Shown in pieces: positions 1 to 64,000 of a stretch of 64,000 bases of DNA. The notes below the pieces were generated by a model, which saw nothing but the letters and a program-made list of their open reading frames with translations, had not been told where the DNA came from and did not search any database. The stretch's first letter is position 1. Every line of letters starts with the position of its first letter. Source of the DNA: Tenrec ecaudatus (lineage: Eukaryota > Chordata > Mammalia > Afrosoricida > Tenrecidae); assembly GCF_050624435.1 (NCBI RefSeq), contig NW_027459225.1, positions 1 to 64,000 of the forward strand. Reading direction: 5' to 3'. Both the position numbers and the translations under genes were made by a program.

Positions 1-3000
1 AAGGGCAGCAAAGGAGAGGCAGCCCCTACAAGATTGATTAACCCAGTGGCTGCAACAATGAGCACAAGCAAATGAACAACTCTGAGCATGGCATTGGACT
101 GGGCAGCATTTCATTATATTGTGCATAGAGTTCTTGTGACCAGAAACCCACTCAACAGCACTCAACAAAAATAACTACAGGACTTGTGCTTCTAACAATA
201 TGGTGAAGTAGGACTTAAGAGAAAGTCCTTTAACTTTAGAGCAGCAGTTCTCAACCTGTGGGTCGCGCCCCTTGGGAGGGTAGAATGACCCTTTCACAGG
301 GGTGGCCCAATTCATAACTGTAGTACAATTACAGTGACAAAGTACCAATGAAAATAATTTTATGGTTGCTGGTCCCCACTAAATGAGAATCGATATGAAA
401 GGGTAGTGGCATTAGGAAGGTTAAGAACCACTTCTCTAGGGCAAGACACGAATTTGGTACAGATGGGAAGGAAGAGAGCGGCAGTCTCCAACAAGTTGGA
501 TTAGCACAGTGGCTGCAACACTGAGGCCAAGCACACAAGCACGGTGAGGGTGGCACAGGACAGGGCAGCGTTTCATTATATTGTGCATAGAGTTGCTAAG
601 AGTCAAAACCCACTCGACGGAACTTAACGACAATAACTACAGGACGTGTACTTCTAACAATATGCTGAACAAGATCTTAAGAGAAACTCCTCTAAATTTA
701 GAGTAGTGGTTCTTAACTTGTGGGTCGCGACCCCTATGGGGTTTCAGACGAGCCTCTCACAGGTGTTGCCCAATTCATAACAGTAGAAAAATCACAGTAA
801 TGGAGTAACAATTAAAAAAATTACTGTTGGAGGATCACCAAAACATTAAGAATTGTATAAAGGAGCCATGCCATTAAGAAGGTTCAGAAACACTGCCCAA
901 GAGGAATACACAAAACGTGGTACTGCAGAAGGGCAGCAAGTGAGAGGCAGACCCTACAAGATGGAATAGCTCAGTGGCTGCAACAATAAGTGCCATCAAC
1001 AAACCACTGTGAGGACGGCACAGGACGGGGCAGCGTTTCATTATCTTGTGCATAGAGTTGCTGAGAGTCAAAACCCACTCGATGGCAACTAACAGCAACA
1101 CAAAAAGGACTTGAGCTTCTAACAATATGCTGATGTAGATCTTAAGAGAAATCCTCTTAGTTTAGAGCAGGGTTCTCAACCTATGAATCACGAACCCTTT
1201 TGGGGAGTGAGTGGGTTGAATGACCCTTTCACAAGGGTTGCCTGATTCATAAGATTAGCAAAATTACAGTAATGAAATATCAGCGAAAATTTTGTATGAC
1301 TGGGGGTCCACCACTATATTGGGAACTGCATGAAAGGGTCGTGGAATTAGGAAGATTGAGAACCACTGTCCGAGAGGAAGACACAAATGTTGGTAGAGTA
1401 GAAGGGCAGCAAAGGAGAGGCAGCCCCTCCAAGTTGGAATAGCTCAGTGGCTGAAACAACCAGCGCAAGCAAAGAACCACTGTGAGGAATGCACAGGATG
1501 GGGGAGCGTTTCGTTATATTTTGCATAGAGTTGCTATGAGCCAAAACCCACTTGAAGGCACCTAAATACAATAACCACAGGACTTTTGCTTCTAACAATG
1601 TGCTGAAATATATCTTAAGAGACATTCTTCATAGTTTGGAGCAGAAATTCTCAACCTGTGGGTCACGATTCCATTAGGGTGATGAACTACCCTTGCACAG
1701 GGGTCGCCCAATTCATAGCAGTAGCTTCATTACAGTTATGAAGTAGCAATGAAGATAAATTTATGACTGGGATTGTACCCACTACATGAGGAGTGGTATA
1801 AAAGGCCTGTGGCATTATAGGAAGGTTGAGAGCCACTGTCCTCGAGCAAGACAGAAATCTTGGCAGAGCAGAAAGGCAGAAAATGAGAGGCAGACCCCCA
1901 GATGATAGATTAGCGCAGTGGCTGCAACAATGAGTGCAGACAAGAAACCACTGTGAGGATGGCACAGGACGGGGCAGCGTTTCCTTATCTTGTGAGTAGA
2001 GTTGCTGAGAGTTGAAACCCACTGGGCAACACCTAACAACAATCACTGTAGGACTCATGCTTTTCACAATATGGTGCTGTAGATCCTAAGAGAAACTCCT
2101 CTTAGTATAGAGCAGTGGTTCTCAACCTGTGGGTCGCTAGCCCTTTGGGGGGGTCAAATGACCCTTTCACAGTGGAGGCCTGATTCATAACTGTAGCAAA
2201 ATTAAAGTTACGAAGTAGCAATGAAAATAATTTTATGATTGGGGGTTCATCACTACCTGAGAAAATGAATGAAAGGGCAGTAGAGGGGCAGCAAAAGAGA
2301 GGGAGCCCCCCAAAAGTTGGATTAGCCCATGGCTGCAACAATGACAACAAGCAAAATAACCACTGTGAGGTTGGCACGAGACGGGGTCACGTTTCATTAT
2401 CTTGTGTATAGAGTTGCTATGAGCCAGCACACACTCAAAGGCACCAAACAAAAACAACAGGACTGTGCTTCTATGAATATGCTGAAGTAGACCTTAAGAG
2501 AAACTCCCCTTAGTTTAGACCAGTGGTTCTCAAACTGTGTCACAGTGCCTTTAGAAGACTAATGAACCTTTCACATGGGTGGCCTGATCCATAACAGAAG
2601 CGAAATTACAGTTATGATGTAGCAATGAAAATATTTTATGGTTGGGGTGTCACCACTACATGATGACTGGTATGAAATAGTAGTGGCATTCAGAAAGTTG
2701 AGAACCACTATTCTTGAGGAAGACACAAATCTTGGTACGGAAGGGCAGGAAAAGAGAGGTAGTCCCTAACAAGATGGATTACCACAGTGGCCGCAACAAT
2801 GAGCGCAAACAGAAGAACCACTGTGAGGATCCACAGGGCAGGACAACGTTTCATTCCATTGTGCATAGAGTTGGTATGAGCCAAAACCCACTCGAAGGCA
2901 GCCAAAAACAAGAACAGGATTTGTGCTTCTAACAATATGCTGAAACATACCTTAAAAAGAAACTCCTCTTAGTGTAGAATAGCAGTTCTCAAACTGTGGG

Positions 3001-3464
3001 TCGTGATGCCTTTTGGGGGGTGGGGGAGAGAATGACTATATCACATGGTGGCCTGATTCATAACAGTAGCATAATTTTAGTTATAAAGTAACAAGGAAAG
3101 TAATTTTATGATTGGGGGGGTCACCAATACATGAGGAATGGTGTGAGAGAGTCGTGCATTAGGAAGTTTGAGAACCACTGCCCTAGAGGAAGACACAAAT
3201 CTGGGTAGAGTAGAAGGTCAGCAAATGAGAGGCAGTCCCCCAAAAGATGGATTAGCACAGAGACTGCAACAATGAGCGAAAGCAAAAGAAAAGTGTGAGG
3301 GTATTAGAGGATGGAACAGTGTTTCATGATACTGTGCATAGAGTTGTTATGAGCCAACTATGAGCCAAACCCACTCGACAGCCCCTAACAACAATAAGAA
3401 CAGCACTCGTGCGTGTAATAATATACTGAGCTAGACCACAGGAGAAACTGCTCTTAATTTAGAA

Positions 3465-3660
3465 CAGCGGTTCTCAACCTGTGATTTGTGACCACTTTGG
3501 TTGGTTAACAACCCTTTCACAGGGTGACTAGATTCATAAGACTTGCAAAATTACAGTTATGGAAAAACAGTAGAAAAAAACCTTAATGCTTTGGGGACCA
3601 CCACTACACATTGGGAAGTGTATGGAAAGGTCATAGAAATAGGAAAGGTGAGAAACACTG
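3465..3660 (+). mobile_element. Non-autonomous hAT-like element segment (representative monomer copy)
   Basis: This is one example of the hAT part present in every unit of the 1-7327 array. The left end is cagcggttctcaacc; the right end in the better copies is ggttgagaaccactg, its near-perfect inverted complement. Better copies carry a subterminal gggtcgcgaccc-type palindrome just inside the left end. Flanks in many units (left '..ttagag', right 'ccctagag') look like the decayed halves of an 8-bp hAT target duplication near ctctagag. The element is only about 195 bp and encodes nothing, so it would have needed transposase in trans. The family name is unknown to me; the ends resemble Charlie-type hAT elements. 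Confidence 0.75.
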
Positions 3661-3662
3661 TC

Positions 3663-3845
3663 CTAGAGGAAGACGCAAATACAGTAGAAGGGCAGCAGAA
3701 GAGAGGAAGTCCCTACAAGACGGATTTGCACGGTGGCTGCAACAATGAGCGCAAGCAAAGAACCACTGTGAGGATGATGCAAGTCTGGGCAGGCCTGTAT
3801 TATATTGTGCACAGGGTTGCTATGAGCCGAAAACCTCTCCACGGC
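3663..3845 (+). pseudogene. RTE/BovB-like reverse transcriptase C-terminal remnant (best-preserved copy)
   Basis: The forward frame here reads about 60 residues without a stop: LEEDAN..., VEGQQKRGSPYK, NNERKQRTTVRM and then VHRVAMSRKPLHG. The order of an 'EG..RRG' motif, a charged linker, and a final VHxVAxSRxxL motif is what I know from the extreme C-terminus of BovB/RTE ORF2. In other units the final Gly-Thr codons are followed by taa inside 'ggcacctaacaac', the LINE stop and its 3' tail. Related but more broken frames occur at 2714-2932 and near 5955-6110. The catalytic domains are absent; only the tail was captured into the satellite. Identification is by motif memory, not alignment. Confidence 0.7.
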
Positions 3846-6800
3846 CCGAACATCAATAACAGGAGGAATCATACATCTAACAGTATGCTCAACTAAACCT
3901 TGAGAGAAACTGCTCTTAGTTTAGAGCAGCCGTTCTCAACTTGTGAGTGGTAAATCCTTTGGGGGTGTTCAAATGACCCTCCCATAGGCGTGGGCCGATA
4001 CGTAACAGTAGCAAAATTACAGTTATGAAGTAGCAACAGTATAATTTTTTTGGTTGGGGGGTCATTACTACACGAGGCACTGTATGAAAGGGCCGTGGCA
4101 TTAGGATTGCTGAAAACCACAGTCCTACAGGAAGACACAAGTCTTGATACAGTTGAAGGGCCACAATATAGAGTCAGCCCCCAAATAGATGGAATAGCAT
4201 AGTGGCTGCAGCAATGAGCTCAAGCTAAGGGAACACTGTGAGGATGGCATAAGATGGGGCAGCGTTACATTATATGGAGCATAGAGTTGCTATGAGTCAG
4301 AACCCACTCGACTGCACCTGACAACAAAACAACAGGACTTGTGTTTCTTATAATGTGCTGAAGTAGACCTTAAGAGAAACTTCTATTAGTTTAGTGCAGC
4401 GGTTCTCAACTTTTGGGTCACGAGCCCTGTTGGGGGATGAATGAACCTTTCATAGTGGTCACCCAGTCATAACAGTAGAAAAATTAGAGTTACAAAGTTG
4501 CAATGAAAATAATTTTATGATTTGGCAGTCAGCACTATATGAGGAACGGTATGAAAATGTTGTGGCATTAGGAAGGTTGAGAACCACTGCCCTAAAGGAA
4601 GACATAAATCTTGGTAGAGCAGAAGGGCAACAAAAAATAGCCAGCCCCCCCCCAATATGGCTCCAACAATGAGCACTAGCAAACAACCACTGTCAGGATG
4701 GCACAGGTCTGGGGAGCATTTCATGATATTGTGCATAGAGATGCGATGAGCCAAAACCCCCTCCGCGGAACTTAACAACAATAACAACAGGGCTTGTGTG
4801 TTTAAAAATATGCTGAAGTAAATCTTAAGAGCAACTCTTTTTAGTTTACAGCAGGGTTCTCAACATTGGGTCGTGAACACTTTCAGGTGGGGGGTGTTTC
4901 GAAACACCCCTTCACAGTGATGGCCTGATTCATAACAGTAGCAAAAGTACAGTTATGAAATATCAATGAATATAATTTTATAATTTTATGTTTGGGGTCC
5001 ACCACTACATTGGGAACTGTACGAAAGGGCCGCAGAATTAGGATGTATGAGAAACATTGTCCTAGAGGAAGACACAAATGTTGGTACAGCAGAAGGGCTG
5101 CAAAAGTCAGGCAGCCCCTACAAGATGGAATAGATGCAGCAGTGAGCGCAAGCAAAGGACCACAGTGAGATGGCACGAGATGGGGCCGAGTTTCATTATA
5201 TTGTGCATACAGTTGCTATGAGCCAACACACACTCAAAGGCACCAAACAATAATAAAAAGAACTTGGGCTTCTAAGAATATTCTGAAGTAGACGTTACGA
5301 GAAACTCCTATTCGTTTAGACCATTGGTTCTCCAACTGTGTGTCGAGACGCCTTTGAGGAGACTAACGAACCTTTCACATGGGTGGCCTGATCCATAACA
5401 GAAGCAAAATTACAATGATGATGTAGCAATGCAAATATTTTATGGTTGGATGTCACCACTACATGAGGAATGGTGTGAAGTGGTTGTGGCATTTGGAAAG
5501 TTGAGAACCACTGCTCTAGAGGAAGACACATATCTCGGTACAGAAGGGCAGGAAAAGAGAGGCAGTGCCCAACAAGATGGATTAGCACAGTGGCTGCAAA
5601 AATGAGTGTGAGCAAAGGAACCACTGTATGGAAGGCACAGGACGGGAAAGCATTTCATTACATGGTGCATAGAGTTGGCATGAGCCTAAACCCATTCGAA
5701 GGCACCAAACAACAGGATTTGTGCCTCTAACAATATGCTGAAGAAGACTTTAAAAGAAACTCTTAGTGTAGAGTAACAGTTCTCTAACTGTGGGTCACAA
5801 CGTCTTAGGAGGGAACAATGAGCATTTCACATGGGTGACCTGATTCATAACAATAGCAAATTTATAGTTATGGTGTAACAAGGAAAATAATTTTATGATT
5901 GGGGGGGGGTCACTAGTACATGAGAAATGGTGTGAAAGAGTCATGGCATTAGGAAGGTTGAGAACCACTGCCCTAGAGGGAGACATAGATCTAGGTTCAG
6001 TAGAAGGGCAGCAAAAAGAGGCAGCCCACAGCACGGTGGAATACAACAGTGGCTGCAACAATCCGCACAAGCAAAAGAACCACTGGGAGGATGGCGCAGG
6101 AGAGGAAACCTTTCCATCATATTGTGCTTAGAGTTGCTAGGCGTCGAAAGCTACACAACAGAATCTAACAATAACTATAGGATTTGTGCTTCTGACAATA
6201 GGGTGAAGTAGATATTAAGAGAAACTCCTCTTAGTTTAGACCAGCGGTTTTTATCCTGTGGTTTGCGACCACTTTTGGCGATCGAATGACCCTTTCACAG
6301 GTGTGAAATGATTCATAACTGTAGGAAAATTACAGTTACGAAGTAACAATAATGTTATGATGGGGGTCACCACTACATGAGGAACTGTGTGAAAGGGTCA
6401 TGGCATTAGGAAATTTGACAACCACTGCCCTAGAGGAAGACACAAGTCTTGGTACAGTTGAAAGGCCACAGAAAAGAGGAAGCTACCCAAAAGTTGGATT
6501 AGCACAGTGGCTGCAACAATGAGCACAGGCAAAAGAACCACTGTGAGGATGGCATAGGATGGGAAAGCATTTCATTATATTGTGCATAGAGTTACTATGA
6601 GCCAAAACCCACTCGATGGTACCTAACACCAATAACAACAGAACTTGTGCATCTACCAGTATGCTGAATTCTATCTTAAGAGAATCTCCTCTTAGTTTAG
6701 AGCAGGGGATCTTCACCTGTGTGTCACGACCCCTTTGTGGGTATGGAATGAAAATTTCACAGGGGTGTCGTGACTCATAACAGTAACAAAATTACAGTTA

Positions 6801-7327
6801 TGAAGCTGCAATGAAATCATTTTTATGGTTGGGGGGGTCACCACTAAATGAGAATCGATATGAAAATATCATGGCATAAGGAAAGTTGAGAACCACTGCT
6901 CTAGAGGAAGTCCCAAATCTTGGTATGAAAGGGCAGGAAAAGGGAGGCGGTCCCCAACAAGATGCATTAGCACAGTGGTTGCAACAATGAGCGCAAGCAT
7001 AGAACCACTGTGAGGATGTCACAGGACAGGGCGGCGTTTCATTATATTGTGCGTAGAGTTGCTATGAGACATACCCACTCGACGGCACCTAACAACAACA
7101 ACAAATGCACTTGAGCTTCTAACAGTATGGTGAAATAGACCTTATGAGAAACTCCTCTAAATTTAGAGCAGCGGTTCTCACCATGTGGGTCGTGACCCCT
7201 TTGGGACTTAGACGAACCCTTTACAGGGTGGCACTATCCATAACTTGTAACAAAATGAGAGTTACGAAGTAGCAAAGAATATAATTTTATGATTGGGGGT
7301 CTACCACTACAAAGGAAACTGTATGAT

Positions 7328-8105
7328 ATTTATATTTGCATGTACATGTCTTTGTCTAGACCTCTATAAATGCACTTTGACTCCTAGCTCTTTCCTCCAT
7401 CTCCCTTGACTTTCCTCCTCTCCCACTACTATGCTCCGTCCCCACCTGGGTTACAGCTATACCTCTTCTTTACGTAACCTTACCCTTGATCATTCCCTAC
7501 CAGGCCTGCCACTTCCCCTCACTACCATTTTGAGTCCCATGTTGTTCCCTTGTCCCTGTGTTTGTTAACACCACTTCCTTACCCCCCCGCACCTCCCCCT
7601 ATCCCAAGTGCCCCCGGAACTGTCGGTCCTGTTGTTTTTCTTCCAGATAGTTCATCCAGCCTGTCTTATTTAGAGAGACCTGTGGAGCCACTACCATGCA
7701 CAAAAACAAGACAGAGGAAAACAAAGCAACAGTATAGAACCAGACAACAAAACAACAAAAACAAACCACTGACAAAGAACAAAACAAAACACATCAAGAA
7801 AGAAGAGCTTGTAGTTAGTTCAAGGATCATTTGTTGGACCTTAGGAGTGTTTTCCAATCCAGTCTGTTGAGGCACCACAACCTGGCCCCAAAGTCCACTT
7901 TCAGCATTCCGTGGGGACCTTGCCACTCCATTCCCTTGCTGTTCCACTGCACTCCACCACATTTTGCCTCGGTGTGGTGGAATCAGGTTAGGTGCAATTC
8001 GCACACTGTGTCTCCAGTGCTGTCCCCTGTATCACCCTTGGTCACTGAGGGGCATCATGTCTCATAGTGGGGCCAGCCATGTTGTTCTTTTTGTGGACTG
8101 GCTGC
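7328..8105. other. Non-coding segment, pyrimidine-rich then A-rich, possible LINE 3' UTR remnant
   Basis: Beyond the composite array lies about 780 bp of different composition. From 7370 to 7640 the top strand is strongly C+T-rich with several CCCC and CTCC runs. From 7690 to 7800 it is A-rich with repeated aaacaa motifs. From 7800 to 8080 it is mixed. The pyrimidine block followed by an A-rich block is reminiscent of a mammalian LINE 3' UTR, but I see no reverse transcriptase frame. The short open frames here (for example 7550-7870 and 7666-8004) are low-complexity and do not resemble a protein family. Confidence 0.35.
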
Positions 8106-8235
8106 TCTGAGACTGGAACTCTTTAGGGGAGTAGAAAGCCTCATCTTTCTCCCTTGGAGTGGCTGGGGATTTCAAATTTGCCATTTCAGACATTGCGTTC
8201 AGCAGCCCAACACATAAACCCTATACCCCACCATA
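8106..8235 (-). mobile_element. AfroSINE-like SINE, partial
   Basis: Read on the reverse strand, the segment starts with a tRNA-like head (ggtatagggtttatgtgttg, ggctgctgaacgcaatgtc) and continues with ccaagggagaaagatgaggc and tttctactcccctaaagagt. This is the order of the AfroSINE body: tRNA-like promoter, 'gggagaaagatgaggc' and 'gtaaagagtt'. The 3' part of the SINE is missing. The B-box-like region (gaaatggcaaatttgaaatc) is badly decayed. Confidence 0.75.
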
Positions 8236-8259
8236 GCTACAGAAAACAATAAAGAAACA

Positions 8260-8358
8260 AAATCCAACAACACTCATTGCCATTGGGTGCATAACAATCC
8301 AATCGAGAGAAAATACTCCGGCTTCCTGGGTTTCCAAGGCTATAACCCTTTGTAAAAA
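8260..8358 (-). mobile_element. AfroSINE-like SINE, 3' fragment
   Basis: The forward strand shows 'aacactcattgccattgg', then 'gggtttccaaggctataac' and 'cctttgtaaaa'. These are reverse complements of the AfroSINE 3' half (gttatagccttggaaaccc followed by the caatggcaatgag tail). The tRNA-like head is absent, so this is a 5'-truncated or deleted copy. Confidence 0.6.
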
Positions 8359-8690
8359 TAAAAGTGTGTTATGTTTTCAGTGAAAGTTTACATAACCGAT
8401 TAGATTTTCATTTAACAAATTCTCTACTTGTTTAGTGATATTAGTTACTTTTTTCAATAAAAAGGAAAGCAGAAAATTAAAAAAAGAACAAATGAAAAAC
8501 GTGTTAAGAGTAAAGACAAATGATAAGATGTTAATTTTTAACCTAATCATATCTGCAACAATACACTTTCTGATGTACTGACGGTGAGCAGGGTTTAATC
8601 CCATCCTTGGTGAATGGTCCCAGGGGATTTAATGGAGGCTTATTCTCTGTGGAATCTCTGCCAATGCATTTTGAGTTTTTATACTCATCT
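8359..8690. other. AT-rich intergenic segment, no gene seen
   Basis: This is AT-rich DNA with phrases such as 'gtgaaagtttacataac' and 'gattttcatttaacaaatt'. It may be an old LINE 3' remnant but I cannot place it. A 75-codon reverse frame at 8377-8604 is rich in Phe, Leu, Asn and Ile, as expected by chance in AT-rich DNA. Confidence 0.4.
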
Positions 8691-8808
8691 AAGGCTATAA
8701 CTCTTTATGGGAGAAGAAAGCCTCATCTTTCTCCAAAGGAGCGACTGGTGAATTCCAACTGCTGACCTTGCAGTTAATAGCCCAACACATAACCCATTAT
8801 GCCACCAG
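8691..8808 (-). mobile_element. AfroSINE-like SINE, 5' part
   Basis: On the reverse strand the copy begins ctggtggcataatgggttat and runs through gtgttgggctattaactgca and aggtcagcagttggaattc to ggagaaagatgaggctttct and ataaagagttatagcctt. The tRNA-like A and B boxes can be recognised (A: gcataatgggttat; B: agcagttggaattc, decayed). The 3' half is missing. Confidence 0.8.
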
Positions 8809-9393
8809 ATGAGAGATTTGTCTCTGGGTGCCTTCCAATGCAAGCACTACAATTATGCAAGGAGGATATTTTTTTCTGTACTGGAGCCAGGTCAAGTCAG
8901 AACCAGTGTGTCCATGGTTTGCAGCGAAGTCAGAGGAAGAAGAGGGTAGACTGTCTATAACTTCTCATAGCCCAGGGAAATGCTAGGCCTGGAAGGGGCA
9001 TGCAGGCTCAACCATATTCAGAAAATCTGCACACTAACCTCCCCGGCTCAAATAATGACCAGCTCCATGTCTCTGAATATCACCTAAAAGCAAAATAGTG
9101 AAAGCACCATTTCCATTTCATAATAATTTTACTAAAAGTAAAGTTCAATTCAGTGATGTGAAGAAGCTGGGAAAATTATCTTTTCATTTCTTTCTTTCCC
9201 TCCCTTTCCCCTTCTCCACAGAACTGAGAGGCAGAAGGAATAAAGGCATCATGGCACCAGCTGGAGGACACCGTGGGGTCAGGGTCACCATTTAACTTAT
9301 GCTTCTCCAGTTTGGAGGGGCAACTGGATGTCCTCATTTGTGAATTTGCTTATTAATCTTTTTGAGTTAACAAGGTCATGGTAAAAAAGGATT
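8809..9393. other. Unique-looking non-coding DNA, no gene recognised
   Basis: I recognise no repeat family or conserved coding frame in these 585 bp. The only notable local feature is a long pyrimidine tract at 9181-9218 ending in cttctccacag at 9221, a sequence resembling a splice acceptor. A 65-codon forward frame (9098-9295) crosses it and is probably chance. Confidence 0.4.
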
Positions 9394-9765
9394 GTTGGTG
9401 TTTTTGTTAGGAACCTTCTAGTCCAGTCCAACTCATAGTGACTCAATGCATCAGTGCAGAGCTCTCTAGACCAATGGTTCTCAACCTATGGGACCCTTGC
9501 ACAGGGTGACTGTAACAAAGTTACAGTTATGAAGCAGCAATGATAATATTTTTATGGTTGTGGAGGTCACCACAACATGAGGAACTGTATGAAAGGGTTG
9601 TGGCATTAGGAAGTTTGAGAACCACTGCTCTAGGCTTCTCTATGCTGTAATCTTTACAAGAATGAGTTGCCTGGTTTTTCTTCCAAGAACAGAGCCACTG
9701 GTGGGTTCAAACCTTCAACCTTTTGGATAGCAGCTGAGCACTTAACCATTGTGCCTCCAGGGCTC
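9394..9765 (-). mobile_element. AfroSINE-like SINE, near full length, interrupted by a hAT element
   Basis: Read in reverse, the copy starts at about 9765 with gagccctggaggcacaatgg, then ttaagtgctcagctgctatc, caaaaggttgaaggtttgaa and cccaccagtggctctgttct. After the interruption it continues ctctgcactgatgcattgag, tcactatgagttggactgg and ends in 'aaggttcctaacaaaaaca' near 9394. Head, body and 3' tail are all present, so this is the most complete AfroSINE in the window apart from the insertion at 9464-9635. Its insertion must predate that of the nested element. Confidence 0.85.
9464..9635 (+). mobile_element. Nested hAT-like MITE with 8-bp target duplication
   Basis: The element proper is 9472-9627. 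It opens with caatggttctcaacc and closes with ttgagaaccactg. It is flanked by ctctagac (9464-9471) and ctctaggc (9628-9635), an 8-bp target duplication with one mismatch, as expected for hAT transposons. The body matches the hAT part of the 1-7327 satellite ('cacagggtgactgtaacaaa', 'gttacagttatgaagcagca', 'tttttatggttgtggaggtc'). This is a dispersed single copy of the element that was captured into the satellite, and it fixes the true ends of that element. Confidence 0.85.
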
Positions 9766-9774
9766 TTTGATAAA

Positions 9775-10005
9775 CTCTATTAGAGGGTCTTAACCATTGC
9801 AACCCCATGGATTCTTTTGGCATTTAGGAAAGGCTATGGAACCCCTGCCCACTCCCCAGAATAATATTCCCAATACCTCCAATGAAATACAGAATCACAA
9901 AGGCACAAATTGTATTGAAATGCAGTGATAAAAATAAGACATTGGATTTGTGGCAAATATACATGTTAATAAATACATTAAATATGATCTGATGGTGGGT
10001 CTAAT
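9775..10005 (+). mobile_element. Old mammalian DNA-transposon-like repeat, left part
   Basis: The segment 'gggtcttaaccattgcaacc', 'ggaaaggctatggaacccct', 'ccccagaataatattcccaa', 'acaaattgtattgaaatgca' and 'gatggtgggtctaataa' resembles an old interspersed repeat widespread in placental mammals. I recall it as a non-autonomous DNA transposon with a TTCTTAACC-type end, but cannot name the subfamily. It appears to resume at about 10183 after a SINE insertion. Confidence 0.45.
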
Positions 10006-10182
10006 AAACCAAACCCACACCATTGAGTTGATCCTGACTCACTGTGACCCTATATAAAATTCCTCAGGCTAAATCTTGACAGGAGCAGATCGTCTCACCT
10101 TCCTCTCAGAGAACAACTGGTGCCTTTGAACTGCCAACCTTGAGGTTACCTGCCCAATGGCTCACCCACAGCGTCACCGTGA
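10006..10182 (-). mobile_element. AfroSINE-like SINE inserted in the old repeat
   Basis: The forward strand opens with 'aaccaaacccacaccattga' and 'gttgatcctgactcactgtg', the reverse complement of the AfroSINE 3' end (cactgtgagtcaggatcaac followed by a ggtttggtt tail). It continues to 'gaactgccaaccttgaggtt' and 'acctgcccaatggctcac', the tRNA-like head. The copy is close to full length but diverged. The sequence on either side reads as one older repeat. Confidence 0.75.
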
Positions 10183-10295
10183 GTTCTACATAGTGATGAG
10201 CATGAATTGTACTCAATGATGGCTGCAACGACTAGCATGGGGTGTGAAAGCATGTAGAATTTCTCTCGGTGGTAATCGCATGGCTATTCAGAACA
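10183..10295 (+). mobile_element. Old mammalian DNA-transposon-like repeat, right part
   Basis: 'ttctacatagtgatgagcat', 'ggctgcaacgactagcatgg' and 'gcatgtagaatttctctcgg' appear to continue the repeat that stops at 10005. The split is explained by the SINE at 10006-10182. The assignment rests on recalled similarity and is tentative; the right end is not defined. Confidence 0.35.
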
Positions 10296-10585
10296 CAGCT
10301 GTGGACATGCTAAACTGCCCTGCGAGCTTAGGGAAACTAACTCAACCAGGATTGACCTCATCCAATTTGACATTGCTCCCCAGCCTGCTGGGGCTCAGTG
10401 GCTCAGTGTTTGGGTCCCTTGTCTAGATACCAGGGCTGGCATGGAGAAAGTCATTCCTCTGCAGCCTTCTAGTGTGTGGGGGAAGATATTAGTGTTAAGC
10501 ATTGGCAGGAAATTGCTGTATTTTCCTGGCAGCCACATTCTTAATAACCATTTACTGGATACATATTATATTCTGAGGGTAAATT
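10296..10585. other. Intergenic DNA, nothing recognised
   Basis: There is no repeat family, structured element or convincing coding frame here. Two short forward frames (10244-10426 and 10441-10650) have no recognisable motif, and the second runs into the following SINE. Confidence 0.4.
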
Positions 10586-10993
10586 GGTGGTTCAGTTGTA
10601 GAATTCTCCTTTTCCATGTGGGAGATCTGGGTTTGAGTCCAAGACAATGAAACTCATGTGCATCCAACACTTATTTGTCAGGGGGATGCTTGGTTATTGC
10701 TGAGGTACTGAACTGATTCTGTGTTGCTATGATACTGAAATGGGGAAGCTTGGTTGGGTGCGGCTATGAGACTGAACCTTTTTCTGTGATGTGTCCAGAC
10801 TAAGATGAGCGATGAAGAAGAGCCTGGCATTCTACTTCTGAAAACCAGTTAACGAAAACCCCTGTGAATCACAATCTGATGCACAACCAAAGAGATGGTG
10901 CAGGACCAGGGAGAATATTGCCCATGGAGTCACTGGGAGCTGGTTGTCACAGTGAGTTGGACTGGAGGCTGACTCAACAGCAGCTAACAACCA
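10586..10993 (+). mobile_element. AFRO_LA-like SINE with tRNA-Gly-like head, near full length
   Basis: The left end is tRNA-Gly-like, with an A box at 10588-10598 (tggttcagttg) and a B box at 10630-10640 (ggtttgagtcc), the spacing expected of an internal RNA polymerase III promoter. The body includes 'ttgctatgatactgaaatgg', 'gtgtccagactaagatgagc', 'gcattctacttctgaaaacc' and 'agagatggtgcaggaccagg'. The end, 'gactcaacagcagctaacaa', is an RTE-type 3' tail. This agrees with what I recall of AFRO_LA, a SINE presumed to be mobilised by an RTE LINE sharing its 3' end. Part of the middle (around 10680-10785) looks internally duplicated, with two 'ctatga.actgaa' phrases. Confidence 0.75.
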
Positions 10994-11550
10994 TTGTGTT
11001 CCAGGCACTCGATTTGCTTTAAAAATCTAGCTCAGCCTTCTGGTACAGGGAAGTGATTAATCATGCCTACTTTATAGCACACCGTGAACCCTGATCAATG
11101 TCAGGCCCTGCTTGTGTTTTGTCCCTCCTTTTCCACATTCACATCACTTCCATTCCCCTCTTCAGACTAATACCCCCTGCTGGGTGCTTGGTGTGTGTGT
11201 GTGTCCTTATAGGCATACAGCCATGTGCACTAGACCATGCTGCTTGGTGAACGGGCTTTCAGCTTCCATGAATGGTACTGCAATATAAATCTCATTCAGT
11301 TTCTGACCTTTTCAACTCCTTGCAATGTCATTAAGAGTTATTGCCATGCTGCATATCAATTGCATGTGCTGCTGTGTGCCACTTGGTCATGAGCAATCAT
11401 CATCTTTCTTTTGTTTCCTTCTTCAGTTGTCTGTTGATTGGCATCCAATTCGGCTCCAACTCTTCTCTACTGCAGGTATCCGTGTGGTGACCATTCTTGT
11501 AAAAATGCCCCAAGGGCCCTGTGAATTGGATAAAAAGCTTGGCCTATATA
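10994..11550. other. Intergenic DNA with a short (GT)n tract
   Basis: No gene or known repeat is recognised in about 550 bp. A short (GT)7 microsatellite lies at 11191-11204. An 87-codon forward frame at 11325-11588 runs into the next SINE and has no family signature. Confidence 0.45.
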
Positions 11551-11737
11551 CCCAGGAATTATGCGTTGGGCTGCTAACCCCAAGGTGAGCAGTTCCAACC
11601 CACCAGCTATTCCATGGAGCAAAGAGAGGCTGTCTACTCTCGTAAGAATTTAGTTTTGTAAACCTAAAGCAGCAATTCTACTGTGCCTTGTAGGGTTGCT
11701 AATGAGGAAGAATCAACTGGGGTTTTGTTTGTTTTTC
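11551..11737 (+). mobile_element. AfroSINE-like SINE
   Basis: The copy begins 'cccaggaattatgcgttggg' and 'ctgctaaccccaaggtgagc', has a B-box-like 'cagttccaaccc', then 'gagaggctgtctactctcgt' and 'aagcagcaattctactgtgc'. It ends with 'tagggttgctaatgaggaag' and 'aatcaactggggttttgttt', the SINE 3' end and tail. It is close to full length. Confidence 0.8.
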
Positions 11738-11760
11738 TACATCCAGGAGAGAGCTTTGAT

Positions 11761-11945
11761 GGGGGAGATATTAAGTGCTTGGCTGCTAACCCAAAGGTCA
11801 GTAGTTTGAAGCCGTCTTCCACACACTGTGGGATAAAGGCACGGCTGTCTTCTTCCCAATAGAAGCCTTGAAAACATCATGGGACATTTCAGCTTTGTTT
11901 GATATGGTCACGAGAATGAAAGTCAACTCAGTGACTGAGCTTCTT
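11761..11945 (+). mobile_element. AfroSINE-like SINE, diverged
   Basis: It carries a tRNA-like head ('attaagtgcttggctgctaa', 'cccaaaggtcagtagtttga'), then 'aaggcacggctgtcttcttc', 'gaagccttgaaaacatcatg' and an eroded 3' end ('ggtcacgagaatgaaagtca', 'actcagtgactgagcttc'). It follows the previous SINE in the same orientation after about 20 bp. Confidence 0.75.
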
Positions 11946-12231
11946 TGGTTGTACACCCAGGAGGGGCTCACTAGGTCCTAGGGTCCATTCAATGGACTTT
12001 CACTAAGCTCTGCCAGAATGCTGTGCAGCAAACCTGCATCATTAGCAGTGTTTCTCTGCTTTCCCCGGATCTCAAATGACACTTGGTATGTTTGTCTTTC
12101 TAACTGTTGCGCGTTTGATGGTTTTAAAAGGCCAAGCACAATAAACTCATCTATCCCAGGCACTTTATGGTTCTGTAGCAGACACTTAGGGTTGCCATGC
12201 CATATTCCTTTGACCCATCTCTGATACCATT
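11946..12231. other. Intergenic DNA, nothing recognised
   Basis: This is the last stretch of ordinary base composition before the GC-rich array. Overlapping short frames occur on both strands (12018-12224 forward, 11978-12163 reverse) but neither shows a recognisable domain. Confidence 0.4.
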
Positions 12232-12277
12232 CTCACTGCATTCCAGTCAATACCGACTCATAGCGATCCTGTGGTTG
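12232..12277 (-). mobile_element. AfroSINE 3' fragment truncated by the 39-bp satellite
   Basis: 'ctcactgcattccagtcaat' followed by 'accgactcatagcgatcctg' is the reverse complement of the AfroSINE 3' end. The SINE should continue to the right for about another 150 bp, but the GC-rich tandem array takes over after 'tgtggttggg'. The rest of the SINE is not visible in the window. Confidence 0.75.
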
Positions 12278-15200
12278 GGCGCCCAGCCCTAAGGCCTAGG
12301 GAGATCCAGGCCTGGGGCACTCCAGCCCATAGTCTTAGGGAGCGCCAGGCCTGGGGCGTCCCAGCCCTTAGGTTTTGGGAGCCCTAGGCCTGGGGCGCCT
12401 CTTCCCTTAGACTTAGGGAACCTCTGGCCTGGGGCGCCACAGCCCTTTGTCTTAGGAAGCCCAAGGCCTGGGGCGCCCCAACCCTTAGGCTTTGGGAGCC
12501 CCAGGCCTGGGGCGCCCCAGCCCTTAGGCTTTGGGCGCCAGGTCTGGGTCGCCCCAGCCCTTAGGCTTTGGGAGCTCCAGGCCTGTGGCACCCCAGCCCT
12601 TATGCTTTGGGAGCCCCAGGCCTAGGAGCACCCAGCTCTTCGGCTTAGGGAGCCCCAGACCTGGGCGTCACAGCCCTTCGGCTTAGGGAGCTCCAGTCCT
12701 GGGGCGCCCCCGCCCTTAGGTTTAGGGAGCCCCAGGCCTGGGGCGCCCCAGCCCTTAGGCTTTGGGAGCCCCTGGCCGGGGCGCCCAGTCCTTAGGTTTT
12801 GGGAGCCCCAGGCCTGGGGCGCCCCAGCGCTTAGGTTTTGGGAGCCCCAGGCCTGGGGCGCCCCAGCCCTTAGGCTTAGGGTGCCCCAGGCCTGGGGGCA
12901 CCCAGCCCTTCGGCTTAGGGAGCCCCAGGCCTGGGGCGTCCCAGCCCTTAGGCTTAGGGAGCCTATGGCCTGGGACACCCCAGCCCTTAGGCTTTGGGAG
13001 CCCCAGGCCAGGTACGCCCCAGCCCTTAGGATTAGGGACCCCTTGTCCTGGGGCGCCCAAGCCTTTAGGCTTTGTGAGCCCCAGGCCTGGTACGCCCCAG
13101 ACCTTAGGATTAGGGACCCCCTGGCCTGGGGCACCACAGCCCTCAGGCTTTGGGTGCCCCAGACCTAGGGCGCACCAGCCCTTCGGCTTAGGGAGCCCCA
13201 GGCCTGGGTCGCCCCAGCCGTTAGGCTTAGGGAGCTTCTGGCCTGGGGCGCCACAGCCCTTTTTCTTAGGGAGCCCCAGGCCTGGGGCGCCCCAACCCGT
13301 AGGCTTTGAGAGCCCCAGGCCTGGGGCGCCCCAGCTGTTAGGTTTAGGGAGCCACCTGCCTGGGGCCCCCCAGCCCTTAGGCTTTGGGAGCCCCAGGCCG
13401 GGGTGCCCCAGCCCTTAGGCTTAGGGAACCCCATGCCTGGGCGTACCAGCCCTTCGGGTAGGGAGACCCAGGCCTGGGGCGCCCCCGCCCTTAGGTTTAG
13501 GGAGCCACTGGCCTGGGGCGCCCCAGCCCTTAGGCTTTGGGAGCCCCAAGCCGGGGTGCCCGAGCCCTTAGGCTTAGGGAGCCCCAGGCCTGGGGCATCC
13601 CTGCCCTTAGGCTTAGGGAGTCCCAGGCCTGGGGCACCCCAGCCCTTAGGCTTTGGAAGCCACAGGCCTGGTACGCCCCAGCCTTTTGGCTTAGGGAGCC
13701 CCTGACCAGGGGCGCCCCAGCACTTAGGCTTTGGGAGCCCCAGGCCTGGGGCGCCCCTGCCCTTGGCTTAGGGAGCCCCAGGCCTCGGGTGCCCCAGCCC
13801 TTAGGCTTAGGGAGCCCCAGGCCTGGGTCGCCCCAGCCCTTAGGCTTATGGAGCCCCAGTCCTGGTACGTCCCAGCCCTTAGTCTTAGGGAGCCCCAGGC
13901 CTTGGGCGCCCCAGCCCTTAGGCTTTTGGAGCCCCAGGCTGGGACGCCCCAACCCATAGGATATGGGAGCCCCAGACCTGGGGCGCCCAGCCCTTAGGCT
14001 TTGGGAGCCCCAGGCTTGGGGCGCCCAACTCTTAGGCTTTTGGAGCCACAGGCCTGGGGCGCCCCAGCCCTTAGGCTTATGGAGCCCAGGCCTGGGAGGA
14101 CCCAGCTCTTCGGCTTAGGGAGCCCCAGGCCTGGGGCATCCCTGCCCTTAGGCTTAGAGAGCCCCAGGCTCGGGGCGCCACAGCCCTTCGGCTTTGGAAG
14201 TCCCAGACCTAGGCGCCCCAGACCTTAGGCTTTGGGAGTCCCAGGCCTGGTACGCCCCAGCCCTTAGGCTTAGGGAGCACCTGGCGTGGGGCGCCCCAGC
14301 CATTAGGCTTCGGAGCCCCAGGCCTGGGGCGTCCCAGCCCTTAGGTTTTGGGAGCCCTAGGCCTGGGGCGCCTCTTCCCTTAGGCTTAGGGAACCTCTGG
14401 CCTGGGGCGCCACAGCCCTTTGTCTTAGGAAGCCCAAGGCCTGGGGCGCCCCAACCCTTAGGCTTTGGGAGCCCCAGGCCTGGGGCGCCCCAGCCCTTAG
14501 GCTTTGGGCGCCAGGTCTGGGTCGCCCCAGCCCTTAGGCTTTGGGAGCTCCAGGCCTGTGGCACCCCAGCCCTTATGCTTTGGGAGCCCCAGGCCTAGGA
14601 GCACCCAGCTCTTCGGCTTAGGGAGCCCCAGACCTGGGCGTCACAGCCCTTCGGCTTAGGGAGCTCCAGTCCTGGGGCGCCCCCGCCCTTAGGTTTAGGG
14701 AGCCCCAGGCCTGGGGCGCCCCAGCCCTTAGGCTTTGGGAGCCCCTGGCCGGGGCGCCCAGTCCTTAGGTTTTGGGAGCCCCAGGCCTGGGGCGCCCCAG
14801 CGCTTAGGTTTTGGGAGCCCCAGGCCTGGGGCGCCCCAGCCCTTAGGCTTAGGGTGCCCCAGGCCTGGGGGCACCCAGCCCTTCGGCTTAGGGAGCCCCA
14901 GGCCTGGGGCGTCCCAGCCCTTAGGCTTAGGGAGCCTATGGCCTGGGACACCCCAGCCCTTAGGCTTTGGGAGCCCCAGGCCAGGTACGCCCCAGCCCTT
15001 AGGATTAGGGACCCCTTGTCCTGGGGCGCCCAAGCCTTTAGGCTTTGTGAGCCCCAGGCCTGGTACGCCCCAGACCTTAGGATTAGGGACCCCCTGGCCT
15101 GGGGCACCACAGCCCTCAGGCTTTGGGTGCCCCAGACCTAGGGCGCACCAGCCCTTCGGCTTAGGGAGCCCCAGGCCTGGGTCGCCCCAGCCGTTAGGCT

Positions 15201-18200
15201 TAGGGAGCTTCTGGCCTGGGGCGCCACAGCCCTTTTTCTTAGGGAGCCCCAGGCCTGGGGCGCCCCAACCCGTAGGCTTTGAGAGCCCCAGGCCTGGGGC
15301 GCCCCAGCTGTTAGGTTTAGGGAGCCACCTGCCTGGGGCCCCCCAGCCCTTAGGCTTTGGGAGCCCCAGGCCGGGGTGCCCCAGCCCTTAGGCTTAGGGA
15401 ACCCCATGCCTGGGCGTACCAGCCCTTCGGGTAGGGAGACCCAGGCCTGGGGCGCCCCCGCCCTTAGGTTTAGGGAGCCACTGGCCTGGGGCGCCCCAGC
15501 CCTTAGGCTTTGGGAGCCCCAAGCCGGGGTGCCCGAGCCCTTAGGCTTAGGGAGCCCCAGGCCTGGGGCATCCCTGCCCTTAGGCTTAGGGAGTCCCAGG
15601 CCTGGGGCACCCCAGCCCTTAGGCTTTGGAAGCCACAGGCCTGGTACGCCCCAGCCTTTTGGCTTAGGGAGCCCCTGACCAGGGGCGCCCCAGCACTTAG
15701 GCTTTGGGAGCCCCAGGCCTGGGGCGCCCCTGCCCTTGGCTTAGGGAGCCCCAGGCCTCGGGTGCCCCAGCCCTTAGGCTTAGGGAGCCCCAGGCCTGGG
15801 TCGCCCCAGCCCTTAGGCTTATGGAGCCCCAGTCCTGGTACGTCCCAGCCCTTAGTCTTAGGGAGCCCCAGGCCTTGGGCGCCCCAGCCCTTAGGCTTTT
15901 GGAGCCCCAGGCTGGGACGCCCCAACCCATAGGATATGGGAGCCCCAGACCTGGGGCGCCCAGCCCTTAGGCTTTGGGAGCCCCAGGCTTGGGGCGCCCA
16001 ACTCTTAGGCTTTTGGAGCCACAGGCCTGGGGCGCCCCAGCCCTTAGGCTTATGGAGCCCAGGCCTGGGAGGACCCAGCTCTTCGGCTTAGGGAGCCCCA
16101 GGCCTGGGGCATCCCTGCCCTTAGGCTTAGAGAGCCCCAGGCTCGGGGCGCCACAGCCCTTCGGCTTTGGAAGTCCCAGACCTAGGCGCCCCAGACCTTA
16201 GGCTTTGGGAGTCCCAGGCCTGGTACGCCCCAGCCCTTAGGCTTAGGGAGCACCTGGCGTGGGGCGCCCCAGCCATTAGGCTTCGGAGCCCCAGGCCTGG
16301 GGCGTCCCAGCCCTTAGGTTTTGGGAGCCCTAGGCCTGGGGCGCCTCTTCCCTTAGGCTTAGGGAACCTCTGGCCTGGGGCGCCACAGCCCTTTGTCTTA
16401 GGAAGCCCAAGGCCTGGGGCGCCCCAACCCTTAGGCTTTGGGAGCCCCAGGCCTGGGGCGCCCCAGCCCTTAGGCTTTGGGCGCCAGGTCTGGGTCGCCC
16501 CAGCCCTTAGGCTTTGGGTGCTCCAGGCCTGTGGCACCCCAGCCCTTATGCTTTGGGAGCCCCAGGCCTAGGAGCACCCAGCTCTTCGGCTTAGGGAGCC
16601 CCAGACCTGGGCGTCACAGCCCTTCGGCTTAGGGAGCTCCAGTCCTGGGGCGCCCCCGCCCTTAGGTTTAGGGAGCCCCAGGCCTGGGGCGCCCCAGCCC
16701 TTAGGCTTTGGGAGCCCCTGGCCGGGGCGCCCAGTCCTTAGGTTTTGGGAGCCCCAGGCCTGGGGCGCCCCAGCGCTTAGGTTTTGGGAGCCCCAGGCCT
16801 GGGGCGCCCCAGCCCTTAGGCTTAGGGTGCCCCAGGCCTGGGGGCACCCAGCCCTTCGGCTTAGGGAGCCCCAGGCCTGGGGCGTCCCAGCCCTTAGGCT
16901 TAGGGAGCCTATGGCCTGGGACACCCCAGCCCTTAGGCTTTGGGAGCCCCAGGCCAGGTACGCCCCAGCCCTTAGGATTAGGGACCCCTTTTCCTGGGGC
17001 GCCCAAGCCTTTAGGCTTTGTGAGCCCCAGGCCTGGTACGCCCCAGACCTTAGGATTAGGGACCCCCTGGCCTGGGGCACCACAGCCCTCAGGCTTTGGG
17101 TGCCCCAGACCTAGGGCGCACCAGCCCTTCGGCTTAGGGAGCCCCTGGCCTGGGGCGCCCCAGCCCTTAGACTTTGGGAGCCCCAGGCCGGGGGTGCCCC
17201 AGCCGTTAGGCTTTGGGAGCTCAAGCCTGGTGCGACCCAGCCCTTAGGTTTTGGGATCCAAAGCCTGGGGCGCCCCAGCCCTTGGGCTTTGGGAGCCCCA
17301 GGCCTGGGGTGCCCCAGCCCTTAGGCTTTGGAAGCCCCAGGCATGGGGCGCCCCAACCCTTAGGATTTGGGAGCCCCAGACTGGGACGCCCCAGCCCATA
17401 GGTTTTGGGAGCCCCAGGCCTGGGGCTCCCAGCCCTTAGGGTTTGAGAGCCCAAGGCTTGGGGCGCCCCAGCTTTTAGGCTTTGGGACCCACAGGCCTGG
17501 GGCTCCCCAGCGCTTAGGCATAGGGAGCCCCAGGCCTGGGGGCGCCCAGCCCTTCGGCTTAGGGAGCCCCAGGCCTGGGGCTCCCCAGCGCTTAGGCATA
17601 GGGAGCCCCAGGCCTGGGGCACGCCAGCCCTTAGGCTTTGGGAGTCCCAGGCCTGGGGCGCCCCAGCCCTTTGGCTTTGTGAGCCACAGGCCTAGAGCGC
17701 CCCAGCCCTTAGGCTTAGGGAGCCCCTGACCTGGGGCGCCCTAGCACTTAGGCTTTAGGAGCCCCAGGGCTGAGGCGCCCCAGCCTTAGGTTTTGTGAGC
17801 CCTAGGCCTGGGGCGCCCCTGCCCTTGGCTTTGGGAGCCCCAGGCCTGGGGTGCCCAGGGCCTTAGGCTTAGGGAGCCCCAGGCCTGGGTCGCCCCAGCC
17901 GTTAGGCTTAGGGAGCTTCTGGCCTGGGGCGCCACAGCCCTTTTTCTTAGGGAGCCCCAGGCCTGGGGCGCCCCAACCCGTAGGCTTTGAGAGCCCCAGG
18001 CCTGGGGCGCCCCAGCTGTTAGGTTTAGGGAGCCACCTGCCTGGGGCCCCCCAGCCCTTAGGCTTTGGGAGGCCCAGGCCGGGGTGCCCCAGCCCTTAGG
18101 CTTAGGGAACCCCATGCCTGGGCGTACCAGCCCTTCGGGTAGGGAGACCCAGGCCTGGGGCGCCCCCGCCCTTAGGTTTAGGGAGCCACTGGCCTGGGGC

Positions 18201-20850
18201 GCCCCAACCCTTAGGCTTTGGGAGCCCCAAGCCGGGGTGCCCGAGCCCTTAGGCTTAGGGAGCCCCAGGCCTGGGGCATCCCTGCCCTTAGGCTTAGGGA
18301 GTCCCAGGCCTGGGGCACCCCAGCCCTTAGGCTTTGGAAGCCACAGGCCTGGTACGCCCCAGCCTTTTGGCTTAGGGAGCCCCTGACCTGGGGCGCCCCA
18401 GCACTTAGGCTTTGGGAGCCCCAGGCCTGAGGCGCCCCTGCCCTTGGCTTAGGGAGCCCCAGGCCTTGGGTGCCCCAGCCCTTAGGCTTAGGGAGCCCCA
18501 GGCCTGGGTCGCCCCAGCCCTTAGGCTTATGGAGCCCCAGTCCTGGTACGTCCCAGCCCTTAGTCTTAGGGAGCCCCAGGCCTTGGGCGCCCCAGCCCTT
18601 AGGCTTAGGGAACCCCATGCCTGGGCGTACCAGCCCTTCGGGTAGGGAGACCCAGGCCTGGGGCGCCCCCGCCCTTAGGTTTAGGGAGCCACTGGCCTGG
18701 GTCGCCCAGCCCTTAGGCTTTGGGAGCCCCAGGCTTGGGGCGCCCAACTCTTAGGCTTTTGGAGCCACAGGCCTGGGGCGCCCCAGCCCTTAGGCTTATG
18801 GAGCCCCAGGCCTGGGAGGACCCAGCTCTTCGGCTTAGGGAGCCCCAGGCCTGGGGCGTCCCTGCCCTTAGGCTTAGAGAGCCCCAGGCTCGGGGCGCCA
18901 CAGCCCTTAGGCTTTGGAAGTCCCAGACCTAGGCGCCCCAGACCTTAGGCTTTGGGAGTCCCAGGCCTGGTACGCCCCAGCCCTTAGGCTTAGGGAGCAC
19001 CTGGCGTGGGGCGCCTCAGCCATTAGGCTTCGGAGCCCCAGGCCTGGGGCGTCCCAGCCCTTAGGTTTTGGGAGCCCTAGGCCTGGGGCGCCTCTTCCCT
19101 TAGGCTTAGGGAACCTCTGGCCTGGGGCGCCACAGCCCTTTGTCTTAGGAAGCCCAAGGCCTGGGGCGCCCCAACCCTTAGGCTTTGGGAGCCCCAGACC
19201 TGGGGCGCCCCAGCCCTTAGGCTTTGGGCGCCAGGTCTGGGTCGCCCCAGCCCTTAGGCTTTGGGAGCTCCAGGCCTGTGGCACCCCAGCCCTTATGCTT
19301 TGGGAGCCCCAGGCCTAGGAGCACCCAGCTCTTCGGCTTAGGGAGCCCCAGACCTTGGCGTCACAGCCCTTCGGCTTAGGGAGCCCCAGTCCTGGGGCGC
19401 CCCCGCCCTTAGGTTTAGGGAGCCCCAGGCCTGGGGCGCCCCAGCCCTTAGGCTTTGGGAGCCCCTGGCCGGGGCGCCCAGTCCTTAGGTTTTGGGAGCC
19501 CCAGGCCTGGGGCGCCCCAGCGCTTAGGTTTTGGGAGCCCCAGGCCTGGGGCGCCCCAGCCCTTAGGCTTAGGGTGCCCCAGGCCTGGGGGCACCCAGCC
19601 CTTCGGCTTAGGGAGCCCCAGGCCTGGGGCGTCCCAGCCCTTAGGCTTAGGGAGCCTATGGCCTGGGACACCCCAGCCCTTAGGCTTTGGGAGCCCCAGG
19701 CCGGGTACGACCCAGCCCTTAGGATTAGGGACCCCTTGTCCTGGGGCGCCCAAGCCTTTAGGCTTTGTGAGCCCCAGGCCTGGTACGCCCCAGACCTTAG
19801 GATTAGGGACCCCCTGGCCTGGGGCACCACAGCCCTCAGGCTTTGGGTGCCCCAGACCTAGGGCGCACCAGCCCTTCGGCTTAGGGAGCCCCTGGCCTGG
19901 GGCGCCCCAGCCCTTAGACTTTGGGAGCCCCAGGCCAGCGGTGCCCCAGCCGTTAGGCTTTGGGAGCTCAAGCCTGGTGCGACCCAGCCCTTAGGTTTTG
20001 GGATCCAAAGCCTGGGGCGCCCCAGCCCTTGGGCTTTGGGAGCCCCAGGCCTGGGGTGCCCCAGCCCTTAGGCTTTGGAAGCCCCAGGCATGGGGCGCCC
20101 CAACCCTTAGGATTTGGGAGCCCCAGACTGGGACGCCCCAGCCCATAGGTTTTGGGAGCCCCAGGCCTGGGGCTCCCAGCCCTTAGGGTTTGAGAGCCCA
20201 AGGCTTGGGGCGCCCCAGCTTTTAGGCTTTGGGACCCACAGGCCTGGGGCTCCCCAGCGCTTAGGCATAGGGAGCCCCAGGCCTGGGGGCGCCCAGCCCT
20301 TCGGCTTAGGGAGCCCCAGGCCTGGGGCTCCCCAGCGCTTAGGCATAGGGAGCCCCAGGCCTGGGGCACGCCAGCCCTTAGGCTTTGGGAGTCCCAGGCC
20401 TGGGGCGCCCCAGCCCTTTGGCTTTGTGAGCCACAGGCCTAGAGCGCCCCAGCCCTTAGGCTTAGGGAGCCCCTGACCTGGGGCGCCCTAGCACTTAGGC
20501 TTTAGGAGCCCCAGGGCTGAGGCGCCCCAGCCTTAGGTTTTGTGAGCCCTAGGCCTGGGGCGCCCCTGCCCTTGGCTTTGGGAGCCCCAGGCCTGGGGTA
20601 CCCAGGGCCTTAGGCTTAGGGAGCCCCAGGCCTGGGTCGCCCCAGCCGTTAGGCTTAGGGAGCTTCTGGCCTGGGGCGCCACAGCCCTTTTTCTTAGGGA
20701 GCCCCAGGCCTGGGGCGCCCCAACCCGTAGGCTTTGAGAGCCCCAGGCCTGGGGCGCCCCAGCTGTTAGGTTTAGGGAGCCACCTGCCTGGGGCCCCCCA
20801 GCCCTTAGGCTTTGGGAGCCCCAGGCCGGGGTGCCCCAGCCCTTAGGCTT
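12278..20850. repeat. Satellite zone A1: higher-order repeat of 1973 and 2747 bp
   Basis: Blocks of dozens of distinguishable monomers recur almost unchanged. Using one landmark block, units begin at 12622, 14595 and 16568 (period exactly 1973 bp twice), then at 19315 (2747 bp). Landmarks across the whole unit keep the 1973-bp offset between the first two copies, including 12755/14728, 13165/15138, 13530/15503 and 14154/16127. The longer unit carries roughly 0.74 kb of extra monomers (about 17140-17875) that the short units lack, plus smaller differences near 18600-18710. The last unit passes into zone B1 near 20850. Confidence 0.9.
14595..16567. repeat. Representative 1973-bp higher-order unit of zone A
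   Basis: This unit of about 50 monomers matches the preceding one (12622-14594) almost base for base over the parts I compared. Adjacent monomers inside the unit differ from each other at several positions. That contrast, high between units and low within, defines a higher-order repeat and implies recent amplification of the whole block. Confidence 0.85.
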
Positions 20851-23800
20851 AGGGTGCGACAGACCTAGGGCGCCCCAGCCCTCAGGCTTTGGGAGCCCCA
20901 GGCCTGGGGCACGCCAGCCCTTAGGATTTGCGAGCCCCAGGCCTGGGGTGCCCCAGCCCTTCGGCTTAGGGAGCCCCAACTCGGGGGCGCCCCAGCCGTT
21001 AGGCTTTGGCAGCCCAAGCCTGGTACGACCCAGCCCTTAGGTTTTGGGAGCCAAAGCCTGGGACGCCCTAGCCCTTAGGCTTTTGGAGCCCCAGGTCTGG
21101 GGCGCCCCAACCCTTAGGCTTTGGAAGCCCCAGGCCTGGGGCTCCCCAGCCCTTAGGCTTTGGGAGCCCCAGGCCTGGTATGCTCCAGCCCTAAGGCTAA
21201 GGGAGCCCCAGGCCTTAGGCTTACGGAGCCCCTGGCCTGGGGCGCCCCAGCCCTTAGACTTTGGGAGCCCCTGGCCTGGGGCGCCCCACCCCTTAGACTT
21301 TGGGAGCCCCAGGCCAGGGGCGCCCCAGCCCTTAGGCTTTGGGAGCTCCAGGCCTGGGGCGCCCCCGCCCTTAGGCTTTGGGAGCCCCAGGCGTGGGGCT
21401 CCCCAGCCCTTAGGCTTTGGGAGCCCCATGCCTGGTATGCCCTAGCCCTTAGGCTTTTGGAGCCCCAGGCCAGCGGCGCCCCAGCCCTTAGGCTTTGGGA
21501 GCTCCAGGCCTGGGGTGCCCCAGCCCTTAAGATTTGGGAGCCCCAGGCTGGGACGCCCCAGCCCTTCGGCTTAGGGCGCGACAGACCTCGGGCGCCCCAT
21601 CCCTCAGGTTTTGGGAGCCCCAGGCCTGTGGCACGCCAGCCCTTAGGCTTTGGGAGTCCCAGGCCTGGGGCGCCCAAGCCCTTAGGCTTTGGGAGCCCCA
21701 GGTCAGGTACACCCCAGCCCTTAGGCTTACGGAGCCGCAGGCCTGGGGCACCACAGCCCTTAGGCTTTGGGCGCCCCAACCTAGGGCGCCCCAGCCCTTC
21801 GGCTTAGGCAGCCCCTGGCCTGGGGCGCCCCATCCCTTAGTCTTTGGGCGCCCCAGGCCGGGGGCGCCCCAGCCGTTAGGCTTTGGGAGCCCAAGCCTGG
21901 TGCGACACAGCCCTTAGGTTTTGGGAGCCCCAGGCCTGGGGCGCCCCAACCCTTAGGATTTGGGAGCCCAAGGCTGGGACGCCCCAGCCCATAGGTTTTG
22001 GGAGACCCAGGCCTGGGGCGCCCAGCCCTTAGGGTTTGAGAGCCCCAGGCTTGGGGCGCCCAAGCTCTTAGTCTTTGAGAGCCACAGGCCTGGGGCGCCC
22101 CAGCGCTTACGCTTAGGGAGCCCCAGGCCTGGGGGCACCCAGTCCTGCGGCTTAGGGAGTCCCAGGCCTGGGGCGTCCCAGCCCTTAGGCTTAGGGAGCC
22201 CCAGGCCTGGGGCGCCCCAGCCCTTCGGCTTAGGGTGCGACAGACCTAGGGCGCCCCAGCCCTCAGTCTTTGGGAGCCCCAGGCCTGGGGCACGCCAGCC
22301 CTTAGGCTGTGGGAGTCCCAGGCCTGGGGCGCCCAAGCCCTTAGGCTTTGGGAGCCCCATGCCTGGGGCGCCCCCGCCCTTAGGATTTGGGAGTCCCAGG
22401 CCTATGGCGCCCCAGCCCTTTGGCTTAGGGAGCCCCTGGCCTGGGGCGTCCCAGCCCTTAGGATTTGGGAGCCCCAGCCCGGGGGCTCCCCAGCCGTTAG
22501 GCTTTGGCAGCCGAAGCCTGGTGCGACCCAGCCCTTAGGTTTTGGGAGCCAAAGCCTGGGGCGCCCTAGCCTTTAGGCTTTGGAAGCCCCAGGCCTGAGG
22601 CGCCCCAACCCTTAGGATTTGGGAGCCCCAGGCTGGGACGCCCCAGCCCATAGGGTTTGGGAGCCCCAAGCCTGGGGCACCGAGCCCTTAGGCTTTGAGA
22701 GCCCCAGGCCAGGGGCGTCCCAGTCCTTAGGCTTAGGGAGCCCCAGGCCTGGGGCGCACCAGCCCTTATGCTGAGGGAGCCCATGGACAGGGACACCCCA
22801 GCCTTTCGGATTAGGGCACGCCAGGCCTCGGGCGCCCCAACCCTTAGGCTTTGGGAGCCCCAGGCCTGGTATGCCCCAGCCCTTAGGCTTAGGGAGCCCC
22901 AGGCCTTAGGCTTAGGGAGCCCCTGGCCTTAGGCTTAGGGAGCCCCTGGCCTGGGGCGCCCCAGCCCTTAGATTTTGGGAGCCCCAGGCCTGGGGCGCCC
23001 AGCTCTTCGGCTTAGGGAGCCCCAGGCCAGGGGCGTCCCAGTCCTTAGGCTTAGGGAGCCCCAGGCCTGGGGCGCACCAGCCCTTATGCTGAGGGAGCCC
23101 ATGGACAGGGACACCCCAGCCTTTCGGATTAGGGCACGCCAGGCCTAGGGCGCCCCAACCCTTAGGCTTTGGGAGCCCCAGGCCTGGTATGCCCCAGCCC
23201 TTAGGCTTAGGGAGCCCCAGGCCTTAGGCTTAGGGAGCCCCTGGCCTGGGGCGCCCCAGCCCTTAGATTTTGGGAGCCCCTTGCCTGGGGCGCCCCAGCC
23301 CTTAGACTTTGGGAGCCCCAAGACAGGGGCGCCCCAGCCCTTAGGCTTTGGGAGCTCCAGGCCTGGGGCGCCCCAGCCCTTAGGCTTTGGGAGCTCCAGG
23401 CCTGGGGCGCCCCAGGCCTTAGTCTTTGGGAGCCCCTGGTCTGGGGCGCCTTAACACTTAGGCTTTGGGAGCCCCACGCCGGGGCGCCCCAGCCCTTAGG
23501 TTTTGTGAGCCCTAGGCCTGGGGCGTCCCTGCCCTTAGGCTTTGGGAGCCCCAGGCCTGGGGCGCCCCAGCCCTTAGGCTTATGGAGACCCCGGCCGGGG
23601 TCGCCCCAGCCCTTCGGCTTTGGTAGCCCCAGGCCCTGGGCGCCCCAGCGCTTAGGCTTTGGGAGGCCCAGTCCTGGGGCGTCGCAGCCCTTAGGATTAG
23701 GGAGCCCCTGGCCTCGGGGCACCCAGCCCTTAGGTTTAGGGAGCCCCAGGCCTGAGGCGTCCCAGCACTTAGGCTTAGGGCGCCCCAGGCCTGATACGCC

Positions 23801-26800
23801 CCAGCCCTTAGTCGTAGGGAGCCCCGGCCTGGGGCGCCCCCGCCCTTAGACTTGGGGAGCCCCGGCCTGGGGCGCCCGCTCCCTTAGGCTTTGGGAGCCC
23901 TAGGCCTGGGGTGCCCCAGCCCTTAGGTTTTGGGAGCCCCAGGCCTGAGCGCCCAAGCCTTTAGGCTTTGGGAGCCCCAGGGCTGGGGCGCCCCAGCCCT
24001 TAGGGTTTGGGAGCCCCAGGTCTGGGGGGCCCCAGCCCTTAGGATTGTGGAGACCCAGGCTGGGACGCCCCAGCCCATAGGTTATGGGAGCCCCAAGCCT
24101 GCGGCCCCCAGCCCTTAGGCTGTAGGAGGCCCAGGCCTGGTACGCCCCAGCCCTTATGCTTAGGGAGCCCCTGGCCTGGGGCGCCCGAGCCCTTAGGCTT
24201 TGGGAGCCGCAGGCATGGGGAGCCCCAACCCATAGGTTTAGGGAGCCCTAGGACTGGGGCGCCCCAGCACTTAGGCTTAGGGAGCCCCAGTCCTGGGGCG
24301 CCCCAGCCCTTAGGCTTAGGGAGCCTCTGGCCTGGGGCGCCACAGCCCTTTGTTTTAGGGAGCCCCAGGCTTAGGGCACCCCAACCCTTAGGCTTTGGGA
24401 GCTCCAGGCTGTGGCGCCCCAGCCATTAGGTTTTGGGGGCCCCAGGCCTGGGGTCACCCAGGCCTTCGGCTTAGGGAGCCCCAGGCATGGGCGTCCCAGC
24501 CCTTCGGCTTTGGGAGCCCCAGGCCTGGGGCGCCCCAACGCTTAGGCTTTGGGAGCTCCAGGCCTGTGGCGCCCCAGCCATTAGGCTTTGGGAGCCCCAG
24601 GCCTTAGGTTTAGGGAGCCCCAGGCCAGGGGTGCCCCAGCCCTTAGGCTTAGGGAGCCTAAGGCCTGCGACGCCACCCCTTAGGCTTTTGGAGCCCCACG
24701 CCTGGGGCGCCCCAGCCCTTAGGCTTAGGGAGTCTCAGGCCTGGGGGCACCCAGCCCTTCGACTTAGGGTGCCCCAGGCCTGGGGCGTCCCAGCCCTTAG
24801 GCTTAGGGATCCCATACCCTGGGACGCCCCAGCCTTTAGGATAAGGGTGCCCCAGGCTTGGGGCACCCCAGCCCTTAGGCTTTGGGAGTCCCAGGCCTGG
24901 GGCTCCCCAGCCCTTAGGCTTTGGGAGCCCCAGGCCAGGTACGCCCCAGCCCTTAGGATAAGGGAGCCCCTGGCCTGGGGCGCCCCAGCCCTTAGGCTTT
25001 GGGTTCCCCAGGCCTGGGGCGCCCCTGCCCTTAGGCTTTGGTAGCCCCAGGCCTGGGGTGTACACGCCTTAGGATTTGGGAGCCCCAGCCCTGGGGCGCC
25101 CCAGCCCTTAGGCTTAGGGAGCCCAATCCTGCGATGCCCGAGACCTTAGGCTTAGGGAGCCCCAGGTCGGTGCTCACCAGTCCTTAGGCTTGGAAGACCC
25201 AGGCCGGTGCGCCCCAGCCCTTAGGCTTTGGGAGCCCCAGGCCTGTGGCGCCCAGCCCTTAGGCTTTGGGAGCCACAGGCCTGGGGCGCCCCAGCCATTA
25301 GGCTTAGGGAGCCCCAGGCCTGGGGGGACGCAGCTCTTTGGCTTAGGGAGCCCCAGGACTGGGGCGTCCCAGCCCTAAGGCTTAGGGAGCCCCAGGCGTG
25401 TGGCGCCCCAGCCGTTAGGTATTGGGTTTCCCAGACCTGGGGCGCCCCAACCCTTAAGTTTTGGGAGCACCAAGCCTGGACGCCCCAGCCCTTAGGCTTA
25501 GGGAGCCCCTGGCCTGGGGCGCCCCAGCCCTTAGGCTTTGGGAGCCCAAATCCTGGGTTTCCCCAACCCTTAGGCTTTGGGAGCCCAAGCCTGAAGCGCT
25601 CCAGCCCTTAGGCTTAAGGAGCCCCAAGCTGTGGCGCCACAGACCTTAGGCTTTGGGCGCCCCAGGCCTAGGGCGTCTGAGCCCTTCGCCATAAGGAGTA
25701 CCAGGCATGGGGTGCCCCAGCCCTTAGGCTTAGGGATCCCTGGCCTGGGGCGCCCCAGCCCTTAGGCTTTTGGAGCCCCTGGCCGGGGCGCCCGAGCCCT
25801 TAGACATTGGGAGCCCCAGGCAATGGGGCGCCCCAGCCCTTAGGCTTAGGAATCCCTGGCCTGGGGCGCCCCAGCCCTTAGGCTTTTGGAGCCCCTGGCC
25901 GGGGCGCCCCAGCCCTTAGACTTTGGGAGCCCCAGGCCTGGGGCGCCCCAGCCCTTAGGCTTTGGGAGCCCAAGCCTGGGGCGCCCCAGTTCTTAGGCTT
26001 TGGGAGCCCAAACCTTGGGGCACACCAGCCCTTAGACTTTGGGTGCCCCAGGCCTAGGGCGCCCCAGCCCTTCGGCTTAGGGAGCCCCAGGCATGGGGTG
26101 CCCGAGCCCTTAGGTTTAGGGAGCCCCTGGCCTAGGGCGCCTCAGCCCTTAGGCTTTGGGAGCCTCAGCCGGGGCGCCACAGCCCTTAGGCTTTGGCAGC
26201 CCCAGGCCTGGGGCACACCAGCGCTTAGGCTTTGGGAGCTCCAGGCCTGGGGCACCCCAGCCCTTAGGCTTTGGGAGCCCCAGGCCTGGGGGCACCCAGC
26301 CTTTCGGAGCCGCAAGCCTGGGGCTTCCCAGCCCTTAGGCATAGGGAGCCCCAGGCTTGGGGCGCCCCAGCCTTTAGGCTTAGGGAGTCCATGGCCTGAA
26401 ACGGCCCAGCCCTTTGGCTTAGGGCGCGACAGGCCTAGGGCGCCCCAGACCTTAGACTTTGGGAGCCCCAGGAATGGGGCACCCCAGCCCTTATGTTTTG
26501 GGAGCCCCAGGCCTGGGGCGCCCCAGCCCTTAGGCTTTGGGAGCCCCAGGCCTGGGGCGCTCCAGCCCTTAGGCTTAGGGAGCTCAAGGCCTGCGACGCC
26601 CTAGCCCATAGGCTTCGGGAGCCCAAGGCGTGCGACGCTCCAGCCCTTAGGCTTAGGGAGCTCAAGGCCTGCGACGCCCTAGCCCATAGGCTTCGGGAGC
26701 CCAAGGCCTGCGACGCCCCAGCCCTTAGGCTTTGGGAGCCCCAGGCCTGGAGGGACGCAGCTCTTCGGCTTAGGGAGCCCCAGGCCTGGGGCGTCCCAGC

Positions 26801-27044
26801 CCTAAGGCTTAGGGAGCCCCAGGCGTGTGGCGCCCCAGCCGTTAGGTATTGGGTTTCCCAGACCTGGGGCCCCCCAACCCTTAAGTTTTGGGAGCCCCAA
26901 GCCTGGACGCCCCAGCCCTTAGGCTTTGGGAGCCCCTGGACTGGGGCGCCCAAGCCCTTAGGCTTTGGGAGCCCCAATCCTGGGTTGCCCCAGCCCTTAG
27001 GCTTTGGGAGCCCCAGGCCTGGGACACCCCAGCCCTTAGGCTTA

Positions 27045-30000
27045 GGGAGCCCAAGGCCTGCGACGCCCCAGCCCTTACGCTTTGGGAGCCCAAAGCCTCA
27101 AGCGCCCCAGCCCTTAGGCTTTGGGAGCCCAACCCTGGGGCGCACAAGCCCTTAGGCTTTGGGAGCCCAAGCCAGAAGCGCCCCAGCCCTTAGGCTTAAG
27201 GAGCCCCAGGCTGTGGCGCCACAGCCCTTAGGCTTTGGGCGCCCCAGGCCTAGGGCGTCTGAGCCCTTCGCCATAAGGAGGACCAGGCCTGGGGTGCCCC
27301 AGCCCTTAGACTTAGGGATCCCTGGCCTGGGGCGCCCAACCCTTAGGCTTTTGGAGCCCCTGGCCGGGGCACCCCAGCCCTTAGACTTTGGGAGCCCCAA
27401 GCCTGGGGCGCCCCAGCCCTTAGGCTTTGGGAGCCCAAACCTTGGGGCGCACCAGCCCTTAGACTTTGGGAGCCCCAGGCCTGGGGCACCCCAGCACTTA
27501 GGCTTACAGAGCCCCTGGCCTGGGGAACACAGCCCTTAGGCTTTGGGTGCCCCAGGCCTAGGGTGCCCCACCCTTCGGCTTAGGGAACCCCAGGCCTGGG
27601 GCGCCCAAGCCCTTAGGTTTAGGGAGCCCCTGGCATGGGGCGCCTCGGTACTTTGGCTTTGCGAGCCCCACCGGGTCGACACAGCCCTTAGGCTTTGGGA
27701 GCCCCAGGCCTAGGGCGCCCCAGCGCTTAGGCTTTGGGAGCCCCACGCCTGGGGCGCCCCAGCCATTAGGCTTAGGGAGCTCCAGGCCTGGGGAGCCCCA
27801 GCCCTTAGGTTTTGGGAGCCCATGGCCTGGTATACCCCAGCCCTCAGGCTTAGGGAGCCCCTGGCCTGGGGCGCCGCAGCCCTTAGGCTTTGCGAGCCCC
27901 ACCGGGGCGACGCAGCCCTTAGGCTTTGGGAGCCCCCGGCCCTGGGCGCCCCAGCGCTTAGGCTTTGGGAGCCCCACGCCTGGGGGCACCCAGCCTTTCG
28001 GAGCCCCAGGCCTGGGGCTTCCCAGCCCTTAGGCATAGGGAGCCCCAGGCCTGGGGCGCCTAACCCTTAGGCTTAGGGAACCCATGGCCTGGGACGCCCC
28101 AGCCCTTCCGCTTAAGGCGCGACAGGCTTAGGTTGCCCCAGCCCTTAGGATTTGTGAGCCCCAGGAATGGGGCACCCCAGCCCTTAGGTTTGGGAGTCCC
28201 AAGCCTGGTACGCCCCAGCCCTTAGGTTTAGGGAGCCCCTGGCCTGGGGCGCCCCAGCCCTTAGGCTTTGGGAGCCCCAGGCCTGGGGCGACCCACCCAT
28301 TATGCTTAGGGTGCCCATGGCCTGGGACGCCCCAGCCCCTCGGCTTAGGGCGCGACAGTCCTAGGGTGCCCCAGCCCTTCGGCATAGGGAGCCCCAGGCC
28401 TGGTACGCCCCAGCCCTTAGGCTTAGGGAGCCCCAGGCCTGGGGCGCCCCAGCCCTTAGACTGGGAGCCCTAGCCCTGGCGCACCCCAGCCCTTAGGCTT
28501 TGGGAGCCCAAGCCCTGGGCGCCCCAGCACTTAGGCTTTGGAAGTCCCAGGCCTGGGGCTCCCCAGCCCTTAGGCTTAGGTAGCCCAAGCCTTGGGGCAC
28601 CCCAGCTCTTAGGCTTTGGGAGCCCCAGGCATGGGGCGCCCCAGCCCTTAGGCTTTGGGAGCACCAGTCTTGGGGTGCCCCAGCCCTTAGGCTTTGGAAG
28701 GCCCAGGTCTGTGGCCCCTCCAGCCCTTAGGTTTTGGGAGCCCCAGGCCTGGGGCGCCCTGCCCTTAGGCTTAGGGAGCCCCAGGCCTGGGGCTGCCCAA
28801 CCTTTAGGCTTAGGGAGCCCCAGCCCTGGGCGCCCCAGCTCTTAGGCTTAGGTAGCCCCAGGCCTGGGGTACCCCAGCTCTTGGGCTTTGGGAGCTCCAG
28901 ACCTGGGGCACTCCAGCCTTTTGGCTTAGGGAGCCCCAGGACTGGGAAGCACCAGCCCTTAGGCTTTGGGAGCCCCAGGCCTGTGGCGGCCCAGCCCTTA
29001 GGCTTAGGGAGCCCCAGGTCTTGGGCGCCCAGGCCTAGGCTTAGGGAGCCCCATGTTGGGGCGCTACATCCTTTAGGCTTAAGGAGGCCCAGGCTTGGGG
29101 TGCCGCAGCCCTTAGGATTTAGGAGCTCCAAACCTGCGGCACCCCAGCCATTAGGCTTAGGGAGCCCCACGTCTTGGGTGCCCCAGCCCTTAGGCTTAGG
29201 GAGCCTCGGCCTGGGGCGCCACAGCCCTTAGGATTTGGGAGCCCCAGGCCTGGGGCGCCCCAGCCTTAGGCTTTATGTGCCCCAGGCTTGGGGCGCCCCA
29301 ACCCTTAGGCTTTGGGAGCTTCAGTCCTGTGGCGCCCAAGCCCTTAGGCTTTAGGAACCCCAGGCCTGGCGGCACCCAGCCCTTAGGCTTAGGGAGCCCA
29401 TGGCCTGGGACGCCCCAGCCCTTCGGCTTAGGGCGCGACAGGCCTAGGGCGCCCCAGCCCTTAGGCTTTGGGAGTCCCAGGCCTGGGGAGCCCCAGCCCT
29501 TAGGTTTTGGGAGCCCATGGCCTGGTATACCCCAGCCCTTAGGCTTAGGGAGCCCCTGGCCTGGGGCGACACAGCCCTTAGGCTTTGGGAGCCCCAGGCC
29601 TAGGGCGTCCCAGCGCTTAGGCTTTGGGAGCCCCACGCCTGGGGCGCCCCAGCCCTTAGGCTTAGGGAGCTCCAGGCCTGGGGGCACCCAGCCTTTCGGA
29701 GCCCCAGGCCTGGGGCTTCCCAGCCCTTAGGCATAGGGAGCCCCAGGCCTGGGGCGCCCAACCCTTAGGCTTAGGGAACCCATGGCCTGGGACGTCCCAG
29801 CCCTTCCGCTTAAGGAGCGACAGGCTTAGGTTGCCCCAGCCCTTAGGCTTTGTGAGCCCCAGGAATGGGGCACCCCAGCCCTTAGGTTTGGGAGTCCCAA
29901 GCCTGGTACGCCCCAGCCCTTAGGTTTAGGGAGCCCCTGGCCTGGGGCGCCCCAGCCCTTAGGCTTTGGGAGCCCCAGGCCTGGGGCGCCCCAGCCATTA

Positions 30001-33000
30001 GGCTTAGGGAGCCCATGGCCTGGGACGCCCCAGCCCTTCGGCTTAGGGCGCGACAGTCCTAGGGTGCCCCAGCCCTTCGGCATAGGGAGCCCCAGACCTG
30101 GTACGCCCCAGCCCTTAGGCGTAGGGAGCCCCAGATCTGGGGCGCCCCAGCCCTTAGACTGGAAGCCCTAGCCCTGGGGCACCCCAGCCCTTAGGCTTTG
30201 GGAGCCCAAGCCCAGGGCGCCCCAGCACTTAGTCTTTGGAAGTCCCAGGCCTGGGGCGCCCCAGCCCTTAGGCTTAGGTAGCCCAGAGCCCTGGGGCACC
30301 CCAGCTCTTAGGCTTTGGGAGCCCCAGGCATGGGGCGCCCCAGCTCTTAGGCTTTGGGAGCACCAGTCTTGGGGTGCCCCAGCCCTTAGGCTTTGGAAGG
30401 CCCAGGTCTGCGGCCCCCACAGCCCTTAGGTTTTGGGAGTCCCAGGCCTGGGGCGCCCTGCCCTTAGGCTTAGGAAGCCCCAGGCCTGGGGCGGCCCTAC
30501 CTTTAGGCTTAGGGAGCCCCAACCCTGGGCGCCCCAGCCCTTCCTCTTAAGTCGCGACAGGCTTAGGTTGCCCCAGGTCTTGGGCTTTGGGAGCTCCAGG
30601 AATGGGGCACTCCAGCCTTTTGGCTTAGGGAGCCCCAGAACTGGGAAGCACCAGCCCTTAGGTTTAGGGAGCCCCAGGCCTGGGGCGCCCCAGCCATTAG
30701 GCTTAGGGAGCCCATGGCCTGGGACGCCCCAGCCCTTCGGCTTAGGGCGTGACAGTCCTAGGGTGCCCCAGCCCTTCGGTATAGGGAGCCCCAGGCCTGG
30801 TACGCCCCAGCCCTTAGGCTTAGGGAGCCCCAGGCCTGGGGCGCCCCAGCCCTTAGACTGGGAGCCCTAGCCCTGGGGCACCCCAGCCCTTAGGCTTTGT
30901 GAGCCCAAGCCCTGGGCGCCCCAGCACTTAGGCTTTGGAAGTCCCAGGCCTGGGGCGTCCCAGCCCTTAGGCTTAGGTAGCCCAAGCCCTGCGGCACCCC
31001 AGCTCTTAGGCTTTGGGAGCCCCAGGCATGGGGCGCCCCAGCCCTTAGGCTTTGGGAGCACCAGTCTTGGGGTGCCCCAGCCCTTAGGCTTTGGAAGGCC
31101 CAGGTCTGCGGCCCCCCCAGCCCTTAGGTTTTGGGAGTCCCAGGCCTGGGGCGCCCTGCCCTTAGGCTTAGGAAGCCCCAGGCCTGGGGCGGCCCTACCT
31201 TTAGGCTTAGGGAGCCCCAGCCCTGGGCGCCCCAGCCCTTCCTCTTAAGTCGCGACAGGCTTAGGTTGCCCCAGGTCTTGGGCTTTGGGAGCTCCAGGAA
31301 TGGGGCACTCCAGCCTTTTGGCTTAGGGAGCCCCAGAACTGGGAACCACCAGCCCTTAGGCTTTGGGAGCCCCAGTCCTGGGGCGCCCCAGCCATTAGGC
31401 TTAGGGAGCCCATGGCCTGGGACGCCCCAGCCCTTCGGCTTAGGGCGTGACAGTCCTAGGGTGCCCCAGCCCTTCGGCATAGGGAGCCCCAGGCCAGGTA
31501 CGCCCCAGCCCTTAGGCTTAGGGAGCCCCAGGCCTGGGGCGCCCCAGCCCTTAGACTGGGAGCCCTAGCCCTGGCGCACCCCAGCCCTTAGGCTTTGGGA
31601 GCCCAAGCCCTGGGCGCCCCAGCACTTAGGCTTTGGAAGTCCCAGGCCTGGGGCGCCCCAGCCCTTAGGCTTAGGTAGCCCAAGCCCTGGGGCACCCCAG
31701 CTCTTAGGCTTTGGGAGCCCCAGGCATGGGGCGCCCCAGCCCTTAGGCTTTGGGAGCACCAGTCTTGGGGTGCCCCAGCCCTTAGGCTTTGGAAGGCCCA
31801 GGTCTGCGGCCCCCCCAGCCCTTAGGTTTTGGGAGCCCCAGGTCTGGGGCACCCTGCCCTTAGGCTTAGGGAGCCCCAGGCCTGGGGCGGCCCAACCTTT
31901 AGGCTTAGGGAGCCCCAGCCCTGGGCGCCCCAGCTCTTAGGCTTAGGTAGCCCCAGACCTGGGGTACCCCAGCTCTTGGGCTTTGGGAGCTCCAGACCTG
32001 GGGCACTCCAGCCTTTTGGCTTAGGGAGCCCCAGGACTGGGAAGCACCAGCCCTTAGGCTTTGGGAGCCTCAGGCCTGTGGCGCCCCAGCCCTTAGGCTT
32101 AGGGAGCCCCAGGTCTTGGGCGCCCAGGCCTAGGCTTAGGGAGCCCCAGGTTGGGGCGCTACATCCTTTAGGCTTAAGGAGGCCCAGGCTTGGGGTGCCG
32201 CAGCCCTTAGGATTTGGGAGCTCCAACCCTATGGCACCCCAGCCATTAGGCTTAGGGAGCCCCACGCCTTGGGCGCCCCAGCCCTTAGGCTTAGGGAGCC
32301 TCGGCCTGGGTTGGGGCGCCACAGCCCTTAGGATTTGGGAGCCCCAGGCCTGGGGCGCCCCAGCCTTAGGCTTTAGGTGCCCCAGGCTTTGGGCGCCCCA
32401 ACCCTTAGGCTTTGGGAGCTTCAGTCCTGTGGCGCCAAGCCCTTAGGCTTTGGGAGCCCCAGGCCTGGGAGCACCCAGCCCTTAGGCTTTGGGAGCCCAT
32501 GGCCTGGGACGCCCCAGCCCTTCGGCTTAGGGTGCGACAGGCCTAGGGCGCCCCAGCCCTTAGGCTTTGGGAGTCCCAGGCCTGGGGAGCCCCAGCCCTT
32601 AGGTTTTGGGAGCCCATGGCCTGGTATACCCCAGCCCTTAGGCGTAGGGAGCCCCTGGCCTGGGGCGCCGCAGCCCTTAGGCTTTGCGAGCCCCACCGGG
32701 GTGACACAGCCCTTAGGCTTTGGGAGTTCCAGACCAAGGCGCCACAGCCCTTAGGCTGGGAGTCCCAGGCCTGGTACGCCCCAGCCCTTAGGCTTAGGGA
32801 GCACCTGGCCTGGGGCGCCCCAGCCCTTAGGTTGTGGGAGCCCTAGGCCTGGGGCGCCTCTTCCCTTTGGCTTTTGGAGCCCCAGGCCTGGGGCGCCCCA
32901 GCCCTTAGGCTTTGGGTGCCCCAGCCCTTAGGCTTTGGGAGCTCCAGGCCTGTGGCTCCCCAGCCCTTATGCTTTGAGAGCCCCAGGCCTAGGGGCACCC

Positions 33001-36000
33001 AGCCCTCGGCTTAGGGAGCCCCAGACCGGGCGTCACAGCCCTTCGGCTTAGGGAGCCCCTGGCCTGGGGCGCCCCCGCCCTTTGGTTTAGGGAGCCCCTG
33101 GCCTGGAGCGCCCCAGCCCTTAGGCTTTGGGAGCCCCAGGCCTGGGGCGCCCCAGCGCTTAGGCTTTGGGAGCCCCAGGCCTGGGGCGCCCCAGCCCTTA
33201 GACTTAGGGAGCCCCAGGCCTGGGGTCACCCAGCCCTTCGGCTTAGGGAGCCCTAGGCCTGGGGTCACCCAGCCCTTCGGCTTAGGGAGCCCCAGGCCTG
33301 GGGCATCCCAGCCCTTAGGCTTTGGGAGCCCCAGGCCTGGGGCGCCCCAGCCCTTAGGCTTAGGGAGCCCAAGGCCTGCGACGCCCCAGCCCTTACGCTT
33401 TGGGAGCCCAAAGCCTCAAGCGCCCCAGCCCTTAGGCTTTGGGAGCCCAAGCCTGGGGCGCACAAGCCCTTAGGCTTTGGGAGCCCAAGCCAGAAGCGCC
33501 CCAGCCCTAAGGCTTAAGGAGCCCCAGGCTGTGGCGCCACAGCCCTTAGGCTTTGGGCGCCCCAGGCCTAGGGCGTCCGAGCCCTTCGCCATAAGGAGGA
33601 CCAACCTGGGGTGCCCCAGCCCTTAGACTTAGGGATCCCTGGCCTGGGGCGCCCAACCCTTAGGCTTTTGGAGCCCCTGGCCGGGGCACCCCAGCCCTTA
33701 GACTTTGGGAGCCCCAAGCCTGGGGCGCCCCAGCCCTTAGGCTTTGGGAGCCCAAACCTTGGGGCGCACCAGCCCTTAGACTTTGGGAGCCCCAGGCCTG
33801 GGGCACCCCAGCACTTAGGCTTGCAGAGCCCCAGGCCTGGGGAACACAGCCCTTAGGCTTTGGGTGCCCCAGGCCTAGGGTGCCCCACCCTTCGGCTTAG
33901 GGAGCCCAGGCCTGGGGCGCCCCAGCCCTTAGGTTTAGGGAGCCCCTGGCATGGGGCGCCTCGGCACTTAGGCTTTGCGAGCCCCACCGGGTCGACACAG
34001 CCCTTAGGCTTTGGGAGCCCCAGGCCTAGGGCGCCCCAGCGCTTAGGCTTTGGGAGCCCCACGCCTGGGGCGCCCCAGCCCTTAGGCTTAGGGAGCCCCA
34101 GGCCTGGGGCTTCCCAGCCCTTAGGCATAGGGAGCCCCAGGCCTGGGGCGCCCAACCCTTAGGCTTAGGGAACCCATGGCCTGGGACGCCCCAGCCCTTC
34201 CGCTTAAGGCGCGACAGGCTTAGGTTGCCCCAGCCCTTAGGCTTTGTGAGCCCCAGGAATGGGGCACTCCAGCCCTTAGGTTTGGGAGTCCCAAGCCTGG
34301 TACGCCCCAGCACTTAGGTTTAGGGAGCCCCTGGCCTGGGGCGCCCCAGCCCTTAGGCTTTGGGAGCCCCAGGCCTGGGGCCACCCAGCCATTAGGCTTA
34401 GGGTGCCCATGGCCTGGGATGCCCCAGCCCCTCGGCTTAGGGCGCGACAGTCCTAGGGTGCCCCAGCCCTTCGAATTCTGGAGCCCCAGGCCTGGTACGC
34501 CCCAGCCCTTAGGCTTAGGGAGCCCCAGGCCTGGGGCGCCCCAGCCCTTAGACTGGGAGCCCTAGCTCTGGGGCACCCCAGCCCTTAGGCTTTGGGAGCC
34601 CAAGCCCTGGGCGCCCCAGCACTTAGGCTTTGGAAGTCCCAGGCCTGGGGCGCCCCAGCCCTTAGGATTTGGGAGCACCAGTCTTGGGGTGCCCCAGCCC
34701 TTAGGCTTTGGAAGGCCCAGGTCTGCGGCCCCCCCAGCCCTTAGGTTTTGGGAGCCCCAGGCCTGGGGCGCCCTGCCCTTTGGCTTAGGGAGCCCCAGGC
34801 CTGGGGCTGCCCAACCTTTAGGCTTAGGGAGCCCCAGCCCTGGGCGCCCCAGCTCTTAGGCTTAGGTAGCCCCAGGCCTGGGGTACCCCAGCTCTTGGGC
34901 TTTGGGAGCTCCAGACCTGGGGCACTCCAGCCTTTTGGCTTAGGGAGCCCCAGGACTGGGAAGCACCAGCCCTTAGGCTTTGGGAGCCCCAGGCCTGTGG
35001 CGCCCCAGCCCTTAGGCTTAGGGAGCCCCAGGTCTTGGGCGCCCAGGCCTAGGCTTAGGGAGCCCCAGGTTGGGGCGCTACATCCTTTAGGCTTAAGGAG
35101 GCCCAGGCTTGGGGTGCCTCAGCCCTTAGGATTTGGGAGCTCCAACCCTGCGGCACCCCAGCCATTAGGCTTAGGGAGCCCCACGTCTTGGGCGCCCCAG
35201 CCCTTAGGCTTAGGGAGCCTCGGCCTGGGGCGCCACAGCCCTTAGGATTTGGGAGCCCCAGGCCTGGGGCGCCCCAGCCTTAGGCTTTATGTGCCCCAGG
35301 CTTGGGGCGCCCCAACCCTTAGGCTTTGGGAGCTTCAGTCCTGTGGCGCCCAAGCCCTTAGGCTTTGGGAACCCCAGGCCTGGGGGCACCCAGCCCTTAG
35401 GCTTAGGGAGCCCATGGCCTGGGACGCCCCAGCCCTTCGGCTTAGGGCGCGACAGGCCTTGGGCGCCCCAGCCCTTAGGCTTTGGGAGTCCCAGGCCTGG
35501 GGAGCCCCAGCCCTTAGGTTTTGGGAGCCCATGGCCTGGTATACCCCAGCCCTTAGGCTTAGGGAGCCCCTGGCCTGGGGCGCCGCAGCCCTTAGGCTTT
35601 GCGAGCCCCACCGGGGCGACACAGCCCTTAGGCTTTGGAAGCCCCAGGCCTAGGGCGCCCCAGCGCTTAGGCTTTGGGAGCCCCACGCCTGGGGCGCCCC
35701 AGCCCTTAGGCTTAGGGAGCTCCAGGCCTGGGGGCACCCAGCCTTTCGGAGCCCCAGGCCTGGGGCTTCCCAGCCCTTAGGCATAGGGAGCCCCAGGCCT
35801 GGGGCGCCCAACCCTTAGGCTTAGGGAACCCATGGCCTGGGACGTCCCAGCCCTTCCGCTTAAGGAGCGACAGGCTTAGGTTGCCCCAGCCCTTAGGCTT
35901 TGTGAGCCCCAGGAATGGGTCACCCCAGCCCTTAGGTTTGGGAGTCCCAAGCCTGGTACGCCCCAGCCCTTAGGTTTAGGGAGCCCCTGGCCTGGGGCGC

Positions 36001-36720
36001 CCCAGCCCTTAGGCTTTGGGAGCCCCAGGCCTGGGGCGCCCCAGCCATTAGGCTTAGGGAGCCCATGGCCTGGGACGCCCCAGCCCTTCGGCTTAGGGCG
36101 CGACAGTCCTAGGGTGCCCCAGCCCTTCGGCATAGGGAGCCCCAGACCTGGTACGCCCCAGCCCTTAGGCGTAGGGAGCCCCAGATCTGGGGCGCCCCAG
36201 CCCTTAGCCTGGAAGCCCTAGCCCTGGGGCACCCCAGCCCTTAGGCTTTGGGAGCCCAAGCCCAGGGCGCCCCAGCACTTAGTCTTTGGAAGTCCAAGGC
36301 CTGGGGCGCCCCAGCCCTTAGGCTTAGGTAGCCCAAGCCCTGGGGCACCCCAGCTCTTAGGCTTTGGGAGCCCCAGGCATGGGGCGCCCCAGCTCTTAGG
36401 CTTTGGGAGCACCAGTCTTGGGGTGCCCCAGCCCTTAGGCTTTGGAAGGCCCAGGTCTGCGGCCCCCCCAGCCCTTAGGTTTTGGGAGTCCCAGGCCTGG
36501 GGCGCCCTGCCCTTAGGCTTAGGAAGCCCCAGGCCTGGGGCGGCCCTACCTTTAGGCTTAGGGAGCCCCAGCCCTGGGCGCCCCAGCCCTTCCTCTTAAG
36601 TCGCGACAGGCTTAGGTTGCCCCAGGTCTTGGGCTTTGGGAGCTCCAGGAATGGGGCACTCCAGCCTTTTGGCTTAGGGAGCCCCAGAACTGGGAAGCAC
36701 CAGCCCTTAGGTTTAGGGAG
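27045..36720. repeat. Tandem duplication of a ~6-kb block in zone B1
   Basis: Landmarks at 27045, 27317, 28081, 28734, 29275, 29826 and 30433 recur at 33363, 33634, 34173, 34748, 35289, 35876 and 36482. The offsets are 6318, 6317, 6092, 6014, 6014, 6050 and 6049. Offset changes of about 225, 78 and 36 bp are close to 6, 2 and 1 monomers, so the two copies differ mainly by whole-monomer gains and losses. Confidence 0.8.
30433..31828. repeat. 698-bp tandem pair in zone B1
   Basis: 30433-31130 is repeated directly at 31131-31828. Both ends and the internal landmarks (for example 30870/31568) keep the 698-bp offset. 698 bp is close to 18 monomers. A further copy of the left portion occurs from 36482. 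Confidence 0.8.
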
Positions 36721-38286
36721 CCCCTGGCCTGGGGCGCCCCAGCCCTTAGTGTTTGAGAGCCCCAGGCTTGGGGCGCCCCAGCTCTTCGGTTTTGGGAGCC
36801 ACAGGCCTGGGACGCCACAGCCCTTAGGTTTTGGGAGCCCCAGGCCTGGGGCGCCCAGCCCTTAGTGTTTGAGAGCCCCAGGCTTGGGGCGCCCCAGCTC
36901 TTCGGTTTTGGGAGCCACAGGCCTGGGACGCCCCAGCGCTTAGGCTTAGGGAGGCCCAGGCCTGGGGGCACCCAGCCCTTCGGCCTAGGGAGCCTATAGC
37001 CTGGGACGCCCCAGCCCTTCGGCTTAGGGCGCGACAGACCTAGGGCGCCCCAGCCCTCAGGCTTTGGGAGCCCCAGGCCTGGGGCACGCCAGCCCTTAGG
37101 CTTTGGGAGTCCCAGGCCTGGGGCGCTCACGCCCTTAGGCTTTGGGAGCCCCAGGCCAGGTACGCCCCAGCCCTTAGGATTAGGGAGCCCCTGACCTGGG
37201 GCGCCCCAGCCCTTAGGCTTTGGGAGCCCCATGCCTGGGGCGTCCCAGCCCTTAGGCTTAGGGAGCCCCAGGCCTGGGGCGCCCCAGCCCTTCGGCTTAG
37301 GGCGCGACAGACCTAGGGCGCCCCAGCCATCAGGCTTTGGGAGCCCCAGGCCTGGGGCGCCCCTGTCCTTAGGATTTGGGAGTCCCAGGCCTATGGCGCC
37401 CCAGCCCTTTTTTCTTAGGGAGCCCCTGGCCTGGGGCGTCCCAGCCCTTAGGTTTAGGAGCCCCAGCCCGGGGGCGCCCCAGCCGTTAGGCTTTGGCAGC
37501 CCAAGCCTGGTGCGACCCAGCCCTTAGGTTTTGGGAGCCAAAGTCTGGGGCACCCTAGCCCTTAGGATTTGGGAGCCCCAGGCTGGGACGCCCCAGCCCA
37601 TAGGTTTTGGGAGCCCCAAGCCTGGGGCACCGAGCCCTTAGGCTTTGAGAGGCGCACGCTTGGGGCGCCCCAGCTCTTAGGCTTAGGGAGCCTCAGGCCT
37701 GGGGCTCCCAGCTCTTCGGCTTAGAGAGCCCCAGGCCAGGGGCGTCCCAGCCCTTAGGCTTAAGGAGCCCCAGGCCTGGGGCACACCAGCCCTTATGCTG
37801 AGGGAGCCCATGGACAGGGACACCCCAGTCCTTCAGATTAGGGCGCGCCAGGCCTAGGGCGCCCCAACCCTTAGGCTTTGGGAGCCCCAGGCCTGGTATG
37901 CCCCAGCCCTTAGGCTTAGGGAGCCCCAGGCCTTAGGCTTAGGGAGCCCCTGGCCTGGGGCGCCCCAGCCCTTATGCTGAGGGAGCCCATGGACAGGGAC
38001 ACCCCAGTCCTTCAGATTAGGGCGCGCCAGGCCTAGGGCGCCCCAACCCTTAGGCTTTGGGAGCCCCAGGCCTGGTATGCCCCAGCCCTTAGGCTTAGGG
38101 AGCCCCAGGCCTTAGGTTTAGGGAGCCCCTGGCCTGGGGCGCCCCAGTCCTTAGAGTTTGGGAGCCCCTGGCCTGGGGCACCCCAGCCCTTAGACTTTGG
38201 GAGCCCCAGGACAGGGGCGCCCCAGCCCTTAGGCTTTGGGAGCTCCAGGCCTGGGGCGCCCCAGCCCTTAGGCTTTGGGAGCCCCT

Positions 38287-41200
38287 GGTCTGGGGCGCCC
38301 CAACCCTTAGGCTTTGGGAGCCCCACGCCGGGGCGCCCCAGCCCTTAGTTTTTGTGAGCCCTAGGCCTGGGGCGTCCCTGCCCTTAGGCTTTGGGAGCCC
38401 CAGGCCTGGGGTGCCCCAGCCCTTAGGCTTATGGAGCCCCTGGCCGGGGTCGCCCCAGCCCTTCGGCTTTGGGAGCCCCAGGCCCTGGGCGCCCCAGCGC
38501 TTAGGCTTTGGGAGGCCCAGTCCTGGGGCGCCACAGCCCTTAAGATTAGGGAGCCCCTGGCCTCGGGGCACCCAGCCCTTAGGTTTAGGGATCCCCAGGC
38601 CTGAGGCGTCCCAGCACTTAGGCTTAGGGAGCCCCAGGCCTGATACGCCCCAGCCCTTAGTCGTAGGGAGCCCCGGCCTGGGGCGCCCCCGCCCTTAGGC
38701 TTTGGGAGCCCTAGGCCTGGGGCGCCCCAGCCCTTAGGCTTTGGGAGCCCCAGGCCTGGGGCGCCCAAGCCTTTAGGTTTTGGGAGCCCCAGGGCTGGGG
38801 CGCCCCAGCCCATAGGTTATGGGAGCCCCAAGCCTGCGGTCCCCAGCCCTTAGGCTTAGGGAGCCCCTGGACTGGGGCGCCCCAGCCCTTAGGCTTTGGG
38901 AGCCCCAGGCATGGGGCGCCCCAACCCATAGGTTTAGGGAGCCCTAGGACTGGGGCGCCTCTGCCCTTCGGCTTTGCGAGCCCCAGGCCTGGGGCGCCCT
39001 AGAACTTAGGCTTAGGGAGCCCCAGTCCTGGGGCGCCCCAGCCCTTAGGATTTGGGAGCCCCAGTCTGGGACGCCCCAGCCCATAGGTTTTGGGAGCCCC
39101 AAGCCTGGGGCACCGAGCCCTTAGGCTTTGAGAGCCCCACGCTTGGGGCGCCCCAGCTCTTAGGCTTAGGGAGCCCCAGGCCTGTGGCGCCCAGCTCTTC
39201 GGCTTAGGGAGCCCCAGGCCAGGGGCGTCCCAGCCCTTAGGCTTAGGGAGCCCCAGGCCTGGGCCGCACCAGCCCTTATGCTGAGGGAGCCCATGGACAG
39301 GGACACCCCAGCCCTTCGGATTAGGGCGCGCCAGGCCTAGGGCGCCCCAACCATTAGGCTTTGGGAGCCCCAGGCCTGGTATGCCCCAGCCCTTAGGCTT
39401 TGGGCGCCCCAGGCCTAGCGCGTCCGAGCCCTTCGCCATAAGGAGGACCAGACCTGGGGTGCCCCAGCCCTTAGACTTAGGGATCCCTGGCCTGGGGCGC
39501 CCAACCCTTAGGCTTTTGGAGCCCCTGGCCGGGGCGCCCCAGGCCTTAGACTTTGGGAGCCCCAGGCCTGGGGCGCGCCAGCCCTTGGGCTTTGGGAGCC
39601 CAAGCCTGGGGTGCCCCAGCCCTTAGGCTTTGGGAGCCCAAACCTTGGGGCGCACCAGCCCTTAGACTTTGGGAGCCCCAGGCCTGGGGCACCCCAGCCC
39701 TTAGGCTTACAGAGCCCCAGGCCTGGGAAACAGAGCCCTTAGGCTTTGGGTGCCCCAGGCCTAAAGCGCCCCACCCTTCGGCTTAGGGAGCCCCAGGCCT
39801 GGGGCGCCCCAGCCCTTAGGCTTTGGGAGGCCCTGGTCTGGGGCGCCCCAACCCTTAGGCTTTGGGAGCCCCACGCCGGGGCGCCCCAGCCCTTAGTTTT
39901 TGTGAGCCCTAGGCCTGGGGCGTCCCTGCCCTTAGGCTTTGGGAGCCCCAGGCCCTGGGCGCCCCAGCGCTTAGGCTTTGGGAGGCCCAGTCCTGGGGCG
40001 CCACAGCCCTTAAGATTAGGGAGCCCCTGGCCTCGGGGCACCCAGCCCTTAGGTTTAGGGATCCCCAGGCCTGAGGCGTCCCAGCACTTAGGCTTAGGGA
40101 GCCCCAGGCCTGATACGCCCCAGCCCTTAGTCATAGGGAGCCCCGGCCTGGGGCGCCCCCGCCCTTAGGCTTTGGGAGCCCTAGGCCTGGGGCGCCCCAG
40201 CCCTTAGGCTTTGGGAGCCCCAGGCCTGGGGCGCCCAAGCCTTTAGGTTTTGGGAGCCCCAGGGCTGGGGCGCCCCAGCCCTTAGGGTTTGGGAGCCCCA
40301 GGCCTGGGGGGCCCCAGCCCTTAGGATTTTGGAGCCCCAGGCTGGGACGCCCCAGCCCATAGGTTATGGGAGCCCCAAGCCTGCGGCCCCCAGCCCTTAG
40401 GCTTAGGGAGCCCCTGGACTGGGGCGCCCCAGCCCTTAGGCTTTGGGAGCCCCAGGCATGGGGCGCCCCAACCCATAGGTTTAGGGAGCCCTAGGACTGG
40501 GGCGCCTCTGCCCTTCGGCTTTGCGAGCCCCAGGCCTGGGGCGCCCTAGAACTTAGGCTTAGGGAGCCCCAGTCCTGGGGCGCCCCAGCCCTTAGGATTT
40601 GGGAGCCCCAGTCTGGGACGCCCCAGCCCATAGGTTTTGGGAGCCCCAAGCCTGGGGCACCGAGCCCTTAGGCTTTGAGAGCCCCACGCTTGGGGCGCCC
40701 CAGCTCTTAGGCTTAGGGAGCCCCAGGCCTGTGGCGCCCAGCTCTTCGGCTTAGGGAGCCCCAGGCCAGGGGCATCCCAGCCCTTAGGCTTAGGGAGCCC
40801 CAGGCCTGGGGCGCACCAGCCCTTATGCTGAGGGAGCCCATGGACAGGGACACCCCAGCCCTTCGGATTAGGGCGCGCCAGGCCTAGGGTGCCCCAACCC
40901 TTAGGCTTTGGGAGCCCCAGGCCTGGTATGCCCCAGCCCTTAGGCTTTGGGCGCCCCAGGCCTAGCGCGTCCGAGCCCTTCGCCATAAGGAGGACCAGAC
41001 CTGGGGTGCCCCAGCCCTTAGACTTAGGGATCCCTGGCCTGGGGCGCCCAACCCTTAGGCTTTTGGAGCCCCTGGCCGGGGCGCCCCAGGCCTTAGACTT
41101 TGGGAGCCCCAGGCCTGGGGCGCGCCAGCCCTTGGGCTTTGGGAGCCCAAGCCTGGGGTGCCCCAGCCCTTAGGCTTTGGGAGCCCAAACCTTGGGGCGC

Positions 41201-41340
41201 ACCAGCCCTTAGACTTTGGGAGCCCCAGGCCTGGGGCACCCCAGCCCTTAGGCTTACAGAGCCCCAGGCCTGGGAAACAGAGCCCTTAGGCTTTGGGTGC
41301 CCCAGGCCTAAAGCGCCCCACCCTTCGGCTTAGGGAGCCC
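38287..41340. repeat. 1547-bp tandem pair in zone B1
   Basis: Landmarks at 38287, 38999, 39553 and 39626 recur at 39835, 40546, 41100 and 41173, an offset of 1547-1548 bp, or about 40 monomers. One internal block differs: the first copy reaches a shared landmark at 38698 and the second at 40168 (offset 1470), showing a two-monomer deletion of about 77 bp. Confidence 0.75.
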
Positions 41341-43279
41341 CAGGCCTGGGGCGCCCCAGCCCTTAGGTTTAGGGAGCCCCTGGCATGGGGCGCCTCGGCC
41401 CTTAGGCTTTGCGAGCCCTACCGGGGCGACACAGCCCTTAGGCTTTGGGAGCCCCAGGCCTAGGGCGCCCCAGCGCTTAGCCTTTGGGAGCCCCACGCCT
41501 GGGTCACCCCAGCCCTTAGGCTTAGGGAGCTCCAGGCCTGGGGAGCCCCAGCCCTTAGGTTTTGGGAGCCCATGGCCTGGTATACCCCAGCCCTTAGGCT
41601 TAGGGAGCCCCTGGCCTGGGGCGCCGCAGCCCTTAGGCTTTGCGAGCCCCACCGGGGCGACACAGCCCTTAGGCTTTGGGAGCACCAGGCCTAGGGCGCC
41701 CCAGCGCTTAGGCTTTGGGAGCCCCACGCTTGGGGCGCCCCAGCCCTTAGGCTTAGGGAGCTCCAGGCCTGGGGGCACCCAGCCTTTCGGAGCCCCAGGC
41801 CTGGGGCTTCCCAGCCCTTAGGTATAGGGAGCCCCAGGCCTGGGGCGCCCAACCCTTAGGCTTAGGGAACCCATGGCCTGGGACGCCCCAGCCCTTCCGC
41901 TTAAGGCACGAGAGGCTTAGGTTGCCCCAGCCCTTAGGCTTTGTGAGCCCCAGGAATGGGGCACCCCAGCCCTTAGGTTTGGGAGTCCCAAGCCTGGTAC
42001 GCCCCAGCCCTTAGGTATAGGGAGCCCCTGGATTGGGCCGCCCGAGCCCTTAGGCTTTGGGAGCCTCAGGCCTTAGGCTTAGGGAGCCCCTGGCCTGGGG
42101 CGCCCCAGCCCTTAGACTTTGGGAGCCCCTGTCCTGGGGCGCCCCAGCCCTTAGACTTTGGGAGCCCCTGGCCTGGGGCGCCCCAGCCCTTAGACTTTGG
42201 GAGCCCCAGGACAGGGGCGCCCCAGCCCTTAGGCTTTGGGCGCTCCAGGCCTGGGGCGCCCCAGCCCTTAGGTTTTGGGAGCCCCTGGTCTGGGGCGCCC
42301 CAACCCTTAGGCTTTGGGAGCCCCACGCCGGGGCGCCCCAGCCCTTAGGTTTTGTGAGCCCTAGGCCTGGGGCGTCCCTGCCCTTAGGCTTTGGGAGACC
42401 CAGGCCTGGGGCGCCCCAGCCCTTAGGCTTATGGAGCCCCCGGCCGGGGTCGCCCCAGACCTTCGGCTTTGGGAGCCCCAGGCTCTGGGCGCCCCAGCGC
42501 TTAGGCTTTGGGAGGCCCAGTCCTGGGGCGCCGCAGCCCATAAGATTAGGGAGCCCCTGGCCTCGGGGCACCCAGCCCTTAGTTTTAGGGAGCCCCAGGC
42601 CTGAGGCGTCCCAGCACTTAGGCTTAGGGAGCCCCAGGCCTGATACGCCCCAGCCCTTAGTCGTAGGGAGCCCCGGCCTGGGGCGCCCCTGTCCTTAGCC
42701 TTTGGGAGTCCCAGGCCTGGGGCACCCCAGTCCTTAGGCTTTGGGAGCCCCAGGCCTGGTAGGGCCAAGCCCTTAGGCTTAAGGAGCCCCGGGCCTGGGG
42801 CGCCCCAGCCCTTAGGCTTTGGGAGGCCCAGGCCAGGGGCATCCCAGCCCTTAGGATTTGGGAGCCCCAGGCCTGGGGCGCACCAGCCCTTATGCTTTGG
42901 AAGCCCCAGGTCTGGGGTGCCCCAGCCCTTAGGCTTTGGGAGCCCCAGGCCTGGGGTGCCCCAGCCCGTAGGATTTGGGAGCCCCAGGCTGGGACGCCCC
43001 AGCCCATAGGATTTGGGAGCCCCAGGCCTGGGGCGCCCAGCCCTTAGGCTTTGGGATCCCCAGGCTTGGGACGCCCCAACTCTTAGGCTATTGGAGCCAC
43101 AGGCATGGGGCTCCCCAGGTCGTAGGCTCTGGGAGCCACAGGCCTGGGGCGCCCCAGCTCGTGGCTCTGGGAGCCACAGGCCTGGGGCGCCCCAGCTCTT
43201 AGGCTCTGGGAGCCACAGCCTGGGGCGCCCCAGTCCTTAGGCTTAGGGAGCCCCAGACCTGGGGGGACCCAGCTCTTCG

Positions 43280-46200
43280 GCTTAGGGAGCCCCAGGCCTG
43301 GGGCATCCCTGCCCTTAGGCTTAGGGAGTCCCAGGCCTGGGGCACCCCAGCCCTTAGGCTTTGGAAGCCACAGGCCTGGTACGCCCCAGCCTTTTGGCTT
43401 AGGGAGCACCTGACCTGGGGCGCCCCAGCACTTAGGCTTTGGGAGCCCCAGGCCTGGGGCGCCCCTGCCCTTGGCTTAGGGAGCCCCAGGCCTCGGGTGC
43501 CCCAGCCCTTAGGCTTAGGGAGCCCCAGGCCTGGGTCGCCCCAGCTCTTAGGCTTATGGAGCCCCAGTCCTGGTACGTCCCAGCACTTAGTCTTAGGGAG
43601 CCCCAGGCCTTGGGCGCCCCAGCCCTTAGGCTTTTGGAGCCCCAGGCCTGGGGCGCCCCTGCCCTTGGCTTAGGGAGCCCCAGGCCTCGGGTGCCCCAGC
43701 CCTTAGGCTTAGGGAGCCCCAGGCCTGGGTCGCCCCAGCTCTTAGGCTTATGGAGCCCCAGTCCTGGTACGTCCCAGCCCTTAGTCTTAGGGAGCCCCAG
43801 GCCTTGGGCGCCCCAGCCCTTAGGCTTAGGGTGCCCCAGGCCTGGGGGCACCCAGCCCTTCGGCTTAGGGAGCCCCAGGCCTGGGGCGTCCCAGCCCTTA
43901 GGCTTAGGGAGCCTATGGCCTGGGACACCCCAGCCCTTAGGCTTTGGGAGCCCCAGGCCAGGTACGCCCCAGCCCTTAGGATTAGGGACCCCTTGTCCTG
44001 GGGCGCCCAAGCCTTTAGGCTTTGTGAGCCCCAGGCCTGGTACGCCCCAGACCTTAGGATTAGGGACCCCCTGGCCTGGGGCACCACAGCCCTCAGGCTT
44101 TGGGTGCCCCAGACCTAGGGCGCACCAGCCCTTCGGCTTAGGGAGCCCCTGGCCTGGGGCGCCCCAGCCCTTAGACTTTGGGAGCCCCAGGCCGGGGGTG
44201 CCCCAGCCGTTAGGCTTTGGGAGCTCAAGCCTGGTGCGACCCAGCCCTTAGGTTTTGGGATCCAAAGCCTGGGGCGCCCCAGCCCTTGGGCTTTGGGAGC
44301 CCCAGGCCTGGGGTGCCCCAGCCCTTAGGCTTTGGAAGCCCCAGGCATGGGGCGCCCCAACCCTTAGGATTTGGGAGCCCCAGGCCTGGGGCTCCCAGCC
44401 CTTAGGGTTTGAGAGCCCAAGGCTTGGGGCGCCCCAGCTTTTAGGCTTTGGGACCCACAGGCCTGGGGCTCCCCAGCGCTTAGGCATACGGAGCCCCAGG
44501 CCTGGGGGCGCCCAGCCCTTCGGCTTAGGGAGCCCCAGGCCTGGGGCTCCCCAGCGCTTAGGCATAGGGAGCCCCAGGCCTGGGGCACGCCAGCCCTTAG
44601 GCTTTGGGAGTCCCAGGCCTGGGGCGCCCCAGCCCTTTGGCTTTGTGAGCCACAGGCCTAGAGCGCCCCAGCCCTTAGGCTTAGGGAGCCCCTGACCTGG
44701 GGCGCCCTTGCACTTAGGCTTTAGGAGCCCCAGGGCTGAGGCGCCCCAGCCTTAGGTTTTGTGAGCCCTAGGCCTGGGGCGCCCCTGCCCTTGGCTTTGG
44801 GAGCCCCAGGCCTGGGGTGCCCAGGGCCTTAGGCTTAGGGAGCCCCAGGCCTGGGTCGCCCCAGCCGTTAGGCTTAGGGAGCTTCTGGCCTGGACGCCAC
44901 AGCCCTTTTTCTTAGGGAGCCCCAGGCCTGGGGCGCCCCAACCCGTAGGCTTTGAGAGCCCCAGGCCTGGGGCGCCCCAGCTGTTAGGTTTAGGGAGCCA
45001 CCTGCCTGGGGCCCTCCAGCCCTTAGGCTTTGGGAGCCCCAGGCCGGGGTGCCCCAGCCCTTAGGCTTAGGGAACCCCATGCCTGGGCGTACCAGCCTTT
45101 CGGGTAGGGAGACCCAGGCCTGGGGCGCCCCCGCCCTTAGGTTTAGGGAGCCACTGGCCTGGGGCGCCCCAGCCCTTAGGCTTTGGGAGCCCCAAGCCGG
45201 GGTGCCCGAGCCCTTAGGCTTAGGGAGCCCCTGGCCTGGGGCATCCCTGCCCTTAGGCTTAGGGAGTCCCAGGCCTGGGGCACCCCAGCCCTTAGGCTTT
45301 GGAAGCCACAGGCCTGGTACGCCCCAGCCTTTTGGCTTAGGGAGCCCCTGACCTGGGGCGCCCCAGCACTTAGGCTTTGGGAGCCCCAGGCCTGGGGCGC
45401 CCCTGCCCTTGGCTTAGGGAGCCCCAGGCCTCGGGTGCCCCAGCCCTTAGGCTTAGGGAGCCCCAGGCCTGGGTCGCCCCAGCCCTTAGGCTTATGGAGC
45501 CCCAGTCCTGGTACGTCCCAGCCCTTAGTCTTAGGGAGCCCCAGGCCTTGGGCGCCCCAGCCCTTAGGCTTTTGGAGCCCCAGGCTGGGACGCCCCAACC
45601 CATAGGATATGGGAGCCCCAGACCTGGGGCGCCCAGCCCTTAGGCTTTGGGAGCCCCAGGCTTGGGGCGCCCAACTCTTAGGCTTTTGGAGCCACAGGCC
45701 TGGGGCGCCCCAGCCCTTAGGCTTATGGAGCCCCAGGCCTGGGAGGACCCAGCTCTTCGGCTTAGGGAGCCCCAGGCCTGGGGCGTCCCTGCCCTTAGGC
45801 TTAGAGAGCCCCAGGCTCGGGGCGCCACAGCCCTTAGGCTTTGGAAGTCCCAGACCTAGGCGCCCCAGACCTTAGGCTTTGGGAGTCCCAGGCCTGGTAC
45901 GCCCCAGCCCTTAGGCTTAGGGAGCACCTGGCGTGGGGCGCCCCAGCCATTAGGCTTCGGAGCCCCAGGCCTGGGGCGTCCCAGCCCTTAGGTTTTGGGA
46001 GCCCTAGGCCTGGGGCGCCTCTTCCCTTAGGCTTAGGGAACCTCTGGCCTGGGGCGCCACAGCCCTTTGTCTTAGGAAGCCCAAGGCCTGGGGCGCCCCA
46101 ACCCTTAGGCTTTGGGAGCCCCAGGCCTGGGGCGCCCCAGCCCTTAGGCTTTGGGCGCCAGGTCTGGGTCGCCCCAGCCCTTAGGCTTTGGGAGCTCCAG

Positions 46201-49200
46201 GCCTGTGGCACCCCAGCCCTTATGCTTTGGGAGCCCCAGGCCTAGGAGCACCCAGCTCTTCGGCTTAGGGAGCCCCAGACCTGGGCGTCACAGCCCTTCG
46301 GCTTAGGGAGCCCCAGTCCTGGGGCGCCCCCGCCCTTAGGTTTAGGGAGCCCCAGGCCTGGGGCGCCCCAGCCCTTAGGCTTTGGGAGCCCCTGGCCGGG
46401 GCGCCCAGTCCTTAGGTTTTGGGAGCCCCAGGCCTGGGGCGCCCCAGCGCTTAGGTTTTGGGAGCCCCAGGCCTGGGGCGCCCCAGCCCTTAGGCTTAGG
46501 GTGCCCCAGGCCTGGGGGCACCCAGCCCTTCGGCTTAAGGAGCCCCAGGCCTGGGGCGTCCCAGCCCTTAGGCTTAGGGAGCCTATGGCCTGGGACACCC
46601 CAGCCCTTAGGCTTTGGGAGCCCCAGGCCAGGTACGCCCCAGCCCTTAGGATTAGGGACCCCTTGTCCTGGGGCGCCCAAGCCTTTAGGCTTTGTGAGCC
46701 CCAGGCCTGGTATGCCCCAGACCTTAGGATTAGGGACCCCCTGGCCTGGGGCACCACAGCCCTCAGGCTTTGGGTGCCCCAGACCTAGGGCGCACCAGCC
46801 CTTCGGCTTAGGGAGCCCCTGGCCTGGGGCGCCCCAGCCCTTAGACTTTGGGAGCCCCAGACCGGGGGTGCCCCAGCCGTTAGGCTTTGGGAGCTCAAGC
46901 CTGGTGCGACCCAGCCCTTAGGTTTTGGGATCCAAAGCCTGGGGCGCCCCAGCCCTTGGGCTTTGGGAGCCCCAGGCCTGGGGTGCCCCAGCCCTTAGGC
47001 TTTGGAAGCCCCAGGCATGGGGCGCCCCAACCCTTAGGATTTGGGAGCCCCAGACTGGGACGCCCCAGCCCATAGGTTTTGGGAGCCCCAGGCCTGGGGC
47101 TCCCAGCCCTTAGGGTTTGAGAGCCCAAGGCTTGGGGCGCCCCAGCTTTTAGGCTTTGGGACCCACAGGCCTGGGGCTCCCCAGCGCTTAGGCATAGGGA
47201 GCCCCAGGCCTGGGGGCGCCCAGCCCTTCGGCTTAGGGAGCCCCAGGCCTGGGGCTCCCCAGCGCTTAGGCATAGGGAGCCCCAGGCCTGGGGCACGCCA
47301 GCCCTTAGGCTTTGGGAGTCCCAGGCCTGGGGCGCCCCAGCCCTTTGGCTTTGTGAGCCACAGGCCTAGAGCGCCCCAGCCCTTAGGCTTAGGGAGCCCC
47401 TGACCTGGGGCGCCCTAGCACTTAGGCTTAGGAGCCCCAGGGCTGAGGCGCCCCAGCCTTAGGTTTTGTGAGCCCTAGGCCTGGGGCGCCCCTGCCCTTG
47501 GCTTTGGGAGCCCCAGGCCTGGGGTGCCCAGGGCCTTAGGCTTAGGGAGCCCCAGGCCTGGGTCGCCCCAGCCGTTAGGCTTAGGGAGCTTCTGGCCTGG
47601 GGCGCCACAGCCCTTTTTCTTAGGGAGCCCCAGGCCTGGGGCGCCCCAACCCGTAGGCTTTGAGAGCCCCAGGCCTGGGGCGCCCCAGCTGTTAGGTTTA
47701 GGGAGCCACCTGCCTGGGGCCCTCCAGCCCTTAGGCTTTGGGAGCCCCAGGCCGGGGTGCCCCAGCCCTTAGGCTTAGGGAACCCCATGCCTGGGCGTAC
47801 AAGCCCTTCGGGTAGGGAGACCCAGGCCTGGGGCGCCCCCGCCCTTAGGTTTAGGGAGCCACTGGCCTGGGGCGCCCCAGCCCTTAGGCTTTGGGAGCCC
47901 CAAGCCGGGGTGCCCGAGCCCTTAGGCTTAGGGAGCCCCAGGCCTGGGGCATCCCTGCCCTTAGGCTTAGGGAGTCCCAGGCCTGGGGCACCCCAGCCCT
48001 TAGGCTTTGGAAGCCACATGCCTGGTACGCCCCAGCCTTTTGGCTTAGGGAGCCCCTGACCTGGGGCGCCCCAGCACTTAGGCTTTGGGAGCCCCAGGCC
48101 TGGGGCGCCCCTGCCCTTGGCTTAGGGAGCCCCAGGCCTCGGGTGCCCCAGCCCTTAGGCTTAGGGAACCCCAGGCCTGGGTCGCCCCAGCCCTTAGGCT
48201 TATGGAGCCCCAGTCCTGGTACGTCCCAGCCCTTAGTCTTAGGGAGCCCCAGGCCTTGGGCGCCCCAGCCCTTAGGCTTTTGGAGCCCCAGGCTGGGACG
48301 CCCCAACCCATAGGATATGGGAGCCCCAGACCTGGGGCGCCCAGCCCTTAGGCTTTGGGAGCCCCAGGGTTGGGGCGCCCAACTCTTAGGCTTTTGGAGC
48401 CACAGGCCTGGGGCGCCCCAGCCCTTAGGCTTATGGAGCCCCAGGCCTGGGAGGACCCAGCTCTTCGGCTTAGGGAGCCCCAGGCCTGGGGCGTCCCTGC
48501 CCTTAGGCTTAGAGAGCCCCAGGCTCGGGGCGCCACAGCCCTAGGCTTTGGAAGTCCCAGACCTAGGCGCCCCAGACCTTAGGCTTTGGGAGTCCCAGCC
48601 TGGTACGCCACAGCCCTTAGGCTTAGGGAGCACCTGGCATGGGGTGCCCCAGCCATTAGGCTTCGGAGCCCCAGGCCTGGGGCGTCCCAGCCCTTAGGTT
48701 TTGGGAGCCCTAGGCCTGGGGCGCCTCTTCCCTTAGGCTTAGGGAACCTCTGGCCTGGGGCGCCACAGCCCTTTGTCTTAGGAAGCCCAAGGCCTGGGGC
48801 GCCCCAACCCTTAGGCTTTGGGAGCCCCAGGCCTGGGGCGCCCCAGCCCTTAGGCTTTGGGCGCCAGGTCTGGGTCGCCCCAGCCCTTAGGCTTTGGGAG
48901 CTCCAGGCCTGTGGCACCCCAGCCCTTATGCTTTGGGAGCCCCAGGCCTAGGAGCACCCAGCTCTTCGGCTTAGGGAGCCCCAGACCTGGGCGTCACAGC
49001 CCTTCGCTTAGGGAGCCCCAGTCCTGGGGCGCCCCCGCCCTTAGGTTTAGGGAGCCCCAGGCCTGGGGCGCCCCAGCCCTTAGGCTTTGGGAGCCCCTGG
49101 CCGGGGCGCCCAGTCCTTAGGTTTTGGGAGCCCCAGGCCTGGGGAGCCCCAGCGCTTAGGTTTTGGGAGCCCCAGGCCTGGGGCGCCCCAGCCCTTAGGC

Positions 49201-52200
49201 TTAGGGTGCCCCAGGCCTGGGGGCACCCAGCCCTTCGGCTTAGGGAGCCCCAGGCCTGGGGCGTCCCAGCCCTTAGGCTTAGGGAGCCTATGGCCTGGGA
49301 CACCCCAGCCCTTAGGCTTTGGGAGCCCCAGGCCAGGTACGCCCCAGCCCTTAGGATTAGGGACCCCTTGTCCTGGGGCGCCCAAGCCTTTAGGCTTTGT
49401 GAGCCCCAGGCCTGGTACGCCCCAGACCTTAGGATTAGGGACCCCCTGGCCTGGGGCACCACAGCCCTCAGGCTTTGGGTGCCCCAGACCTAGGGCGCAC
49501 CAGCCCTTCGGCTTAGGGAGCCCCTGGCCTGGGGCGCCCCAGCCCTTAGACTTTGGGAGCCCCAGGCCGGGGGTGCCCCAGCCGTTAGGCTTTGGGAGCT
49601 CAAGCCTGGTGCGACCCAGCCCTTAGGTTTTGGGATCCAAAGCCTGGGGCGCCCCAGCCCTTGGGCTTTGGGAGCCCCAGGCCTGGGGTGCCCCAGCCCT
49701 TAGGCTTTGGAAGCCCCAGGCATGGGGCGCCCCAACCCTTAGGATTTGGGAGCCCCAGACTGGGACGCCCCAGCCCATAGGTTTTGGGAGCCCCAGGCCT
49801 GGGGCTCCCAGCCCTTAGGGTTTGAGAGCCCAAGGCTTGGGGCGCCCCAGCTTTTAGGCTTTGGGACCCACAGGCCTGGGGCTCCCCAGCGCTTAGGCAT
49901 AGGGAGCCCCAGGCCTGGGGGCGCCCAGCCCTTCGGCTTAGGGAGCCCCAGGCCTGGGGCTCCCCAGCGCTTAGGCATAGGGAGCCCCAGGCCTGGGGCA
50001 CGCCAGCCCTTAGGCTTTGGGAGTCCCAGGCCTGGGGCGCCCCAGTCCTTTGGCTTTGTGAGCCACAGGCCTAGAGCGCCCCAGCCCTTAGGCTTAGGGA
50101 GCCCCTGACCTGGGGCGCCCTAGCACTTAGGCTTTAGGAGCCCCAGGGCTGAGGCGCCCCAGCCTTAGGTTTTGTGAGCCCTAGGCCTGGGGCGCCCCTG
50201 CTCTTGGCTTTGGGAGCCCCAGGCCTGGGGTGCCCAGGGCCTTAGGCTTAGGGAGCCCCAGGCCTGGGTCGCCCCAGCCGTTAGGCTTAGGGAGCTTCTG
50301 GCCTGGGGCGCCACAGCCCTTTTTCTTAGGGAGCCCCAGGCCTGGGGCGCCCCAACCCGTAGGCTTTGAGAGCCCCAGGCCTGGGGCGCCCCAGCTGTTA
50401 GGTTTAGGGAGCCACCTGCCTGGGGCCCCCCAGCCCTTAGGCTTTGGGAGCCCCAGGCCGGGGTGCCCCAGCCCTTAGGCTTAGGGAACCCCATGCCTGG
50501 GCGTACCAGCCCTTCGGATAGGGAGACCCAGGCCTGAGGCGCCCCCGCCCTTAGGTTTAGGGAGCCACTGGCCTGGGGCGCCCCAGCCCTTAGGCTTTGG
50601 GAGCCCCAAGCCGGGGTGCCCGAGCCCTTAGGCTTAGGGAGCCCCAGGCCTGGGGCATCCCTGCCCTTAGGCTTAGGGAGTCCCAGGCCTGGGGCACCCC
50701 AGCCCTTAGGCTTTGGAAGCCACAGGCCTGGTACGCCCCAGCCTTTTGGCTTAGGGAGCCCCTGACCTGGGGCGCCCCAGCACTTAGGCTTTGGGAGCCC
50801 CAGGCCTGGGGCGCCCCTGCCCTTGGCTTAGGGAGCCCCAGGCCTCGGGTGCCCCAGCCCTTAGGCTTAGGGAGCCCCAGGCCTGGGTCGCCCCAGCCCT
50901 TAGGCTTATGGAGCCCCAGTCCTGGTACGTCCCAGCCCTTAGTCTTAGGGAGCCCCAGGCCTTGGGCGCCCCAGCCCTTAGGCTTTTGGAGCCCCAGGCT
51001 GGGACGCCCCAACCCATAGGATATGGGAGCCCCAGACCTGGGGCGCCCAGCCCTTAGGCTTTGGGAGCCCCAGGCTTGGGGCGCCCAACTCTTAGGCTTT
51101 TGGAGCCACAGGCCTGGGGCGCCCCAGCCCTTAGGCTTATGGAGCCCCAGGCCTGGGAGGACCCAGCTCTTCGGCTTAGGGAGCCCCAGGCCTGGGGCGT
51201 CCCTGCCCTTAGGCTTAGAGAGCCCCAGGCTCGGGGCGCCACAGCCCTTAGGCTTTGGAAGTCCCAGACCTAGGCGCCCCAGACCTTAGGCTTTGGGAGT
51301 CCCAGGCCTGGTACGCCCCAGCCCTTAGGCTTAGGGAGCACCTGGCGTGGGGCGCCCCAGCCATTAGGCTTCGGAGCCCCAGGCCTGGGGCGTCCCAGCC
51401 CTTAGGTTTTGGGAGCCCTAGGCCTGGGGCGCCTCTTCCCTTAGGCTTAGGGAACCTCTGGCCTGGGGCGCCACAGCCCTTTGTCTTAGGAAGCCCAAGG
51501 CCTGGGGCGCCCCAACCCTTAGGCTTTGGGAGCCCCAGGCCTGGGGCGCCCCAGCCCTTAGGCTTTGGGCGCCAGGTCTGGGTCGCCCCAGCCCTTAGGC
51601 TTTGGGAGCTCCAGGCCTGTGGCACCCCAGCCCTTATGCTTTGGGAGCCCCAGGCCTAGGAGCACCCAGCTCTTCGGCTTAGGGAGCCCCAGACCTGGGC
51701 GTCACAGCCCTTCGGCTTAGGGAGCCCCAGTCCTGGGGCGCCCCCGCCCTTAGGTTTAGGGAGCCCCAGGCCTGGGGCGCCCCAGCCCTTAGGCTTTGGG
51801 AGCCCCTGGCCGGGGCGCCCAGTCCTTAGGTTTTGGGAGCCCCAGGCCTGGGGAGCCCCAGCGCTTAGGTTTTGGGAGCCCCAGGCCTGGGGCGCCCCAG
51901 CCCTTAGGCTTAGGGTGCCCCAGGCCTGGGGGCACCCAGCCCTTCGGCTTAGGGAGCCCCAGGCCTGGGGCGTCCCAGCCCTTAGGCTTAGGGAGCCTAT
52001 GGCCTGGGACACCCCAGCCCTTAGGCTTTGGGAGCCCCAGGCCAGGTACGCCCCAGCCCTTAGGATTAGGGACCCCTTGTCCTGGGGCGCCCAAGCCTTT
52101 AGGCTTTGTGAGCCCCAGGCCTGGTACGCCCCAGACCTTAGGATTAGGGACCCCCTGGCCTGGGGCACCACAGCCCTCAGGCTTTGGGTGCCCCAGACCT

Positions 52201-55200
52201 AGGGCGCACCAGCCCTTCGGCTTAGGGAGCCCCTGGCCTGGGGCGCCCCAGCCCTTAGACTTTGGGAGTCCCAGGCCGGGGGTGCCCCAGCCGTTAGGCT
52301 TTGGGAGCTCAAGCCTGGTGCGACCCAGCCCTTAGGTTTTGGGATCCAAAGCCTGGGGCGCTCCAGCCCTTGGGCTTTGGGAGCCCCAGGCCTGGGGTGC
52401 CCCAGCCCTTAGGCTTTGGAAGCCCCAGGCATGGGGCGCCCCAACCCTTAGGATTTGGGAGCCCCAGACTGGGACGCCCCAGCCCATAGGTTTTGGGAGC
52501 CCCAGGCCTGGGGCTCCCAGCCCTTAGGGTTTGAGAGCCCAAGGCTTGGGGCGCCCCAGCTTTTAGGCTTTGGGACCCACAGGCCTGGGGCTCCCCAGCG
52601 CTTAGGCATAGGGAGCCCCAGGCCTGGGGGCGCCCAGCCCTTCGGCTTAGGGAGCCCCAGGCCTGGGGCTCCCCAGCGCTTAGGCATAGGGAGCCCCAGG
52701 CCTGGGGCACGCCAGCCCTTAGGCTTTGGGAGTCCCAGGCCTGGGGCGCCCCAGCCCTTTGGCTTTGTGAGCCACAGGCCTAGAGCGCCCCAGCCCTTAG
52801 GCTTAGGGAGCCCCTGACCTGGGGCGCCCTAGCACTTAGGCTTTAGGAGCCCCAGGGCTGAGGCGCCCCAGCCTTAGGTTTTGTGAGCCCTAGGCCTGGG
52901 GCGCCCCTGCCCTTGGCTTTGGGAGCCCCAGGCCTGCGGTGCCCAGGGCCTTAGGCTTAGGGAGCCCCAGGCCTGGGTCGCCCCAGCCGTTAGGCTTAGG
53001 GAGCTTCTGGCCTGGGGCGCCACAGCCCTTTTTCTTAGGGAGCCCCAGGCCTGGGGCATCCCTGCCCTTAGGCTTAGGGAGTCCCAGGCCTGGGGCACCC
53101 CAGCCCTTAGGCTTTGGAAGCCACAGGCCTGGTACGCCCCAGCCTTTTGGCTTAGGGAGCCCCTGACCTGGGGCGCCCCAGCACTTAGGCTTTGGGAGCC
53201 CCAGGCCTGGGGTGCCCCTGCCCTTGGCTTAGGGAGCCCCAGGCCTCGAGTGCCCCAGCCCTTAGGCTTAGGGAGCCCCAGGCCTGGGTCGCCCCAGCCC
53301 TTAGGCTTATGGAGCCCCAGTCCTGGTACGTCCCAGCCCTTAGTCTTAGGGAGCCCCAGGCCTTGGGCGCCCCAGCCCTTAGGCTTTTGGAGCCCCAGGC
53401 TGGGACGCCCCAACCCATAGGATATGGGAGCCCCAGACCTGGGGCGCCCAGCCCTTAGGCTTTGGGAGCCCCAGGCTTGGGGCGCCCAACTCTTAGGCTT
53501 TTGGAGCCACAGGCCTGGGGCGCCCCAGCCCTTAGGCTTATGGAGCCCCAGGCCTGGGAGGACCCAGCTCTTCGGCTTAGGGAGCCCCAGGCCTGGGGCG
53601 TCCCTGCCCTTAGGCTTAGAGAGCCCCAGGCTCGGGGCGCCACAGCCCTTCGGCTTTGGAAGTCCCAGACCTAGGCGCCCCAGACCTTAGGCTTTGGGAG
53701 TCCCAGGCCTGGTACGCCCCAGCCCTTAGGCTTAGGGAGCACCTGGCGTGGGGCGCCCCAGCCATTAGGCTTCGGAGCCCCAGGCCTGGGGCGTCCCAGC
53801 CCTTAGGTTTTGGGAGCCCTAGGCCTGGGGCGCCTCTTCCCTTAGGCTTAGGGAACCTCTGGCCTGGGGCGCCACAGCCCTTTGTCTTAGGAAGCCCAAG
53901 GCCTGGGGCGCCCCAACCCTTAGGCTTTGGGAGCCCCAGGCCTGGGGCGCCCCAGCCCTTAGGCTTTGGGCGCCAGGTCTGGGTCGCCCCAGCCCTTAGG
54001 CTTTGGGAGCTCCAGGCCTGTGGCACCCCAGCCCTTATGCTTTGGGAGCCCCAGGCCTAGGAGCACCCAGCTCTTCGGCTTAGGGAGCCCCAGACCTGGG
54101 CGTCACAGCCCTTCGGCTTAGGGAGCCCCAGTCCTGGGGCGCCCCCGCCCTTAGGTTTAGGGAGCCCCAGGCCTGGGGCGCCCCAGCCCTTAGGCTTTGG
54201 GAGCCCCTGGCCGGGGCGCCCAGTCCTTAAGTTTTCGGAGCCCCAGGCCTGGGGCGCCCCAGCGCTTAGGTTTTGGGAGCCCCAGGCCTGGGGCGCCCCA
54301 GCCCTTAGGCTTAGGGTGCCCCAGGCCTGGGGGCACCCAGCCCTTCGGCTTAGGGAGCCCCAGGCCTGGGGCCTCCCAGCCCTTAGGCTTAGGGAGCCTA
54401 TGGCCTGGGACACCCCAGCCCTTAGGCTTTGGGAGCCCCAGGCCAGGTACGCCCCAGCCCTTAGGATTAGGGACCCCTTGTCCTGGGGCGCCCAAGCCTT
54501 TAGGCTTTGTGAGCCCCAGGCCTGGTACGCCCCAGACCTTAGGATTAGGGACCCCCTGGCCTGGGGCACCACAGCCCTCAGGCTTTGGGTGCCCCAGACC
54601 TAGGGCGCACCAGCCCTTCGGCTTAGGGAGCCCCTGGCCTGGGGCGCCCCAGCCCTTAGACTTTGGGAGCCCCAGACCGGGGGTGCCCCAGCCGTTAGGC
54701 TTTGGGAGCTCAAGCCTGGTGCGACCCAGCCCTTAGGTTTTGGGATCCAAAGCCTGTGGCGCTCCAGCCCTTGGGCTTTGGGAGCCCCAGGCCTGGGGTG
54801 CCCCAGCCCTTAGGCTTTGGAAGCCCCAGGCATGGGGCGCCCCAACCCTTAGGATTTGGGAGCCCCAGACTGGGACGCCCCAGCCCATAGGTTTTGGGAG
54901 CCCCAGGCCTGGGGCTCCCAGCCCTTAGGGTTTGAGAGCCCAAGGCTTGGGGCGCCCCAGCTTTTAGGCTTTGGGACCCACAGGCCTGGGGCTCCCCAGC
55001 GCTTAGGCATAGGGAGCCCCAGGCCTGGGGGCGCCCAGCCCTTCGGCTTAGGGAGCCCCAGGCCTGGGGCTCCCCAGCGCTTAGGCATAGGGAGCCCCAG
55101 GCCTGGGGCACGCCAGCCCTTAGGCTTTGGGAGTCCCAGGCCTGGGGCGCCCCAGCCCTTTGGCTTTGTGAGCCACAGGCCTAGAGCGCCCCAGCCCTTA

Positions 55201-57700
55201 GGCTTAGGGAGCCCCTGACCTGGGGCGCCCTAGCACTTAGGCTTTAGGAGCCCCAGGGCTGAGGCGCCCCAGCCTTAGGTTTTGTGAGCCCTAGGCCTGG
55301 GGCGCCCCTGCCCTTGGCTTTGGGAGCCCCAGGCCTGGGGTGCCCAGGGCCTTAGGCTTAGGGAGCCCCAGGCCTGGGTCGCCCCAGCCGTTAGGCTTAG
55401 GGAGCTTCTGGCCTGGGGCGCCACAGCCCTTTTTCTTAGGGAGCCCCAGGCCTGGGGCGCCCCAACCCGTAGGCTTTGAGAGCCCCAGGCCTGGGGCGCC
55501 CCAGCTGTTAGGTTTAGGGAGCCACCTGCCTGGGGCCCCCCAGCCCTTAGGCTTTGGGAGCCCCAGGCCGGGGTGCCCCAGCCCTTAGGCTTAGGGAACC
55601 CCATGCCTGGGCGTACCAGCCCTTCGGGTAGGGAGACCCAGGCCTGGGGCGCCCCCGCCCTTAGGTTTAGGGAGCCACTGGCCTGGGGCGCCCCAGCCCT
55701 TAGGCTTTGGGAGCCCCAAGCCGGGGTGCCCGAGCCCTTAGGCTTAGGGAGCCCCAGGCCTGGGGCATCCCTGCCCTTAGGCTTAGGGAGTCCCAGGCCT
55801 GGGGCACCCCAGCCCTTAGGCTTTGGAAGCCACAGGCCTGGTACGCCCCAGCCTTTTGGCTGAGGGAGCCCCTGACCTGGGGCGCCCCAGCACTTAGGCT
55901 TTGGGAGCCCCAGGCCTGGGGCGCCCCTGCCCTTGGCTTAGGGAGCCCCAGGCCTCGGGTGCCCCAGCCCTTAGGCTTAGGGAGCCCCAGGCCTGGGGCG
56001 CCCCCGCCCTTAGGTTTAGGGAGCCACTGGCCTGGGGCGCCCCAGCCCTTAGGCTTTGGGAGCCCCAAGCCGGTGTGCCCGAGCCCTTAGGCTTTGGGAG
56101 CCCCAGGCCTGGGGCGCCCCAGCGCTTATGCTTTGGGAGCCCCAGGCCTGGGGCTCCCCATTCCTTAGGCTTAGGGAGCCCTAGGCCTGAGGACACCCAG
56201 CCCTTCGGCTTAGGGAGCCCCAGGCCTAGGGCGCCGCAGCCCTTATTCTTAGGGAGCCCCAGTCCTGGTACGGCCCAGCCCTTAGGCTTAGGGAGCCCCA
56301 GGCCTTGGGCGCCACAGCCCTTAGGCTTTTGGGGCCCCAGGCTGGGACGCTCCAGCCCATAGGTTTTGGGAGCCCCAGGCCTGGGGCGCCCAGCCCTTAG
56401 GCTTAGGGAGCCCCAGGCTCGGGGCGCCCCAGCCCTTAGGCTTTGGGAGTTCCAGACCAAGGCGCCACAGCCCTTAGGTTGGGAGTCCCAGGCCTGGTAC
56501 GCCCCAGCCCTTAGGCTTAGGGAGCACCTGGCCTGGGGCGCCCCAGCCCTTAGGTTTTGGGAGCCCCAGACCTGGGGCTCCACAGCCCTTAGGCTTAGGG
56601 ATCCTCTGGCCTTGGGCGCCACAGCCCTTTGTCTTAGGAAGCCTAAGGCCTGGGGCGCCCCAGCCCTTAGGCTTTGGGTGCCCCAGGCCTGGGGCGCCAC
56701 AGCCCTTAGGCTTTGGGAGCTCCAGGCCTGTGGCGCCCCAGCCCTTAGGCTTATGGAGCCCCAGTCCTGGTACGTCCCAGCCCTTAGTCTTAGGGAGCCC
56801 CAGGCCTTGGGCGCCCCAGCCCTTAGGCTTTGGGAGCCCCAGGCCGGGGTGCCCCAGCCCTTAGGCTTAGGGAACCCCATGCCTGGGCGTACCAGCCCTT
56901 CGGGTAGGGAGACCCAGGCCTGGGGCGCCCCCGCCCTTAGGTTTAGGGAGCCACTGGCCTGGGGCGCCCCAGCCCTTAGGCTTTGGGAGCCCCAAGCCGG
57001 GGTGCCCGAGCCCTTAGGCTTTGGGAGCCCCAGCCCTGGGGCGCCCCAGCGCTTATGCTTTGGGAGCCCCAGGCCTGGGGCTCCCCATTCCTTAGGCTTA
57101 GGGAGCCCTAGGCCTGAGGACACCCAGCCCTTCGGCTTAGGGAGCCCCAGGCCTAGGGCGCCGCAGCCCTTATTCTTAGGGAGCCCCAGTCCTGGTACGG
57201 CCCAGCCCTTAGGCTTAGGGAGCCCCAGGCCTTGGGCGCCACAGCCCTTAGGCTTTTGGGGCCCCAGGCTGGGACGCTCCAGCCCATAGGTTTTGGGAGC
57301 CCCAGGCTTGGGGCGCCCAGCCCTTAGGCTTAGGGAGCCCCAGGCTCGGGGCGCCCCAGCCCTTAGGCTTTGGGAGTTCCAGACCAAGGCGCCACAGCCC
57401 TTAGGTTGGGAGTCCCAGGCCTGGTACGCCCCAGCCCTTAGGCTTAGGGAGCACCTGGCCTGGGGCGCCCCAGCCCTTAGGTTTTGGGAGCCCCAGGCCT
57501 GGGGCTCCACAGCCCTTAGGCTTAGGGATCCTCTGGCCTTGGGCGCCACAGCCCTTTGTCTTAGGAAGCCCAAGGCCTGGGGCGCCCCAGCCCTTAGGCT
57601 TTGGGTGCCCCAGGCCTGGGGCGCCACAGCCCTTAGGCTTTGGGAGCTCCAGGCCTGTGGCACCCCAGCCCTTATGCTTTGAGAGCCCCATGCCTAGGGA
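43280..57700. repeat. Satellite zone A2: second block of the A-type higher-order repeat
   Basis: The A-type monomer order returns after 22 kb. A landmark falling at 13137, 15110, 17083 and 19830 in A1 falls at 44087, 46757, 49462, 52171 and 54572 here, giving periods of 2670, 2705, 2709 and 2401 bp. The 2401-bp unit lacks about 308 bp (eight monomers) near 53050. The 49462 unit has a single-base deletion near 49003. A 5-monomer duplication of about 194 bp occurs at 43443-43830. The right end, 55980-57700, is a 927-bp duplication of mosaic A-type monomers. Confidence 0.85.
55980..57665. repeat. 927-bp tandem duplication at the end of zone A2
   Basis: The block around 56366 recurs at 57293, a 927-bp offset that holds over about 750 bp. 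Because 927 is divisible by three, open frames run straight through both copies. This gives the longest open frame of the window (55894-57663 reverse, 589 codons, with an internal repeat of 309 residues) and a 307-codon forward frame (56366-57289). Both are composed entirely of 13-residue satellite translations. Confidence 0.8.
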
Positions 57701-60343
57701 CACCCAGCCCTTCGGCTTAGGGAGCCCCAGACCGGGCATCACAGTCCTTCGGCTTAGGGAGCCCCAGGCCTGGGGTGCCCCCGCCCTTAGGATTATGGAG
57801 CCCCTGGCCTGGAGCGCCCCAGCCCTTAGGCTTTGGGAGCCCCAGGCCGGTGCTCACCAGCCTTAGGCTTTGGGAGCCCCAGGTCTGGGGCGCCCCAGCG
57901 CTTAGGCTTTGGGAGCCCCAGGCCTGGGGCGCCCCAGCCCTTAGACTTAGGGAGCCCCAGGCCTGGGGTCACCCAGCCCTTCGGCTTAGGGAGCCGCAGG
58001 CCTGGGGCGTCCCAGCCCTTAGGCTTTGGGAGCCCCAGGCCTGGGGCGCCCCAGCCCTTAGGCTTAGGGAGCCTATGGCCTGGGACGCCCCAGCCCTTCG
58101 GCTTAGGGCGCGACAGACCTAGGGCGCCCCAGCCCTTTGGCTTTGGAAGCCCCAGGCCTGTGGCACGCCAGCCCTTAGGCTTTGGGAGTCCCAGGCCTGG
58201 GGCGCTCAAACCCTTAGGCTTTGGGAGCCCCAGGCTGGGACGCCCCAGCCCATAGGTTTTGGGAGCCCCAGGCCTGGGGCCCCCCGCCCTTAGGGTTTGA
58301 GAGCCCCAGGCTTGGGGCGCCCCAGCCCTTAGGCTTTGGGAGCCACAGGCCTGGGGCACCCCAGCGCTTAGGCTAAGGCAGCCCCAGGCCTGGGGGCACC
58401 CAGCCTTTCGGCTTAGGGAGCCCCAGGCCTGGGGCGTCCCAGCCCTTAGGCTTAGGGAGCCCCAGGCCAGATACGCCCCAGCACTTAGGATTAGGGACCC
58501 CCTGGCCTGGGGTGCCCCCGCCCTTAGGATTTGGGAGCTCCAGGCGTGGGGCGCACCAGCCCTTAGGCTTACGGAGCCCCAGGCCTGGGGCACCACAGCC
58601 CTTAGACTTTGGGCGCCCCAGACCTAGTGCGCCCCAGCCCTTCGGCTTAGGGAGCCCCTGGCCTGGGGCGCCCCAGCCCTTAGGATTTGGGAGACCCAGG
58701 CTGGGACGCCACAGCTCTTAGGTTTTGGGAGCCCCAGGCCTGGGGCGCCCAGCCCTTAGTGTTTGAGAGCCCCAGGCTTGGGGCGCCCCAGCTCTTAGGT
58801 TTTGGGAGCCACAGGCCTGGGACGCCCCAGCGCTTAGGCTTAGGGAGGCCCAGGCCTGGGGGCACCCAGCCCTTCGGCTTAGGGAGCCTATAGCCTGGGA
58901 CGCCCCAGCCGTTCGGCTTAGGGTGCGACAGACCTAGGGCGCCCCAGCCCTCAGGATTTGGGAGCCACAGGCCTGGGACGCCACAGCGCTTAGGCTTAGG
59001 GAGCCCCAGGCCTGGGGCCCCCCGCCCTTAGGGTTTGAGAGCCCCAGGCTTGGGGCGCCCCAGCCCTTAGGCTTTGGGAGCCACAGGACTGCGGCACCCC
59101 AGCGCTTAGGCTTAGGCAACCCCAGGCCTGGGGGCACCCAGCCTTTCGGCTTAGGGAGCCCCAGGCCTGGGGCGTCCCAGCCCTTAGGCTGAGGGAGCCT
59201 ATAGCCTGGGATGCCCCAGCCCTTCGGCTTAGGGCGCGACAGACCTTGGGCGCCCCAGCCCTCAGTCTTTGGGAGGCTCAGGCCTGGGGCACGCCAGCCC
59301 TTAAGCTTTGGGAGTCCCAGGCCTGGGGCGCCCAAGCCCTTAGGCTTTGGGAGCCCCAGGCCAGGTACGCCCCAGCCCTTTGGATTAGGGAGCCCCTGGC
59401 CTGGGGGGCCCCAGACCCTAGGTTTTGGGAGCCACAGGCCTGGGGCGCCCCCACCCTTAGGATTTGGGAGCCCCAGGCCTGGGGTGCCCCAGCCCTTAGG
59501 CTTACGGAGCCCCAGGCCTAGGGCGCCACAGCCCTTTGGCTTAGGGAGCCCCTGGCCTGGGGCGTCCCAGCCCTTAGGCTTTGGGAGCCCCAGCCCGGGG
59601 GCGCCCCAGCCGTTAGGCTTTGGCAGCCCAAGCCTGGTGCGACCAAGCCCTTAGGTTTTGGGAGCCAAAGCCTGGGGCGCCCTAGCCCTTTGGCTTTGGG
59701 AGCCCCAGGCCAGATACGCCCCAGCACTTAGGATTAGGGACCCCCTGGCCTGGGGCTCCCCCGCCCTTAGGATTTGGGAGCCCCAGGCCTGGGGCGCACC
59801 AGCCCTTAGGCTTACGGAGCCCCAGGCCTGGGGCACCACAGCCCTTAGACTTTGAGCGCCCCAGACCTAGTGCGCCCCAGCCCTTCGGCTTAGGGAGCCC
59901 CTGGCCTGGGGCGCCCCAGCCCTTAGGCTTTGGGAGCCCCAGGCCAGGTGTTCCCCATACGTTAGGCTTTGGCAGACCAAGCCTGGGCGACCCACCCCTT
60001 AGGTTTTGGGAGCCAAAGCCTGGGGCGTCCCAGCCCTTAGGCTTTGGGAGCCCCAGGCCTGGGGCGGCCCAGCCCTTAGGCTTTGGAAGCCCCAGACCTG
60101 GGGCGCCCCAACCCTTAGGATTTGGGAGCCCCAGGCTGGGACGCCACAGCTCTTAGGTTTTGGGAGCCCCAGGCCTGGGGCGCCCAGCCCTTAGTGTTTG
60201 AGAGCCCCAGGCTTGGGGCGCCCCAGCTCTTAGGTTTTGGGAGCCACAGGCCTGGGACGCCTCAGCGCTTAGGCTTAGGGAGGCCCAGGCCTGGGGGCAC
60301 CCAGCCCTTCGGCTTAGGGAGCCTATAGCCTGGGACGCCCCAG
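57700..60343. repeat. Satellite mosaic between A2 and the B1-like duplicate
   Basis: The monomers here mix A-like order (57826-58100 resembles the HOR core and also 33010-33270) with B-like variants. An internal duplication is visible: a landmark at 58687 recurs at 60122 (offset 1435). No boundary in this zone is sharp. Confidence 0.65.
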
Positions 60344-63300
60344 CCCTTCGGCTTAGGGTGCGACAGACCTAGGGCGCCCCAACCCTCAGGCTTTGGGAGC
60401 CCCAGGCCTGGGGCACGCCAGCCCTTAGGATTTGCGAGCCCCAGGCCTGGGGTGCCCCAGCCCTTCGGCTTAGGGAGCCCCAACTCGGGGGCGCCCCAGC
60501 CGTTAGGCTTTGGCAGCCCAAGCCTGGTACGACCCAGCCCTTAGGTTTTGGGAGCCAAAGCCTGGGACGCCCTAGCCCTTAGGCTTTTGGAGCCCCAGGT
60601 CTGGGGCGCCCCAACCCTTAGGCTTTGGAAGTCCCAGGACTGGGGCTCCCCAGCCCTTAGGCTTTGGGAGCCCCAGGCCTGGTATGCTCCAGCCCTAAGG
60701 CTAAGGGAGCCCCAGGCCTTAGGCTTACGGAGCCCCTGGCCTGGGGCGCCCCAGCCCTTAGACTTTGGGAGCCCCTGGCCTGGGGCGCCCCACCCCTTAG
60801 ACTTTGGAAGCCCCAGGCCAGGGGCGCCCCAGCCCTTAGGCTTTGGGAGCTCCTGGCCTGGGGCGCCCCCGCCCTTAGGCTTTGGGAGCCCCAGGCGTGG
60901 GGCTCCCCAGCCCTTAGGCTTTGGGAGCCCCAGGCCTGGTATGCCCTAGCCCTTAGGCTTTTGGAGCCCCAGGCCAGCGGCGCCCCAGCCCTTAGGCTTT
61001 GGGAGCTCCAGGCCTGGGGTGCCCCAGCCCTTAAGATTTGGGAGCCCCAGGCTGGGACGCCCCAGCCCTTCGGCTTAGGGCGCGACAGACCTCGGGCGCC
61101 CCATCCCTCAGGTTTTGGGAGCCCCAGGCCTGTGGCACGCCAGCCCTTAGGCTTTGGGAGTCCCAGGCCTGGGGCGCCCAAGCCCTTAGGCTTTGGGAGC
61201 CCCAGGTCAGGTACACCCCAGCCCTTAGGCTTACGGAGCCTCAGGCCTGGGGCACCACAGCCGTTAGGCTTTGGGAGCCCAAGCCTGGTGCGACACAGCC
61301 CTTAGGTTTTGGGAGCCCCAGGCCTGGGGCGCCCCAACCCTTAGGATTTAGGAGCCCAAGGCTGGGACGCCCCAGCCCATAGGTTTTGGGAGGCCCAGGC
61401 CTGGGCGCCCAGCCCTTAGGGTTTGAGAGCCCCAGGCTTGGGGCGCACAAGCTCTTAGTCTTTGAGAGCCACAGGCCTGGGGCGCCCCAGCGCTTAGGCT
61501 TAGGGAGCCCCAGGCCTGGGGGCACCCAGCCCTGCGGCTTAGGGAGTCCCAGGCCTGGGGCGTACCAGCCCTTAGGCTTAGGGAGCCCCAGGCCTGGGGC
61601 GCCCCAGCCCTTCTGCTTAGGGTGCGACAGACCTAGGGCGCCCCAGCCCTCAGTCTTTGGGAGCCCCAGGCCTGGGGCACGCCAGCCCTTAGGCTGTGGG
61701 AGTCCCAGGCCTGGGGCGCCCAAGCCCTTAGGCTTTGGGAGCCCCATGCCTGGGGCGCCCCCGCCCTTAGGATTTGGGAGTCCCAGGCCTATGGCGCCCC
61801 AGCCCTTTGGCTTAGGGAGCCCCTGGCCTGGGGCGTCCCAGCCCTTAGGATTTGGGAGCCCCAGCCCGAGGGCTCCCCAGCCGTTAGGCTTTGGCAGCCG
61901 AAGCCTGGTTTGACCCAGCCCTTAGGTTTTGGGAGCCAAAGCCTGGGGCGCCCTAGCCTTTAGGCTTTGGAAGCCCCAGGCCTGAGGCGCCCCAACCCAT
62001 AGGATTTGGGAGCCCCAGGCTGGGACGCCCCAGCCCATAGGTTTTCGAGCCCCAAGCCTGGGGCACCGAGCCCTTAGGCTTTGAGAGCCCCAGGCCAGGG
62101 GCGTCCCTGTCCTTAGGCTTAGGGAGCCCCAGGCCTGGGGCGCACCAGCCCTTATGCTGAGGGAGCCCATGGACAGGGACACCCCAGCCTTTCGGATTAG
62201 GGCACGCCAGGCCTAGGGAGCCCCAACCCTTAGGCTTTGGGAGCCCCAGGCCTGGTATGCCCCAGCCCTTAGGCTTAGGGAGCCCCAGGCCTTAGGCTTA
62301 GGGAGCCCCTGGCCTGGGGCGCCCCAGCCCTTAGATTTTGGGAGCCCCAGGCCTGGGGCGCCCAGCTCTTCGGCTTAGGGAGCCCCAGGCCAGGGGCGTC
62401 CCAGTCCTTAGGCTTAGGGAGCCCCAGGCCTGGGGCGCACCAGCCCTTATGCTGAGGGAGCCCATGGACAGGGACACCCCAGCCTTTCGGATTAGGGCAC
62501 GCCAGGCCTAGGGCGCCCCAACCCTTAGGCTTTGGGAGCCCCAGGCCTGGTATGCCCCAGCCCTTAGGCTTAGGGAGCCCCAGGCCTTAGGCTTAGGGAG
62601 CCCCTGGCCTGGGGCACCCCAGCCCTTAGATTTTGGGAGCCCCTTGCCTGGGGCGCCCCAGCCCTTAGACTTTGGGAGCCCCAAGACAGGGGCGCCCCAG
62701 CCCTTAGGCTTTGGGAGCTCCAGGCCTGGGGCGCCCCAGGCCTTAGGCTTTGGGAGCCCCTGGTCTGGGGCGCCCTAACCCTTAGGCTTTGGGAGCCCCA
62801 CGCCGGGGCGCCCCAGCCCTTAGGTTTTGTGAGCCCTAGGCCTGGGGCGTCCCTGCCCTTAGGCTTTGGGAGCCCCAGGCCTGGGGCGCCCCAGCCCTTA
62901 GGCTTATGGAGACCCCGGCCGGGGTCGCCCCAGCCCTTCGGCTTTAGTAGCCCCAGGCCCTGGGCGCCCCAGCGCTTAGGCTTTGGGAGGCCCAGTCCTG
63001 GGGCGCCGCAGCCCTTAGGATTAGGGAGCCACTGGCCTCGGGGCACCCAGCCCTTAGGTTTAGTGAGCCCCAGGCCTGAGGCGTCCCAGCACTTAGGCTT
63101 AGGGAGCCCCAGGCCTGATACGCCCCAGCCCTTAGTCGTAGGGAGCCCCGGCCTGGGGCACCCCCGCCCTTAGACTTGGGGAGCCCCGGCCTGGGGCGCC
63201 GGCTCCCTTAGGCTTTGGGAGCCCTAGGCCTGGGGTGCCCAAGCCCTTAGGTTTTGGGAGCCCCAGGCCTGAGCGCCCAAGCCTTTAGGCTTTGGGAGCC

Positions 63301-64000
63301 CCAGGGCTGGGGCGCCCCAGCCCTTAGGGTTTGGGAGCCCCAGGTCTGGGGGGCCCCAGCCCTTAGGATTGTGGAGACCCAGGCTGGGACGCCCCAGCCC
63401 ATAGGTTATGGGAGCCCCAAGCCTGCGGCCCCCAGCCCTTAGGCTGTGGGAGGCCCAGGCCTGGTACGCCCCAGCCCTTATGCTTAGGGAGCCCCTGGCC
63501 TGGGGCGCCCGAGCCCTTAGGCTTTGGGAGCCCCTGGCTTGGGGCGCCCGAGCCCTTAGGCTTTGGGAGCCGCAGGCATGGGGAGCCCCAACCCATAGGT
63601 TTAAGGAGCCCTAGGACTGGGGCGCCTCTGCCCTTCGGCTTTCCGCCCCAGCACTTAGGCTTAGGGAGCCCCAGTCCGGGGCGCCCCAGCCCTTAGGCTT
63701 AGGGAGCCTCTGGCCTGGGGCGCCACAGCCCTTTGTTTTAGGGAGCCCCAGGCTTAGGGCACCCCAACCCTTAGGCTTTGGGAGCTCCAGGCTGTGGCGC
63801 CCCAGCCATTAGGTTTTGGGAGCCCCAGGCCTGGGGGCACCCAGGCCTTCGGCTTAGGGAGCCCCAGGCATGGGCGTCCCAGCCCTTCGGCTTTGGGAGC
63901 CCCAGGCCTGGGGCGCCCCAACGCTTAGGCTTTGGGAGCTCCAGGCCTGTGGCGCCCCAGCCATTAGGCTTTGGGAGCCCCAGGCCTGGGGGCACCCAGG
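60344..64000. repeat. Satellite zone B2: duplicate of the start of zone B1
   Basis: The order of variant monomers follows 20840-24617. Landmarks at 20979, 21044, 21160 and 21534 recur at 60483, 60548, 60664 and 61038 (offset 39504). Those at 23505 and 23930 recur at 62829 and 63254 (offset 39324), and one near 24367 recurs near 63750 (offset about 39383). Offset shifts mark internal gains and losses of a few monomers. The copy runs off the right edge. Confidence 0.85.

What the first reader, a model, noticed from the sequence alone, without database searches (positions are those of the whole stretch)
12278..64000. Giant GC-rich 39-bp satellite with several levels of higher-order structure
One 39-bp monomer makes up almost 52 kb without interruption. 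It is organised into HOR units of 698, 1547, 1973, 2401 and 2670-2747 bp, a block of about 6 kb, and zones alternating A-B-A'-B' with an offset of about 39.4 kb between B copies. HOR hierarchies are well known in AT-rich primate alpha satellite. A strongly GC-rich, 39-bp satellite with this depth of hierarchy is not a family I recognise. Some units look nearly identical, which implies recent unequal exchange or block amplification.
Basis: partly seen in the sequence, partly recalled or inferred. Interest (0 to 1): 0.75.

Follow-up and report, generated by a model that had tools for sequence, protein, structure and literature searches.

The report
GC-rich 39-bp satellite in an afrotherian
The 52 kb in the window is part of a large, apparently undescribed GC-rich satellite DNA of an afrotherian mammal, probably from heterochromatin near its centromeres; its layered repeats are real, but a chicken satellite of similar size is built the same way.

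Summary
A 39-bp, 68.5% GC monomer fills 12277-64000 without a break and runs on to the end of its 113-kb contig. The long-range order is real: shuffling monomer order removes it, and a ~2.7-kb spacing recurs on other contigs. Three layers remain: 39 bp, ~2.7 kb, and alternating zones. The assembly holds 237,975 near-consensus hits, control 0, by extrapolation 31-39 Mb, about 1%. One array edge, inside an AfroSINE-like element, recurs at 34 places; a satellite-free version of that site has 743 hits. A near-identical second contig differs by one 1973-bp unit and a 14.4-kb block. Best reading: pericentromeric heterochromatic satellite, grown by unequal exchange and spread with its flanking duplicon; the location is inferred. 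None of my ten literature listings showed a description, but chicken CNM (41 bp, HORs of 26-98 monomers) is a direct precedent.

The parts
1..7311 (.). 470-473-bp tandem repeat; each unit joins a SINE-like segment to a hAT-like element with CAGTGGTTCTCAACC...GGTTGAGAACCACTG ends (element classes recalled)
   Evidence: TRF, 4.8 + 10.8 copies, 69-74% matches; also near the satellite on C1129 and, with period 458, on C410
7326..12276 (+). spacer of a multi-copy duplicon, ending inside an AfroSINE-like element
   Evidence: 97.7-99.98% identical next to the satellite on 6 of 6 other contigs compared, over 1.7-9.8 kb; a satellite-free copy on C727 at 96.9%
12256..12290 (+). junction spacer/satellite (CTGTGG | TTGGGCGCCC)
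   Evidence: 34 places genome-wide at up to 3 mismatches, control 0; the satellite-free 38-mer has 743 hits at up to 3 mismatches, control 0
12277..64000 (+). 39-bp GC-rich satellite array, consensus GGGCGCCCCAGCCCTTAGGCTTTGGGAGCCCCAGGCCTG; continues to contig base 113186
   Evidence: TRF; decomposition; one orientation: 331 hits to the 42-mer on this strand, 0 on the other
12345..20854 (+). zone A: copies of the ~2.7-kb HOR (1973, 1973, 2747 and a partial unit)
20855..43805 (+). zone B: monomers with local block duplications (698, 1547, about 6.0 kb); limits approximate
43806..55997 (+). zone A': same HOR (2706, 2708, 2401 units); left limit approximate
   Evidence: about 99.5% identity between neighbours and 99.3-99.5% to zone A; limits
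55998..64000 (+). start of zone B'; it continues to about 87.8 kb of the contig
   Evidence: five segments matching zone B at 39.3-39.5 kb offset, 98.6-99.8%; zone map

Best explanation
This is the edge of a large, non-coding, GC-rich satellite array of an afrotherian mammal, most likely in pericentromeric heterochromatin. Shown: a 39-bp unit that itself carries a 23+16-bp sub-repeat; a ~70-monomer (2.7-kb) HOR with deletion and insertion variants; HOR-rich zones alternating with other zones; a near-identical second contig differing by one 1973-bp unit and by a 14.4-kb block; one array edge present at 34 places, with the same flanking spacer on all six other contigs where I read it. Inferred: the array began at one insertion or breakpoint inside an AfroSINE-like element of an amplified duplicon; unequal exchange or replication-based tandem duplication makes and homogenises HORs; ectopic exchange among heterochromatic regions carries edge plus array to other chromosomes. 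Inferred role: bulk heterochromatin around centromeres, not a gene and not shown to be a kinetochore site.
For: Genome-wide 120,273 + 117,702 hits to the 42-mer, control 0; at 331 hits per 51.7 kb in the window, 619 per 100.9 kb in the contig and 65 in the 8.5-kb C727 array this extrapolates to 31-39 Mb. Listed places on chromosome-scale contigs (first 100 exact hits, complete lists) fall in one interior span on each of eight: C1 269-292 of 322.6 Mb, C41 127-133 of 206.0, C62 136-141 of 175.4, C65 140 of 167.4, C80 30-63 of 164.0, C91 115-126 of 153.3, C96 79.8 of 142.1, C121 31-39 of 113.1 (lengths). Listed duplicon copies overlap or lie within about 1 Mb of these on C1, C41, C62 and C65. C1129 shows satellite at 9 of 9 500-bp probes from base 1 to 375 kb and in four of four 10-kb pieces (fetched, examined), so its array probably exceeds 500 kb. 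Copy-number differences. HOR anatomy. No Rfam match at gathering scores.
Against: No centromere position is known for this assembly: no CENP-A, Hi-C or FISH data. Only the first 100 of the 237,975 places were listed, so the full distribution was not seen. The C1 and C80 spans are 22 and 33 Mb wide, broad for a pericentromere. No exact hit is listed on 11 of the 19 chromosome-scale contigs whose length I asked. On three of these (C22, C71, C84) the duplicon is present without listed satellite, and C80 has satellite without a listed exact duplicon hit. By extrapolation from exact-hit density most copies lie on small, probably unplaced contigs. No CENP-B box in the window. C1657 and C1129 may be recent duplicates or an assembly error rather than alleles.
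Confidence: 0.62

Rival explanations
1. It is a functional centromeric satellite: the GC-rich, dyad-symmetric 39-bp unit is the DNA on or beside which CENP-A sits, a mammalian counterpart of chicken CNM.
For: Length, HOR size (about 51-70 monomers against 26-98) and dyad symmetry resemble CNM. The canonical CENP-B box has 0 exact hits in the assembly (reversed control 2). PMC7644632 passages say dyad symmetries occur in centromeric satellites that lack CENP-B boxes. Two interstitial TTAGGG tracts lie in the C1 region.
Against: No CENP-A data. Listed exact hits on only 8 of 19 chromosome-scale contigs measured. Compensatory changes in the dyad are fewer than expected (63 v 89.3 over 16 pairs), so the fold is not visibly selected. 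In chicken CENP-A is usually at the CNM boundary, not on its body. The TTAGGG link is weak: three other listed C1 tracts lie outside the region, and the list shows only C1.
Confidence: 0.13
2. Interstitial or arm heterochromatin with no relation to centromeres.
For: Wide spread on C80 (30-63 Mb) and C1 (269-292 Mb); listed exact hits on a subset of chromosomes only.
Against: The listed places form one interior span on each of eight chromosome-scale contigs, near duplicon clusters on four.
Confidence: 0.2
3. The kb-scale periods are assembly artefacts (collapsed or falsely joined repeats).
For: The window lies on a 113-kb contig that part of a 568-kb contig almost duplicates.
Against: Spacings of 2707-2747 bp appear on C1129 and of 2709 bp on C727 and C410. 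HOR copies in A zones differ by 0.7-1.3% substitutions, and length variants share breakpoints.
Confidence: 0.04
4. The array is a coding repeat: frames stay open because 39 bp is 13 codons.
For: 54 ORFs of at least 150 aa in the window, all 54 inside the array, the longest 589 aa.
Against: Long open frames lie on both strands, as period and composition would give; 764 of 2615 monomers are not 39 bp, so frames shift often. No protein search of these frames was made.
Confidence: 0.01

Closest known systems
Chicken CNM 41-bp repeat (PMC9974502: passages and section 8 read; PMC3091757: passages)
   Same: Short unit (41 v 39 bp); HORs of 26-98 monomers (here about 51-70); dyad symmetry is mentioned for CNM; copies diverged yet forming HORs
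   Different: Bird; CENP-A lies at or near CNM boundaries, untested here. Sequences were not compared: I had no CNM letters; its TTTTC/GAAAA motifs (recalled) are absent from our consensus
PO41 41-bp repeat of chicken (PMC3091757, passages)
   Same: 41 bp, G+C-rich (63%), long tandem arrays
   Different: Mostly subtelomeric, one interstitial block; [quoted passage not shown]
Alpha satellite HORs of primates (recalled; primate HORs mentioned in PMC4053949 passages)
   Same: Diverged monomers grouped into HORs, HOR length variants, layered expansion (recalled)
   Different: About 171-bp AT-rich monomer with CENP-B boxes (recalled); here 39 bp, 68.5% GC, no box in the window
TMAsat of manatees (PMC8421680, passages) and the 936-bp elephant repeat (PMC4053949, passages)
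   Same: Afrotherian satellites; TMAsat is about 0.87% of the genome and centromeric by FISH
   Different: TMAsat is 684-687 bp, 54.5% AT, with CENP-B-box-like motifs; the elephant repeat is 936 bp

Membership tests
Satellite DNA (long non-coding tandem array) | Head-to-tail array of many kb, many copies in the genome | tested here: met
   51.7 kb in the window, at least 100.9 kb in the contig; 237,975 near-consensus hits, control 0
HOR satellite | Blocks of diverged monomers repeated as a unit at much higher identity | tested here: met
   Monomers 88% to consensus; ten A-zone units align to the 2747-bp unit at 98.7-99.3%, four B'-zone units at 89.7-94.3%; order lost on shuffling monomers
Pericentromeric satellite | Location beside the centromere | tested here: inconclusive
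   One interior span on each of 8 chromosome-scale contigs among listed places; centromere positions unknown
Centromeric (CENP-A) satellite | CENP-A enrichment | not testable with these tools
   No chromatin data
CENP-B-box satellite (alpha-like) | NTTCGNNNNANNCGGGN in monomers | tested here: not met
   0 in the window, 0.09 expected; exact YTTCGTTGGAARCGGGA 0 in the assembly
CNM family of birds | Sequence similarity to the 41-bp CNM unit | not tested
   No CNM sequence was fetched; resemblance is in organisation only
Afrotherian host | Dispersed AfroSINEs | tested here: met
AfroSINEs as an afrotherian marker: PMC2211313 passages

The most novel reading that the evidence does not exclude
A mammal in which a 39-bp, GC-rich, nearly self-complementary unit has taken the place of the usual longer centromeric satellite and builds alpha-like HORs without CENP-B boxes: an independent mammalian parallel to the avian CNM centromere, and a natural test of the idea that dyad symmetry can stand in for CENP-B binding.
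Probability: 0.13. Interest if true: 0.65.

Novelty: new member of a known kind. Interest (0 to 1): 0.4.

Why it matters
It shows HORs forming on a short, GC-rich unit in a mammal as they do in birds, which suggests that HOR structure follows from the exchange process and not from alpha satellite's longer AT-rich monomer. Two near-identical contigs that differ by one HOR unit and a 14.4-kb block, and an array edge present at 34 places, make the system useful for measuring exchange within and between chromosomes. If a kinetochore were found on it, the mammalian reliance on long satellites with CENP-B boxes would have a clear exception.

Tried and rejected
Compensatory covariation of the dyad: 63 compensatory cells against 89.3 expected under independence over 16 pairs; two pairs lie above expectation (29-3: 22 v 12.8; 33-38: 11 v 9.1), the rest at or below. 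The fold is therefore a property of the consensus, not shown to be maintained.

CpG decay as a methylation clue: among 80 pairs of near-identical stretches CpG transitions are 1.5 times those at other G/C sites (0.0118 v 0.0080), but the pairs are not independent and CpG transversions are oddly high (0.033). Between C1657 and C1129 there are 14 differences in 20.0 kb, about half of it flank, 2 of them at CpG. Too few to conclude.

CENP-B box: none in the window, and none in its exact canonical form in the assembly; the elephant/armadillo variant given in PMC8421680 was asked twice and not answered. Rfam: nothing at gathering scores. Sloth SATCHO1 (117 bp = 3 x 39) was considered and dropped: it is 59% AT. 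A search against Dfam/Repbase was not possible. Abundance of the 470-bp repeat: asked once, not answered. PMC4053949 (passages) reports low tandem-repeat abundance in Sanger reads of one tenrec; if the host were a tenrec (not shown) a 39-bp satellite at about 1% would be hard to square with that, so I draw nothing from it.

Literature: ten searches, of which I saw the listings and starts of abstracts; none of the listed titles or abstract starts describes a 39-bp GC-rich satellite in an afrotherian. The library holds open-licence papers only and lists were capped, so this is not proof of novelty.

Full report
What is in the window. Bases 1-7311 are a 470-473-bp tandem repeat, 7326-12276 a spacer, and 12277-64000 an unbroken array of a 39-bp unit. 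The window is the first 64 kb of contig C1657 of a 3.918-Gb assembly in 2140 contigs. The contig is 113,186 bp long and the array runs to its end. Decomposition gives 2615 monomers, 1851 of exactly 39 bp, mean identity to consensus 88%. The window array is 68.5% GC, bases 1-12276 are 43.9%.

Host. The flank carries AfroSINE-like sequence (name recalled). AfroSINEs mark Afrotheria (PMC2211313, passages). The species is not established.

Monomer. The consensus is GGGCGCCCCAGCCCTTAGGCTTTGGGAGCCCCAGGCCTG. It is a 23+16-bp composite: both parts begin GGG(C/A)GCCCCAG, 10 of 11 bases shared, and the circular consensus matches itself at 23 of 39 positions at offsets 16 and 23. It is nearly its own reverse complement: 30 of 39 positions at the best rotation, reached by 3 of 5000 shuffles. 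A consensus dimer folds as DNA at -34.5 kcal/mol, z -6.6. Three array places, one of them on both strands, give z -2.8 to -4.8; two flank pieces give -0.2 and -1.3. Among 448 distinct 39-bp window monomers the mean self-complement score is 25.0, against 19.8 for one shuffle of each. Compensatory changes are fewer than expected, so selection on the fold is not shown.

Higher order. A 60-bp anchor at 14318 occurs 19 times on the contig at up to 4 mismatches. Of the 15 stretches between successive anchors less than 9 kb apart, one is the 2747-bp reference, ten in A zones align to it at 98.7-99.3%, and four starting in B' align at 89.7-94.3% with many gaps. The A-zone units differ by shared blocks: minus 735 and 38 (1973, twice), minus 308 and 38 (2401), minus 38 (2706, 2708, 2709), minus 114 plus 38 (2671), plus 736 and 465 (3948), plus 1433 and 465 (4645), and these with a further 774 (5419). 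So there is one ~2.7-kb HOR with length variants. Zones: A 12.3-20.9 kb, B to about 43.8, A' to 56.0, B' to about 87.8, A'' to about 109.0, then the start of another B-like stretch. B to B' matches at 39.3-39.5 kb offset run over five segments at 98.6-99.8%, within 20.8-24.6 kb; the rest of B matches at other offsets. Younger events include a 5,419-bp duplication and a 1,973-bp one, both 99.9% identical.

A second contig. C1129 (568 kb) matches the flank at 99.98% over 9,848 bp without gaps; its array pieces match C1657 at 99.7-99.9% where they align. Direct alignment shows that C1129 lacks one 1973-bp unit. A 401-bp probe has 13 hits on C1657, confirmed by a local recount, and 16 on C1129; the tool scored only the best 40 of 7,485 candidates, so the latter is a lower bound. 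On C1129 a set of four hits occurs twice, 14,395 bp apart, where C1657 has it once. The two contigs are alleles, very recent duplicates, or one of them is misassembled. Of the C1129 array I read 40 kb plus nine 500-bp probes from base 1 to 375 kb, nine of nine satellite.

Genome. The 42-mer has 237,975 hits at up to 3 mismatches, control 0, about 31-39 Mb if densities elsewhere resemble those read here. Only the first 100 places, all exact and reaching contig C275, were listed. Together with the complete lists they fall, among chromosome-scale contigs, on C1, C41, C62, C65, C80, C91, C96 and C121, one interior span each. C22, C40, C55, C71, C84, C102, C109, C119, C130, C133 and C139 have none listed (lengths); inexact hits there were not listed, so absence is not shown.

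Edges. The left junction has 34 hits, nine of them on C62, C65, C91, C96 and C121. The flank is 97.7-99.98% identical on the six other contigs that I compared. On C727 the array is 8.5 kb with both ends; the spacer recurs beyond it at 96.9% and there continues without satellite. The right junction has two hits, C727 and its near-identical partner C410. The satellite-free site has 743 hits, control 0; its first 100 places lie on C1 276-296 Mb, C22 248-250, C41 127.7, C62 137-140.5, C65 139.3, C71 62.8-63.4, C84 82.3 and smaller contigs. The simplest reading, inferred, is one founding event in an amplified duplicon, then copying of edge plus array.

Known relatives. Chicken CNM, 41 bp, has HORs of 26-98 monomers at acrocentric centromeres, with CENP-A usually at or near the CNM boundary and TTAGGG tracts inside some arrays (PMC9974502, section 8). 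PO41 is 41 bp and 63% GC (PMC3091757, passages). The afrotherian satellites that I met in print are long: TMAsat 684-687 bp (PMC8421680, passages), elephant 936 bp (PMC4053949, passages). In the common tenrec genome paper (PMC13063843: outline, abstract, section 12) a search of the main text for satellite, tandem and centromer found 0 occurrences. The window's satellite looks like a new family of a known kind.

Verdict. Observation confirmed; hierarchy simpler than claimed; precedent in birds; growth by block duplication well supported; location and function inferred.

Noticed in passing
window 1-7311; also C1129 511-516 kb (L022) and C410 907-910 kb (L017): A 470-473-bp tandem repeat whose unit joins a SINE-like segment to a hAT-like element with inverted ends: a tandem repeat made from two transposable elements.
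   Followed up: partly
genome-wide, first 100 places: The empty site of the duplicon has 743 hits; on C62 (three times), C63 and C64 neighbouring hits are inverted pairs 50.8-53.9 kb apart, suggesting a palindromic unit.
   Followed up: partly
C1 288.99 and 289.53 Mb: Interstitial (TTAGGG)n tracts lie inside the same span of C1 as the duplicon and satellite; three other listed tracts on C1 do not.
   Followed up: no
L030 (C1129:250001-250500): This probe has near-consensus monomers in both orientations (3 and 5 hits at up to 8 mismatches), so the long array may contain an inversion point.
   Followed up: no
window 55894-57663, minus strand: A 589-aa open frame inside the array; probably a by-product of a 39-bp period with few stops.
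   Followed up: no
C727 (L014, L015) and C410 (L016, L017): Two contigs each hold an 8.5-kb complete array with both edges and are 99.95% identical over 6.3 kb: probably haplotypes of one locus.
   Followed up: partly
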